Made by a program: the position numbers and the translations under genes | The notes under the pieces: model-generated | Told to the model about the DNA's origin: nothing | The model's database searches: none | Seen by the model: only the letters and a program-made list of their open reading frames with translations | Shown: positions 1 through 64,000 of the stretch, piece by piece | Layout of the letters: the number at the start of each line of letters is the position of its first letter | Numbering within the stretch: the stretch's first letter is position 1 | Assembly (NCBI GenBank): GCA_037176845.1 | Contig: JAYKXP010000036.1 | Span: 62,001 to 126,000, forward strand | Length of the DNA stretch: 64,000 nt | DNA from: Paramarasmius palmivorus | Lineage: Eukaryota; Basidiomycota; Agaricomycetes; Agaricales; Marasmiaceae | Direction of reading: 5' to 3'

Positions 1-1438
1 ATTTTGACCCAAGATGTAGACGAAGGGCTTAGGGAAGGGGAAGGGCATGTTTAAACTGAATCTTGGAGGTACGAGCATTTGCGGCTCAGATAACGTTTCG
101 AGCATTCATATGTTTTCAGCTTGAAGATACGCTAGAATGAGGAAACCTGGGCCAAGACACAAGTCACATCAAGGCAAGGGTCGGCTGCTCCGGAACATGT
201 TCATACCCACTATATCCGACAGTACATTCTCTACATGGCGTACATCGGCTTCTACTACACAATTTCCCCTGCTTCCCCTGCATTGGGAGGACACAAGGAC
301 TACCCCTAATCTGAAGCCTCCAGCGCTGCAGAAGCGCGAGTAGCAGCGACTCGGCCCCTCGATTACTAGCTCGCAGGCTATTGCGTGTACATGTTATGCA
401 GCTCGCTCTATCTGAGCGTACCGCCTCCTGCTTCCATTTGGTCACGATGAATTGGTTCATCCTGTTTTGGCGGTAGAAGTACTTGTGTTGAACAATATCT
501 TTGGGGTGGTGATGTCGGGGGTGATACGTGGTATGTAGTTAGTAGTTCTATTTCCGTCTCTGTGTACTTGCCTGGGTTGTGTTCCTGAACTGATTCCTTT
601 TATAGATATGCATATACTTCATGCGCGGTTCCGATCCAATGTAGTTATCGCGTTTCCAATGTCATCTTTTCTATATCCTATTCGCCCAGGTCCTGGCTTG
701 CATCCGAATCCATGTTTTCTCGATGCACAGACTGAGCTTCAATAGGTGAGAGCTCTGCATGGCTCATTGTACAGGGATTCTCACTACAGTCACAAGAAGT
801 CCGCCGCATCTTGTTCCGTGAGATGCGATCTCAGGTTTCACGCGATTAATGTGATATCCTGTATACATGCACGTCAATCCTGTCCTCCATTGGGGTGTCC
901 CATTCTAATCTGGTGGCACACGTCTTCCGTCACAATGACTGATATGGATTTTCCCACTTGTGGATCTCACGCCGTCTGACAAGTTCAAGGCACTGTTACA
1001 CAAAACGCGTCTTTGTTGACCATCAAGTTATGCTCTGCATTCCAAAGATGAGGAGCTATTTTTTACTTGCGATATGTTCAATTTGTGCGAATCATGATTC
1101 TGATGTTGTAGCGATTTTTATCCGTACCTCTGATTGAGCAAAGGCGGGAGAAGACACCTCGTACTCTCAACGGTAAGTCTTCTTCTCCAACCTTGGGTAA
1201 TATGCTAAGAGAGCCACACAAAAATTTCAGAACCTGGAGCGGCCAGACGATAGCTGTGTTCCTAAGCTAGTGTTCTAATCGATATCGGCCACACCGCAGA
1301 CATCAATATCTCAATCTACGTGCTTCATATCATAATTGATTCGGTCAGTTACCTTCGCTACCACCATTAATCAACTATAAAATGCTAGGGATGCAATAAA
1401 ATCAAGGAGGTCCTTCCCGTGCTTCATCGACATCTCCA
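1..1438. other. Non-coding stretch upstream of copy A
   Basis: No convincing gene is visible. The open frames are short, overlap one another on both strands and show no conserved domain. By analogy with the other copies this is probably a decayed array spacer plus the 5' flank of copy A. Confidence 0.5.
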
Positions 1439-3126
1439 ATGCTTCTTCTTTACGCCCTCGCACGACCGATAGCCTCTAGTCTTACTCCTGGTAAAGCCGT
1501 CGATACCCCGGGCGAAGACTCTGCATGCAACGACATCAACGAATGCAGGACTACCACCGACATTGTATGGAGCTGCCTGTCGGTCGTATTCATCTGCACT
1601 TGGGTCGCCATTCATCCAAACATACCTAAAGTGGGCACACATCCAGCGATAATTTTTCAGGACAACCTTCGACTTATGACCATTGCCATTATCGCGCCCG
1701 AAATCATAATCTTGTGGGCCCTGCGACAGCGTTTGTCTGCTAAAGCCATCGGAAAGAAGTTTGAGAGTGAGTCTCAACAGTCATTTTGACGAAAAGCAGA
1801 ACTGACAAGTAGAGCGGTTTAGAATATGGATGGGGGATATCACATGGATTTTTGATTGTCATGGGAGGCATTGCTCTCTATGACGGTCAAACATTCTGTG
1901 GATATCTTTGGGAAGAACATGGCAAAGTTGACGATGAATATTGGGATCAAGTTATGGCGTATTCTAGAAAATCTTTGGTCGGCCAAAATCAAGTGGTGAG
2001 ATCCATTCTTACATCTAGCCGAATGTTTTTCCTGATACAAGTGCTTTTTGGCTAAGCATCACATCAATGAGGAAGTGTTGCATCAGTCTTCTCCAGAATT
2101 AAATGAATTGGAACTGGAGTCGCAGCACGAGGAGTTCATTCAGAGTAATGAACATTTGGTGCGCTCTCAATCGTTTTAAGTCGAGAAAAAATCTTAATTA
2201 TCGCATCAGAATGAAACATTCGACTCCTCACACCTCCTGGAATACTTCGTGCGGAACGGCTATATCACTGTCACAGAGAGCGAGATTCAAGATAATCTTA
2301 ACCATGCCGACACCATTGCAAAAAGCTTTGCAATTATCCAAACGTTATGGTTCCTTGCACAGGTTTGTGCTCGCGCATTCGAGGGCCTCGCTATCACGGA
2401 ATTGGAAATCATGACAGTCGGATATGCTGTTCTCAACTTTGGCACGTACTTCTTGTGGTGGAATAAACCACAAGGGGTCAAACATCCTATTCGGGTATAC
2501 TGGAGGCAGCAACGACCTGCGGTCGACTCAAAACCCAAAAAAGGATGGAAAGCTGCATTCTATGGGCTTGCTCGCTCGCTTAGCGTAGGGATCTTCGTCG
2601 TCGTGAATTATACGCATCCATTCGTGAACCCAGTGAACGTAGTGGAGTGGGTATATCTGCTGATCACCCTTCCGATATGGGATACAGTTGCGTTACGGGA
2701 CGTATGCTTGAGCATCATGGCCGATGTCGACGACAAAAATCTCACGATGCGAATATCCTCTGGACTGAGCAGAGATTCATTACTCGTATATGTGTTTGTT
2801 TATGGAGTTGCAGCCATTTTTGGAGCCATACACTGCATCCCATGGTATTTCCAATTTCTGGCAGAGTATCTTCAGGTCGTTTGGAGAATTTTGGCCATTG
2901 GGATAACAATAGCACCCATTTTGATGGGGTTCGTGCATGCATATCGAAGCACGATGCTGGAATATGCATCAGATGGTTTGAACCGGATTATGGGAGCCGT
3001 CGGATTCGCGCTATCATTCATATATTATGTTCTGCGACTCGCTCTCATCCACCTTGCATTCTCCACACTCCTCCAAATGCATATCAGACTGTACAATGGA
3101 CGACCTTTGCCCCGCACATTGGGTAA
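1439..3126 (+). pseudogene. Array copy A, polytopic membrane protein, degenerate
   Basis: This is a diverged member of the array family. Exon 1 starts MLLLYALARPI and holds the first two membrane segments (WSCLSVVFICTWVAIHP and the following EIIILWALRQR). Exon 2 restarts at about 1818 with YGWGISHGFLIVMGG. The last exon begins at about 2212 and keeps the family core (EGLAITELEI, FGTYFLWWNKP, HPIRVYWRQQ). Near the C-terminus the frame slips by one base: the reading frame of the main exon runs on to about 3274 as unrelated residues, while the family ending (AYQTVQWTTFAPHIG) is in the next frame and stops at about 3126. Several family residues are also replaced. I call it a pseudogene on the terminal frameshift; an altered but expressed C-terminus is the alternative. 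Function of the family is unknown. Confidence 0.7.
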
Positions 3127-4950
3127 CCCAAGCACTAGGGGTTTTTATTTCTATTCGACAGTCGCTAACTCAATTACGCAATTTCACAGCTCTCGAAAGT
3201 CGAAACCTTCATATATTTTCAATACCCATGATCTTCTTTCTTTTCCCAAAGCTGCCTTTGGAACAGTAACTTGAACGTCATGCTCTAGGTTTCACGATGT
3301 ATTATCTCGTTGCTATTTAATTTTTGATACTCAGGTTTGAAGAGAAGCAACAAGTAGGGCGCGGTGGGTTCAAAAGAGAAACAGCACGAGATATCGATTC
3401 CAGAAACGTCGGATGTAGGGCCGGTATCATTACGGCACAGGTGCAAACCTTTTCGGGCATGCTGACTAAATGATACCTTTGACTCTCATCCTTCACTCAG
3501 CGGCGAATGTCAATTACTGAAGGCTGATTTGCGCCAATATTTGGTGCAACTCTATCCAAAGGTGCGTCTCTCGACCTTTTCCTCTGTTTGAAGCATCTCA
3601 ACCTCGAAATAGGATTTCCCTTGTCGTTCCGACTCCCTTCGATACCACCACCTTCAATCCTCCGATGAATAGTGACGCCTCGTCTACGTCGAACCTCTAG
3701 AATCTCTACCACGTATGATTTTGCCACAATGAACGGAGTAGGAACATCAAGATTACCACCAAGACTTACAAGTTGCGATGAAAGAGTGTGTAGACGAAAT
3801 CTGAGGATAAGGCATGCTCTAGGTTTACCTTGCCTGTTCTCGAGTCCAAGGTGTGTGTGTCAAAGCTTTTCTTCATGCTCCTGGACATTACTAAAGGCCC
3901 TCTCCCAGACCGTAGAAACAGGCACGGATCCTGTCCTTCAGAGAAGCAAAGAGTTGACAAATTGAAAAGGTGAAAAGTAAACCCCAACATTTATGAATTC
4001 TTGCCATCTTCCCTTATGCCAGACAAGCCTGAGCAGCCTCCTGATTCTCATCCATCTCAGTCCTTCACATTACACGTTGATTACACGAGACCAGCTCCGC
4101 CCACATGCACCAATGCTTGTTCCTGCGAGCATTTCCTTAGAGGATACCCGGCCGATCCCATCATTGCTTTCCGTTCGGTAGTCCTTGGGCTTCCTTTAAC
4201 GTGTTTGTATGCTGTATCGGATGTCATAATTTGCGCGTTGCTTATGTGGTGATGTAGGCGGTGACTTCTGGGAGCAATGCTTTCGTTAGGATTCATATTT
4301 TCCTTGCCGGAAGCTCCTCGCTCATAGCACATAAGCCAAGCCATCGCATGCGGGAGCCTTATGGGCGCTCTTTCACGTTCACTAGCGTAAATGCATCTGG
4401 GTTCATTTTTTGCCTCTCATTCTTCCTGTACCTTCCACCAAAGAACTTGATTTTGCATTACGCATTCTGACACTTGACATGCTTGGCAGCTCGATCACCA
4501 CGCAGGTGCTATGTAGGATCACAGTGCAGGAGTGACGAACACAGGGTATTCCGCCACCACGTTTGATCTATGCGTGTTTTCGATATTGCTGATCGCGTTG
4601 TGCGGGATAGAACTTTGGACCGATAAGTGTTCCTCCTTGCAGATTGAATTTACATTGCTAGCTCACAGCTTGCCCAATCTGCAATTCCACACTAGGACTG
4701 CGAAATCTACGGTGGCTTCAACTTTCAAGGTGTGTGCACTATGACCTCAACCTAATAGAATCGATCATTTCTATGATATCTTTGATGGCGTTCTTCGGGG
4801 ACACATAATTCGAGTTCACGTTGCAGTGACTAGTACATTCGATCTGTCAAGGTGCGAAATGCCGCAAACTTCGTGTATTACACGTTTCCACGGCCTGGCA
4901 TGCTTGAAATACACTTGGCTTTTGAGTTCTCCTCCGACGCGGCACCCCAG
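3127..4950. other. Array spacer A-B, no gene seen
   Basis: Only short overlapping frames on both strands are present. The last 150 bases, around the GGCATGCTTGAAATACAC stretch, resemble the 5' flanks of copies E, F and G, so the spacer contains the upstream region of copy B. Confidence 0.45.
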
Positions 4951-6734
4951 ATGCTTATCCTTTACGCCCTCGCTAGACCCATACTCTCGAACACGGCGCC
5001 CTCGTTGATGGGTAACCCTACTGTCTTTGATCCTGTCACCGGCGAATGCGACAACATCCACGGATGTAGAACGATACCCCAGATAGTGTGGAACTGTCTT
5101 TCGGTCATATTCATTTGCACTTGGGTCGCTGTTCATCCGGATGTTCCACATGTCAAAGCGCATCCACTGGTGGTCGTGTTCTGCAACGTTAAGCTCATGG
5201 TTATTGCCATGCTTGCGCCGGAACTTGTAATATTGTGGGCTGTCAGGCAGCGATTCTCGGCTAAAGCTATCGCAGGGAAATTCGAGAGTGAGTGCTTTAG
5301 ATCATTAATAGACAGAAGCTGAATTATGTGTAGAGTATGGGTGGGGAATGGCTCATGGATTCCTTGTGATTATGGGTGGATTTGCTCTTTACGACGGCGA
5401 AACATTCTGCGGGTACTTGTGGAACGATGGTGATGATGTTAACTTGCCCGATATACGGAACATAATCAGTGCGTATCACCGAAAGTTACGAGAGGCAATT
5501 GCGGAGATTGAGGCTGAGGTATGTGGTTTCCATGAGCACGGCGTGAATCACCACCCTGAAATTCAATATGTAGACTGAGGGCAAAGAAATAGGACAAGCG
5601 ACGGAGAAATTACCAGTGGGAGCGGATCCGACGCGTTCGACCTCAACTCAAGGGAATGGTGCGCAGATTTTGGTGAGTGCCCTTCTCCATCTAGTGCTGT
5701 AGCGACTCTGACGCTCCTTGTAGAATGAAAATTCGCACCTCCTGGAATACTTGCTCAAAGCCGGACATATCAGAATCTCGGAGAACGAAATCACAGGCAG
5801 TCTCAGCCACAGCGACTCCATCACAAAGGCAATTGCAGTCATTCAGACCACATGGTTTCTACTTCAAGTTGTAGCTCGTGCAGCGGAAGGACTAGCCATC
5901 ACCGAGCTCGAGATCGTCACCGTTGGTTTTGCGGTCCTCAATTTTGGCACTTACTTCCTGTGGTGGAACAAACCACTTCGCGTCAGGTACCCTGTCCGTG
6001 TCTACTGGCGCCAACAAGGGATAGTCGAGAGGACTTGCAACGTCGAGCAGAGTAACCCGAACGTCAGGTGGATTGATGGGATCTTGGTATCAATCAGGAA
6101 TTCGATCCAGGACATGCTCGATATCTTTCGGAAAGCAGACGCTGCTGTTTTTAACCTCCTTTTTCATGACCGTCTCAATGACCAACCCCTGAGTGCAAGC
6201 TGGGTGCGCGCAACGGTTCGGAGATTACTTATGCTCTCCTTCCTCCCGATTCTAGTGGTTTACCAATTAGCTGTTGCACTGTTCTCCATCATAACAGATA
6301 CAAAACCCAGTTACAGTTATATGGCATGTGTTATCAACCCGTCGAGACTCAAAGATGAGCCATTGACTCTGTACGTCTTCGTTTTTGGACTCACGGTCCT
6401 TTTTGGCGGAATTCACTGTATCCCCTGGAATTTTCAATTTCCGACGCCCACAGAGCAGTTGCTGTGGCGTATTTCAGCTGGGGGACTTGTCGCTCTGCCT
6501 GTTGGGTTATTCTTTGTCAGTTTCATCTTTGGATTGTTGATGGCTGGGTGTTGGGGACGGTTGAAGGATTTTGCAGAGATTCTGTCGGGGATCTTTATCG
6601 GCTTCCTCATGCCCACTGCATACTTGGTCTCCCGAATCATCCTAATGGTCCTTGCTCTTATGGAGCTTCGAAATCTCCCCCAGAGCACATATCAAACCAT
6701 ACAGTGGGCCGCCTTTATCCCACACATTGGTTAA
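4951..6734 (+). CDS. Array copy B, intact nine-TM-like membrane protein
   Basis: Four exons with canonical short introns: 4951-5287, 5334-5518, 5574-5672 and 5724-6734. The start is the ATG of MLILYALARP, which matches the start shared by copies E, F and G; an upstream in-frame ATG at 4900 exists but is not conserved in frame among paralogues. About nine hydrophobic segments can be picked out: two in exon 1, one in exon 2 (GWGMAHGFLVIMGG), and about six in the last exon. Conserved hallmarks are GECDNIHGCR with paired cysteines before TM1, EGLAITELEI, FGTYFLWWNKPLR, FGGIHCIPWNFQF and the terminal FIPHIG. Exon 3 encodes a short polar, poorly conserved linker. No stop or frameshift was found. 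I recognise the family only as a basidiomycete-type hypothetical membrane protein; a transporter or sensor role would be a guess. Confidence 0.75.
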
Positions 6735-6963
6735 TTCATTTTCATTGTGGTCTTCCTTCGTATATTCTGACTATTTGCTCATTTCCTGCTTACTTACCTA
6801 CGTTTCTGTCTTATATTACTTACGCCACAAACTTCCGAGAATATTCCATCTTTCTATACCATATCTACGGTCCTTGTTGTAACCAGATGTTGCAAATCCA
6901 CTATGTCCATGACATGGTAGGTTCTCATGGGCAACTGCAAGTCATAAGAGGATGCAACGTGCT

Positions 6964-7558
6964 GACGAACCAGATAAAGACTTGGAAAAGCCGCTTCGGG
7001 TCAGACATCCTGTTCGCATCTACTGGAGACGACAGGTGCATCTCGAGACGCATTCCTCCGAGCACGAGAAAGCTGCGACGTTGAATGGATGGCCTACCAA
7101 ACTCTGGATGGGAGTCAAGCGCGGTTGCCGAACCGTATTCTGGGATCCACTGTCTAACACTGGGAAATCGATTCTTGCGATTCTCAACTTTTTCGGTAAC
7201 TGGTCCTTGAGCAACGAAAGCCTAGATGGCTGGGCCTTATTTGCGTTGCTCTTCCTTCCGTGGACGGTTGTGTACCATCTATACATCACAGTCGCGGACC
7301 TCTTAACCGTCACAGATCGGCTCACAAGTGACTCGGATGTAAACGACTTGGCGTCCGTTTTCAACCCGTCTAGACTTGAAAGTCATCCTGCAGTACATCC
7401 TTTACCTTTGCGAAGTCCTGTCGATGTATGTACTACCCCTGACATACATTGTAGCATGTATCGCTATAATCATCCTCGCCATCATGGCACTGCGGGCCCT
7501 TCCTCCGAGTGCATACCAAACCGTCCAATGGACTACCTTCATTCCACACATTGGTTAA
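6964..7558 (+). pseudogene. Array copy C, truncated 3' remnant
   Basis: Only the last-exon part of the family is present. It enters at KPLRVRHPVRIYWRR near 6985 and continues through the hydrophobic region WALFALLFLPWTVVYHLY and FNPSRLESHP. It then jumps, with a large internal deletion and a frame change near 7376, to the terminal block ALPPSAYQTVQW...FIPHIG ending at 7558. Exons 1-3 and the TM7-TM8 block with the CIPWNF motif are missing. It lies only about 230 bases after copy B, consistent with a partial tandem duplication. Confidence 0.75.
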
Positions 7559-7707
7559 ACAGTACAGACTCTGGACTCACGACGATTCACGAAGGCCCAA
7601 CTCCAAACTTTCGCTTCTTATTCCAGTATCATTATACCAAGACAAGATATCCGTTGTTGTAGTACGCCGTTTTCCTTATGAATTTCCCGTTAGCTTGTCT
7701 GAACTGC

Positions 7708-8142
7708 TCATGCGAACGTACCTGCCAGGTTTATTGGCCGCAATTCGACATAGTATTGGTGTAGCATACAGTATCGCGTAGCCTTCGGAATAAGTATTGT
7801 CCGAGTCACGGCGTTATCTAGCGATTGGTATATCTCGTCTGGAAGATTCTCCGAGAAGAAATTGAATGATGGGGACATGATGGCTCTGGACACCACATTC
7901 GTGACTAGTGAGCTAGTGAGTGCTTGAGGGTCGCGCTTGAGCAGGATCAGCGTCAACAGAGAAGCCATGACGGCATAATGATGATGTGGATTTCGGAGCG
8001 CTTCCAAATTATTTATCCCTTTCCCAGCGAAGTACTGCATGCCAATGTTGTTGAGGGTGCGTCTCTTGTGCGTCTCTGCTATCTTCTCCCATTCAAAGGT
8101 CTGAACCATTATTTCTTCACCCATGTATGGTACAAAATTCAA
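7708..8142 (-). CDS. Possible exon of an unknown gene (144 codons)
   Basis: An open frame on the minus strand between copies C and D. The listed upstream codon is TTG; the first ATG is six codons in, at about 8124 (MGEEIMVQTFEWEK). The translation has ordinary composition and no repeats, but no domain, membrane segment or relative in the window. It could be an exon of a decayed gene or chance. There is no sign of a promoter. Confidence 0.25.
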   Translation of the reverse strand: MNFVPYMGEEIMVQTFEWEKIAETHKRRTLNNIGMQYFAGKGINNLEALRNPHHHYAVMASLLTLILLKRDPQALTSSLVTNVVSRAIMSPSFNFFSENLPDEIYQSLDNAVTRTILIPKATRYCMLHQYYVELRPINLAGTFA

Positions 8143-8475
8143 TGATGAATCTCACTAAATGATCGCATCCGGCATTACATATTCAGTTACTTTCTTCCCT
8201 TTCCACTCCTGTCGTCATTGCAAACCAATGGACAGCCCAACTTTGCCTCTCCTTCGGTGTATGCAGTGTCCTTGCTTTGTTTCCCAGAACGCAGTCTGAT
8301 GATTGACAGCTGAAACGACATGCTTGTGCCTTCCACAATGCCACGATGTTCGATCTACACGTGTCGGTAACTGGCAGACATTGTTGAAATGGGCGTTCAC
8401 CGACTTCCATCTTACGACGGGATGATCTAGCATCGTTATTTTATAGGTTAATCCACTAGCCACTCCAAGTCATGG

Positions 8476-10173
8476 CGAGGTGCCTCTACAGTATTTGATC
8501 CAGTCACTGGTGAATGCGACGATATCAACGGATGCAGGACGGCGTCTCAGATCCTGTGGAACTGTCTCTCAGTCATCTTCATTTGTATATGGGTTGCTAT
8601 TCATCCGAATATTCCCCATGTCAAAGCACATCGGGCCGTGATGTTGTTCTGTAATGTCATGCTCATGTGATGCTAGCACCTGAGCTCATCATACTGTGGA
8701 CGATGATAAATATAAGAGTGAGAGATCTAATCTTTTTCAAGATATAGAGATTGAGAATCTTTTTTTTAGAATACGGATGGGGGATGGCTCATGGATTTCT
8801 GGTGATAATGGGCGGCTTCGCACTCTACGACGATGATCTATTCTGTGCTTAGGTTTGGAATAATGGCAGCGACGGGTGGCGCAATCAAAGTGGCGTTGAG
8901 TCGAAGGTTCGAAACGAGACGTAAGAGTATTACCGAGCGTTCAGAACTGCTGCTGTATATCTGGATATAGAGGTATGGATGTCTAGCAGTCCTAACGTGA
9001 CGTCTGAATTGAAATCTGACTAGCATGGCAAAAGACGCAGAAGAAACCTTGCTGAGTGCGAGGTGCCAGAGAAAGTTAAAACGCACTTGATTGCGAGCAC
9101 CATCACTGGACCAATGGATAACAAAGACTCTCAGAGTTTGGTAAGGCCCAAACTGTGTGTTCGAACTGCCGGTTCTCATCTAATGCCTTGACTAGCGTAA
9201 AAACTCGGATCTGCTTGAATTCTTAATCAAAAATGGTCACATTAAAATTACGGAGGACGAAATAGTGGGCAACCTCAGCCACAGCAACTCAATTACAAAG
9301 GTTATCGCAGTCATCCAAACCGCGTGGTTCCTGCTCCCAGTTGCAGCTCGTGCAATAGAAGGATTAGCCATCACTGAACTCGAGATCATCACAGTTGGCT
9401 TCGCAATGCTCAGCTTTGGGACCTACTTGTGGTAGAATAAACCCCTTCGTATTAGAAAAAACAGATAGGGAGAGTGACGCTAAAGGACAGGTGGCGAAGG
9501 TTTGGATGTATATTGAAGTAGTCTGGAATTCAACTCGAGAGGCGTCCGTCGACATTGGGAAATCACTGGTTGTCCTTTTCAACTTCCTTAGGACCCCGGT
9601 GAAAGCGAATCCCGAGCTGAACGACAGCAGTCTCCCGGAAATGAACTGGGTGACCATACTCCAACTAGTTGGCCTCCCGGCCCTAGTGCTGTTTCGTTTG
9701 ACTCTGGCCTCTATAGGCATCATATCGGACGGCCATGGCACATGCATGGCATCTATCATCAACTCCTCCAGGCTGAAGACAGAATCATTAATCATTCACC
9801 ATGTACGTCCTTGTTTATGGCTCACAACACTCTTTGGCGCAATCCACTGTATCCCATGAAATTTTCTATTTCCGACACATTTGGAACAGTTGCTCTGGCG
9901 TATTTCAGCTGGAGGACTTGTTGCTGTGCCTATCGGAACGACCGTCATCACTGCTTTTATTATCATAATTGAGCAGTTGATCATGCGCTGGGGGGCATAT
10001 AAAGGGACATATGTCGGAATGTTGGCTGCAATCATTGACATGTCCCTCCTCCACACTACATACTTCGTTGCCCGCGTCACCCTAATGATCCTCGCCCTCA
10101 TGGAGCTTTGAAGCCTTCCCCCAAGTGCATATTAGGCTGTTCAATGGATGACTTTCATTCCCCATATAGGTTA
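8476..10173 (+). pseudogene. Array copy D, pseudogene with several stops
   Basis: All regions of the family are recognisable but broken. Exon 1 lacks the MLLLY start and begins around STVFDPVTGECDDINGCR; it then loses its frame after FCNVMLM. Exon 2 (YGWGMAHGFLVIMGGFALYDDD, from about 8770) has a TAG after FCA. The last exon, from about 9198, has a stop within the FGTYLW-NKPL motif and a deletion after it, then another stop at CIP-NF and two more in the final 20 codons, before the family ending IPHIG at 10173. Sequence similarity is still high, so the decay is recent relative to copy A. Confidence 0.85.
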
Positions 10174-13100
10174 AACATACTTTATTTCCCCTTTCGCTTT
10201 CCCTGGTTCAGCTACTTATTCCTTTGCACTCAATTCCCGTTGAATTGCTTATATGCACCCGTTCTACGTACTTGTCCCATTGCTCAAGTTTAGTGTCTTC
10301 AGCACGTTCACGCGTCGAATCTCATTACTTTACATACCAACCACATACCCATATGCGCATTCATATTGTGACCTGGAGTCGCAAATGCACCATTACCTTC
10401 CAAAGTCTGTTGTGATATCCAGTACTGTATCTTAAGTACAGCAGGACATGAGTAATCGAGCTACTCAGTAGCCGCTCGGACTATTGAGTGTCGAAATATC
10501 AAGCGGAAGGTAAATTGTTATAGTCAAAACCAGTATTACTATTAGTATCAGCAATAAAAACATACCTTGGTCGTTGTGTATCGTCGGACCAACCGCCGGT
10601 TCTTCGATTCTTCACAGAAGGGGTTATGAAAAAGGCACAGAACAGAGAGAGAATGGCGGAGCGTCTTCCAAAAGCAGGAACGAAGCATAAACCTCAAGGA
10701 GGACAAAGCAAGTGAGCACTGAGAAACCGGCGCGGAAGATGCAAGGAATAGAATTGAATGCAGATAAAGGTAGATGGACACGTCTGCGTGTCATGTCGTG
10801 AGGAATCGGAGGATAATCTGCGAAGGGATTGATTAGTTGTTCCTGGAACGTTTATTGCTTTGGTCGGTGTCACTGATAGAGGCCGAACATGGTGTGGGAG
10901 TGGTCGAGGTCTTGCACTTCCCCCGTTGATAGGTAAAAAGAGACGGTGGAATTGCAGACTGATCGGCTACGGGAGGATCAAGCGGAGGAAATGAGAATAG
11001 GAAGACACAGTCATCTGTTACGACTATCTAAGGATTGAGAGTTTTCATCTTCGAACGATGGCCAACGTTGCAACTTGCCAAGAGTCCGAAATTCGAATCT
11101 GGCGCTAAAATATCGACTCCGACTTAGAACATCAGATAGCTCGCAAAGTGCTTTGACGGGTGGGACAGGGGGATTTTGGGGTGTTTTAGATAGGTGGAAC
11201 GTCGGTTTGGTCGTGCGTTGGGCAGTCGAGCTGGGGAAGTCAAGAGAAGATCCCAATTTGATCGTGACGGATCCGAGAGCCAACCGAGGGTCTCAGGGTT
11301 TCGGCATTATCAACTCCACGTGACTCTTTCTTTTCGACCTCTTTCCACTCATCGACTAAGCGGGCGAGTTTACCTTCCACCTACCAACGACGACAAGGCA
11401 AAAAAAGAAGAACCGCAGATGTCACCAGCGTCTAGACCGCCGTCCCCATCAAAGCGCTGACAAATCAAGCGTCTCGCCTCGTTCCTTTTTTCTCCCGACT
11501 CTTATCATCAATGGCAATGCCCAACTGTACCTTCAACCTTCCTCGAGCCTCTCCTACATCAAGCCTCTGCTTCATTTCAGACTTAGTTGCACTGAATACC
11601 ACCCCACAACACTACCATGAACTAGCGAGTCCGAAGGCAAAAAGCATACAGATGGAGAGCTAGATCCGGAGAAAGGGTATATCCTGGGCTCGTCTCGACG
11701 TATTCACAATGGGAGTGCGTGCGTCATAGACCTCTATACGACCTCACAAGCTAATAATTCGTTTTTAGAAAATGCGGGGAATCGCTTTCTCTCGCCACGA
11801 CAAAAACAAGCGGAGAAATCATTGATTACCTCCTTTTCCGACTCCCGAGAACCAACACCGTCCGTAGTCCCCTTGGCTCTCGATATCCAATATCCTAAAG
11901 ACCGATTTTTCCAACACAGTATCTGCCTACGGGGCAGGCTAAGATGCAAGACTACTCATGCCTCCCTCTCCTTACACGCGTATCGACCAATTGTATGAAT
12001 GTGACGCGTCTGTATTGGTATGTATCAAAGCCTTCCCTTCTGGTGCTTTCTAAACGAGTTTTGTCCTCCATCATAGAATCTCAACGGTCAACGATCTTTG
12101 ACAATGGCACCATCCAGGAGGTGTTACCACTCAGATAGTGCCTTTCCGATTCGATGTTCCTTCCTCACGCAGATTTTCCGCCTCACCCTTCTGAATGATC
12201 GATATCTGTCTCAGCAACTCAAGTCGCGTCATTTTTGTCATCTGGCACCTCGTTTTCATCTCACCCTAATACTTCAAATGTCACCCTTCTTCCTCAACCC
12301 GCGACCTGTCACGAAGCGACACGAGCAGAGCATTGACCGTCTACGGCAACGATCTTGCAGTTGCTACACAATGGCGAGCTTCCACTACACATCAACATAT
12401 CCATTGTTTCCAGCACGTCCCCCAAATACACAACGTGGTTAACGTTTTTTTTTTTTTGCCTACTACATACTGCGGAGGCCTACATTCTATCTCCACCTCT
12501 CTCTTCCCTGCCGATACATACCCGAAGTACACCTCACCTCTTCACACCACGCGACATACGTCGAACGAAGGCCAGTCCGATACCCGGGTCTACCTTACCG
12601 TCTCAACTCTTCGTTCATACATACCTCATGCCTGTATTGCTGTCGAGTTCGGGACAGCCTGCTTCCCATTTGAACGCAAGCTTGTACAGCTGCTCGGGAC
12701 AATTGCTGTGACTACCGAGGTTGCTCGGTACCAAAGCCCTGTCCTACTTGGCGGAAGCTTTTCATCTTCTAGATTTAGACCCTAGTGTTTGTCATAGCTG
12801 TCTTGTAATTTATTTCGATAAGTACTCACGCATTTAGGACGCCTGAGGGGCAAGAATAGAAACTGATGTATACCGTAACCTATTGCCCTTGTGGGATTCC
12901 CTCGAACACGCCTCAAGGATTGATGGCTGGAATGACACGCCGGCGCTAAAGCTCCAAGATCGAGAGTACAGCACATGCGCAACGCCACAACACACGGTCT
13001 ACGTGTGTTCGAGTTTCTGCTGCTCGCAGTCCTAGTGAAGAGACAATAGGGGCCCCTGATTGTGAAATAGGAACATTGGCTTGTTGCCGTGCGAAAAAGA

Positions 13101-13467
13101 AGCCGCTACTCATTGGCACCTATCGAGTACTCACCGAGAACTTCGATATGAAGTTTATCTTAGGTATGTCTCTGTCGGCCCTCGTTTACTCAGAATATGC
13201 GCTTTCATAGTACAAAATTTCCAGGTATGTTAGTTCAATCACGGAGTCTCGGTTTCTCACAGCCCCATGAAAGGTGTTTGCCGTGTTCTATCGGGTCTTT
13301 GACACATCTTCATCCACTTTTACGTCGCAGTGGCTGCTGCATTCGACCTGTCATAGTCGAGTTGCGGGGTGATGTGCCTTCGACAAAGTGTGTACTGCAC
13401 ATGTTCAAGGGCTGGGATACTTGAAATATACAGATGCGCTAGCAATTCTCTTGCCGTTGCCCTCGAG
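10174..13467. other. Array spacer D-E, duplicated, contains relic of kinase 5' region
   Basis: No intact gene seen. Blocks here recur in the E-F, F-G and G-kinase spacers: the GTCGGACCaaCCGCCGG block near 10587, the fast-diverged block around 10640-10960, and the block at about 12600-13000 that matches 52380-52960. The stretch at 11418-11620 resembles the region just upstream of and at the start of the histidine kinase gene (57110-57310). A T run lies at 12446-12456. Confidence 0.55.
11418..11620 (+). pseudogene. Relic of histidine kinase upstream/5' region
   Basis: The string AGCGTCTAGACCGCCGTCCC followed by CATCAAAG and CTGAC, a T-rich pyrimidine tract, and CTTCAACCTTCCTCGA can be aligned by eye with 57118-57290, which runs into the first coding part of the hybrid histidine kinase. 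Here the reading frame is not kept. A sister relic lies at about 51328-51500. I read both as decayed copies made when the array unit was duplicated. Confidence 0.5.
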
Positions 13468-15268
13468 ATGCTCCTCCTTTACGCTCTCGCTCGACCTATC
13501 TTCTCGAATACGGAGCCCTTGTCAGCGGGTAACTCTACGGTCTTCGATCCTGTTACAGGCGAATGCGACGACATCCATGGATGCAGGACGGCGCCTCAGA
13601 TCCTGTGGAACTGTCTCGGTGATCTTCATTTGTACATGGGTCGCTATTCATCCGAATGTCCCGCATGTCGAGGCGCACCGAGCAGTGGTGTTGTTTTGTA
13701 ATGGCATGCTTATGGCTATTGCAATGCTCGCGCCGGAAATCATTATATTGTGGGCGATAAGGCAGCGGTATTCTGCTAAAGAGATTGCGGAGAAATATAA
13801 GAGTGAGGAATCTGTATTTCATGAGATGTATAGAGATTGAGTCTTTTCCAGGTTACGGCTGGGGGATGGCCCATGGATTCCTAGTGATTATGAGTGGCTT
13901 TGCTCTTTACGATGGGGATGAATTTTACGGATATTTGTGGAACGATGGTGACGAGGTTGGCGAGAAGACATGAAAAAAAAAAATAAGTACCACCAAAAGA
14001 TGCGAGGGGCTATTGCAGAGTTAGAAGCTGAGGTATGTGCCTTTCAGTAGTAGCTACAATACCATATGCAAACAACGTCTGACCTGCAGGATGGGGAAAA
14101 ACCGACAGAACACATCGTAGAAGACTTGCGGGAAGAGACAGATCGAACGCGTTTGATCCCGACTCGTAGACCAGGGAATACTGCAGGCACAGAAAGTCTG
14201 GTCAGTACCCTTCAGTGATTTATTTCGTAGCAAGTCTGATTATCCTGTCAGAATGAGGATTCAATCCTCCTTGAATACCTACTCAAAAACGGACACATCA
14301 GAATCACAGATAATGAAATCATGGACAACCTCAGCCACAGCGACTCCATCACCAAGATTATCGCGGTCATTCAGATCGCGTGGTTTCTACTTCAAGTCGG
14401 AGCTCGTGCAGTGGAGGGATTAGCCATCACCGAACTCGAAATCATCACGGTTGGTTTCGCGGTGTTGAACTTTGGCACATATTTCTTGTGGTGGAATAAA
14501 CCACTTCGAGTTAGGCATCCTGTACGTGTTTACTGGCGCCAGCAGGCACCAGTGTCTGCTGATACAACCCGGAAAGTTAAGCATACAAAAATACGGGACA
14601 GAGTTTGGGCAAATGTCGTCCGATTTTGGACGTCTATCTGGGATGAAATCAAAAAAGTCGGAAAATCAATGGTTGCGCTGTTCAACTTTCTTCGCGTGGA
14701 GGAAGTCGATGACTGGTTGAACCAAGAGATTATTTTGAAGACTGATTGGATAGCATTGCTCCAACTAGTCGGCCTCCCGTTCTTGGTGGTGTGGCGCCTA
14801 ATTATTGCATCTATATTCATAATAGTAGATAGCAACAGCAAGAATGGCATGGCATTCGTCGTCAACTCTTCCAGGCTGAAAGAGGAATCATTCACCCTGT
14901 ACATCCTCGTTTATGGACTCACAACTCTCTTTAGCGCCATCCACTGCATCCCATGGAATTTTCAATTTCCGACACATACGGAACAGTTGCTGTGGCGTAT
15001 TTCGGCTGGTGGACTTGTTGTTTTGCCTATCGGATTGGCTGTTATCCTTGTTATCTTTGGGATTATCATAGCGCTAGTCGAGGACCGGGGTGGAAACACG
15101 GATTTTCTGGGGAATGTGTTCATGGCCTTTGATGCAGTCTTGCTACCCATCGCATACTTCGTCGCCCGAGTTATCCTAATGGTACTCGCTCTCATGGAAC
15201 TACGACATCTTCCACCAAGTGCGTACCAAACTGTGGAATGGACAACTTTCATTCCACACATAGGTTAA
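13468..15268 (+). pseudogene. Array copy E, frameshifted, last exon intact
   Basis: Exon 1 starts MLLLYALARPIFSNTE at 13468. It carries a 2-base deletion near 13615: this copy reads CTGTCTCGGTG where copy G reads CTGTCTCTCGGTG, which breaks the frame in TM1. Exon 2 (GWGMAHGFLVIMSGFALYD, from about 13851) ends early at a TGA after GEKT, next to a run of ten A near 13972. The final exon (about 14253-15268) is fully open, with NLSHSDSITK, EGLAITELEI, FGTYFLWWNKPLR, AIHCIPWNFQF and FIPHIG all present. Two separate lesions make a full product unlikely. The intact 3' exon suggests recent loss or gene conversion from a sister copy. Confidence 0.8.
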
Positions 15269-18002
15269 ATGTGCTTTACTCCTTTTCACTTTCCTCGGTT
15301 CAACTATTTCTATGCATTTTCCCTGCTTTAAATACTTACATATGCACATCCTACGTATTTGTCTCGTCGTCCTGTTCTTATGATCACATACTCGTACACA
15401 ATTATTCTTCTCGTAGTAGTGACCTGGAGTCGCACATCTTGCGTGTATGTTTAGATACTGGAGTCTCTTCTGAATTATTGCATCTTGGCCCGACTTTGTG
15501 TCAGGAAAAATCGGTTGCTTGAGGTTAAACAAAGGTTATACGCAGCGGATATGAAGGCGGCAGGTATCGGCACCTTAACCGTCTCGGTGTGGATAGTCTA
15601 GTCGCTCAGATCATTGAGTGTTTGAAGACGAAGACGAGATCTAAAAACGTTAAGAACGGTGGCCGTGTGAAGTGAGGGGATTTTGCTGTCGCCGTTTGTC
15701 CGAGGATTTTTACAACTTGGAGACCTTGATGTTGGGGTTATAGCTCGTAGTTGGAGGTGGGACTCGAGAGCAGGAACGACGAGGGACCACTATCAGCGAT
15801 AAGACAGACCTTTTTCAGCGCTCGGCCATCCCGGCGTTCGTTGGGAAGTCGGACCGATCGCCGGGTCTTCGATTCCTCGGGGAAGGTTATGGGAAAACAG
15901 GGAGAAGATGAGATTCCCTGGACGACGCTCCGAGCTTCAACACATGAAGAACGGTGGAGCCTGTAGTTCAAGACGACTTCGATCGGCTTGTGCATGAGTA
16001 TTCCAGAAACGAGGAACTCGAAGGGAACAAAGCAAGGTGAGAAGAGATGGGGAAGATGCAAGGAAGGACATTGAATAGTGATAGACGTATTGAAAGTCAG
16101 ATTGACAGTATTGGAAGATGGAGGTCGTCTGACCAGTTGGCCGTGACAATGATCTACGAGAGTATTGGTTTGGCAGAGTGCCTGAAAGATTCGTTGCTTT
16201 GTGGGATGTCGCTCATAGATAGGTTGAACGTGGTGTGGGAGTCGTCGAGGAAGGCGCTGGTCGTGTGCTGGGATCAAGTAAAGGAAAAGAGAACAGGAAT
16301 AGGAAGGTACGGTGACTGGTTAGGCTGTGAGTAACTTGTCTAAGTAACAGACTGAGCTGTTTTATCTGTAGCCAACGTTGCCAAGGGTATGAAGATCCAA
16401 CGTTCCAGCTTGGTTCCAACAGCTACAAGAGATAATCGGAGAATAGTACGGTTGCCCAGCAGGCTCAGGTTCACTTTGCAATTCGAGTGAGTCCCGTTGA
16501 ATGATGCATCCTTCAGACGTGCGCAGATCCTGAATTTTTACGGCAGCGAGAGCCTTCTAGCGGCTATTTCCCACCCGCCACAGAACAGAAGCAAAAGCGC
16601 ACCATGTAAAATACTTCATCCCCTCCATAATTGGCTGCATGGCCGAACTTATTGTCCTCAAAAACACTGAAATTGACACCCAATTTATAGTGGTTTGATG
16701 TGTTTTGGATAATATGGGTGAGTTGGATGTCGGAGTTGGCTCAAGTACTCGCGTCTACATAAGTACATCTTTTTCCTCTGGTAGGTTCTACAAGGTATCT
16801 CACTTTGTGACGAGTTGAACTCGCGAATTATGAGATTCCGAGTCCGGCAGGGTTCTGCGACACTCAAGCGACACGAGTGGGCATAAGTCCTATGCTTTCC
16901 TTGTGTTTTCATCAGTTTCACAGTCAAAGATCAAGATAGCTAGGCTCTCATGTGAAGGTACTCCGTCAGTGAAAATTTCGTTGCAAGTGCACTCACCGTC
17001 GACCGACGCTTCACCTGCACCACCACTGACGGAGTTCATCACCGTGACGTAGGATTGCCTGCCGCACATCAATCCATCACCGCCGCCGTCAGCCTAAATC
17101 GATTCCCAGGGCAGCGTTCAAGTCCTGGAGCACAAAAAATGGCTGTTTTCGTCCTTATATCGAGAAGAAAAGTTGTTGACATTTGGAATAGATACCTTAG
17201 GGAACTGGGAATAATGCCCGTGGTAAGTAAGAGCATATTTTGAGGTGGTTCGAACTGAACAAAATTCTCAAGGAATTCAATCGGCTTAGTCGCGAAAAGT
17301 CTGATGTTGATAGGTGATTGCTTGAGTCAAGGTTCAAATTGCAAAGTGAACCTGAGCCTGCTGGGCAACCGTAGGACACGTCACTGCTGGTGAGTACTAG
17401 TATCAGTAGCCTCAATTCTGGTGCTTTCTAATACGAGTTTTCTTGCACCAGACCTTCAATGGCTAACGACCGTCGATAATGGATCGTGATGCTTGGGTTT
17501 TGCCTTTAGATGGTACTGCAGTCGATATCCCTTCCTCTTCTCGCATCCCAGATGTTCTACCTCCCTTTCTACATGGCCGATATCTCCCTACTACCAACTC
17601 GAAAAACTTCACTTCGTTATTCACCGAGACAGCGCAATAGACACTCGTACCGACGACACCGATCCTCCGTGCGCCATACAGCAGCGAGCTTTCACTACCA
17701 TTCAAGTCCACCTGCATCATCTCCGCAACATACACTCTATCCTCATCCGACTCTGTCCATACCAACCCGTGCACGTATCTCGCCGGCTCATGCAACGAGT
17801 GTCTAGGTAGGGTGCTCTTCATGGGTCTCGTTTGGTACACCCTCATGCGTGTATCGCAATTATGGTTAGAACAGTCTGCTCTTGTCGTCAGGCGACATGT
17901 CAGACGCGTTCTCCAGAGGTTGTGTGGTTGCTGGACGGCAACGTTCTGCCTTCTCAAAGCCCGTGCCCCTTGGCGCAGTAGCATCGAGAGTAGCGTTCGG
18001 GT
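15269..18002. other. Array spacer E-F (left of the copia insertion)
   Basis: No intact gene seen. About 15520-16440 is nearly the same as 55550-56540 downstream of copy G, including the block GGTTATACGCAGCGGATATG, a TTTTTCAGCGCTCGGCCATC block at 15811, and the run ending CCAACGTTGCCAAGG. This shows the unit of duplication is gene plus downstream spacer. The 17500-17990 part resembles 12330-12690 and 52100-52450. Confidence 0.6.
15811..15860 (+). repeat. Conserved spacer block, copy 1 of 3
   Basis: TTTTTCAGCGCTCGGCCATC followed by CCGG is repeated in the spacers after copies E, F and G (here, at 50239 and at 55872), each time followed by an AGTCGGACC block. It lies about 540-660 bases past each stop codon. 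Confidence 0.6.
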
Positions 18003-18320
18003 TGTCAGAGTTTTAGATTGAACTCTGTTTAGCAGCGATAGCGCAGGTAAGCGCGAATAAACGATAGCAGATGACCAGAGGGGTTGAGATAGATGAGTAA
18101 ACCAAGTCTATGTTATTGTAGGATTTTCTGTCTAGCTTTTATACATGAATAGGGGATGAAAGATAAACCTAATAGTACAAGTATAGATGCGTTAGAAATA
18201 ACTGTGGCTTTGTGTGGCTTTCTGTAAGTAAGTGGGTTAGACAAAACGATACGAGCGGGTCAAGAGATATTCTAAAATGTGGCATGCATGTGTAAATATA
18301 AACGTTCTATATTTCCAACA
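18003..18320 (-). repeat. 3' LTR of the copia element
   Basis: A 318-bp direct repeat, TGTCAGAG...TTCCAACA on the plus strand, nearly identical to the right LTR. The tract GAGGGGGAG on the minus strand lies immediately inside it. Confidence 0.95.
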
Positions 18321-18329
18321 CTCCCCCTC
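18321..18329 (-). other. Polypurine tract
   Basis: On the minus strand this reads GAGGGGGAG directly before the 3' LTR, the expected place and composition of the primer for second-strand synthesis. Confidence 0.8.
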
Positions 18330-18364
18330 AAACCTTGGATTATGGAATGATCTGAGGTTTGACT

Positions 18365-19417
18365 CTAATCCAGATTGTCGAAGTATTCTCCGCGAAGGTT
18401 GCGATGTTTGATCCAGCGGAGTCTGGACTCGTTGCGGTTCTTCTTGATGTTCCTGTAATTGCGAGTGTTGTCGTTGTTGGTGTGATTGGATACCCGCGGT
18501 TTCTTTACTGTCCTGGTGCCTGATGATTGTCCTGCGATAATGTCCTTCTTTCCAGTTCGAATAGCCTCCTGGAATCTGACTCTTCTCTGTCCACCTCTAG
18601 CCGATGTATCTCCGTGGTCGATCTGCATCTCATCAATCTTCGTAATGATCTCGTTGATTTTCCGATTGATTGTGCCTAAACCTTTTCCATCTAGATCCAT
18701 CTCGTCGATTCCTTGGGTGACGTTGTCGATATCAGCTTCGAATTTGGATTTTTGCTCCCCCTCGACGAGTGGGATCTGATCCGGTTCTGGTGTGGTAGGA
18801 AGTGATATGAGTGCCGGCATTTCAGGTGAATCGGCTTCGACTAGGCTTGGGAAAGGGTCTCCTGGCTTATGTTCTATAGCCTCCACTGCATAGATACCAT
18901 CTTTCTTCGGTATATCCAAAATGCATTCCCAACCTTTGTGAATCCTGATGTTGTCGCCACTGAAAATCACTTCGTAACCGTCCTCGGTGAGTTTACTGAT
19001 AGATACCAACGTGTGTCTGAATTTCGGGACGAGTAGACAGTCGGCGAGTACGATCGTGTGCCACTGGAAATTGTTGGTGGTGTACACAGTGCAGTTGCCC
19101 TTCTCGACGGCGAATGTGGTTCCTTCAGGTGTTCCAATGGGTCGGTGAGTAATGGACTGGCGTTCGGTGATACCGTTTCGGTAGGGAGTCATGTGTGAGG
19201 ATGCGGCACTGTCGAATACGAATTTGACTACTCCTTCTTCCTCCTCGAACTTCTCTGTAGCCATCTGTGCACTATCCCTCTCTTCCTTAGCTTGTGCCCA
19301 AATATCATTGTAGGCGGCGGCAACATCTACGTGTTCCTTCTTGCCTGGCTCTTCGATCAACCACCTGCTAATGACCTTCTCCCCCATAAAGGTACGATTG
19401 GCACTGTTGTAACACAA
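18365..19417 (-). CDS. copia protease segment (pol remnant)
   Basis: This frame follows the gag ORF directly, in the same reading frame, separated only by a TGA at 19418-19420. The first codon is TTG, so it is probably reached by readthrough or is a piece of a once-continuous gag-pro frame; the first in-frame ATG is at about 19387. The protease core is VFDSAASSHMTPYRNG, where most copia proteases have DSG. It continues with the usual copia strand pattern VVLADCLLVPKFRHTLVSI. The protein then ends in a charged, Asn/Arg-rich tail. Integrase, RT and RNase H are absent. Confidence 0.8.
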   Translation of the reverse strand: MCYNSANRTFMGEKVISRWLIEEPGKKEHVDVAAAYNDIWAQAKEERDSAQMATEKFEEEEGVVKFVFDSAASSHMTPYRNGITERQSITHRPIGTPEGTTFAVEKGNCTVYTTNNFQWHTIVLADCLLVPKFRHTLVSISKLTEDGYEVIFSGDNIRIHKGWECILDIPKKDGIYAVEAIEHKPGDPFPSLVEADSPEMPALISLPTTPEPDQIPLVEGEQKSKFEADIDNVTQGIDEMDLDGKGLGTINRKINEIITKIDEMQIDHGDTSARGGQRRVRFQEAIRTGKKDIIAGQSSGTRTVKKPRVSNHTNNDNTRNYRNIKKNRNESRLRWIKHRNLRGEYFDNLD

Positions 19418-21844
19418 TCAGCATACCCTATGATCGATGGTGACGTGCTCGAATCCTTCGTCCAAGAAGTCACTGACGGTCTGGACTACTCCGATGACGG
19501 TTCGGTCACCAGTCTTGGGTGTGTGGCAAGTACCGGCTTCGCAATTGGGGTCGTAGGTCTGATACCCGACGAAATAGTCATTAACGAGTTCGCCTTTGAG
19601 GGTTCGGTTGATGACTGGGGGGCATGGCCAGGCTTCACTTTCGTAGTAGCCTTTCCAACTGTTCTCGTTGTTGTACATATCGGTTTTAGGAGATGAGGAT
19701 GAGTTTAGAAATGAGGTTGCTTTGACAGCGGTAGATAGGATGAGTACTGGTGATGCTTGTTCTTGATATTCCTCTTTGCTTTTATAGGGGTTTTGCTGGC
19801 AGTCTTGGAACTGTTCTGCTTCGTCTTGTTGAGAATCCACTCGATCTTTTCTGCCTATGATGACTTTGCTGTCAATCGGGGTCTGTAAATCGACCATTGT
19901 GGCCATCGTGGTGTGCATTTCCACGGCCATGTATGCTGTTTCCTCGGATTTCTCTTCAGTTTCCTTGGTTCCGAATTCTTCATCGTAAAACCATTCTTTC
20001 GGTGGATTAAACTGTTCCACTGCTCGGATTTCCCTGGCTAACCATGTGCCTTCTTCCCATATTTCTTCTTCCATGGCTTTAACAGCACTTTCCTTGGTAC
20101 TGCTGGCCTTCTCTTTGCCTTTTCTCCATGATTGGCTATCTTTAGCTGGCTTGGACTTCTCTTTGTCCTCGGAATCATCGTCTGATTTCTTGGATTTCGG
20201 CTTTGAACGACATCCTGCGGCGATATGCCCTTTTCCTTGACATCTGAAGCATGTGATTTCCTTTCGATCTCTATTATCTCCGCCCTGTCGATCATTGAAT
20301 TGTCTCCGGCCTTTTCCTCGGCTATTAAATCCTCGGCCTCTATTATTGGAATGATCTCGGGAATAATGAACTTTTTCCCGTTCTGGATGTTTTCGTAATG
20401 CCTGCCCACTAGCTTCTGCTCGGATTGCAGCGATGAGTGAATCAACTGTCAAATCCTCCTGATTCTGTTTACAAACAGTAACCAGTGCAGTGATTGTTGC
20501 AGTCAGTGAGTTTGGCACTGAAGCTATGAGGGCGTTCTTGAATTGATCATCCGAAACTTTGATCTTCAATCCTTCCAATTCATTTCTGATCTCGAGTAGA
20601 TCATCAATGTGCTTGTTGACCTTGGAAATGTCGGTACAGGTTGCGGTGTAGAGTTTTCGTTCCAAATGTGCTTCCGTAAAAGGATTCTTTGTGTCGTAGT
20701 CCTTCTTTAATCCTTCCCATAGTTTATGAGATAATTCCGTTGACTTGTATCTCCTGAATATCGTATCCGGGAGTTTCCCTATAATGGCATTTAACAGATC
20801 TGTGTCTGCATCTGCCTCCTTGTCGTTGTCCTTTTCTGGTTCATTTTCCAGATATTTCTTGTAACCAACTGATCTGGTAGCTCTTTCTACCCTTGTTGAC
20901 CACATGGACCAATTAGATCCATCATGCTTGAGTTCCGGCACTTTATCGAATGCCTTAATTGCTTTAGATGACATATTGTCTTCTTCTTCATCTGAATCAA
21001 ATGATTCTTCCTTTGGTGGTCTCTTTGGAGATGGTGTTCTCGGTTTGGGTTTGGGACCTATGCTGGGCGATTCTGGTTTATCGTCCTTCTCTTCGTCGGC
21101 AGGTGTTCCTTTGTCTTCTTCAGATACAGGTTTATCAGTATCACCTTCTGATTCCTGTTCTGAGTCTTCTTTATCCTGCTCTTGTTCCTTGTCTAGGTCC
21201 TGTTCTTCTTTATCGGATTCTTCACCAAATCCGTGTTGTTCCTGATCAAACTCTTCACCAAGTTCGATCTCCGCTTCAACAGTTTCTTCCTGTGAAGCTG
21301 GTGTTCCCGCTGGTGGGAATACTAATGGCTGTGGTTCTGGTACTGTTGTTCGTAGGACGTTTCCTCGAACTACTTCTGCGTTGTGATCGTCACAATCCCT
21401 AAAATTTCCAACTAGTAGCGCTTCCTTTGGAGCACTAATTCGATTCCTTCTGTTTGGACACGGTTGCTCTGTGCAAAGATACCACTTTCGTTTGTTGAGA
21501 TCTAAATGGCAATCTCGTAGTTCGTTGACGTTGAACTGGTGTGACCAATTGACACAGATTAGATCTGTTCGGAGTTGTGGTTGTGCAGAAGATGCTGGTG
21601 GCGTGTGCAATCCTCCAACTGGACTCTGTCTCCTAGAAGGTATACGCGATGGATTCCTGGATGGATGTGATGATATGCTCTGTTGCTGTCCTGATGGACT
21701 GCCTGTTCTACTGCCTACTGGTGTAGGTTGCCTGCTAGGATTCCTGCTAGGGTTCCTAGATCCTCGTAATATTTGTTCTGGGTTGAACGTTCCTTGTACT
21801 GGGGTACCGCTTCTGGATTGATAACGGCTACCTCTATCGGACAT
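19418..21844 (-). CDS. gag: copia Gag with CCHC zinc knuckle
   Basis: 808 codons from the ATG at 21844. The first roughly 290 residues are an unusual extension: a Ser/Arg/Pro-rich start, a short Cys-containing segment (LCTEQPCPNRRN) and a very acidic Glu/Asp/Lys/Gln stretch. The recognisable copia-type Gag begins near NMSSKAIKAFDKVPEL and contains the family pattern DGSNWSMWSTRV, LWEGLKKDYDTKNP and the following helical region. A CX2CX4HX4C knuckle (CFRCQGKGHIAAGC) lies at about residue 535 after an Arg/Gly-rich segment. A Lys/Glu-rich tail follows up to the TGA. Confidence 0.88.
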   Translation of the reverse strand: MSDRGSRYQSRSGTPVQGTFNPEQILRGSRNPSRNPSRQPTPVGSRTGSPSGQQQSISSHPSRNPSRIPSRRQSPVGGLHTPPASSAQPQLRTDLICVNWSHQFNVNELRDCHLDLNKRKWYLCTEQPCPNRRNRISAPKEALLVGNFRDCDDHNAEVVRGNVLRTTVPEPQPLVFPPAGTPASQEETVEAEIELGEEFDQEQHGFGEESDKEEQDLDKEQEQDKEDSEQESEGDTDKPVSEEDKGTPADEEKDDKPESPSIGPKPKPRTPSPKRPPKEESFDSDEEEDNMSSKAIKAFDKVPELKHDGSNWSMWSTRVERATRSVGYKKYLENEPEKDNDKEADADTDLLNAIIGKLPDTIFRRYKSTELSHKLWEGLKKDYDTKNPFTEAHLERKLYTATCTDISKVNKHIDDLLEIRNELEGLKIKVSDDQFKNALIASVPNSLTATITALVTVCKQNQEDLTVDSLIAAIRAEASGQALRKHPEREKVHYSRDHSNNRGRGFNSRGKGRRQFNDRQGGDNRDRKEITCFRCQGKGHIAAGCRSKPKSKKSDDDSEDKEKSKPAKDSQSWRKGKEKASSTKESAVKAMEEEIWEEGTWLAREIRAVEQFNPPKEWFYDEEFGTKETEEKSEETAYMAVEMHTTMATMVDLQTPIDSKVIIGRKDRVDSQQDEAEQFQDCQQNPYKSKEEYQEQASPVLILSTAVKATSFLNSSSSPKTDMYNNENSWKGYYESEAWPCPPVINRTLKGELVNDYFVGYQTYDPNCEAGTCHTPKTGDRTVIGVVQTVSDFLDEGFEHVTIDHRVC

Positions 21845-22008
21845 ACACTAGTCCAATAGTCCTTTGCTTTGGGTAGGGGATATTCCGGCGTCCCTGCTCG
21901 CCACTCGATATACGATCTTGGTTCTTGTTCCTTGGGGATATTACGGCGTCCCAAACTCGCCACTATACCAATATGAAATCGGTATTACTCTGGTTCGGCT
22001 AAGGTTTA

Positions 22009-22027
22009 TAGACCGGGGCCCATAACC
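22009..22027 (-). other. Primer-binding site, initiator-Met half-tRNA type
   Basis: On the minus strand the bases directly after the 5' LTR read GGTTATGGGCCCCGGTC. This is complementary to the anticodon stem-loop region of eukaryotic initiator tRNA-Met, the internal (half-tRNA) primer site known for Drosophila copia and relatives, rather than to a tRNA 3' end. Confidence 0.7.
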
Positions 22028-22345
22028 TGTCAGAGTTTTAGATTGAACTCTGTTTAGCAGCGATAGCGCAGGTAAGCGCGAATAAACGATAGCAGATGAC
22101 CAGAGGGGTTGAGATAGATGAGTAAACCAAGTCTATATTATTGTAGGATTTTCTGTCTAGCTTTTATACATGAATAGGGGATGAAAGATAAACCTAATAG
22201 TACAAGTATAGATGCGTTAGAAATAACTGTGGCTTTGTGTGGCTTTCTGTAAGTAAGTGGGTTAGACAAAACGATACGAGCGGGTCAAGAGATATTCTAA
22301 AATGTGGCATGCATGTGTAAATATAAACGTTCTATATTTCCAACA
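22028..22345 (-). repeat. 5' LTR of the copia element
   Basis: A 318-bp repeat, TG...CA, followed by the target duplication CGGGT at 22346-22350. One visible mismatch to the other LTR implies a young insertion. Confidence 0.95.
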
Positions 22346-24186
22346 CGGGTATGAGCAGAATTTTCTCTTTTTAAGACAGATGCTGATTCTTCGTTCAGTA
22401 GATCGAACTTGGACCTTCTGCGAATCAAGATCAGCATATGTTCGTAATCTCAAGCCACCTGGCTTTCATCCTATCGACACAGCCTCGTGGAGAAGCTATT
22501 CATTACCCTAGCCCGGTGCTCTACCTGCGCGTTCGTCTTGGTTTCTCAACCTTCTTCAATGTCTTCCCCGTGTGGCTAACAAGATACCCCGTATGTCTTC
22601 CTTTCGTTGTACACCTGGATAATTCACTAACTATTCGATAGTTCTTCACCTCGTCCCGTGTTGGTACCTACCCAGGCTACGTGGTAACAATAACAGCCAT
22701 CGGCATGCGAAGGGTCATGAAAGGGCCTTGGTCGCTTTGGCTAGCGCCGCAAGGATCTCGATGCACTCCAAGACTCATTCAGTTCACGGGTACTTGTGCA
22801 TAATGGGAAAATGTGGATGGTTTTGCTGACACCGGAGGCTTGTGGTTGGGTTCAAGGCTCTGGGGAAGGCGTAACAGTTGAAGAAGACAGTATACGGAGG
22901 AGGTATATGGACAAGGCATGAAGGTACGTTCGTTTACGGCTAGACGTAGTCCTAAAGGCTGATGGTTGTTGCAGATGAAGAAAGCGCATCCCCTGATATT
23001 CATCCTGTCGATGGTACATCAAAACGTCATACGGCGTTCGTAGTCTTACTCGGCACCGCCGAAGGCATAGAGAAGCACATACTCAGGATATCTCTATGGA
23101 AGGACCCGCCGATATGGTCCCTGAGACCACTCCTTACGCGCATCTCTCGCTATTTTGGGTCTTCGGATGTGACCTAGCACGATCTTCTATAGATGGGGCG
23201 GTTCTTCAGACTTCTACCGCGTCCGGTGCTTCAACGTGTTTGATCATCAAAGGTATGTTTGTTGGTCATGACTAGTGACTGTTGGAGCGTGACTGATGGT
23301 GATACAGGTGGTGATCAACATGTTGTTATGTTGGCTATATTGTATCCGCGTTCAGTTCACAATCTGATCCCTTCGTGTCAGGATAACAAGAGTACAGTGA
23401 ACATTCGGCATATAGTTCTGACCTATTCACCTATATTATCCTTTCAATCGAGCGGTATCTACTATCTTCAATGCCGATTTCATTCGCGGAGTGCTTCTAT
23501 TGGCGGGAGCTCGTTGATCTCCACTAGCTACGATGTTGCACATTTAGTCGTCTATGAGTACCATTCCTTGTCTTCTGTCGTCATTGCAAAGCAATCGAGA
23601 AGCCGTCCTTTGCCGCGTTTTCTTGAACGAGCATTGAAATATTGACAGTTGACAGCTAGAATGGCGTGTTGATGTTAAAGGATGAGCTGCAAGGTATGAA
23701 GGGCGCAGGTCTCCACACACGACTTCCCGATCTACGCGTGTTAGCGATGCGGCTGGTGACCGGCGGATATTGCTAAAGTGAGCCTCGGTGGGTGTGCATC
23801 ACCTTCTCATGCAATGAGTTAATGCTGCTAGTTCACAGGTTGATATTGTCTAGCACCCTGTACTAGAACGACAACGTTTGCTGTCTTGGACCATCGAAAT
23901 GTACACGTTCTGAATGTGCGTACGTCCAATGCATGTCTTATAAATCACGGAGTCTGAATCACATTTCCATTGAAGGTGTTTGCTCAGTCCTGTTGGATCT
24001 TCAGCGCTGTTTTTAGAAGCTCCATTTGCCTCCACGCCGTAGTAACTGCTGCATTCGATCTTTCGTGGTAAGATGCGGGCTCAGACAATACATCGGCCTT
24101 CCAAAAAGCATGTACCACGCATGTACAGGGTTCGGGATGCTTGAAATATACTCCATTTGCACCAGTAATTTGTCTTCCCCCTCAAG
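22346..24186. other. Array spacer (right of the copia insertion) and 5' flank of copy F
   Basis: No gene supported. Parts resemble the spacer before copy D: the phrase CTGTCGTCATTGCAAA is found near 8209 and 23576, each followed by a related 150-base stretch. The last 150 bases resemble the 5' flanks of copies E and G. Confidence 0.5.
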
Positions 24187-24586
24187 ATGCTTCTCCTCTA
24201 CGCTCTCGCAAGACCTATCTTCTCAAACACAGAGCCCTCGTCAGCGGGTAACTCTACGGTCTTCGATCCGGTTACTGGCGAATGCGACGATATCAATGGA
24301 TGCAGGACGGTGCCACAGATACTGTGGAACTGTCTTTCGGTCATCTTCCTTTGCACATGGGTCGCTATTCATCCAAATGTCCCGTATGTCGGGGCGCACC
24401 GAGCAGTCGTGTTGTTTTGTAATGGCATGCTTATGGCTATTGCGCTGCTCGCTCCGGAAATCATTATACTGTGGGCAATTAGGCAGAGGTATTCAGCTAA
24501 GGAGATCGCGGAAAAATATAAGAGTGAGAGATCTAGGCTTTGTTGAATGGATCGATGTTGAATATATTCCAGAATACGGATGGGGA
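24187..24586 (+). pseudogene. Array copy F, 5' part (exon 1 and start of exon 2), cut by insertion
   Basis: Exon 1 is intact from MLLLYALARPIFSNTE to AEKYK and ends at a normal donor (AAGA|gtgagag) at about 24528. The intron ends ttccag at about 24572 and exon 2 begins AATACGGATGGGG. At 24586 the match to sister copies (GGATGGGGGATGGCGCATGG in copy G) stops. The rest of exon 2 resumes, with TGGCCCATGGATTTC, at 48132. The family protein cannot be made from this locus while the insertion is present. One G of the original five-G run is also missing at the left junction. Confidence 0.88.
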
Positions 24587-24590
24587 ATTA

Positions 24591-24616
24591 CGAATTCGAC
24601 ATGAAATGAGAATTCG
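24591..24616. repeat. Left-end hairpin of the insertion
   Basis: CGAATTC (24591-24597) and GAATTCG (24610-24616) form a 7-bp stem with a 12-base loop, five bases inside the left edge. The same CGAATTCG word occurs at 48084-48091 near the right edge. Confidence 0.45.
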
Positions 24617-24720
24617 TTCTTTATCACCGAGTCCCTGCCAAAAAATTCAGACGTTAAGAGGGCCTCCGATGATCCGCCGATCAATAACTCCGAAGTCCGA
24701 TATCTGAAGCGCCCATGGTT

Positions 24721-25102
24721 AAGCGCCTTTATAAATCTGATTACTAAATCATAAATGAAGCGCCCGTTAGTAAGCCAATTACTCAAATGAAACCATATTT
24801 AATTATAGCCCTGATCTGTTGTACATTTGTAGCTTTAACTAACTGCTTATTCTTGATTTTATTCATACCACATTTTATATTGAGAGTATTTTGTTAACAA
24901 AAATAGCTACTAAGCGCCTTTATAAATCTGATTACTAAATCATAAATGAAGCGCCCGTTAGTAAGCCAATTACTCAAATGAAACCATATTTAATTATAGC
25001 CCCGATCTCTTGTACATTTGTAGCTTTAACTAACTGCTCATTCTTGATTTTATTCAAACCACATTTTATATTGAGAGTATTTTGTTAATAAAAATAGCTA
25101 CT
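24721..25102. repeat. 191-bp tandem duplication with AAGCGCC words
   Basis: Two adjacent copies, 24721-24911 and 24912-25102, are AT-rich and nearly identical. Differences include CTGATCTGT versus CCGATCTCT and CATACC versus CAAACC. AAGCGCC occurs at the start of each copy, again 37 bases in (24758, 24949), and once before the array at 24707. The second copy ends 16 bases beyond the stop codon of the F-box gene, so it could also act in that gene's 3' end. Confidence 0.85.
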
Positions 25103-25117
25103 TGATCTTTAGTCTAT

Positions 25118-26812
25118 CTACCATAGGTCCAAGTCTTCGTCCATAATTTCGTCGGAACGACGTTTAATAATGAGAGAGAAATTGCTCTGAAGTCTCTTCC
25201 GCTCTCTTACCACAATGCTCTCCTGACACCATGTCCAGTTCCTTGTGTACAGTATAACTAACTGCAACTCCCTCATAGGAAGGACTCCCCCCCAGCCCCA
25301 ATATAGCTCCTTCATCAAGAAGTCTCCTGCATAGCACACAACATGCAGCTCTCTTAGCCTCTCCAACTCCATAGAACCGATCACCATATGACATTCCTCA
25401 GCGTTGAGGTTTCTCGCATATGTGAGCTTGGTGATCTTGCAATCCCAGAGCTGTAGTCCTCGAAGAACTTCAGATGGGCTAAATGTTGCATCCACAGTGA
25501 GCTCTTGCAGATTCACCATAGTGTAGCGGTCCAACACTCGTAGATTCTGCAGCTTCATCCCCCATCTAAAAGTGATACCTGCTATGCACTTGAGTTTCCT
25601 CAAATTTGAAGCAGATACCTGGCCATCCTCCAACTGTAATGCGCCTATTACAAACACCGCACTATGGAGAGTTGCCATAAACTTGTCCAGTATGGCTTCA
25701 TACCTCTCTTGGTCACCATGAACTTTGACCAGAGCCATGGTCACGTGTTCCAGATTCATCCCGACCCTCAACCAGCTTGCTGTAATCCCTGTTGGTGGAA
25801 GCAGAGGAGCGTATCCATCTATCATCTCCAATCGCTGCAGGTGAGGCATGATACAGCACCTGAATATCGCCCTTTTGATTTCAGGCGTTCCTGCGAGTCG
25901 AAATATCTGGAGCTTGTTGAAAACGATGTGAATGTTGTGGGGTTTGTAGGCGCAGTCGGTGGCTGAGAGAGCTCGGATTTGAAGGTATTTCAAATTGGGA
26001 AGAGAGGAAAGGTGTTCAAGGGCTGAGTTGTCAACAATGATAGTGATGGTGACATGGGTGAGGTTTCTGTTGATGAGTATGGGAAGCTGGTATGCTGGTT
26101 CTCTGTTGGGATAGACTATGTCGGTGGAACCCATGCGTTGGAACGAGTATTGTCTGAGAGACTCGACAGCTAGAGCTTGCTCCCAGAATGCCTGGAAGCG
26201 TTCCTCTGCCCTTAGGCTGCTCACATGCACCTCGATGCTTGTCAAAGCACATTGATCAGGCCACCTCTCTTCTCCAGTAATAAGCGGTAGCATGGGAGGA
26301 AAATGATCACCTTCCCACATATACCCCAGCACCAGTCGGATGTGTTTCCATCGTTTAATGTGGTGAAACAGAATCTGGAGGATGTCATCGATGATGTGCA
26401 TCTTCCAATCATCTGACTCCGATCGGATGATCGTCCAGGACAACTCTCGATCTCCTGAGCGTCTCAGAGCGTGCTTGACCATTTGGATATGCTTCTGCTC
26501 AGGGGCTTCAACATAGATATCCTGCCACAAAGACTTTTCTTCCAATGCCACATCTCTCCAGCGCCTGTTTGTTGCAAGAATTGAGGTGTAAAGAGGTGGA
26601 ACCTGGCCAGCTTCTGCTCGTGACGTGAGCTTGAAAATCTGTACCAGTAATTCTGCTGGCATGTCTGGGATGGGAATAGATTGTAGAGGCTGGGAGCACT
26701 TTAGTTTGTGGTTTCGATTATACAGCGTTCCTCTCACCATTGTGCAAGAATTGCTCGTGTCAACTTGGGGGTTGAAAGAAGGGGGCAAAAAGGGTGAAAG
26801 GACCAAATCCAT
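25118..26812 (-). CDS. F-box protein
   Basis: A single 564-codon frame from the ATG at 26812, with no intron needed. The F-box lies at about residues 47-95 (IPDMPAELLVQIFKL, then a helix ending in NRRWRDVALEEKSLWQDIYV), which in this family binds Skp1 in an SCF ubiquitin ligase. The remaining 450 residues show irregular leucine-rich strands typical of substrate-recognition regions of Agaricomycete F-box proteins (LPNLKYLQIRAL, LQRLEMIDGYAPL, LQELTVDATF). The nucleotide frame is clean and host-like in composition. It sits inside the 23.5-kb insertion next to the left-end repeats, so it may be captured cargo. The substrate cannot be inferred. Confidence 0.8.
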   Translation of the reverse strand: MDLVLSPFLPPSFNPQVDTSNSCTMVRGTLYNRNHKLKCSQPLQSIPIPDMPAELLVQIFKLTSRAEAGQVPPLYTSILATNRRWRDVALEEKSLWQDIYVEAPEQKHIQMVKHALRRSGDRELSWTIIRSESDDWKMHIIDDILQILFHHIKRWKHIRLVLGYMWEGDHFPPMLPLITGEERWPDQCALTSIEVHVSSLRAEERFQAFWEQALAVESLRQYSFQRMGSTDIVYPNREPAYQLPILINRNLTHVTITIIVDNSALEHLSSLPNLKYLQIRALSATDCAYKPHNIHIVFNKLQIFRLAGTPEIKRAIFRCCIMPHLQRLEMIDGYAPLLPPTGITASWLRVGMNLEHVTMALVKVHGDQERYEAILDKFMATLHSAVFVIGALQLEDGQVSASNLRKLKCIAGITFRWGMKLQNLRVLDRYTMVNLQELTVDATFSPSEVLRGLQLWDCKITKLTYARNLNAEECHMVIGSMELERLRELHVVCYAGDFLMKELYWGWGGVLPMRELQLVILYTRNWTWCQESIVVRERKRLQSNFSLIIKRRSDEIMDEDLDLW

Positions 26813-27122
26813 CTCTATCTACGGAAAAAGGTCATTCCCATCACGGATACATATTTTACTTCCGTTTGATGACTCCTAAACACTTTTCCGGTTGCCACGG
26901 TACAATGTTCCTGGGTCCCTCTGACAGGTTCCCAAACCCCAGTGTTCTATCACTCTTATACCTGGTTTTAGTTGCACTAGAAGCATATACTGTATTGTAT
27001 CAAAAAAGATATAACATCTAGCTATATTACAGCATACTGTTCATATGATGCCAAATGCATATGATGTGAAATGTACTTGTACGATGTTCCATTGTCACAA
27101 TACCAAAATCATGTTACGTACA
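26813..27122. other. Intergenic between two minus-strand genes
   Basis: No gene. It should contain the promoter of the F-box gene and the 3' end of the next gene; the 27000-27100 part is AT-rich. Confidence 0.5.
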
Positions 27123-29261
27123 CTACGATGACATCAATTGATCTAATCTATGCGGAATAATCGGAGGTCGCCCAAAGACGGTGTAGAAACTCTGACAATA
27201 GAAACGAGCTACTGCATCCTCCAACACAACCAGTTCCTGTTCCTGAAATTGTTCAGGAGCGTCTCGATCTGTGTGCAGAGCTGGATACTGCTCGCTACCA
27301 GGCCATTGTACCAGGACCCCCTTCATTCGCAGGATCCAAGGGGCCCTTGACGCAGTTGTTGCAGCTGCAACCCCTTCCGAACAAAACTGCCAGTAGATTT
27401 CGATGGGCGATTGAGAGGTGTTTTGTGGTGATCGGGCAAAACACTTCTGGACTTGTGCGTGGCATTCCTGCTCGTGATTCCTCGTGTGCGGCTGATACAT
27501 GGAACCCCAAACGTCTTGGTTTTGATTCGTAGACGACGTATCCTGGAGTCGACGTAGAATGATATCGAGCGCATGAAATTCGGATCTAAAGTTGAGCTCG
27601 TATATCTCCCATATGATCTCCTGAAGAATCTGTGGTCTTTTCATATCTCCAATGGGGCGCTTTCGTCCTTGCCATTCGAAGTGATACTTTGTTACGACAC
27701 TAGCATCACTTCTACGACGGATCCCGTAGAATGACAGACATTCTCCCCAACAATCGATCAATAGCGTTCCTTGACTGTTGCATGAACGAACCGGGTTTGG
27801 AGGGGTGAGTGTCATTGACGCCTAGCAACAACCTCCATTGACTGGGTGTCCAGGCGACTGAAGCTAGGCATGCTGGCCGCATCATAACACGAAACTGGAG
27901 AACTTCACGTAGGTCCAGCCATGCGTGCAAATAGCGCTCTCGTTTTTCCTCTGGAGCAGCGACGATCATTCCTGGGTCTGGAAATACGTAGCCAGCGTTG
28001 GGGGTGTCTTGCTTTGGACGTTTTTTTTGGCGGTCGATGGCAGCCAATGCAGTAATCCAGAATTGAGGTACAGGAGGGGAATGCGGTACGATAAGCTCCG
28101 AAAATTTGTCGTGATTCAGTTGTGCGGTGTTAGAGTGCGGTTTTGTATCTATAGAACATGCAATCAGCTTGTTCGACTTGTATAAAGCCGACTTCTACTT
28201 ACATGGTTGGGTCCTACTAGTTTTGGCAGAAGCTGGACGTGCTGGGAGCGAATTGGATTTGAGTTGAGATAAAGAACCTACGAGTATTTGTATTAGTGAC
28301 AATTTTCAGAAAGATATCTAATTTACTTGCCTTTGTCTGACGAAGGTGCGGCATTGGGATCTGGCGCTTCTTGGAAAGAAGCTGCGAATGGATTCCCCGG
28401 TTTCATAATCGATCTGAGATGATTTTCCATCGCAATCGCTCGAGCGACCGTATCACTACCTCCTTCGTAGAGACAACCCGATGCCGATAAAACCTCCTGC
28501 GTGATCCCCAGCATGTCCGGCGTGGTGAATGGGGTTTCCTTGTAGAAGCCTGCGAATGGTTTCTCGCCGTTTGGCTGGACATGCCAGACTGGAACCCCTG
28601 CGTTCCGTAGGTGCTGACGATCTACGTCGTTATACGTGAACGCTCCTACTCGTTCAACGTAGTTTTGTTGCGGGGGTACGACCTTTCCTTCCATTGCTGG
28701 GCGAAATAATTCGACCCAGTCCAAGGCGGCAGTGAGTTCAAGATACCAGCGTTGGAAGCTGCGCAGAAGTTGCTGGGCTACTCGAAGGGGGGCTGTATGG
28801 TGACGAAGGTAACCCAGTACAATGTCCAATTGATAGCTGAGGACTGAGACGACGATGTTGGGGGCTTGGTTCGACAACCTTCTTTGTTCACGGTGTGCGC
28901 CAGCGCGTTTCTGCAGCGCTATATAATCGTCCTTGTAGATCTCTAACGCAGATTCCTTCCACTTCCCAATTCCCGAGACACTTCCATTCCTCTCCTCAAA
29001 ATCCGTCTCTCCGAACATAGCCCACCATCTCCTAATCGCCTTGTTCTGCTGCTTCGGAATCCTGGGGATTACTGCCCAATGACATCGATCGGGAATGTAG
29101 GGCTGTGGATAGAGCAGTGGATCGTCTTGCGCAAAGAGGAAATCGGTGCGTTGATAGACACGTCGAACGCCAAAGAAGGGCTGAGGAATATAAGTTCCAT
29201 TGGTGGTAGTCACCAACCACTTTTCGTCTGCCGTAGACGCAAACAATCTGGTCGAAGACAT
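27123..29261 (-). CDS. Multi-exon gene of unknown function
   Basis: Exon 1 runs from the ATG at 29261 (MSSTRLFASTADEKW) to about 28334. The best continuation uses a GC donor (AAAG|gcaagt) and the acceptor at about 28272, giving SLSQLKSNSL. A second intron (gtaagtagaag...ctatag) leads into an exon reading PQFWITALAAIDRQKK. Within the last exon the frame changes around 27770-27810, from MQQSRNAIDRLLG to GTLLIDCWGECLSFYG, before HALDIILRRLQ and the stop at 27123. A short atypical intron or a real frameshift could explain this. I see no catalytic motif or membrane segment. The protein type looks like a multi-copy Agaricomycete hypothetical. Its promoter faces that of the dioxygenase gene. Confidence 0.55.
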
Positions 29262-29716
29262 GAGGGACGATGGGAATGAGTGGGGGTATGGGATTGGATG
29301 GGGTATGGGACTGAGGGTTATGGGGTAGGGAGTATAAGGATGTAAAATGTGTCAGACGTTCAGTCTTGACACTGGATGGAGTTGTGGAATGAGTGAACGT
29401 TCAGTTCCTCACAAACACTGTAACATTCAGTTCACAGTGGTAGATAGGGTGGGGAACAAAGGGTAAATAAAATAAAATGAAGAAACCGGCGACGAGAGCA
29501 AAGGGGAGCGAGGAGCGTACGAACGAGGAGGTGATAGTGGAGGTGAGAGTGCAAGAGAGATAGGCGCTGAAACGTTGAAGTCCGTTTCAAACTCCGCTCC
29601 GCGGCGAAGTTGGACTTCACACGTGTAGCCACTCTCTCTTCCTTACTCTCACCTGCCTTCTTCTTCTTTCCCTTTCTTCTTCCCCTTCCCTTATTCTTCC
29701 TTATCCCATCTCTCCT

Positions 29717-29810
29717 ATGTACTGCAGACTGAATGTCTCAGTACATCTTTGAGTCTGCAGATTGAATATCTCAGACTATTCCCTCATAGCGTCAGATTGA
29801 ATATCGACGC
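29717..29810. repeat. Hairpin cluster 1 (three stems, constant TGAAT loop)
   Basis: Three hairpins share the plan stem-(x)-GAY-TGAAT-RTC-(x)-stem'. Hairpin 1 is 29717-29746 (ATGTACTG paired with CAGTACAT, inner GAC/GTC). Hairpin 2 is 29752-29777 (AGTCTG with CAGACT, inner GAT/ATC). Hairpin 3 is 29789-29810 (GCGTC with GACGC, inner GAT/ATC). The stems differ in sequence but keep pairing. Confidence 0.75.
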
Positions 29811-30364
29811 TTTTATATATTCCTTTAATTATTTCCTTCAGCGTTCGCTCCCTCTCATCCTCTTCATCTCATCTCAACTATATTCTATTCGGTCAACCCT
29901 CAAGATGATCAGCAAACTGCCTACCTATACAACGCGGTCGTACTTAGCTTGGAAGCCCATCTTGGTCAAGTAAGTACATCGGGTCTTATTCATAGTCATT
30001 CTTTGACCCTTCCTCTAGCTCTATACGTGCTCCATCGAAGCTAGGCGTGTCAGGTTCAAACAGGATTGTAGACGCGTCAATGAGGGGTACCAGGATGCGC
30101 TAGACTGTGCTATACTGTCGGGTTTACTCCCCCTAGGTACGATCTTTCCTTCTTTGTGCCGTACGCGTTAACGCTCTTCCAGTGGCATGAAGAGTCACGA
30201 ACTACGCATAGTCAGGTATACGCACCTTGAAATGTCCTATATCATCCTCAGTTTCGACAGCGTAAGTGTAACTTTACGCCACATCTTACTTTTCTAACGC
30301 GATCTTAGTCCTATCCCGATCGACTTACCTCTCGAAGGTCCGGAACGTCTAAATGCCCGGGATT

Positions 30365-30409
30365 AGTCAGTCGGAGCGCGATCTGGCTCTCATCGCGCTC
30401 CGACTGACT
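30365..30409. repeat. Perfect 18-bp inverted repeat
   Basis: AGTCAGTCGGAGCGCGAT (30365-30382) and ATCGCGCTCCGACTGACT (30392-30409) are exact reverse complements around the 9-base loop CTGGCTCTC, 130 bases upstream of the dioxygenase ATG. It could be an RNA hairpin, a factor-binding site, or the end of an older Helitron-type element. Confidence 0.9.
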
Positions 30410-30538
30410 CAGCTTTCGATGCATTCCTCCAACGGAAGCAAATGTTGGCGGGCCTATGTCTTTCCGCCCGTCTCTACCGCTTTTTTTTAGCCCCTTTGAC
30501 CGCCAACGTTTCTTTCCATCCTCCCTTTTCCTTCAACT

Positions 30539-33500
30539 ATGACCTCTCCAGATCGTCCGCCGCCTATAGTGGACGGGCTACTCTCGGATTTCAAGCATTT
30601 CGCCACTGCCGGCACGACAATCGACTCAACTCACTCGGAATGGATCTATCCCGCTCTCCCTCTTGACTTTCAGATAGGAGTCGAAGAGTATCGACACCCA
30701 GCTGTAGAGAACCGTCCTAAAGGACTTCCCGTTTTCTACAAATGCACCGGTTCACATCCCAAACGAAATCCTATTCTAATCGGAAAGGGCCAAGACTTCG
30801 TCGTCCCTTGGAACTCGCTAAACGTATCGAAGAATGCTGCCTTCGACGAATACTGTAGCAAGCTCAAGAATCCAATGGGTCCAAACGCTGGAATGGACAA
30901 ACATGGTATTTTTTATTTTTTATCGGTTTCCGCAGATTTCTGACGTCGTTTATCCAGGTCTCTTCGAAATGAAGCCTGGGGATATCGTCTGGGGTAGAGA
31001 TTGCGCATCTCCGCATCCCGACCCCAGGAAAGATGTCTGTCTGTTATATGTGGTGCATCCGTAAGTTCGTCCTTCTATCACTTGTATCGTATATCTCAGT
31101 TGTTGCAGAGACGTCTATGGACCTGAAGCGTGGAGCCAATGGGAGGAGAAGTTCAAAGCCCTTCGATCTCGTACTCTGGGTCCTGAAGACGAACGAACGA
31201 GGGACAGAGTGTGGTTTGACCGACAACGCCGTTCATCTCAAGTCGCGGATGGGGCACGATGCTATACGACTTGTCTTAGTTATCAAGTACAGACCAAAGT
31301 AGGCTCGCCGGCAGCTGCTATCAAAGCTCCTCGCGATGATAGTTCGTGGACCGAGGAAGACGAAGAATATGTAAAGCTATGCCACGAGTTGAATCAGGTG
31401 GGTCTATGTTTCATTTAGATGCTCTGATATTAACGTACCTTAGGCTGCTATTGAGTTCGGTCTGAAACACCATCGTGTTTATTGTCCGGAAGAGTACGAG
31501 GTACTCTGTGACAACGCCTCGCTGAACAACGTTCCCGAGATTGGTTCGAAGGGAAATTGTATGTGGACCGGGGGTCAACTCAACTTGGCCAGTGTGAAAC
31601 CAGATTCTTCGAGTACGTACCTTTACCAGCTCTAGCTTCTCTTCTTCATTTTCATTTGAATAGATGCCGCCGCCACCGAAACGGGTATTGGGGACATGAA
31701 GAAGTTTGGCGACATACACGTTGATGGCAAGGATTTCGCGGGTTGCGGCTCTCAGATGATAGCGTTTAGCGACTTGCCATCTGATGTTGAAGGCGGGCGT
31801 ATACACTCTACAGAGTTAGGGGTCTATGTTCGTCTTGACCGACTGGTTTCGACGTACTTCTATGGGTTGAAACGACACGGCTCTTCGCCGCCTATTGGCC
31901 AGAATGATGTACCTCAGAGCTCTTCGCGTTGGGCATTCATTTCCTATCCTCAAGGGTCCATATTACGCGGAGAAGCCGTGCTCAATGTGAGCCCTAATCC
32001 CGATACCGGTATCAATCGTCCGCTCCAGATGACCACGGAAATGATGGATCTACCAGAGACCCCCAAGAAGTATGTGAATCTTTGCGTATATCCTTCAAAT
32101 CACGCTGACTTCTCCCTAAGCACTACTACCCGGAGCTTGCTCTCATCATATCGCCCAGACATTACCTCGTAAGTCCATGTGTTATCTTTGGTATATCAAT
32201 ATTAATTGTTGAACTCAGCCGAGAGCCCGACGGAGTTGGTTCCTCCCATGTCAATTTCCTTCTCGACGCCGGCGCTCTTATGACACCTCATGAACGCTTT
32301 AGTTGGTGCAACAGGGCATTTTATTCGATAGTCACTGCTTCGGGACGTCCTCGAGAACAAGATCTAGGATACTCTGTAGACTATGAGTCGTTTCGACAAG
32401 CTTTCACACAGGATGGACGACATCCAGATGCATGGCCCTTAGCTCCAAACGGTGAGCCCTTCATCGAGCCTTGCATATTTGACGGTAAGTTCTATAGTCG
32501 CCCAATGTTCCTATCTAATTTCCTTGTCGTTATTAGACTGGAAAGCTCTACAACCTCGACAAAGGGCGAAGCTGGCATCATCCTTGTTACAAGCATCGAA
32601 CGCTCGCTTTATACCGGATCAGTACAACGTTTTTCTCGACTTCTTAGATCGCCAAAGACAAGTACATGCTGCGCGTCGTAGCATTTCTTCCGGTATGAGC
32701 CACCGACCCTTATCCCCAACCTTGAATTCACTATGCTATAGAGCCTGTAACCCGTCTATCCGCCAATAAAACGTCGGCGTCCAATCCTTCTCCTAAAAAG
32801 GGGGTTGGTAATCGTGCTACCGGACGTGTTACTCGTTCGTCGAAAAATGCTGGTACTTCATCAAAGAGGGGGCGCAGTTCGACATCTAAAGATACCATGT
32901 TACGAGGGATCACGAACTCCAAGGTATCGTTGGCCAAGTACGCTGTCATCTCATCGCTAAAGGGTAAGCATTACTGCGCATTTTGGGCTCAGAGTTCTCA
33001 CTGTTCCCCTACTTTGTAGTTACCCAAAAGAAATCCCAGTCCTCGATGGTTACTCGACGTGCCAGCCAGCGACTGCTGTCCAGCAAGACATCTCAGGAAC
33101 CTGCACGCCGTATCAAAACTCGCTCACAAACACGAAAGACGACGGTGACAGTTCCTTCTAAAAGAAAGAAGGGCAAAGGTAAAGATCTTCCAGGTGAGCA
33201 TGGTTCGGCCTTTGGTAGGCGAAAGTTGACAGTTTTATTTCTCAGAATCGAATAATAAACGGCTACGCTCCCGTAGGTAGTTGAGTCTTGGTTAAGAATG
33301 TAGCCTGTCTCATCGATAACCTAGATGTAAACAGTTCTACAATGAATCACTACGCAGATCGTGATATAGCCAACCCAGACCTTGAAACGAATGACGCTCG
33401 AGCTACCGTAGATCCCGACGATCATTCAATACCAACTACTCCTTTGTCAGAAGAACGTGAGTAATCTATATCGTCGACTTCTGTTAGTTGTTGAGAGCTG

Positions 33501-35516
33501 TTGCCAGATGACCAGGATTTTGTCGATGAAACTGGGGATAACGAAATGGATTCGGAGGAAAACTGCATCCCTGATAAGAGCTCAGGTGAGGGTTTTGACC
33601 GTCTCTCGAGTTCATATCTAAGGAGTTATTAGATCCCGAGGACATGGTGTTAATCTCAGATCTCTGCGACGTAGACTTTCAAAGCATTTCATCAAGCATC
33701 GCTCCTGTTCCTACGTTTCCAGATTCCAGTGAGTTTACTTTACATTCGTTGGAGCACGTCGCTGATTGCAGTCTTAGATATCCCATTCTTGAAGCTCCTT
33801 GAACCGCATTCCATTGCAGCCTTAACATCCGATATTCAATCATCACTCGCAGCTCTACACCAAGATGGGACATATAAGGACATACAGGAGATAGTACGAT
33901 GCTGCTATCGTCTGAAGCAGCGTAACGCAACTTCAGAAAACGTGGTACATCTCGTCGTCCAAACATGGCCCAAGATGGGCGATATGATGGGACAGGAGTC
34001 CATTATGCGCACCAAGCTTCTACTTTCCAGGCACGCCCTACTCTGTTGTACACAGGTTCTATCGGAATGGATCTCTGAGTGTATTTCTCAGAAGTACAGC
34101 GGTACTACATGGATTTCCCGCTTGCAGCGAGATGTTCGTTCCCTATGTCGCTCACAGACCCAGAGCAGATCCCAGGCTCTTCCCGTCACCATTTCCTCAT
34201 CAGGATACCTCTCCAATATCCCAGCCACAGATGCGACTTACACTCCTCCCAACAACCTACGATCAAACCATGAGGATCGCGTTGTCAAGTCCATTGTGTA
34301 CAGCATTGTAACGCAATGGCTAGGTGTTCCCATCATTACAGCCGTCGTTGGGGATTTCCTCACGATTGTCAAAAATCGTTTAACATCGGCAGCGTTTCTA
34401 CTCGATGCCGTTTGGGCGGTAGCCAAGGATCCATATCTTATCCTTCCAGTCAAACGCGCACGCATCATGAACGGTCGTAGGGTAGAACCATCAGCCCTGA
34501 ACTTGGAAGCTCTTGATAAAGAGCTCTCTGTTCATCCTATTGCTGCTTCTGATTGGGGTCATCGGCGATTAGATGAATTGCAGAGTCTTTTGACATCGTT
34601 GATACTACCGAGTACATCCGAGGCCTTTCCCCAACAAGATGTCGCCATGTCATCCACATCCAACATCCCCATACCTCTCTCAGCTCAGTATGAGAGCTCC
34701 TCTGGCCTGACAACGTCGGGATTGCAAGTTTTTCTTGATTTCATGAGGGCGTCTATATCACTGTTATATCCCAGTAATGGAACGCCACAGCTTCCGAATG
34801 AAGCTCATGCCAGGAGCAGCCTTGATTTCTTTTTACCGGCTCGAGAAAAGGCACCATCTCGTCAACGAATTACCCAACCTTCAGGACCCTTTCATCCCTC
34901 TCGTATTTGCACTATACCGGGATTAGCTTCAGCCATAATGTGGCGGGCAATCTTCTACAACGCTCCAGCAATACATACATTGAACACCCATTCCTTCTAC
35001 TTCCACACGTTCGACGATTGGGATAATCTACACCAACGGCATCCTTCTGAATCATTTTGGTGCAACCCCAGAGCCTATGGAACTGCAACAGCGCGCAGCA
35101 CAGCTCACGCCAAGGCTTATTGGGAAGGAGCGAAAACCTTGCACGACAAATTATTTCGGGAAGAGACAGGTTTTGTGGACTTGGTTAAGTTCATTGCCTC
35201 CTCATCTCTCTTTCCTCAATTGGGCAGACTCACTGCTTACCTTCTTGCTGTTGATTTAGTCTATGCCAACGTCTTGGCATTGCCAGATATACAAGATCTG
35301 GCAAGCTTGGTATCCTGGCTCAATCTCGGATGTGCAAAAACATTGATTAGATTGGGATGTCATAAGGATAAGGTTGCCATGGGCTTTGTGGAGCTGTACA
35401 GGTTCATGACAGGTCCCAACGGGTTAACGCAGCTAGAAATACAAGAGTTGGGATATGATCCCTTTGTTCAGGAACATGGAGGTTGCAAGTATGGACGCTT
35501 TTATCCCGACAAGTAA
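30539..35516 (+). CDS. TET/JBP-like 2-oxoglutarate/Fe(II) dioxygenase with long C-terminal extension
   Basis: At least twelve exons. Those I could place are 30539-30905, 30958-31060, 31109-31397, 31444-31612, 31664-32069, 32121-32168, 32219-32484 and 32537-32692, then several small basic or acidic exons, and the last at 33778-35516. The catalytic core is in exon 5: DIHVDGKDF gives an HxD pair (about 31717-31725), followed by MIAFSDLPSDVEGGR, LGVYVRLDRL, a GLKRHGSSPP histidine and SRWAFISYP with the arginine expected to hold 2-oxoglutarate. This order fits the fungal TET/JBP family that oxidises 5-methylcytosine; expansions of that family in mushrooms are known to travel with DNA transposons. 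The middle is rich in Lys/Arg/Ser (VTRRASQRLLSSK, RIKTRSQTRK), suggesting nuclear targeting and DNA contact. The 580-residue C-terminal exon is unrecognised. Activity is inferred, not shown. Confidence 0.65.
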
Positions 35517-35644
35517 ACACAAGCTTTCAAGTATTCGTTTAGATATGCTAGTACTAAGATGTTTTATTGTCCGTATCCATGCCTTCTTGGCCTTCATCAA
35601 TTATATCTAGATTTCGCTTCAGTTTCAGAGCGGGAGCTTTGATT

Positions 35645-36930
35645 TTAAGGTTTTGAGTTTTGAGTTGACTATTAGCCCTCTAGAGATTGATGTTAAGAGT
35701 ATCCTAGGACCAGATTCAGTATGGACATACCTCAGTAATGCTACCATCCAGCAACACAAGGCCTCTCATCGTAGCTACCATTTTATACTTGTTGAGCTTA
35801 GGATTGATAAGAACTCCTAATAGAGACAAAGAGACCTCCACTAGGTCTCCTAGCTGAAATAGTCGAGGGGAACATTTTTGGGCTCTGATATGGGAATTAG
35901 CCTTCTATATAGATATCTAAGACATCCACTTACTTGAATTCACCATTGTCTAACTTGGTTAGATAGTAATAGGGGGTTTGGTTTTCGGAGATATGACAAT
36001 AATTGTCTCCTCCGATAGCCTTAAGATGTCCTTTGGGATCAACATCTTCTCCAAAGGAAATAGGTGTTTCTCCATTTCTTCTGGCGAGAGATGAAGGGGT
36101 AAAGTATCTGTTGGACACTTGTATGGCTCCTTGTTCCCGGAAGGTTGTAGCAATATTGTGGCTTTCTAGGTTTGCAGGGCCCACATAACGACCAATCATA
36201 GAGTCCACAATCTCCAAAGCCTGTATGGCTTCTTGGAAGGAGCTATCACCAAGACCTGCCACTACAATCTTCTGACCTAAATGCTTGGCTTTGGTGTTTC
36301 TGCTATTGGTTAACCAATTTTGAGAAATCCCCAAAATTAAATAGACTTTTACCTGCCTAGAGGCTTTTCTACAGGCGGCATTTCCTTGGCCACCAATACC
36401 CCTTGAAGACGAAAGACTAGCTCTTCAGGTTGACCATCATCGTAGGAAACCAAGCGATAAGCCTTTGGGGTTCCAGCCTCTACTATCTGGACATCGGATG
36501 GCCAGTATGCTGCCTAAGTAAAGGTAAACAATATTATAAATTGAATAATCCATTGAAGGCTTACCTGTGCAATCCCAGCTAACTGGGAATTCCCCGTAAC
36601 AGCACTTCTTTTATCCACAACTTTAGCAAGTAACTGTGCTGTTATATGGTATTTGAAGAGCATTTAATTACATTAATATGAAGTGATAGCTTACCTGCAG
36701 CATTAAAGTCATAGAAGGAAGAGTCCATTATGGTGGAGGTTAGAAAGAATCTAACAGTTGTATTGTAGCCTATGGGAAGCTTTTAATGTCATTAGTAGAT
36801 GATGGGGACCTCTGTAAATATTTCTTATCATTGATATCGTATCATATGGTCTTACCTTTTTGAGCAGTAACATAAGTTGAGATGCTTATATACTTTTAGA
36901 TTCCATAGATATCTTCAGGAACCTGACATC
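35645..36930 (-). CDS. Gene A of a divergent pair, unknown function
   Basis: Assembled from at least seven exons on the minus strand with good donors and acceptors. An exon reads ISTYVTAQKG and joins YNTTVRFFLTSTIMDSSFYD; later exons read LLAKVVDKRSAVTGNSQLAG, AAYWPSDVQIVEAGTPKAYR, TKAKHLGQKIVVAGLGDSSF and CSPRLFQLGDLVEVSLSLLG. The stop is at 35645-35647. The N-terminus is uncertain; an ATG at about 36930 is possible but its join is not clear. The pattern FQLGDLVEVS...MVATMRGLVLLDG is one I associate with multi-copy Agaricomycete hypotheticals. Beta-rich, short strands leave an OB-fold or other nucleic-acid-binding fold open as a guess. It is AT-rich, like gene B and the Rep-helicase. Confidence 0.6.
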
Positions 36931-37229
36931 TTGTTCCGGTCTATTTTACAGCTTTCAAAATCTCTTTCACTACTACCTTTACAGTTAAGGGAGATTAGAA
37001 AAGTGTAGTTTGGATACAATGATATAGTACATACAGTATTAGTTGTAACCTTTCAGCCAGCCAAAGTTATAGCATAAAGGTTAAACTGGTAGCTTTTAAG
37101 TCGCAGATTGCCCCGAGTTGCATAATGTTATCTAATGATACCTTATCCGATGTTAACGCACCTGAGGTAGGCTTGGCAGCAACTTAAAAGGCTTGAGAAG
37201 GTGATGGGCAACTTCATATCTTTTTCTCC
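36931..37229. promoter_or_regulatory. Shared divergent promoter region of genes A and B
   Basis: About 300 AT-rich bases separate the likely starts of gene A (minus) and gene B (plus). I see no clear TATA box or repeated operator. Confidence 0.4.
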
Positions 37230-40051
37230 ATGCCTCCCAAGTCCACCCGTAAACGTAGGGCTCCATCCCCTGCCAATTCAGAGTATGTGTATATTTCTAT
37301 CATTTAAAGCTCTACTAATAGTCAAGATATAGCTATTCACCTACCAAAAAGATTGCAACTAGCAGTGAATCGCAGTTTTCACCTCCAAGACCTCGGCCTC
37401 GTAGAATGTAAGTCTGTATCTATTATTACTCTATCTGGCTAATAGATAGCAGCGTCAAGCCTAGTGTCAAGAAACAGGAAGAAGAAGAAAAACCTCCAAG
37501 GTACCTAAGCTTCATTCAAACTGTTGCAGCCTTATACTGATTATCATATAGTGACGAAGAAGGGTCTGAACCTATTGAATGGCCGTCGTAAGTATACTTC
37601 TTTCAATTTTATTCTTATACTAATTGCCTCATAGTTCTGATGCAGAAGTGGTTAAGGATGAGCCTGATACAAGAACATTTGATGAAGTTATAGAGTAAGT
37701 ACAACACTTCTTTTATTAAATCCCTGTAGATTGAATATCACAGTGGTATACTTCTGTGGACTGAATGTCCCAGCATTTTCCTTTATAGTCTGATTGAATA
37801 TCAGGACTTATACATTTAATTAATTATTTACTGACCAATTTTCAGTGGAGTGTCAAAGAGCTCTTCTAAGATCAAGCCCAAGATTAACGACTCTAAAGAG
37901 AAAACTCCTGAACCTTCTCAACCCTTGACACCTCAAGCTACACCAAAGGGTAAATCCCCTAAGAAGATGGTAGTTGAAATGTAAGTCATAATTTAAATTA
38001 GCTATACGTTAATTAATATAGATTCTATAGTCCTGTAACACCAAAGAAGAAATCTCCTGTCAAGAAAGATCAAGCTTCTAGTCAGACTCCTAAAGAGTTA
38101 GTTAATACAACGCATTGCAATAATGGTTAAGGCTCATAAATTTTATAGGGTTAAGAAAGTTACAAATGCAATGGCCAAGTTGGTAGCAAAAACCCCTGAA
38201 GTAAAATCAAAGTGAGTAGTATCTTTATTGTTTACAGGTTTCTATTATCTGAAATATATGAAGAAACGTCAAATCAAAGGAGTTTATAGATGTATCTGAT
38301 GAAGATGAAGATATTGTAATGTTAGATCGGTAAGAGGCCTTCCATCCAATACTTCAAATGCTTATCGTATACTAGTAAATCTGCTGCTAAATCAAAAACT
38401 ACAGCCAAGAGCGAGTAAGTATCTGTTAACTGCTTTCAACTTGGCGTTGACCAAATTTCAGTCTTATGGCTCAAAAGCTTAACAAGAAATCGGTTACATC
38501 AAAGAATGCCAGCAAGTCAAAGTATATTCATTTTGTTTTAACTTATACTTCATTTCTAATTAAGTGATAGGAACTATACTCTGTTTGATGAAGAAGCACA
38601 AGAGGATGACATTGTAGAGCAGTCTGATGATGCTGCCTCTGTTCAGGAGGAGGGAGAAGAAATTGGAGATAATGATAGTGTTGCTGAGGAAGCGCAGGAT
38701 GATGAATATGTCAAAGATGGGTTTGTGGTATCTGATGAGGAGGTTGAGCAAGAGGATAGGGATGATGAGGATGAGAATGAGAATAAAGAAAATGAAGAGA
38801 TTCAGCCTATGTGAGTCCTATATATCTTATGTGACACTTTATTAAACCTGGAGTTAGGACATCAACAGAGGTTATGGCATCCAATCCAGCTATTGTTAAC
38901 GGAATCCTGGATGTTGAGTTTCAATCTGAGGAAGAGCAAGAGATCTACAATGAACTTGGCACTAATGTTCTGCCTTCCAAGTAAGTACTTCTACAATCTA
39001 TAGATTGCAGATACTAATTGATCATCAGAGTCTGTGTTATGGTTCCAAATGTAGCTACCAATGGAGAAAGGCCCTACATCTATTATGTAGACTACTCTCA
39101 AGTGAGAAGGAGCTTGCCAAATGATATCGCCAGAGGGTAACTATCCATATTACCCATATATAGAAGTCTAACTAACTATTTATTAGACAACTACGCAAAG
39201 CTCTGGAATTCACTTCCTTTGACTATTACCGAAATTTAGGAAACTGTTCTACAGATCGTTATCATTGGCTTCAAGACATTGCTCATATCAAATCCACCTC
39301 CTTGGGCAGACCAGTTCCAGCAGTCTTCCTTCATACGGGCATAGTTCTCAACTCCCATCTGCAAGATGTCTACAATCCCAATGCTAAATACAGCGATAGC
39401 TTTTGCAAGAAGATCGCCACTAGGCCTTTCCAACAGGCCTATCGATTGGAAGAGGCTGCATTGGGAGAAATGTTGGGTGAAAATGTATTCCATGGATCTA
39501 TCTCTGGTGAAGGTGGTCTGTTGTTTCAGACAAAAAAATTCAAGTGGAATAAAAGTCCTCGTATGTGAGATTCTTTTCAAGCTTTGAGTATCACTTATAG
39601 TCTATATAGCCCGCTTTGGAGGCTCTGCATTTGATCCACCAATGAAAAGTACAAACTCATCTGATAAGGCTCTTACTACAGCCTTTCCTGGATACTTGCT
39701 TTATAATGATGAAGGTTAGTGCAAAGCTTGGTTTAATTTTTTTTACTTACATATTTTACAGTACCAATTTATGATGGCCGATCAGATCCAAAGAAGAGCC
39801 AATCTGGATTTGTTGCTAGAGCTGGCAAATTCCTTACTTTAAACAAACTACCCAAGTTAACTAAAGAGGTAGAGACCGATTCTTTGGTTACTGTTGGATA
39901 TACCGTATCCCGTTTCGCTAAAATCACTAGCACATCTTCTTTCTCCAATGGAACTACCTATCCTTCAGTATTTTTTAATATTTTATTTGTCATTCTTTTA
40001 GCCAATCCTCCCAGAGCACAAACTTCTGGGTCTTCTAAAACTAGGAAGTAG
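37230..40051 (+). CDS. Gene B of a divergent pair, charged nuclear-type protein with many micro-exons
   Basis: Starts MPPKSTRKRRAPSPANS at 37230 and stops at TAG 40049-40051. About fifteen to twenty small exons are separated by 40-60-nt introns; the first eight introns I placed are all in phase 2. The N-terminal half is basic and Ser/Pro-rich (KSPKKMVVEIPVTPKKKSP). A strongly acidic segment follows around 38580-38810 (QEDDIVEQSDDA, EVEQEDRDDEDENENKENEE). The C-terminal 330 residues look globular: PYIYYVDYSQVRRSLPND, FTSFDYYRNLGNCSTDRYHW, AYRLEEAALGEMLGE, LVTVGYTVSRFAK. The hairpin cluster at 37724-37808 lies in its fifth intron. Function unknown; DNA or chromatin binding is plausible from charge alone. 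Confidence 0.65.
37724..37808. repeat. Hairpin cluster 2 (three stems, constant TGAAT loop), intronic
   Basis: Hairpin 4 is 37724-37743 (CTGT with ACAG, inner GAT/ATC). Hairpin 5 is 37754-37773 (CTG with CAG, inner GAC/GTC). Hairpin 6 is 37787-37808 (AGTCT with AGGACT, one bulged G, inner GAT/ATC). The cluster aligns with cluster 1 at 29717-29810, including the T/A-rich tail after the third hairpin, but the stems have different sequences. Confidence 0.75.
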
Positions 40052-40331
40052 AATTTCTCAGTTTAAATTTTTCATATATTTTGTTTTATATCCTGCTCTA
40101 TTCAACTAGCCCTTATATCTAGGTTTAGAACTTTCAACAAGTATCTTTGTATTCAACTATATCGCCTAGTTATACAATTAATGTTTGCTCAACCAAATCA
40201 ATTGTCGCAGAGTCACATGATTCTCAAAATGGTGGCTTGTAAATAAAGTTTAAGTTTTACAACGGCAAACTCCGTAAATTTATATAAGGTTCACAAATCA
40301 AAACACGGGTTTCTTCTGCACTTCCATTATC
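40052..40331 (+). promoter_or_regulatory. Promoter region of the Rep-helicase gene
   Basis: 280 AT-rich bases between gene B and the ATG at 40332. TATATAAGG at 40281-40289 is a good TATA box about 43-50 bases before the start codon. Confidence 0.45.
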
Positions 40332-43300
40332 ATGGGCAAGCTTTTACTCTGCACTTTGCTACTACCACTGTTTTTCATAGTATCCACTTACACCAATCAA
40401 CTAAAGCGACCTCCAGCTTGTAAGTTTAATATTTTTCAAAGTTTACTTTTCTTATTGACTGACATATAGTAGATTTGAACTCAAGTCTCTTGAGTAAAAC
40501 CAATGACATTTCACAGTATATATACTGTGAAGGCTCACTAGAGCTATTTGATAATCAATTTATAAATCTCCAGCATCATAGTTGTTGTGATATTCAATCT
40601 CAATCTTTAACTACTATCCAAAGTAGTAACAATGTTTATTCTACACTATCTCCATTGAATAACTATGATGCTAAGGTTAAGCTTCTCATAAAGAGTAAAA
40701 ATATGGGATATTATCTTGTAAAGAGCGGTTTTGATTTAAGCAATCGTCTGGTAATTAAAATTTCACGTCTATTACTCAACAGTATGGCAAAGATTATAGA
40801 TATAGTCAATCAATCTATACTCTGGTATTCAGATCTTCAACAAAATATTGAATTCCAAGTCAGATTATGTAGCATTAAAGCTTGTCAAGGATTTACCCGT
40901 AAAGCTGACTGGAAAGTCATGTATTTGAAAGTAGCAATTAAATACCAAAGATTAAAATTGAAGTCTATTTATGAATATATTTATGGCTATATATCTCTAC
41001 AAAGCACTAGATCATTTAGCAGGCAACAAAAAGGTAAATTAGTTAATTGCTCTATCTCACGTCTACAGCCACATCAAGAAACCAATACTGTTCATCAACC
41101 TAGAAAGCTTCATCAATCTCCTGTTGGCGGTCATGCTAGTCCTAATATTCCATTTGAAGCATTTAAAGAATTTATTGTTCATACACCTTTAGAATATAAT
41201 ATAGAAGAAAGTGTGAAGTATCAGTATAAGTTTCAAAGTTATATACCTTTTGACACTGACGTTTTAACTTCACCTTGTTCTAATGGGACTTTGATAGCTA
41301 AGATACCTGTATTACATATGACTACATTTATAAAAACAGTCACACATATGCGTGAAATAGCAAAACTACATGGAATGGCTAAGCGTAGAGCAACAATAGA
41401 TAATATTAAAGAATATTTAGCTTTACATAACTGTGAAGAATCATCTTGTCCAGCATATATATCATTGTTCTCTTATACTCTAGAGCGACAAAGAAAATAT
41501 TATGAGAAGTGTAAAGAGATAAATGATACTTTAGATTCTAATATACCGTTTCCTCCTTTACCATTGGATACTCAAACTGCTGATACTATTATAAAGAAAG
41601 CATGTGGGCGTATGTCATTGGATAGTATTGAAGAAGCAGGCTGTGGTGTATGCGGCCTTTTAACTCCTAAAAAATATCTATCTCGATTAAGTGCTATGAA
41701 GAGACACTTTTCCTTATTACAAAGTGATGCAGTAACAAGATTAGAGCGCACTTGTAGTTCAGACCCTATTTGTGAAATTCAAGGGCCTGTTATAGAGGAA
41801 GACTGTAAACTGATATGTGATAGTTGTCGTAGCTCTCTGAGATCAAATAAAATACCGCAAATGGCTTTAAGTAAAGGGCTGTGGTTAGGTAAAGTGCCCA
41901 AGGAACTTAGTGATCTAAGGTACATGGAAAGACTTCTAATAGCCAAAGTACGAGGCTCTTGCTGTTTTGTCAAGTTATCAACTGGAAGAAGAAAGATGAA
42001 AGCAAATATCATTACATTTGAATCGCCTACCGCAAAGGTTTATCAAAAACTACCTCCTCCACGAGAAGACTTGGATGAGGTACTAGCTATATTATTTACT
42101 GGTCCAACTGAGCCAACTATTAGAGATTTCCGAAGAACACCTTTCTTGATCAGACGTAATAATGTTAAACGAGCACTTCAATGGTTGATCCTCAATCATC
42201 CAAGCTATGCAGATGTAGATATATCTGAGGAGAATCTAGCATCTTATGATGAAAATTCTCCGCCTTGTTCTGTGCAATATAAAAAGTCTGAGAGCAATAA
42301 AACATCAGAGTCATTAGCAGTGCATGATATGGAAGAAGAAGATGGAATATGCGAAGGTGAATGTGCATTCTCTGTACATGGATTAACAGGACAAAATCTT
42401 GATGATCTTACTGTTGATAAGCTTAAAGGAAGGGCTTTAGAGCATTTGGATCAAGGTAATAAAGTATTAGCAGTGGGACATGGAGATGTACCATTGTCTT
42501 TATGGAATAATCCAACTTTGTATACTGAAATGTTTCCATGGCTATTTCCATATGGATTAGGAGGGATTGGTACTAGTTTTCTTTCACATGCTTCACACAT
42601 TAAATATTTATTAATGTATCATGATAAAAGATTTCAAAGAGATATACACTTTCCCTTTGTGGCTTTTAGCTTGACACAGATGAATAACTCCCGCACAGGA
42701 GCATGGCTCTTGACTAATAAGAAAATATTTCCTAGAGTAGCAGATAGAATCTTGAATTTGAATCAGGATGTTTTAAAATCTCTAGCATCACGTTTAGCTA
42801 AAGGTGAACATATAACATCTAAAACACCAGCTGAAGAGGAGTGTTATAAAGTAATTAAAGATCTTGATCATGTTGCAAGCCATGTTCAAGGTTCTACAAC
42901 TTCTAAGAAATATATGCGAAATGAGATCTGGTCATTAATTGCTCATCAAGGTGCCCCGTCATGGTATATTACACTATCACCTGCAGATGAGAGACATCCA
43001 ATTTGCTTATATTGGGCTGGTTCTGAAGAACCATTTAGACCGGAAATACCCATAAAAGATGATGATCGGATGCGAAGAATATGCAGCAATCCTGTAGCAG
43101 CAGCAAGATTTTTTCACTTCATGGTTACTACTTTTGTTGAAGATGTTTTAGGAGCTAAAGGTGGACATCGTGGTCTCTTTGGTGATCATGCTGCTCACTA
43201 TGGTACTGTTGAACAGCAGGGCAGACTTACGCTACACTTACATTTGTTGCTTTGGATTAAGAATGCTGTAAATCCCCAAGAAATGAGAGATAAAATTTTA

Positions 43301-46300
43301 GATCCTAATTCTGAATGGCTTCAAAAAATAGTACAATATTTGGAAAGTGTACACTGTGGAGAATATCTAACAGGTAGTCATGAAGAAGTTAAAACTAAAA
43401 TTGCTATAGACTCTAAATCACCAGACTATAGAAATCCTGTGGAAACCCTTCCTGTAATATCACCTAAATTCTGTGTTAAACATAAGAGCAATTCAAATCA
43501 AGACTGTAGAACTTGTCTGGAATATAACAACTGGCTTGATTCTTATAAATATACTGTTGATGATCTCCTTTTAAAGTCCAATGTTCATGATTGTGATAGA
43601 AACATTAGGAAGGATGGGGAGGTTAAGTTAAATCATTTATATAAGGGCTGTAAAGATAATAAATGGGGAACATGCAAAGCAAGATTTCCCCGGACTCTAT
43701 ACAAAACAACACAAGTAGATCCAGTTACTGGAGGGATATATTTAAAGAAGGGAGAGCCTATGTTAAATACATTTAGTCCTCCAATGACTTATCTTTTTAG
43801 ATGTAATACAGACGTCACAAATCTATCATCAGGTACTGCAATTAAAGCGGTTGTACTATATGTATCAGATTATATTACTAAATCATCTTTGAAAACTCAT
43901 GTAATCTTTGATTCTATTAGGAATATATTTGCAAAGAACACAGAGCTAATTCAGGGAGATTTAAAAGCAGCGCAAAAGGGAAGGAGTTTGATGCAAAAAA
44001 TTGTAAATCTGTTAACAACAAAGATGGAAATTGGAGCACCCATGATTTGCATGTATCTTTTAGGTAATCCTGATCACTATACTGACCATGTATTTAAACC
44101 ATGCTACTGGCAATCATATATCACAGAAGCAAGACAGTACTGGCATAAGGATGATAAATTGGAACCTACTCAAAAGATTACTATCTTAAAACAAAGAGGG
44201 AAGCTTACTAGCTATTCTCCAGTTGATGATTATATTTATAGACCTATTGAATTGGAAGACATGTGTTTATATGACTTTATTAGATTAACAGAAAGGGTCT
44301 CCAAAAATGTAGCTCAAAAAAGAAAGACTCCAAGTAAAAATGATACTTACAATGAAGAATCTGATGGTCCCAATGATGATATTATATTGAATGAGCTTAG
44401 AGAAGAGGAAGATACTGGATATCTTAGTGAACATGAATATGACCAGGAACATACTGCTATCAAAGATAGCACAAACTTAAAAGCTAACTATCATTGGTTT
44501 ACAGAAGGACATCCCTTTATATCAAGCCACGTTCTAAAAGTTAATAGTGATGACCCTAAGATTGTTGTTAATTTTGTAGGTGCTACTTTACCTAGAAGAG
44601 ATGCAGGTGACAGAGATTATTATTGTTCATCTATGTTAGCATTATTCAAGCCTTGGCGTTCAGGAAAGTGCCTGAAAATTGATCAGCAGAGCTGGCCTGA
44701 GGCCTTTGAAGGTTATACATTTACTAAAAGAGACATTAAGCTAATGGAAAACTTTAATATAAGATATGAATGTTTAGATGCTCGTGATGATTATAGAGCT
44801 CAATTAAAGGCTGGAAACAATGTAATGAAGGATTTTGCAATTGATAGACAGTGGCTAGAAGAAGGTATTGATGAGCATGAAAATGAGGTAGATAACCTGG
44901 AAAATAATCCAGATGGAACTGGAGACGAAGATTTAGACTGCATTATTGCTGAAAATGATATTGTTCCGACAGACAATTACATCAGGAAAATGCAAAGAGC
45001 TGAACAAGTCAGACAACTATTAGAAGATTTAGGCTGGCATATACCTGTTAAAAAGAAATCTGTTGAACCAATTCCAAGTGATAGAGGTATTGATACTGAG
45101 ATATCAAACAGCCGGTGGAAGCAGACAGTATTGCAAGCAAAACAAGATTATATCAATGAAAAGATGAATCAATCAGGTCAGGATAAGGTAATATCAAAGA
45201 CAGGAGCAACTGATATTGTGAAAGTAGTTGATAAGAGATATCTAGAACGAGCATTGCATGAACCAGGTGAACATCAAGATTTTATTCAACTATGCAGAGA
45301 AAAATTTTCATTGAATGAAGAACAAGACAGAGCATTTAGTATTATAGCAAATCATGCAGCTAGTAAACTGTCAGGTCAATTAAAGATGTATATTGGTGGA
45401 ATGGGGGGAACTGGAAAATCTCAGGTATTAAAAGCTCTCAAGCATTTCTTTGAGTTAAGAAAGGAAGCTTACAGAATTATTATTGTAGCACCTACTGGTA
45501 AAGCAGCTGCACTGCTAGGTGGCTCCACATATCACTCTGTTCTAAGCTTGACTGAAAACACTAGTCTCAAGACCCTACCCCAAGTACGAGAACGATTAAG
45601 AGGTGTTGATTATATGTTTATTGATGAAATATCAATGGTATCATGTTGGGAATTCTATGAAATCAGCAAAAGGCTTTGCCAAGCTAGGACGGCACCTCAT
45701 ACAGAATTTGGGGGAATGAACATGATATTTGCTGGTGATTTTGCACAGCTTCCTCCTGTAATGGGAGGTGGAAAATATGCTTTATATAGTGAGGATGTTG
45801 GACTAACAATGAATGCACATGCATCAAAGAAAATACAAGAAGCAACTATAGGCAAAGCATTATGGCAAACAATAACAACAGTAGTTATCTTGCGTCAGAA
45901 TATGAGACTCAGTATATCTACAAATGAGGATAAAAAGCTTAGAACTGCTTTAGAGAACATGAGATATAAAGCATGTACACAAAATGATATTGCTTTTCTA
46001 AATACTAAGGTAGCAGCAAAACGCAGAGGATTAGGAAGGCCCTCTATATGCCATAAATCTTTTCGCAATGTCTCCATTATAACAGGATTAAATGCTCATA
46101 AAGATAAAATCAATAAAATAGGATCAGAACGATTTGCACTAGAAAATAATCGGAAGTTAACTCACTTCTACTCAGATGATGTATTGAAACCGCTAACTGA
46201 CAATGCTAAAAGTAAAAGAAAGAAAAAGCTGCATGCTGCAACAGTAATGTCGGATGAATTACAAAAGGTAATTTGGAATTGTCCTGATAGTGCATCTGAT

Positions 46301-48076
46301 GAGCATCTATCTGGAAAGCTATCTTTATGTTTTGGAATGCCTGTAATCTTACGATCTAATACTGCCACTGAAATATGTATCACTAAAGGACAGGAAGCTA
46401 CAGTCTATGACTGGAAAGCAGGAAGGGGCTCACGTGGCCAATTAACTTTGCATACACTATTTGTAAAATTGACTGATCCTCCTCATGATATACAAATACC
46501 TGGACTGCCAGATAATGTTATTCCACTAGTTCCTAACACATCTACACTATTCATAACATTACCAAATGATGAAGAAGTTCATGTATCAAGAACCCAGATT
46601 GAGATTTTACCATGTTTTGCAATGACTGACTATGCTTCACAGGGGACAACAAGAAGATATAATGTTGTAGATTTAATGTATTGTAGAAGCTTTCATGCTT
46701 ACTATACTGCACTGTCTCGTAGTGCATCTGCTGCAGGAACACTTATTTTAAGAAGCTTTCACCCTCATAAGATTACTGGTGGTGCACCACGATCATTAAA
46801 GCGAGAATATAGAGAACTAGAAATCCTTGATGATATAACTAGACTAAGATATATTGGAGAGATGGATAAAAGTGTACATGGTGCATCTCGTATTGAAGTA
46901 ATTAAAGCCTTTCGTAAATGGAAAGGAGAACAGTACAAACCACCATTTATGCCCAAAATACTACAATGGAACTCTTCAGATCCTTATCAAGAACTAGATG
47001 TTGATAGAATTGAGGAATGGCATATTGTAAACTATAAGAAGCCTGAGTCTACAAAAGAGAGAACTCTAACACAATCTGTGATCCAACAAAGATTAAAGCC
47101 TGTAGAAAGTAGTGTTCCAGTTCAATTCCTTTCAGATTCACAACAGACCTTAGTTAATGATGAGACCCCATTAAAAAGAAAGAGGCTTGATGATGCTAAT
47201 AGTGAGGATGATGATGATAGACTAGTCAAACGCTCTTGTATTGACTCTATTTCATCAAGAGCATTTAATAATCGAATGGGACCTATATGGAGTAATAACA
47301 GCTGTGCTTATGATACTGTAGTATCAATTCTATACACTATCTGGGCCTCTGATCCTGATAGATGGGATAGTTATATGAACTCTACACAATCTGACATTCT
47401 AACAGAATTATCACAAGAGTTTGAAAAGGTTAGAACTGGACACACTACTTTGGAACAGGCCCGAGATAGCATGAGGGCAACTTTAGATGCATGTTATCCT
47501 CTTCGGAGATTACGATGGGGTGAATATGCTTCAGTGCCTGTAGTATTAGATGCTTTACTAAGCTCTGATACTAGAAACTATATTGAAAATACAGTAACAT
47601 GTCCAAATAATCATACATGTAATAATGCTGTTCAACAATGTAAATCACCTGTACTAGAGATGGTTGGAGCCACAGAGTATGGATCTATATCAGAATGGCT
47701 ATTAAACGGTTCTATTGAATTGGCTCAGAAATGTAGCAATTGTAACACAAATCTAAGATCATTTCACTGCTTCATTAAGCCTCCAGAACTATTTACTTGC
47801 CATTTCACATTGCCTAGAACACAGCATAATACGTTTTACATTGATAAAACTGTATATGTAGAAAACATACAATATGAACTGAGAGGAGTTATATACTTTG
47901 GTAATGAACATTATGTTGCCAGAATTATTGAATCAGATGGATCAGTATTTGGGCATGATGGTATGGGTGAGATGGGATCACAACTTTTATATAGTGGTAA
48001 TTTAAATAGAACTAATCTAAACTTAATGAAGTTCAAGGATAAGAAAGCATATGGGGCAGTATATGTTAAATCTTGA
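40332..48076 (+). CDS. Helitron-type Rep-helicase with hydrophobic N-terminal exon and USP-like C-terminal domain
   Basis: Exon 1 (40332-40419, MGKLLLCTLLLPLFFIVSTY...) is joined by a 50-nt intron in frame to a 7.6-kb exon (40470-48076), for about 2,564 residues. Domain order: hydrophobic leader 4-19; unknown region to about 415; a Cys-rich segment of the DUF6570 type (CGVCG at 421-425, then CDSCRSSL); Rep nuclease with HUH pair (LHLHLLLW, His 952 and 954) and tyrosines in YVSDY (1160, 1164); PIF1-family SF1 helicase with Walker A GGMGGTGKS (1672-1680), DEIS (about 1748), GDFAQLPP, LRQNMR and ALSRS; then a 300-residue C-terminal domain with NNSCAYDT (Cys 2308) and FGNEHYVARI (His 2510), plus two Cys clusters, resembling the ubiquitin-specific protease Cys and His boxes. 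Rolling-circle transposition is the family role. The frame is uninterrupted, so the element may be functional. Confidence 0.88.
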
Positions 48077-48098
48077 TTTCTTTCGAATTCGTGCCTGA

Positions 48099-48116
48099 CT
48101 GCACCCTTGGGTGCAG
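48099..48116 (+). repeat. 3'-end hairpin of the insertion
   Basis: CTGCACCC and GGGTGCAG form a perfect 8-bp stem around TT, 15 bases before the right edge of the insertion and just after the Rep-helicase stop codon. Helitrons end with such a hairpin followed by a short tail; here the tail ends CCCAAG rather than CTAG. Confidence 0.75.
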
Positions 48117-48131
48117 GCTTGAATTCCCAAG

Positions 48132-49580
48132 TGGCCCATGGATTTCTGGTGATAATGGGCGGTTTTGGTGTTTATAACGACAACAAGTTTTACGGATATG
48201 TGTGGAACAATGGTGAAGCTGGAAAGGATAGCGGTGGCGTTGACTCAACGGTTCGAGCGAGGATCATAAAGCGTCATCTTCACGGGGTGACTACAGGGCT
48301 GGATAAAAGGGTGTGTCCTCCTCATTGCGTCCGACTGAAGATGTGAATTGAACTCGATATATAGCCCAAGGAAAGCTCCGTGGCGCCAGAAACTGCCAAA
48401 ACGCCCTTGATTGCAGGCACTGGAACGGAATCAGAGGATCATGTAATATGGGAGAGTTTGGTTTGTACCGCATTCTGCCTTTATGTACATCGCAATTTAT
48501 TTGACAGTGTATTAGAATGACAACGCGCATCTGCTCGAATTCTTGATCAAGCATGGCTACATTACAATCACGGAGGACGAAATCATGGACAACCTCAGCC
48601 ACAGCGACTCCATCACAAAAATCATCGCAGTCATCCAGACAGCATGGTTCCTCCTTCAAGTTGGAGCTCGTGCAGTAGAAGGCCTAGCTATCACCGAACT
48701 CGAAATCATCACGGTTGGTTTTGCGGTGTTGAACTTTGGCACGTACTTCTTGTGGTGGAATAAACCCCTGCGAGTTAGGCATCCCGTACGTGTCTATTGG
48801 CGACAACAGGTGGTAGCAGAAAGAAAGCACGAGGACAAGAGGGATGCAAAGGGATGGATTGACAAAATACAGGAGCTTGTTATGGGAGTTTGGGATTCAG
48901 TCCGGGATGCTTTCGTCAACTTTGGGACGTCAATGATTGTCCTTTTCAACTTCCTTGGAAACCCTGCCGGCGCAGAGCTGAACAATAAGGCACTCCCGGA
49001 TATGAATTGGGTAACACTACTGCAATTGGCCGGCCTTCCACTCCTAGTGGTAATTCGCCTAGTTATAGCATCTGTACTAGGCATCATCTCAGATGACAAT
49101 GACGGGCACATGGCATTCGTCTTCAACTCCTCCAGGCTGCAAGATGAATCATTCACCCTGTACATCCTCGTTTATGGACTCACAACTCTCTTTGGCGCCA
49201 TCCACTGCATCCCCTGGAATTTTCAATTTCCGACAGATAGGGAACAGTTGCTCTGGCGTGTTTCGGCTGGGGGGCTTGTTGCTTTGCCTCTCACATTACT
49301 TGTTGTTATGTGTCTTATTGGGGTCATGATGTTTACCCTTGATGCTATGGATAGACACCTTGACGAGGATTCGCGGTTTCATGAAACCATAGGAGGTATT
49401 GGTATTGTTGGTGTCATAGGTCTTGGCTTCTCTTCCTTTGTTATCTGTGTCGCACTCCCATTTGCATACTTCACTGCACGAGTTATCCTGATGGTTCTCG
49501 CACTCATGGAACTGCGAAGCCTTCCTTCGAGTGCATACCAGACTGTCCAGTGGGCTACCTTCATTCCTCATATTGGATAA
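48132..49580 (+). pseudogene. Array copy F, 3' part (rest of exon 2 to exon 4)
   Basis: Resumes exon 2 at TGGCCCATGGATTTC (AHGFLVIMGGFGVYNDNK). Exon 2 ends near 48309 (gtgtgtcc donor), exon 3 is about 48364-48461, and exon 4 runs from 48516 to the stop at 49580, all open. It keeps DNLSHSDSITK, EGLAITELEI, FGTYFLWWNKPLR, AIHCIPWNFQF and FIPHIG. It is closest to copy G in exons 2 and 3. It has lost its promoter and exon 1 to the insertion, but could be read from a promoter inside the element. Confidence 0.85.
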
Positions 49581-50238
49581 ATGTGATACAGATATGTTTG
49601 ACTATGCAGCTTCACCGGATCTTCCTACTCATTTTGTCTCGTTCCTTCATTATAGTCTTTTCTGATTCTTTTTATATCTGACCTTGTTCTCCGCCTTCAG
49701 TAGTTTGGGTATATATTGCTGCGAAGACCTTCCATTTATGGCAAGCATTCACGTACCTCGTTATTTACTGCACAGAACAGTAGCACGAGCTAGATCCTCA
49801 ATGTATGTATTGTCATTACGATATGCGAGAATTATAGTCGGATGTGGTATATATAATACTGGGGTTTGTAACGACTAACATAAAAGACTCGGATATAATA
49901 TCGAAAGCCGTATAATGAATGATCTTTGCGTCGACAGCATGTTCGGCGCTACATCGTAAAAGAACGGAGAAATGCCGCCTACCAAGGAGAAAAATGACAA
50001 TGAACAGATAGGAATCCCGTAGATAATTTGTTTCCGAGCGTGCTCGAAGGCTTGGAAATGGACCGTGCAACTTGGAGGAACAGACGCGGAACCGATAAGA
50101 ATTGTGCCATCCTGGCATTGCCTGGGAATTCGGCCCAATGGTCAGTTCTTCGATTATGGATTCCATATTCGTTCCGACGGTTAGGTGCAACAGTGCGACT
50201 AAAAGTTGAAGAAGAACCTACGCGATAACGGTAGGCTT

Positions 50239-50300
50239 TTTCAGCGCTCGGCCATCCCGGCCATCATTAAGGAGTCGGACCGGTCGCCGGTTCTGGGATA
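50239..50300 (+). repeat. Conserved spacer block, copy 2 of 3
   Basis: TTTTTCAGCGCTCGGCCATC followed by CCGG and, after a variable gap, AGTCGGACCGGTCGCCGG, as at 15811 and 55872. Confidence 0.6.
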
Positions 50301-51327
50301 TAGGGATAGGGAGTTACAGGAAAGGAAGGGGATTTCCTAGATGCTCCCAGCTCCAACACATGAGCAACGGTGGAGCACGTAGTACGAGACCACGGTACCA
50401 TGCCTGCGAGCCTTCCAGAAGCCAGTCACTGAGATTCGAATGGGACAAAGCAAGCTGAGGAGGAACGCGGGGGATCTACGAAAAAGTATTGAGTATTCGA
50501 TGGTAGTGGTCAAATTGACAGCTACATATGTTATGTCACCGTCGGGGGAACAGTTATGGGGTTGGAAGATGAAGGTTGCCTGACTAGGAGGGGTGACTTC
50601 CAGAAGCAGGAACAAATGAGATTCGGTGGGGGCAAAGCAAGGAGCACTGAGAAGGGACGCGGAAGAGATAAGGAACGGTATTGAATAGTGACAGCTAGAC
50701 GTGATATGTCGCGCGAGAACAGTTGTGAGACTGGAGGATGGAGATCGTCCGACTCATTGACACGGTCAATGATCTGCGAGGGCATTGGTTGGGTAGAGTG
50801 CCTAAAACGTTCATTGCTTTGTACGATGTCGCTGATAGAGAGGCTGATGGTGGTGTGGGAGTGGTCGAGGAAGGCGCGCGCTGGTTGCGCGCAAGTATCG
50901 GGTGCAGGAAAAGAGAATAAGAATAGGCCCAGTCAGGAAGGTACGTCGGTAGGAGGTCGAGAGTCTAAGTAACGTTGCCAAGGATGCGAAGATCCTACTT
51001 TCCAGTATGTGCAAGAGATAATCGGAGGTGGTCATGTGGTAATCAGAAGAGGCTAGCGCCGACGCGGAGTGCAAAGATCGACCCTTGGAACGTAGCATAC
51101 CTCAAGGGAATGTTTTAAGGGTAGAGCGGAGGCGGAAGTTGTGGACGGTTGTAGGCTACAGTGTCAAATGGTAGTGTAGATGACTTGGACTGGACACTGG
51201 GGTACGCACTATGCAAAATATTTCACTGTCCCTTCTCTACCTCTTTGTCGCTTGGCATCCTCCGCTCTTCCGCTGAGAGAACAAGTGGGTTCAAAGTTCA
51301 CTAGCACCGACGACGAAAAAAAAAGCC

Positions 51328-51500
51328 AGCGCATGACGTCACCAGCGTCTAGGCTCCCATTTGAAAATGCTGACAAAGCAAGTATGTTCCGTCAACTTCC
51401 CTCAAACCTTTCTTAGACTATTTCACCCGCACAATGGTCCTACCTGTCACACATTATCAGTCCTTTGCTCTCCCTCGAACCCGTTTTTACCGAATATCAC
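51328..51500 (+). pseudogene. Second relic of the histidine kinase 5' region
   Basis: GACGTCACCAGCGTCTAG followed by GCTGACAAAGCAAG and CTTCC...CAAACCTTTC aligns by eye with 57111-57290 and with the relic at 11418. The GAATATCACCCCACAACAC phrase at about 51494 matches GAATACCACCCCACAACAC at about 11594, showing that the two relics are sisters. Confidence 0.45.
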
Positions 51501-53452
51501 CCCACAACACACCTCAGGCTACAATGCGCTGGCGAGCAGACATCTGATAGGCAAGAAAGCACACAAGTTTGAAGCTAGGTCTGGAAGAATGCTCTAGGTT
51601 ATAACGGGAGTGCGTGCGTCAAAGCCTTACTATACCACCGCACAAGCTAATAGCTCTTCTAGAAAATTAATGATTCACTTTCCCCGTTCGCGGCGAAGAA
51701 AAGTCGAAAAAGCAATCGACTACCTACTCCTCCGAAAACCAACGTCGTCCTCCGTCAACCCATTGTCAATACCTCAAAGACTGCCATCATGATACGATAT
51801 GCGTGCTCACTCGAGTCATGCTCCTTCTCCTACGCGCGTATCGACCAATTATGATACGTCTCTGATGCCAGTGGTATGTATCAATAGCTTTAGTTCTGGT
51901 GCTTTCTCATCTCGTCTTGTACTACAGACCCTCAACAGTTAACGATCATCAATAGCTCCATCCAGGAGACATTCCCGCTCAGACAGTCCCTTTCCGACTC
52001 GATATCACTTCCGCATACAGAATTTCCGCCTAGCCCTTCTACATCGTCGATATCTGGCTCACCAACTCAAGTCCCGTCATTTTCGTCGTTTGGCACCTCA
52101 TTTCTACCTGTCCTGAACATCTCCGTCGACATCCTTCCCCTTCAATCTGCAGTCGCAGCGACATAAACTATTGATGACCACGATCCTGCACGTGCCATAC
52201 AATATCTCCGGCCCAGCCTAAATGCTTCCGTGGACGACGGTTTCCTTGCCCATACAGCACTGTGCAGACCTACATCCTAATACTACCACGCTCCGCCCTT
52301 CCGAGGTACAGCTGCATACACCTCTTCGCTTTACGCGAGATACGTCGAATGAGGGTTAGTCCGATTCACGGGTCTCATCTCGTCCTTCATACACCCCTCA
52401 TGCATGTATCGCTCTTGAGTTCAGGACGGTTTGCTCTCCGTCGAACGCAAGCTTGGGTAGTTGCACAGGATAGTTGCTACAACTACCGAGGTTGTTCGGT
52501 ACCGAGTCTCGACTGACTTGGCAGAAGCTTACCCGTTCCAGACCTAGACGTTGGCGTTTCTTCGCTACTTCTCAGCTCCACAAGTCGTTGTGCCAGGAGC
52601 ATTGTACAGGTACGAGCAGTATTTCATCTTTCTATGCCGATTCTGACCCTTTCCGTGGTAGATATTCTCGGAGCCGCCAGGAACTTGCATTTTCTGAAAA
52701 GTATGTATCATTCTCATAGCGGGTTGTACGCCTATCGTACCACACTGCCATTATTCAGCTTCTCCGCAACGAATGAACGTTGCATCGGATAGTAGACGTG
52801 CTTGTCCCAGCTGTATTCTAATGCGTTTTGATGATGGCCTGGGGGCGGGAATAGAAGCTGACTTTCCCTTTGAATTTGACGTATACCGTAACCTATTGAA
52901 TTCTCCCGAGCACGCCTCAAGAAATGGTAGCTGGAATGACACGCCGGCGCTAAAGCTCTAAGATCGAGGGTACATGCATAACGCCACAACACTCTACATG
53001 TGTTTGAGTTCTTTCTACTCGCAATAATAATGAGGAGTCAACAGGGCCCCTGTCTGTGAGCTGTCGCGGTGCGAGAGAGAAGCTGGTACTCTAGTACCTA
53101 GCTTGTACTCACCGGGAACTTCGATAAGAAGTTTATCTTGGGCAATATTTCTGTCGGTCCTCTTTTACGAGTACTCAAAACATGCGCTTTCACAGTACGG
53201 AATTTCCAGGTATGTCGGTTTAATTATGGAGTCTCGATCGTTTCTCATTGCTCCAGGAAAGGTCTTTGCCGTGTTCTACAGGGCCTTCATTCGCTTTCAC
53301 GCCGCAGGGAATGCTGAATTCGATCTGTCACAATCAACATGTGGTATCGCACGGTACTGTGCCTTCCACAAAGTGTGTAATACACATGTTTAAGGGCTGG
53401 AATACATGAAATATACAACAAACTAGCTAGTTCTCCGCCACATCCCCTCGAG

Positions 53453-55259
53453 ATGCTCCTCCTCTACGCTCTCGCAAGACCTATCTTCTCGAATACGGAG
53501 CCCTCGTCGACGGGTAACTCTACCGTATTCGATCCGCTTACCGGCGAATGCGACGACATCCATGGATGCAGGACGGCGCCTCAGATCCTGTGGAACTGTC
53601 TCTCGGTGATCTTTATTTGCACATGGGTCGCTATTCATCCGAATGTTCCGCATGTCGAAGCGCATCGGGCAGTGGTGTTGTTTTGCAATGGGATGCTCAT
53701 GGCTATTGCGATGCTCGTGCCGGAAATCATTATATTGTGGGCGATAAAGCAGCGGTATTCTGCCAAAGAGGTCGCGGAAAAATATAAGAGTGAGAAACCT
53801 AGGCCTCAACGTTGAATGTATAGACTGAGTATGTCCCAGAATACGGATGGGGGATGGCGCATGGATTTCTGGTGATTATGGGCGGTTTTGCTGTTTATGA
53901 CGACAACAAGTTCCATGGATATATATGGAAGAATGGTGAAGTTGAAAGGGATAGTAATAGAGGTAACGTTGACTCAACGGTTCGAGCGAAGATCAAAAAG
54001 CGGCATCTTCAAATGGTGACTGCAGGGCTGGATACCAGGGTGTGTCCTCCTTATTGTATCCAACTGGAGACGTGAATTGAGCTTGATGTATAGCCCGAGG
54101 AAAAAGACGAAGAAAGCTCCGTGGCGGCAGAGACAGAGGAATCGCGCTTGATTGCAGGTACTGGGACTGAATCCGCAGATCATATAGAGTCAAAGAATTT
54201 GGTTTGTACTGAACTCTGCTTCTGCGAAAGGTATGATTTATTTGACAGTGCGTTGACTAGAATAACAACGCCGATCTTCTTGAGTTCTTGATCAAGCATG
54301 GCCACATTACAATCACAGAAGATGAAATCATGGAAAATCTCAGCCACAGCGACACCATTACAAAATTTATCGCAGTTATTCAGACAGCATGGTTTCTACT
54401 CCAAGTCGGAGCTCGTGCAGTCGAAGGCCTAGCAATTACTGAACTCGAAATCATCACGGTTGGTTTTGCGGTGCTGAACTTCGGCACGTATTTCTTGTGG
54501 TGGAACAAACCACTTCGGGTTAGACATCCTTTACGTGTCTACTGGCGCCAGCAAAACAAAGCGGAAAAGGTCTTGGATCAGAACGGTGGCCCTCACGGAT
54601 GGAAGGCCAAACTCAGAGGGTTTACTGTCGGCCTTTGGACCATATTTCGTGATGCAGCTGTTGCAGCACTGAAATCAATATTTGCAGTAATCAATTTCCT
54701 CGCTTTTCAAGGAATGAATGAGGAAGATGTCAATTGGAGAGTTCTAGGCTTTGCACTAATCCTCCTTCCATTCCTGGTGGTGTTTCACCTAATCATGGCA
54801 TCTATTTTCATCATAACGGATGCCAATGATGATTACATGGCATATGTCGTCAACTCCTCCAGGCTGGAGGAGGAATCATTCACCCTGTACATCCTCGTTT
54901 ACGGACTCACGACTCTCTTTGGCGCCATCCACTGCATCCCATGGAATTTTCAATTTCCAACACATACGGAACAGTTGCTCTGGCGTATTTCGGCTGGTGG
55001 GCTTGTTGTTTTGCCTGTCGGATTAGGTGTTGTCTTCGTTATCCTTTTTCTAATTGGGGCTTTGGTCGATTGGTGTGGGAAAGACAGCGAGGATTTTATT
55101 GGGTTTTCACTCGTTATCTTTGATGCTCTCTTGCTACCCATCGCATACTTCGTCGCCCGAGTTATCTTAATGGTACTCGCCCTCATGGAACTACGAAACC
55201 TTCCCCAAAGCGCATATCAAACTGTTCAATGGACGACTTTCATTCCCCACATTGGTTAA
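53453..55259 (+). CDS. Array copy G, intact polytopic membrane protein
   Basis: Exons at 53453-53789, 53840-54039, 54094-54201 and 54261-55259, with canonical splice sites. The start is MLLLYALARPIFSNTE. TM1 is ILWNCLSVIFICTWVAIHP, TM2 runs through VVLFCNGMLMAIAMLVPEIIILW, and exon 2 has GWGMAHGFLVIMGGFAVYD. Exon 3 is a Glu-rich linker (PEEKDEESSVAAETEE). Exon 4 holds about six more segments with EGLAITELEI, FGTYFLWWNKPLR, a variable 60-residue loop, FGAIHCIPWNFQF and FIPHIG. The long loop after VYWRQQ is the least conserved part between copies, while the motifs around it are near-identical. Together with B it is one of two copies in the window that look functional. Function unknown. Confidence 0.82.
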
Positions 55260-57229
55260 ACATACTTCACATATTCCCCTTTCACTTTTCCTGGTTCAGC
55301 TATTTCTACTATGCATTTTCTCCGCTTTGAATACCTACATGCGCACATTCTACGTCACGGTGTTTGCTCGTCGTCCAGTTCTTATTTTTACGCACCGAGG
55401 CTCAATGGTACTACTATATCATGATAGCATACTCATACGGTTTTATTCTCCTCGTAGTAGTGACCTGGTGTCACACATCTTGAGTGTATGTTTACATCCG
55501 GGATACTGGAGTCTCACCTTCTGAATATCTTGGCACGACTTGATCAGTTGCTTGAGGTTAAACAAAGGTTATACGCAGCGGATATGAAGGCGACAGACAT
55601 CAGCACCTGAACCGTCTCGGTGTGGATAGTCTAGTCGCTCAAACTATTGAGTGTTTGAAGACGAAGACAAGATCTAAAAACATTAAGAACGGTGGCTGTA
55701 GCGTGTGAAGCGAGGAGATTTTGCTGTCGTCGTTTGTCCTAGGGATTTTGCAAGGGACTGCAAAAGGAATTTTACAACTCGGAGACCTTGATCCAGGGGT
55801 TACCGGTTATGACTTGTAGTCAGAGTTGCGAACAGGAACGATGAGGGACCACTATCAGCGATAAGATAGGCCTTTTTCAGCGCTCGGCCATCCCGGCGTT
55901 TGTTGGAAAGTCGGACCGGTCGGCGGTGCTTCGATTCCTCGGGGAAGGGAGTTATGGGAAAGGAAGCAAGAATGGGATTTCCTAGACGACGCTCGCAGCT
56001 TCAACACATGAACGGTGGAGCTGATGGTTCGAGCGACGGCAGAAGCGATGAGATTCAAGTGAGACAATCAATTGGCGTAAGCATGACTGTTCCAGGAAGC
56101 GAGAACGAGGCATGATTCCGAGAGGAACAAAGCAAGGTGAGAAGGGGTGCGGAAGATGCAAGGAAAGGCATTGAATAGTGATAGATGTATTGAAAGTCAG
56201 ATTGACAGATAGACATGATATGTCGCGCAAGAATAGTTGTGGGATTGGACGATGGAGGTCGTCTGACCAGCGGCGAGTGACAATGATCTGCGAGGGTAGA
56301 GTGCCTGAAACGTTCGTTGCTTTGTGCGATGTCGCTGATAGACAGGTCAAACGTGGTGGTGTGGGAGTCGTCGAGGAAGGTGTTGGTCGTGTGCAAGTAT
56401 CGGGTACAGGAAATGAGGAATAGGAAGGTACGGCGATCGGTTGGACTGTAACTTGTCTAAGGGACCGATTGAGCTGTTTTATCTGTAGCCAACGTTGCCA
56501 AGGATGCGAAGATCCAACGTTCCAGCTTTCCAACACCTGCAAGAAATAATCGGAGAATAGAGGGGCTGTGTGATCATCAGAAGAGTCTAGCGCCAACGCG
56601 GAGTGTAAAATACAAGCCCTTGGAACGTAACATACTCGAGGGTCCTTGGCGGCGTGGAACAGAGGGTTTCAGTGGGGTTTGTCTAGATAGTGGATGCCGA
56701 CGTCGGCACAAACCCCCACCCCACCCCCCACACACACACCCCACCACCCCAACAACTCACATTATAGAGAGGAAAGGAGTTGGCAGTCCGCTGGAGTACG
56801 CACAGTATGGTAAAATGAACAGAAAACAGGCAAAGAAGATTCTAATTTGTGATTGACGGAACGGAGCCAACAGACAACGGGGCCTTTTTGTTATTTTGGC
56901 GCAACGCGATAGAATGTTGATCGTCTGTGGAGCCGTGTTTCGGCAATTGGCCGTTTCACGTTTCTTAGCGTGCTGTGGTTTTTTTTTTTGCACATTAACC
57001 TTTAGTATTGTTGACCTCTTTCTCGCTCATCGCTCGACGATCCGAGCGGAATAAAGTCTGTGCTCGACGTCGACAACGACGACGAGATAGAAAACAAGCA
57101 TCGCAAGCGACGTCACTGAGCGTCTAGACCGCCGTCCCTTAACACATCAAAGCCTGACTAACCAAGCATCTGCTCACCCTCGGGGCCTCAATTCTTTTTC
57201 TCCGCCCCCTAACCATCGATGCTCTAGCA
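55260..57229. other. Spacer between copy G and the histidine kinase
   Basis: No gene seen. 55550-56540 is nearly the same as the spacer after copy E (15520-16440). A C/A-rich simple repeat lies at about 56710-56755 and a T run at about 56980-56989. The 57000-57230 part is the likely promoter and leader of the kinase gene. Confidence 0.6.
55872..55935 (+). repeat. Conserved spacer block, copy 3 of 3
   Basis: TTTTTCAGCGCTCGGCCATC followed by CCGGCG and AGTCGGACCGGTCGGCGG, as after copies E and F. Confidence 0.6.
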
Positions 57230-57243
57230 ATGAGCCTCCAAGT

Positions 57244-60200
57244 GTCCCTTCAAACTTCCATCCACCTTTCCTCGACCACCTCACACGTATCCTATCTCTC
57301 TACGAAACCCCTGCTTCTCATGCTCTTCCTATTCCCAAATACACAGGTCCAAGTGATTGGCGGACAGATTCAATTCTGAGGAGTTTACAGCGTCTACTCG
57401 CTCGTCCTCACACCAACGGATTCACCCATGACGATGACGAGTACTCCTCTTCCGACGAGGACGACGGTGAAGAGGAAGAAGGGGAGTGGTACGAAGCTAA
57501 ATCAACACAATCTACACACGCAGGAACACCTTCGCCGCCTTCTGAACCTACACCTACCATGCATCACTCAACCAACGGTACTTCTACCAGCATGAAAGAG
57601 AAGCGGCTAAGCGGTACAGACCGTGAAGCCATGCACGTCGACCTATCCCATTTCCTTCCCCCAGTCGACGGCTACGACCCAGACTGGTCATCACCCGCAC
57701 CACCAATCTCATCCGAAGCAGCAGCTGCTTTCTTTGGTAACACCAACGGGAACAGTAAACACCAAGGACCATCCAACTCTGCACCACCGACTTCACAAGC
57801 AGAGTATGGCGCACATGCTTGTCCGAGATGCGGTGCCCGTGTAAAGGAAGCACGGATCCCTGCGTTTGCGACTGCGAATGGTGTAGATCCGCCTTCACCA
57901 GGGTCGCTTTCACCTTTTGTGGTAGCGAGTAATGGTGCGCTTGCGACTGCCGCAATAGAGTCGGGTCTTAGTGCGGTTGAAGAGCTAAGGCTGTTAAAGG
58001 CGCAAGTACAGGATGTGGCTAGGGTGTGTAAAGCTGTTGCGGATGGAGATTTGAGTCAGAAGATTACTGTTCCTGTTCAAGTAAGTCTTCATTGCTGTTT
58101 TTTTCATCTTTTTGGTATAGTATTGATTTGGCGCGCAGGGCATGGTTATGGTAACGCTGAAAGACGTCATCAATACTATGGTTGATAAGCTCGGTCAATT
58201 CGCAAAGGAAGTCACTCGTGTATCCCAGGAAGTCGGTACTGAAGGAAAATTGGGTGGTCAGGCGTTGGTGTTGGATGTGGAAGGTACTTGGAGAGAGTTG
58301 ACGGGTGTTGTTAACAAGTTGGCTGCCAATTTGACGTCTCAGGTAGGGCCCTTCATTTTACCTCCGAGTAATGTTGAAAACTCACCGCACCCGTACTCGT
58401 AGGTCCGATCCATCGCCAAAGTCACTAAAGCTGTCGCACTCGGAGACCTTTCTAAGCAAATCGAGGTAGACGCCCGAGGTGAAATCCTGGATCTCAAAAA
58501 TACGGTTAACGGAATGGTCGTCCGACTTCGAGCATTAGCAGCAGAAGTCACACGTGTCACACTCGAAGTCGGTTCTCAAGGTAAACTCGGTGGTCAGGCT
58601 AACGTTCCGGATGTCGAGGGAGTTTGGTATGAGTTGGTTAGGAATGTAAGTTCCTTCTTTGTATCTCTGAGAAGACTGGGGTTAACGAAGAATACACGAT
58701 AGGTCAATAGGATGTGTTCGTCCCTAACAGACCAAGTCCGTTCCATCGCTATCGTCACCACTGCAGTAGCAAGTGGAGACTTGACGCAAAAAGTTGAGAT
58801 CGAGGTCGAAGGAGAGATGGCTACGTTGAAGAAGACCGTAAATAACATGGTTTGTTCTCCTTCCTTTCTCCTTACCCTTTTTCCTTCAACTGACACGGAC
58901 CTAACAGGTGGACCAACTATACACATTCTCATCGGAAGTCACCCGTGTAGCTCTCGAAGTCGGTACCCAAGGTATCCTTGGAGGACAAGCCAAGGTCGAG
59001 GGTGTACAGGGTACTTGGGCAGATTTGACTAGGAACGTTAACGTAGGTGCCCTTTCCTTGGCGTCGTAAGGAAGATAGGCTGATGTTGATGCGTAAACAG
59101 AAAATGGCCTCGAACCTCACCAACCAAGTCCGTTCCATCTCGGAGGTCACCAAAGCTGTCGCTCAAGGTAACTTGAGCAAGTTCGTGGAGGTGGACGTGC
59201 AGGGTGAGATGTTGGATTTGAAGGAGACTGTAAGTTGTTTTTTCTCTTATTACCGCAAACGAAGAAACGGTATGTTGACGAAAATGGTCTTGGGCAGGTC
59301 AACTCAATGGTGGTCCAACTCTCAACATTGGCGAACGAAGTGACGCGTGTATCGTTGGAAGTAGGAACCGAAGGTATATTGGGTGGTCAAGCCTTCGTTC
59401 CTGACGTTCAGGGAGAGTGGAAGGTTGATAGTTTTTCTTCATGTTCAATCTACCCAGGAAAGAACTAACACCTTATCCTTACCCAGAGTCTCACAGACAA
59501 TGTCAACTTGATGGCCATGAACCTAACCAACCAAGTCCGTTCCATCGCCGAAGTCACCAAAGCTGTCGCCTCTGGAGATTTGAGTAAAAAGATTGTGGTG
59601 GACGTCAAAGGAGAGATTGCGGATTTGAAGGAGACGGTTAATGAGATGACGGAAAGTTTGAGTGTGTTTGCTGATGAGGTGGGTCTTCTTAGTTTCGCTC
59701 TGGGGTGGTCAGGGCTAACGGGAATTGGGGGCGAAAACAGGTGACGCGAGTGGCGAGGGAAGTCGGAACGGAAGGAAAACTTGGTGGTCAGGCAAGAGTG
59801 GCGAATGTTGCTGGGACATGGAAGGCGTTGACGGATAATGTGAACGTCATGGCTAACAACGTGAGTACTTCCTGTTCCTGACCTAACGATGATAACAAAG
59901 GAACTAACGGACACCCCGCGCAGTTGACGTTACAAGTCCGAACAATCGCCGTAGCTACTACAGCTGTCGCTCGAGGTGATTTGACGCAAAAGATTGTTGG
60001 TGTTTCTGTTAGTGGTACGTCATTCCGGTGCCTATGTTCTGGCTATCAAAGGGTGCTAACGCGGTGCTTCCATAGGTGAAATGCTGAACCTTGTCAACAC
60101 TATCAATGACATGATTGACCAACTCTCTATCTTCGCTGTTGAAGTCAAGAAGGTAGCTCGTGAGGTCGGAACCGAAGGTAAACTCGGTGTTCAAGCAGAG

Positions 60201-62694
60201 GTCGGGAACGTACAGGGCATTTGGCAAGAGATTACGTGGGTGTCTCTTCTGCTCCCTTCTCACGACAAGGGCTAATGTGTTGGCGGCGAATAGACTCTCC
60301 GTAAACACTATGGCAGGCAACTTGACAACCCAAGTCCGTGGCTTTGCGCAGATCTCTGCGGCGGCTATGGATGGTGACTTTACGAGGTTCATCACGGTTG
60401 AGGCTAGTGGTGAGATGGATTCATTGAAGACCCAGGTACGTGTGCCTTCTGTCTTGTTGGGGGCAATGGGATGAAACAATCGAGTCCAACTGCTGAGTGA
60501 ACTCCCTTTCGGGGGTACTGAACGGACTTTTTAGAATCGCTCTGATATCTTTCTCTTCCTTTTCCTTTAACGTTTGAAGCGAAGATGCTAATGGACACGA
60601 ACAGATCAATAACATGGTATTCAACCTCCGAGATTCTATCCAAAAGAACACCGCTGCTCGTGAAGCCGCCGAGTTGGCCAACAGGTCTAAATCGGAGTTT
60701 TTGGCGAATATGAGTCACGAGATTAGGTATGCCTCTTTTTTTCTTCCGTGGGCGGGGACTAATGACAACGTGGGCAGGACACCAATGAACGGTATCATTG
60801 GTATGACAGAGCTCACTCTCGACTCCGACCTGAACAGGTCCCAGAGGGAAAGTTTGTTATTAGTGCACTCGTTGGCGAGGAGTTTATTATTGATTATTGA
60901 TGATATTTTGGATATCTCGAAGAGTGAGTGGTCTTCCTTACTCCCCCTTGACTAAGAGTTACTGATGATGATATGTCCTTAGTCGAAGCCGGTCGCATGA
61001 CAATGGAAGCTGTCTCTTACTCACTCCGTCAAACCGTATTCGGCATCCTCAAAACTCTCGTTGTTCGCGCCTCCCAGAACAACCTCGACTTGACATATGA
61101 CGTTGAACCCGACATACCTGATCAACTCATTGGTGATTCACTCCGTCTGAGACAAGTTATCACCAACCTTGTCGGAAACGCCATCAAGTTCACCCCGGCG
61201 AAGAGTACGCGCAAGGGACAGGTGGCGTTGAGCTGTAGATTGCTGGCGAGTGATGATCAGAGCGTGACGCTCGAGTTCTGCGTTTCGGATACGGGTATTG
61301 GTATTGCGAAGGACAAGTTAAATTTGATCTTCGATACCTTCTGTCAAGCAGACGGGAGTACGACTAGGGTATGTTCCTTATCTCTTGATATAGGTTTCGC
61401 GCTAACAGGGTCGCGTGGTAGGAATACGGAGGAACCGGTCTCGGATTATCCATCTCCAAACGTCTTGTCTCTCTTATGCAAGGTAACATGTGGGTTGAAT
61501 CTGAAGTCCAGAAGGGTTCCCGGTTCTTCTTCACCATCACCTCCCAAATCTCTCAATCGTCAATGGAGAACACACTCGCAAAGATGGCGCCCTTCGCTAA
61601 ACGTACGATACTATTCGTGGACTCAGCTTATGACCAGACCGGTGTGGTAGAACGAATAAGCGAGTTGGGATTGAAACCGTTTGTGGTGCATGATGTGCAT
61701 CAGTTGACAAATAAGGAGAATTGTCCACATATCGATACTATTGTGGTTGATTCGCTCAAGGTGGTGAGTAACCTTTTCGTGTGTTCAGCTTTGGCGGCGG
61801 TACTGATGATTGTGGGTAGACGGAGACGATTAGGGAGATTGAGCACCTGCGGTATATCCCTATCGTTTTGTTGCTTTCGAGTACGCCAATGCAGTCGTTG
61901 AACCGTAAGTGTTAGCTAGCTTCCCCGAAATGTGTGCTGAGTGCCGCTCTCGTAGTCAAATGGTGTCTAGACAACTCCATCACCTCTCAAGTCACCACTC
62001 CGGCCTCGGCACAAGACCTCGCTTCAGCCTTAGTCTCCGCATTAGAATCTAGCACCGTCTCGCCGGTCAGCGCTCCCAACGATGTGACGTTCGATATCCT
62101 TCTCGCCGAGGACAACATCGTCAACCAGAAATTAGCTGTCAAGATTCTGGAGAAATATGGTCACCAAGTGGAGATTGCGGAGAACGGTAGTCTTGCGGTG
62201 GATGCGTACAAGGGTAGAATTGCGCAGGATAGGCCATTCGATATCATTCTTGTGAGTAGCCTCCTTCTGCTCCTCGGGTAGAATGCTAACAGGTTCTATA
62301 GATGGACGTCTCGATGCCGTTCATGGGCGGTATGGAGGCTACGGAGCTCATCCGAAGCTACGAGCTGGCAAACGATTTGGAGCCCGTACCTATAATCGCG
62401 TTAACGGCTCATGCTAGTACGTTCCTCTTTCCATCCGTTCAACGTCCGCAATGCTGACAAAACCTTGCAGTGATTGGTGACCGCGAACGATGCCTCCAAG
62501 CTGGTATGGACGACCACATCACCAAACCACTCAGACGAGGCGATCTTCTCACTGCTATCAACAAACTCGCTGGCGAGCGCAGTGTGAATCGACACCTGTA
62601 TCCTCATAGAATATCACATTCGACGAGGAACAGGACGTTTGATATGGATCCATATGACGTGACGGGGCCGAGGATTACGACGTTGGATTACTAG
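57244..62694 (+). CDS. nik-1: Group III hybrid histidine kinase (Nik-1/Os-1 type)
   Basis: About nineteen exons and roughly 1,300 residues. The open frame is visible from 57244 ([14 protein letters not shown]); it has no in-frame ATG until 57559, so an upstream exon or a later start must apply. After an acidic and Ser/Pro-rich N-terminus come six HAMP-type repeats, each marked by EVTRV-x4-VGT-x-G-x-LGGQA. Then the H-box [16 protein letters not shown] (split by an intron at about 60727), N-box [11 protein letters not shown]1 SDTGIGIA, G2 [10 protein letters not shown], and a receiver domain with acidic pair AEDN, phospho-acceptor [10 protein letters not shown] and KPLRRGD. This class is cytoplasmic, signals through a Ypd1-type phosphotransfer protein to the HOG osmostress pathway, and is the target of phenylpyrrole and dicarboximide fungicides. 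All catalytic motifs are present. Confidence 0.9.
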
Positions 62695-63272
62695 TTCCCT
62701 TTCCAGTGCATTTCATTTTCGTTCCGATACCCATGCTAATACTTCATACCGCCGTGCTATTGTTTCATTTACCTCATCTATTCCCGCGTTCATTCATTAA
62801 TGCCTTGTCTCTCTACCTCTCAATGTACCAGTAGTTATTACCACCACCGACATGCCTTTATCGCTTGTTTTTTCGCTGTATCAATTTCCAGAGCTAGTAC
62901 GATTAACATTACTGACTATGTTTACGAACGATGTACATATCACCTCATCTGTTTCTTTCTCTCGCTTAATAAGATGAAAAGTACGTGCTACCGGGTGTGA
63001 TTGTACGAAAATCGACTGAGTCTCATCAGAAATGTCGTTGCTACTAGCTAGTACATGATAGGGTTACGGAGTGGTATTCAGTGGAAACAAGTTTGAGATG
63101 AAGCTTGTAGGAGAGGCTCTAGGTCAAGTTGTATCGTGAAGATCAGCTCAGGCTGGAGCACCTCGATTTCCAAACAATGGGTAAGTAGGTGCATAGGTAA
63201 ATTTGAACAAGAACAAGACGAAAGGGGAACCACGAGGAAGACGTTCAAGAATGAAATGAGGTAGAGGGAATT
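62695..63272. other. Intergenic between two convergent genes
   Basis: The 3' flanks of the kinase (plus) and of copy H (minus) meet here. No gene or repeat is seen. Confidence 0.6.
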
Positions 63273-64000
63273 TCATCCGATGTGAGGAATTAATGTTGTC
63301 CACTGGACAGTTTGGTATGCGCTTGGGGGAAGATTTCGGAGCTCCATGAGGGCGAGTACCATTAAAGTGACTCGAGCGACGAAGTATGCCATGGGGAAAA
63401 GTAAGGCGATAAAGGATATAGCCAAAACTTCCACGAACTTCTCGATGTTCCGCTTACGAAGATCAACAAAACCTCCAATTACCATGTTGATACTCAAAAC
63501 GACGGCTACTCCGATAGGCAGAGTAATAAGTCCAACAGCTGAAATACGCCAGAGAAACTGTTCTGTATGTGTAGGAAATCGAAAATTCCACGGGATGCAA
63601 TGGATGGCGCCAAATAGTGTGGTGATTCCATAAGCGAGGATGTGCAAGGTCAGTGATTCGTCTTCCAGCCTGGAAGGGCTGATGACAAATGCCATATACT
63701 TGTCATTCTCATCTACTATGATGAGGATAGATGCCGCAATCAGGCGAAATACGACCAGGAGCGGAAGGCAGGCCAGTTGTAGTAGTGTCATCCAATTCAT
63801 ATTTGGGACACTTTCGTCGTTCAGATCGTGCTGGTAATACACGTTAAAGGGATTCCCTTTGAGGCATAGGAAATTGAAGATTGCAATCATCGACTTTCCT
63901 AGCTTGATGACTGCATCCCGGATCGAATGCCATAACACAACAGCCAACTCCCGAAATCTGTCCCAAATATGCGCGGACCCTTTGTCACGGTTGCAAGCAT
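63273..64000 (-). CDS. Array family copy H, minus strand, 5' part beyond the window
   Basis: The last exon of the same membrane-protein family, read on the minus strand and open to the window edge. It shows HSIRDAVIKLGKSMIAIFNF, LQLACLPLLVVFRLIAASI, FGAIHCIPWNFRFP, YFVARVTLMVLALMELRNL and the ending WTTLIPHIG at 63273. No stop or frameshift is seen in about 242 codons. The motifs upstream of the variable loop (FGTYFLWWNKP and earlier) should lie to the right of the window. It is the only copy in inverted orientation and is separated from the array by the kinase gene. Confidence 0.85.
   Translation of the reverse strand, partial: ACNRDKGSAHIWDRFRELAVVLWHSIRDAVIKLGKSMIAIFNFLCLKGNPFNVYYQHDLNDESVPNMNWMTLLQLACLPLLVVFRLIAASILIIVDENDKYMAFVISPSRLEDESLTLHILAYGITTLFGAIHCIPWNFRFPTHTEQFLWRISAVGLITLPIGVAVVLSINMVIGGFVDLRKRNIEKFVEVLAISFIALLFPMAYFVARVTLMVLALMELRNLPPSAYQTVQWTTLIPHIG

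Follow-up and report, generated by a model that had tools for sequence, protein, structure and literature searches.

A probable 23.5-kb Helitron with Helitron2-like termini and conserved accessory genes in a tandem gene array of Paramarasmius palmivorus

Described fungal Helitrons and the present element

According to the accessible parts of the pertinent reports, fungal Helitrons are about 1.5–13.7 kb long and carry few extra genes (PMC5148889, PMC4289320). The Helitron2-like FoHeli elements of Fusarium oxysporum measure about 5–11 kb (PMC5148889), while HELPO1/HELPO2 of Pleurotus ostreatus span 1.5–13.7 kb and encode a RepHel of about 1400 aa (PMC4289320). In case of the TET/JBP-carrying fungal transposons, which include Helitron2 of Agaricus, the available text states that the accessory gene is thought to counter silencing (PMC12730594).

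The window analyzed here (64,000 nucleotides of a P. palmivorus contig) contains a much larger insert, which with a probability of about 0.85 is one large Helitron-superfamily element, probably autonomous and bounded by Helitron2-like termini. This reading is based on empty sites in sister genes, paired termini, a covarying 3' hairpin, the domains and motifs of RepHel, collinearity with a diverged relative (C47), a fixed geometry of gene D and RepHel, and hairpin arrays. The sequences point to a 21–24 kb class of Helitrons retaining a gene set under protein-level constraint. New features are the diverged relative with its conserved gene order, the position of gene D relative to RepHel, and a signature close to the promoters that is nearly restricted to this gene set; whether Helitrons have accessory machinery thereby becomes testable, the hairpin arrays providing a direct handle on gene control.

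The element shares with FoHeli the asymmetric terminal inverted repeats, near-end hairpins and lack of target duplication, and the single extra gene of FoHeli3 (domain not recognised), which lies upstream of the transposase and runs in the opposite direction, has the geometry of gene D. However, the terminal sequences differ, and the available portion of that report describes neither an accessory gene set nor hairpin-array promoters (PMC5148889). Common to HELPO1/HELPO2 are the agaricomycete host and the Helitron_like_N and PIF1 domains, and further likenesses are the one to four extra genes of HELPO1 and the CTTG end of HELPO2. As far as documented in the accessible text, however, the extra HELPO genes are mostly species-specific and located downstream of RepHel, and the elements have TC/TG...CTRR-type ends and insert at AT, unlike the present one (PMC4289320). 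Helentrons, which carry OTU, RPA or tegument-type protease domains, resemble it in palindromic sub-terminal repeats, a 3' stem-loop, T-rich boundaries and a deubiquitinase-type domain on RepHel; their C-terminal AP endonuclease is not found here, and the protease fold is USP/USPL1-like instead (PMC4067079, PMC9741609, as far as these sources are available).

Insertion site and interrupted host gene

The insert comprises 23,544 bp (24588..48131, + strand) within copy F of a tandem gene array. Upon blastn comparison of the flanks with the window, copy F matches its sisters until 24588 and resumes from 48132, its two halves abutting at a single base in copies E (13867), G (53855) and C (8785). 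The filled junctions of copy F read GGGGAA/TTACGAATTCG...CCCAAG/TGGCCC; aligned sisters show the empty site as GGGGGAT/GGCCC (E), GGGGGAT/GGCGC (G), GGGGGAT/GGCTC (C) and GGGGAAT/GGCTC (B). On contig C181, the left-flank match stops and the right-flank match begins at 68776, representing a further empty paralogous site. The insert edges are ambiguous by one T, assignable to either side, and beyond this possible single T no target duplication is evident from the sister sites, as is typical of the superfamily. Thus, the insertion of about 23.5 kb without target duplication predicted by the first-pass annotation is confirmed to the base, except that its left edge (24587) had been placed one base too early.

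The insertion point lies in the sisters' frame Y-G-W-G-M-A-H-G and splits the Met codon; the interrupted segment is plausibly exon 2. The disrupted host copy consists of a left part at 24017..24587 (+ strand, frame start approximate) and a right part with the next open frame at 48132..49580 (+ strand), both delimited by flank comparison.

Termini and family copies

The 5' terminal 94 bp common to the family (24588..24681, + strand) contain a hairpin ACGAATTC...GAATTCGT at 24590-24617, the DNA fold of which is modest (z -1.90, 11/200 shuffles equally good). A 191-bp tandem duplication (97% alike) is present at 24720..25101 (+ strand). At the other end, an inverted copy of the 5' ACGAATTCGA (24590-24599) at 48083-48092 forms an asymmetric terminal inverted repeat, and a second hairpin (CTGCACCC-TT-GGGTGCAG, 48099..48116, + strand) is located 15 bases from the element end. 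This sub-terminal hairpin, a hallmark of the superfamily, folds strongly (z -3.89, 0/200 shuffles equally good), pairs in 39/39 cells compared to 23–49% in slid controls, and covaries among five sequences (both sides changed in 3/8 pairs).

The two termini, paired and in the same orientation, are also present at 11 further places examined, corresponding to 10 distinct sites, since C112 and C23a have a common right flank and were counted as one. Within the window, the 38-nt left and the 50-nt right terminus occur once each; the next-best matches have 15 and 20 mismatches, respectively, the latter being the right end's own opposite strand, and no internal terminus was detected. Paired recurrence elsewhere and single occurrence in the window argue for one unit, as originally proposed; copies with ends falling elsewhere, named at that time as evidence against it, were also looked for, and the single unit withstood this comparison.

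The base preceding the left end is G 12, A 4 and T 2 times (18 rows), and the base following the right end is T in 11/11 rows and in C47. The target is therefore purine/T and not strictly A/T, as the flanks noted originally had suggested. This contrasts with insertion of canonical Helitrons between A and T, and the TT...CAAG termini also differ from canonical 5'-TC...CTRR-3' ends. With their asymmetric inverted repeat, hairpins at both ends and covarying 3' hairpin, the termini resemble those of Helitron2 rather than canonical Helitrons, even though the flanks differ from the Helitron2 insertion site compiled in the accessible text, which has TTTT on one side and T or C on the other (PMC5148889).

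The comparisons revealed no other copy that is both full-length and nearly identical; hence the case for recent mobility of the entire 23.5 kb draws on the ends and the copies of 4.6–6 kb. The closest copy (C102, 97%) is truncated by a contig end, and genes A and B as well as the final part of C are missing from it; no left end was detected in the 30 kb examined.

RepHel

The RepHel open frame (40463..48076, + strand) was assigned by Pfam domains (DUF6570; Helitron_like_N, 3e-35; PIF1, 9e-25) and motifs (HLHLL, YVSDYITK, GGMGGTGKS, FIDEIS); its true start is uncertain, with similarity to C47 from near 41336. HUH, two-tyrosine and helicase motifs are all present, joining Rep and SF1 helicase in one protein as is characteristic of the superfamily. 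There are 466 homologues at E 0.001, of which 120 were listed. An NCBIfam search gave weak, generic helicase matches for RepHel and none for the F-box gene. The C-terminal domain (47297..48073, + strand; AF2 pLDDT 84.4, pTM 0.83) was assigned by Foldseek to a USP/USPL1-like cysteine protease fold, its Cys being invariant and His and Asp nearly so (23 rows). The Pfam search revealed no AP endonuclease at the RepHel C-terminus.

By inference, RepHel would nick at the 5' TT end and its helicase would peel one strand away; the 3' hairpin together with CAAG would mark where this stops, and the released strand would be joined at a purine/T site.

Accessory genes

The first-pass annotation had counted six genes, which agrees with the predicted models (F-box, A, B/C, D, E, RepHel) provided that B and C are one gene; these models are conservation-guided and lean on C47. 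The F-box/LRR-like gene (25118..26812, - strand, 565 open codons) matches F-box-like with 27.9 bits (cut-off 24.3) and LRR_14 with 27.4 bits, the latter under its cut-off of 40. Gene A (27123..29261, - strand; model of 640 aa) corresponds to the annotated protein VNI00_009573 (660 aa, 97% identity) and is kept in C47; its predicted fold has a pLDDT of 63.7, too low for a structure comparison. Gene B/C (30539..35516, + strand; one or two genes by prediction) is likewise conserved in C47 and had no match in the Pfam search; by eye, an extra 5' exon from ATG 29905 appears possible. Gene B yielded 0 homologues at E 0.001 among 7,498 length-limited candidates, longer fused annotated proteins falling outside these limits. 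By-eye likeness (H-V/L-D, RHGSSPP) had suggested a TET/JBP-like enzyme; no Pfam match and chance-level PDB matches led to rejection of this candidate, leaving such an assignment a guess and the likeness to TET/JBP transposons one by eye (PMC12730594, accessible part).

Genes D and E were placed by predicted models and conservation. The core partner gene D (35716..36728, - strand) has a best PDB match at E 0.67. The core gene E (37250..40051, + strand) encodes an acidic part and has many introns; its start is uncertain, ATG 37250 being chosen by eye and the predicted model starting at 38506. A relative of gene D is located antisense upstream of RepHel at 21/29 RepHel places (chance 0.35), other geometries occurring once each. 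The places (28 hand-merged from 76 RepHel DNA matches, plus that of the window, with one position per place) derive from 39/130 scored RepHel candidates, so that the genome holds at least 29; copies of the RepHel 3' part only were excluded, except C2, which was retained as a miss. Hand-merging reduced 78 gene-D matches to 55 places and 33 gene-E matches to 21. A tRNA search found none, and viral contigs gave 40 pattern matches and 0 relatives.

Triple hairpin arrays

Single-strand hairpin promoters are known from some plasmids and phages, and a tentative parallel with them is drawn below for three arrays in the element. Upstream of gene A, a triple hairpin array (29349..29439, - strand, the sense strand of A) was found by scans and by pattern and was recovered at E 0.011 by a model constructed without it. 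The array upstream of gene B/C (29717..29811, + strand), followed by TTTTATATAT at 29811-29820, folds strongly as DNA (z -5.64, 0/200 shuffles equally good) and likewise matches the pattern. Both are presumably promoter-proximal, standing just upstream of a TATA-like box; their arms vary, while the sense-strand loop (TGAAN) is almost constant. A third, weaker array (37719..37806, + strand; z -2.23, 5/200 shuffles equally good) lies within the predicted 5' part of gene E; it is under the cut of the strict scan, shows one hairpin only in a looser scan, and no triple was found in gene E of C47. No arrays were found upstream of gene D or RepHel, and an Rfam search up to E 1 gave no match.

Across 68.3 Mb, the hairpin motif pair is matched 16 times (control: 0), and 14 of these matches lie at this gene set. 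In model R2, the structure of which was assigned by hand, 83.8% of cells are paired on its own alignment (71% in helix 3), and its covariation is reached by 10/500 shuffles. Swapping of arms among 12 hairpins (9 from the window, 3 from C47, gene-A hairpins of the latter omitted) lowered the mean score from 3.6 to 1.4, although one swapped pair (8.5) exceeds every own pair; hairpins whose apical stem comprises four pairs are scored too low (B1, B2, A2 = 1).

Modular composition and alternative explanations

The diverged 21.5-kb relative C47 has both termini and, F-box excepted, the identical gene order; between the same termini, it also agrees in strands and GC step. In collinear matches on the expected strand, pS is 0.72–0.83 and pN 0.16–0.38: synonymous sites are saturated and proteins conserved. 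As judged from such substitution patterns, A, B/C, D, E and RepHel are demonstrably under protein-level constraint.

An assembly artefact joining unrelated sequence into the gene is hardly conceivable: the draft assembly has 393 contigs and apparent duplicates (C72/C263, C112/C23), but the junctions are base-exact at family termini which also flank elements at unrelated sites. More deserving of attention, if still quite improbable, is a composite in which either host DNA acquired by capture or a non-autonomous Helitron (24.6–35.5 kb) was combined in this copy with a separate RepHel element (35.5–48.1 kb) by nested insertion or recombination. The GC content indeed steps from 0.479 (B/C) to 0.357 (RepHel), and dS relative to C102 from 0.92 (C) and 0.27 (D) to 0.017 (E) and 0.019 (Rep); moreover, the A-B/C block occurs at C72/C263 without a RepHel match, and chimeric 4.6-kb copies show that such joins occur in this Helitron family. 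However, internal termini are lacking in the window, and C47 has the same arrangement with saturated synonymous sites, indicating that the joining of the modules is old. By composition, the element is evidently a mosaic of an AT-rich D-E-RepHel core, whose gene order is also seen in further Helitrons of the same genome, an A-B/C block of host-like GC and a gained F-box gene, and exchange inside it after the modules were joined is considered real.

A somewhat larger, though still minor, likelihood is attributed to the extra genes being chance passengers without a role for the element, as in many gene-capturing Helitrons. This would agree with the absence of the F-box gene from C47, with relatives of gene A (61 matches in this genome, others among Marasmius and Moniliophthora proteins), and with Pfam and PDB comparisons, which revealed no function for A-E. 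Conversely, A, B/C, D and E are constrained relative to C47, the D-RepHel geometry recurs, and hairpin arrays are common to accessory genes; independent constraint prior to capture at both loci is possible, but demands the same gene order twice.

We rather think that A, B/C and, more weakly, E probably represent a co-regulated accessory set serving the element, because they have hairpin-array sites in common. Since the arms vary yet keep pairing, one may speculate that these sites act when single-stranded, in which case the strand peeled off during transposition might serve to activate A, B/C and E. A self-contained multi-gene replicon, its accessory genes forming a regulon read from hairpin promoters with interchangeable arms, would be a tentative and rather unlikely extension of this idea. 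Given its presence at C72/C263, A-B/C may also be a hitch-hiking block. As for the F-box gene, a 92% match adjoins a left end on C80, and a 79% piece is located on C169.

Insertion site and delimitation of the element

Alignment of array copy F with its sister copies runs to 24588 and resumes at 48132, and the two flank halves join at a single base in sisters E (13867), G (53855) and C (8785). The insert occupies 24588-48131 (23,544 bp), with one T unassignable to either edge. These base-exact empty sites bear out the proposal of the first-pass annotation that a 23.5-kb insert lies inside one array member; of its span (24587..48131) the right edge stands, while the left edge is 24588 in the sister alignment. 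Its claim that target duplication is absent likewise holds, the sister comparison of the copy F junctions revealing none beyond the one ambiguous T. By inspection of the sequence, the junction falls within a Met codon, in a frame that is open in the sisters. Between array copies lies also a copia-type retroelement (18003-22346), whose minus strand matches gag and Pol_BBD and whose end repeats of 319 bp (18003-18321 and 22028-22346) are 99.7% alike.

A search of the genome for further copies sharing both ends yielded the 94-bp left end paired with the right end, in the same orientation, at 11 other places fetched (contigs C47, C112, C178 (two), C23 (two), C19, C1, C183, C243 and C167), the copies measuring 4.6-21.5 kb. 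Since C112 and one of the C23 places (C23a) have a common right flank, these represent 10 distinct sites. Together with the single occurrence of each terminus in the window, the paired ends argue for one Helitron-like unit, as initially proposed, rather than for the alternative of nested insertions. The A and T noted as flanking bases hold across the family on one side only: T follows the right end in 11 of 11 rows and also in C47, whereas the base preceding the left end is A in only 4 of 18 rows (G in 12, T in 2). A second full-length, near-identical copy was not found in the genome. The copy on C102 (97% over 35554-45184) breaks off where its contig ends, and the 30 kb fetched there revealed no left end; in the C199 copy, the contig border cuts inside the left end.

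Termini and classification

The element begins with TTACGAATTCGACATG and finishes with CCCAAG, followed by T. The fold of the 5' end is modest (z -1.90; 11 of 200 shuffles as good), that of the 3' end stronger (z -3.89; 0 of 200). Among five distinct ends, three of the eight pairs of the 3' stem are changed on both sides and 39 of 39 cells are paired, compared with 23-49% for slid pairing; this covariation was reached by 3 of 500 shuffles. By inspection, ACGAATTCGA of the 5' end has an inverted copy lying 39 bases in from the 3' end. Such an asymmetric-repeat layout is the one described for Helitron2-like fungal elements (PMC5148889), and differs from the TC...CTRR type. Judged by sequence, the element belongs to the Helitron superfamily, its ends being Helitron2-like.

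Just inside the left end, a 191-bp tandem duplication (24720-25101) is 97% alike. The left end on C80 (L039 1355) reads TTATGAATTTG...GAATTTG versus TTACGAATTCG...GAATTCG in others, which amounts to C-to-T change at CpG, the pattern that methylation decay would leave. A 61-bp inverted-repeat sequence (30360-30420) recurs 84-87% alike at C179, C199 and C284, the former two also carrying ends of the element's family.

Very large Helitrons are known in plants and animals. As a Helitron variant the element stands out by its size, its constrained accessory genes and its putative promoter arrays. Such an element was not described in the literature titles and abstract openings searched, which does not show it to be unpublished.

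RepHel protein

The RepHel frame (40463-48076) is open, with profile matches to DUF6570, Helitron_like_N and PIF1, and contains HUH, two-tyrosine and Walker motifs. At E 0.001 it has 466 homologues (42-50% identical among the 120 listed). For the last 282 residues a confident structure was predicted (pLDDT 84.4, pTM 0.83; 23 rows). It aligns best in the PDB with USP enzymes and USPL1 (E 1e-10 to 2e-9), at TM-scores of only about 0.4-0.6 and rmsd of 6-11. Across 23 rows of this domain Cys never varies, and His and Asp hardly vary. In the homologue P0033, Peptidase_C98 scores 25.3 bits, just below the cut-off of 27. Helentrons are reported to carry tegument-type and OTU proteases (PMC9741609, PMC4067079).

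Accessory genes and mosaic structure

A diverged relative with both termini is present at C47:35923-57410 (DNA matches 65-76% identical; 38-bp left end 95%). Genes A, B, C, D, E and RepHel have the same order and strands there, with segments 29-81% identical (tblastx). Saturation of synonymous sites (pS 0.72-0.83) contrasts with pN values of 0.28 (A), 0.22 (B), 0.29 (C), 0.28 (D), 0.38 (E) and 0.16, 0.16 and 0.34 for parts of RepHel. In both elements GC is 0.48-0.50 in A and B/C and 0.36 in RepHel. Gene A matches P. palmivorus protein VNI00_009573 (97%). The F-box gene is absent from the C47 relative; pieces of it occur on C80 (92%), adjoining a left end, and on C169 (79%). As a low-confidence guess, A-E might serve in strand handling or escape from silencing.

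At 21 of the 29 listed RepHel places, the window's own included, a gene-D relative lies upstream in antisense orientation, at a distance of 5.2-26.3 kb (limit 30 kb); the other three geometries were found in one pair each (chance expectation 0.35). The long spacing suggests other long Helitrons, insertions in between being the alternative. A divergent D accompanies gene E at 19 of 21 places, and at eight the order D, E, RepHel is present. Excluding copies that hold only the RepHel 3' part, the four closest in RepHel (C102, C47, C270, C246) are likewise the best four in D and in E.

Relative to C102, dS is 0.92 for C, 0.27 for D, 0.017 for E and 0.019 for Rep; the C102 copy lacks the end of gene C, and neither A nor B was found adjacent to it. 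In six copies of 4.6-4.7 kb, 2.66 kb are joined to the last 1.96 kb of RepHel; a further copy, of 6.0 kb, shows this join together with an additional insertion. The 2.66-kb part also occurs, about 95% alike, in a 6.2-kb non-autonomous copy. The A-B/C block is present also at C72 and C263, and on C72 the 7.5 kb fetched past gene C show no clear D, E or RepHel. Gene A of the window is nearer to C72/C263 (65-66%) than to C47 (52-59%); B and C, unlike A, are nearer to C47 than to C72. Although C72 and C263 seem to be near-duplicates, the gene-B coding match is 0.6 kb from the gene-A array on C72 and 26 kb on C263 (9233-35363), where another large insertion thus seems to be located.

Hairpin arrays

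Two triple hairpin arrays lie between the divergent A and B/C, each on its own gene's sense strand (29349-29439, minus, for A; 29717-29811, plus, for B/C), and a weaker one in gene E (37719-37806, plus). D and RepHel showed none upstream. When the window was scanned strictly for hairpins with TGA-starting loops, exactly the six of the A and B/C arrays came up (mean 1.45, range 0-4, in 20 block shuffles). The apex reads RAY-TGAAY-RTY with near-constant TGAAN loops; those on the B/C side of C47 are TGATG, TGATG and TGATT. The arms vary yet pair, the observed sum being reached by 1 of 20,000 arm permutations (12 hairpins, nine from the window and three from C47; one swapped pair scored above every own pair). 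Over 154.5 kb, a model built on four arrays recovered, apart from these, two sites only: the window's gene-A array (E 0.011) and a weak one (E 0.62) upstream of gene A in C47. Directly 3' of the B/C array stands TTTTATATAT, and a similar box follows the gene-A array of C47; this position favours promoters rather than leader RNA.

Across 68.3 Mb the motif pair matches 16 times (control 0): six in the element, two on C102, three each on C72 and C263 (beside gene A) and one each on C270 and C28. It is almost confined to the A-E gene set in this genome, and a stricter form has six matches, only in the element and C102. The matches outside the known set are located at C28:568064-568101 and C270:25481-25527, the latter about 1.6 kb beyond a RepHel match.
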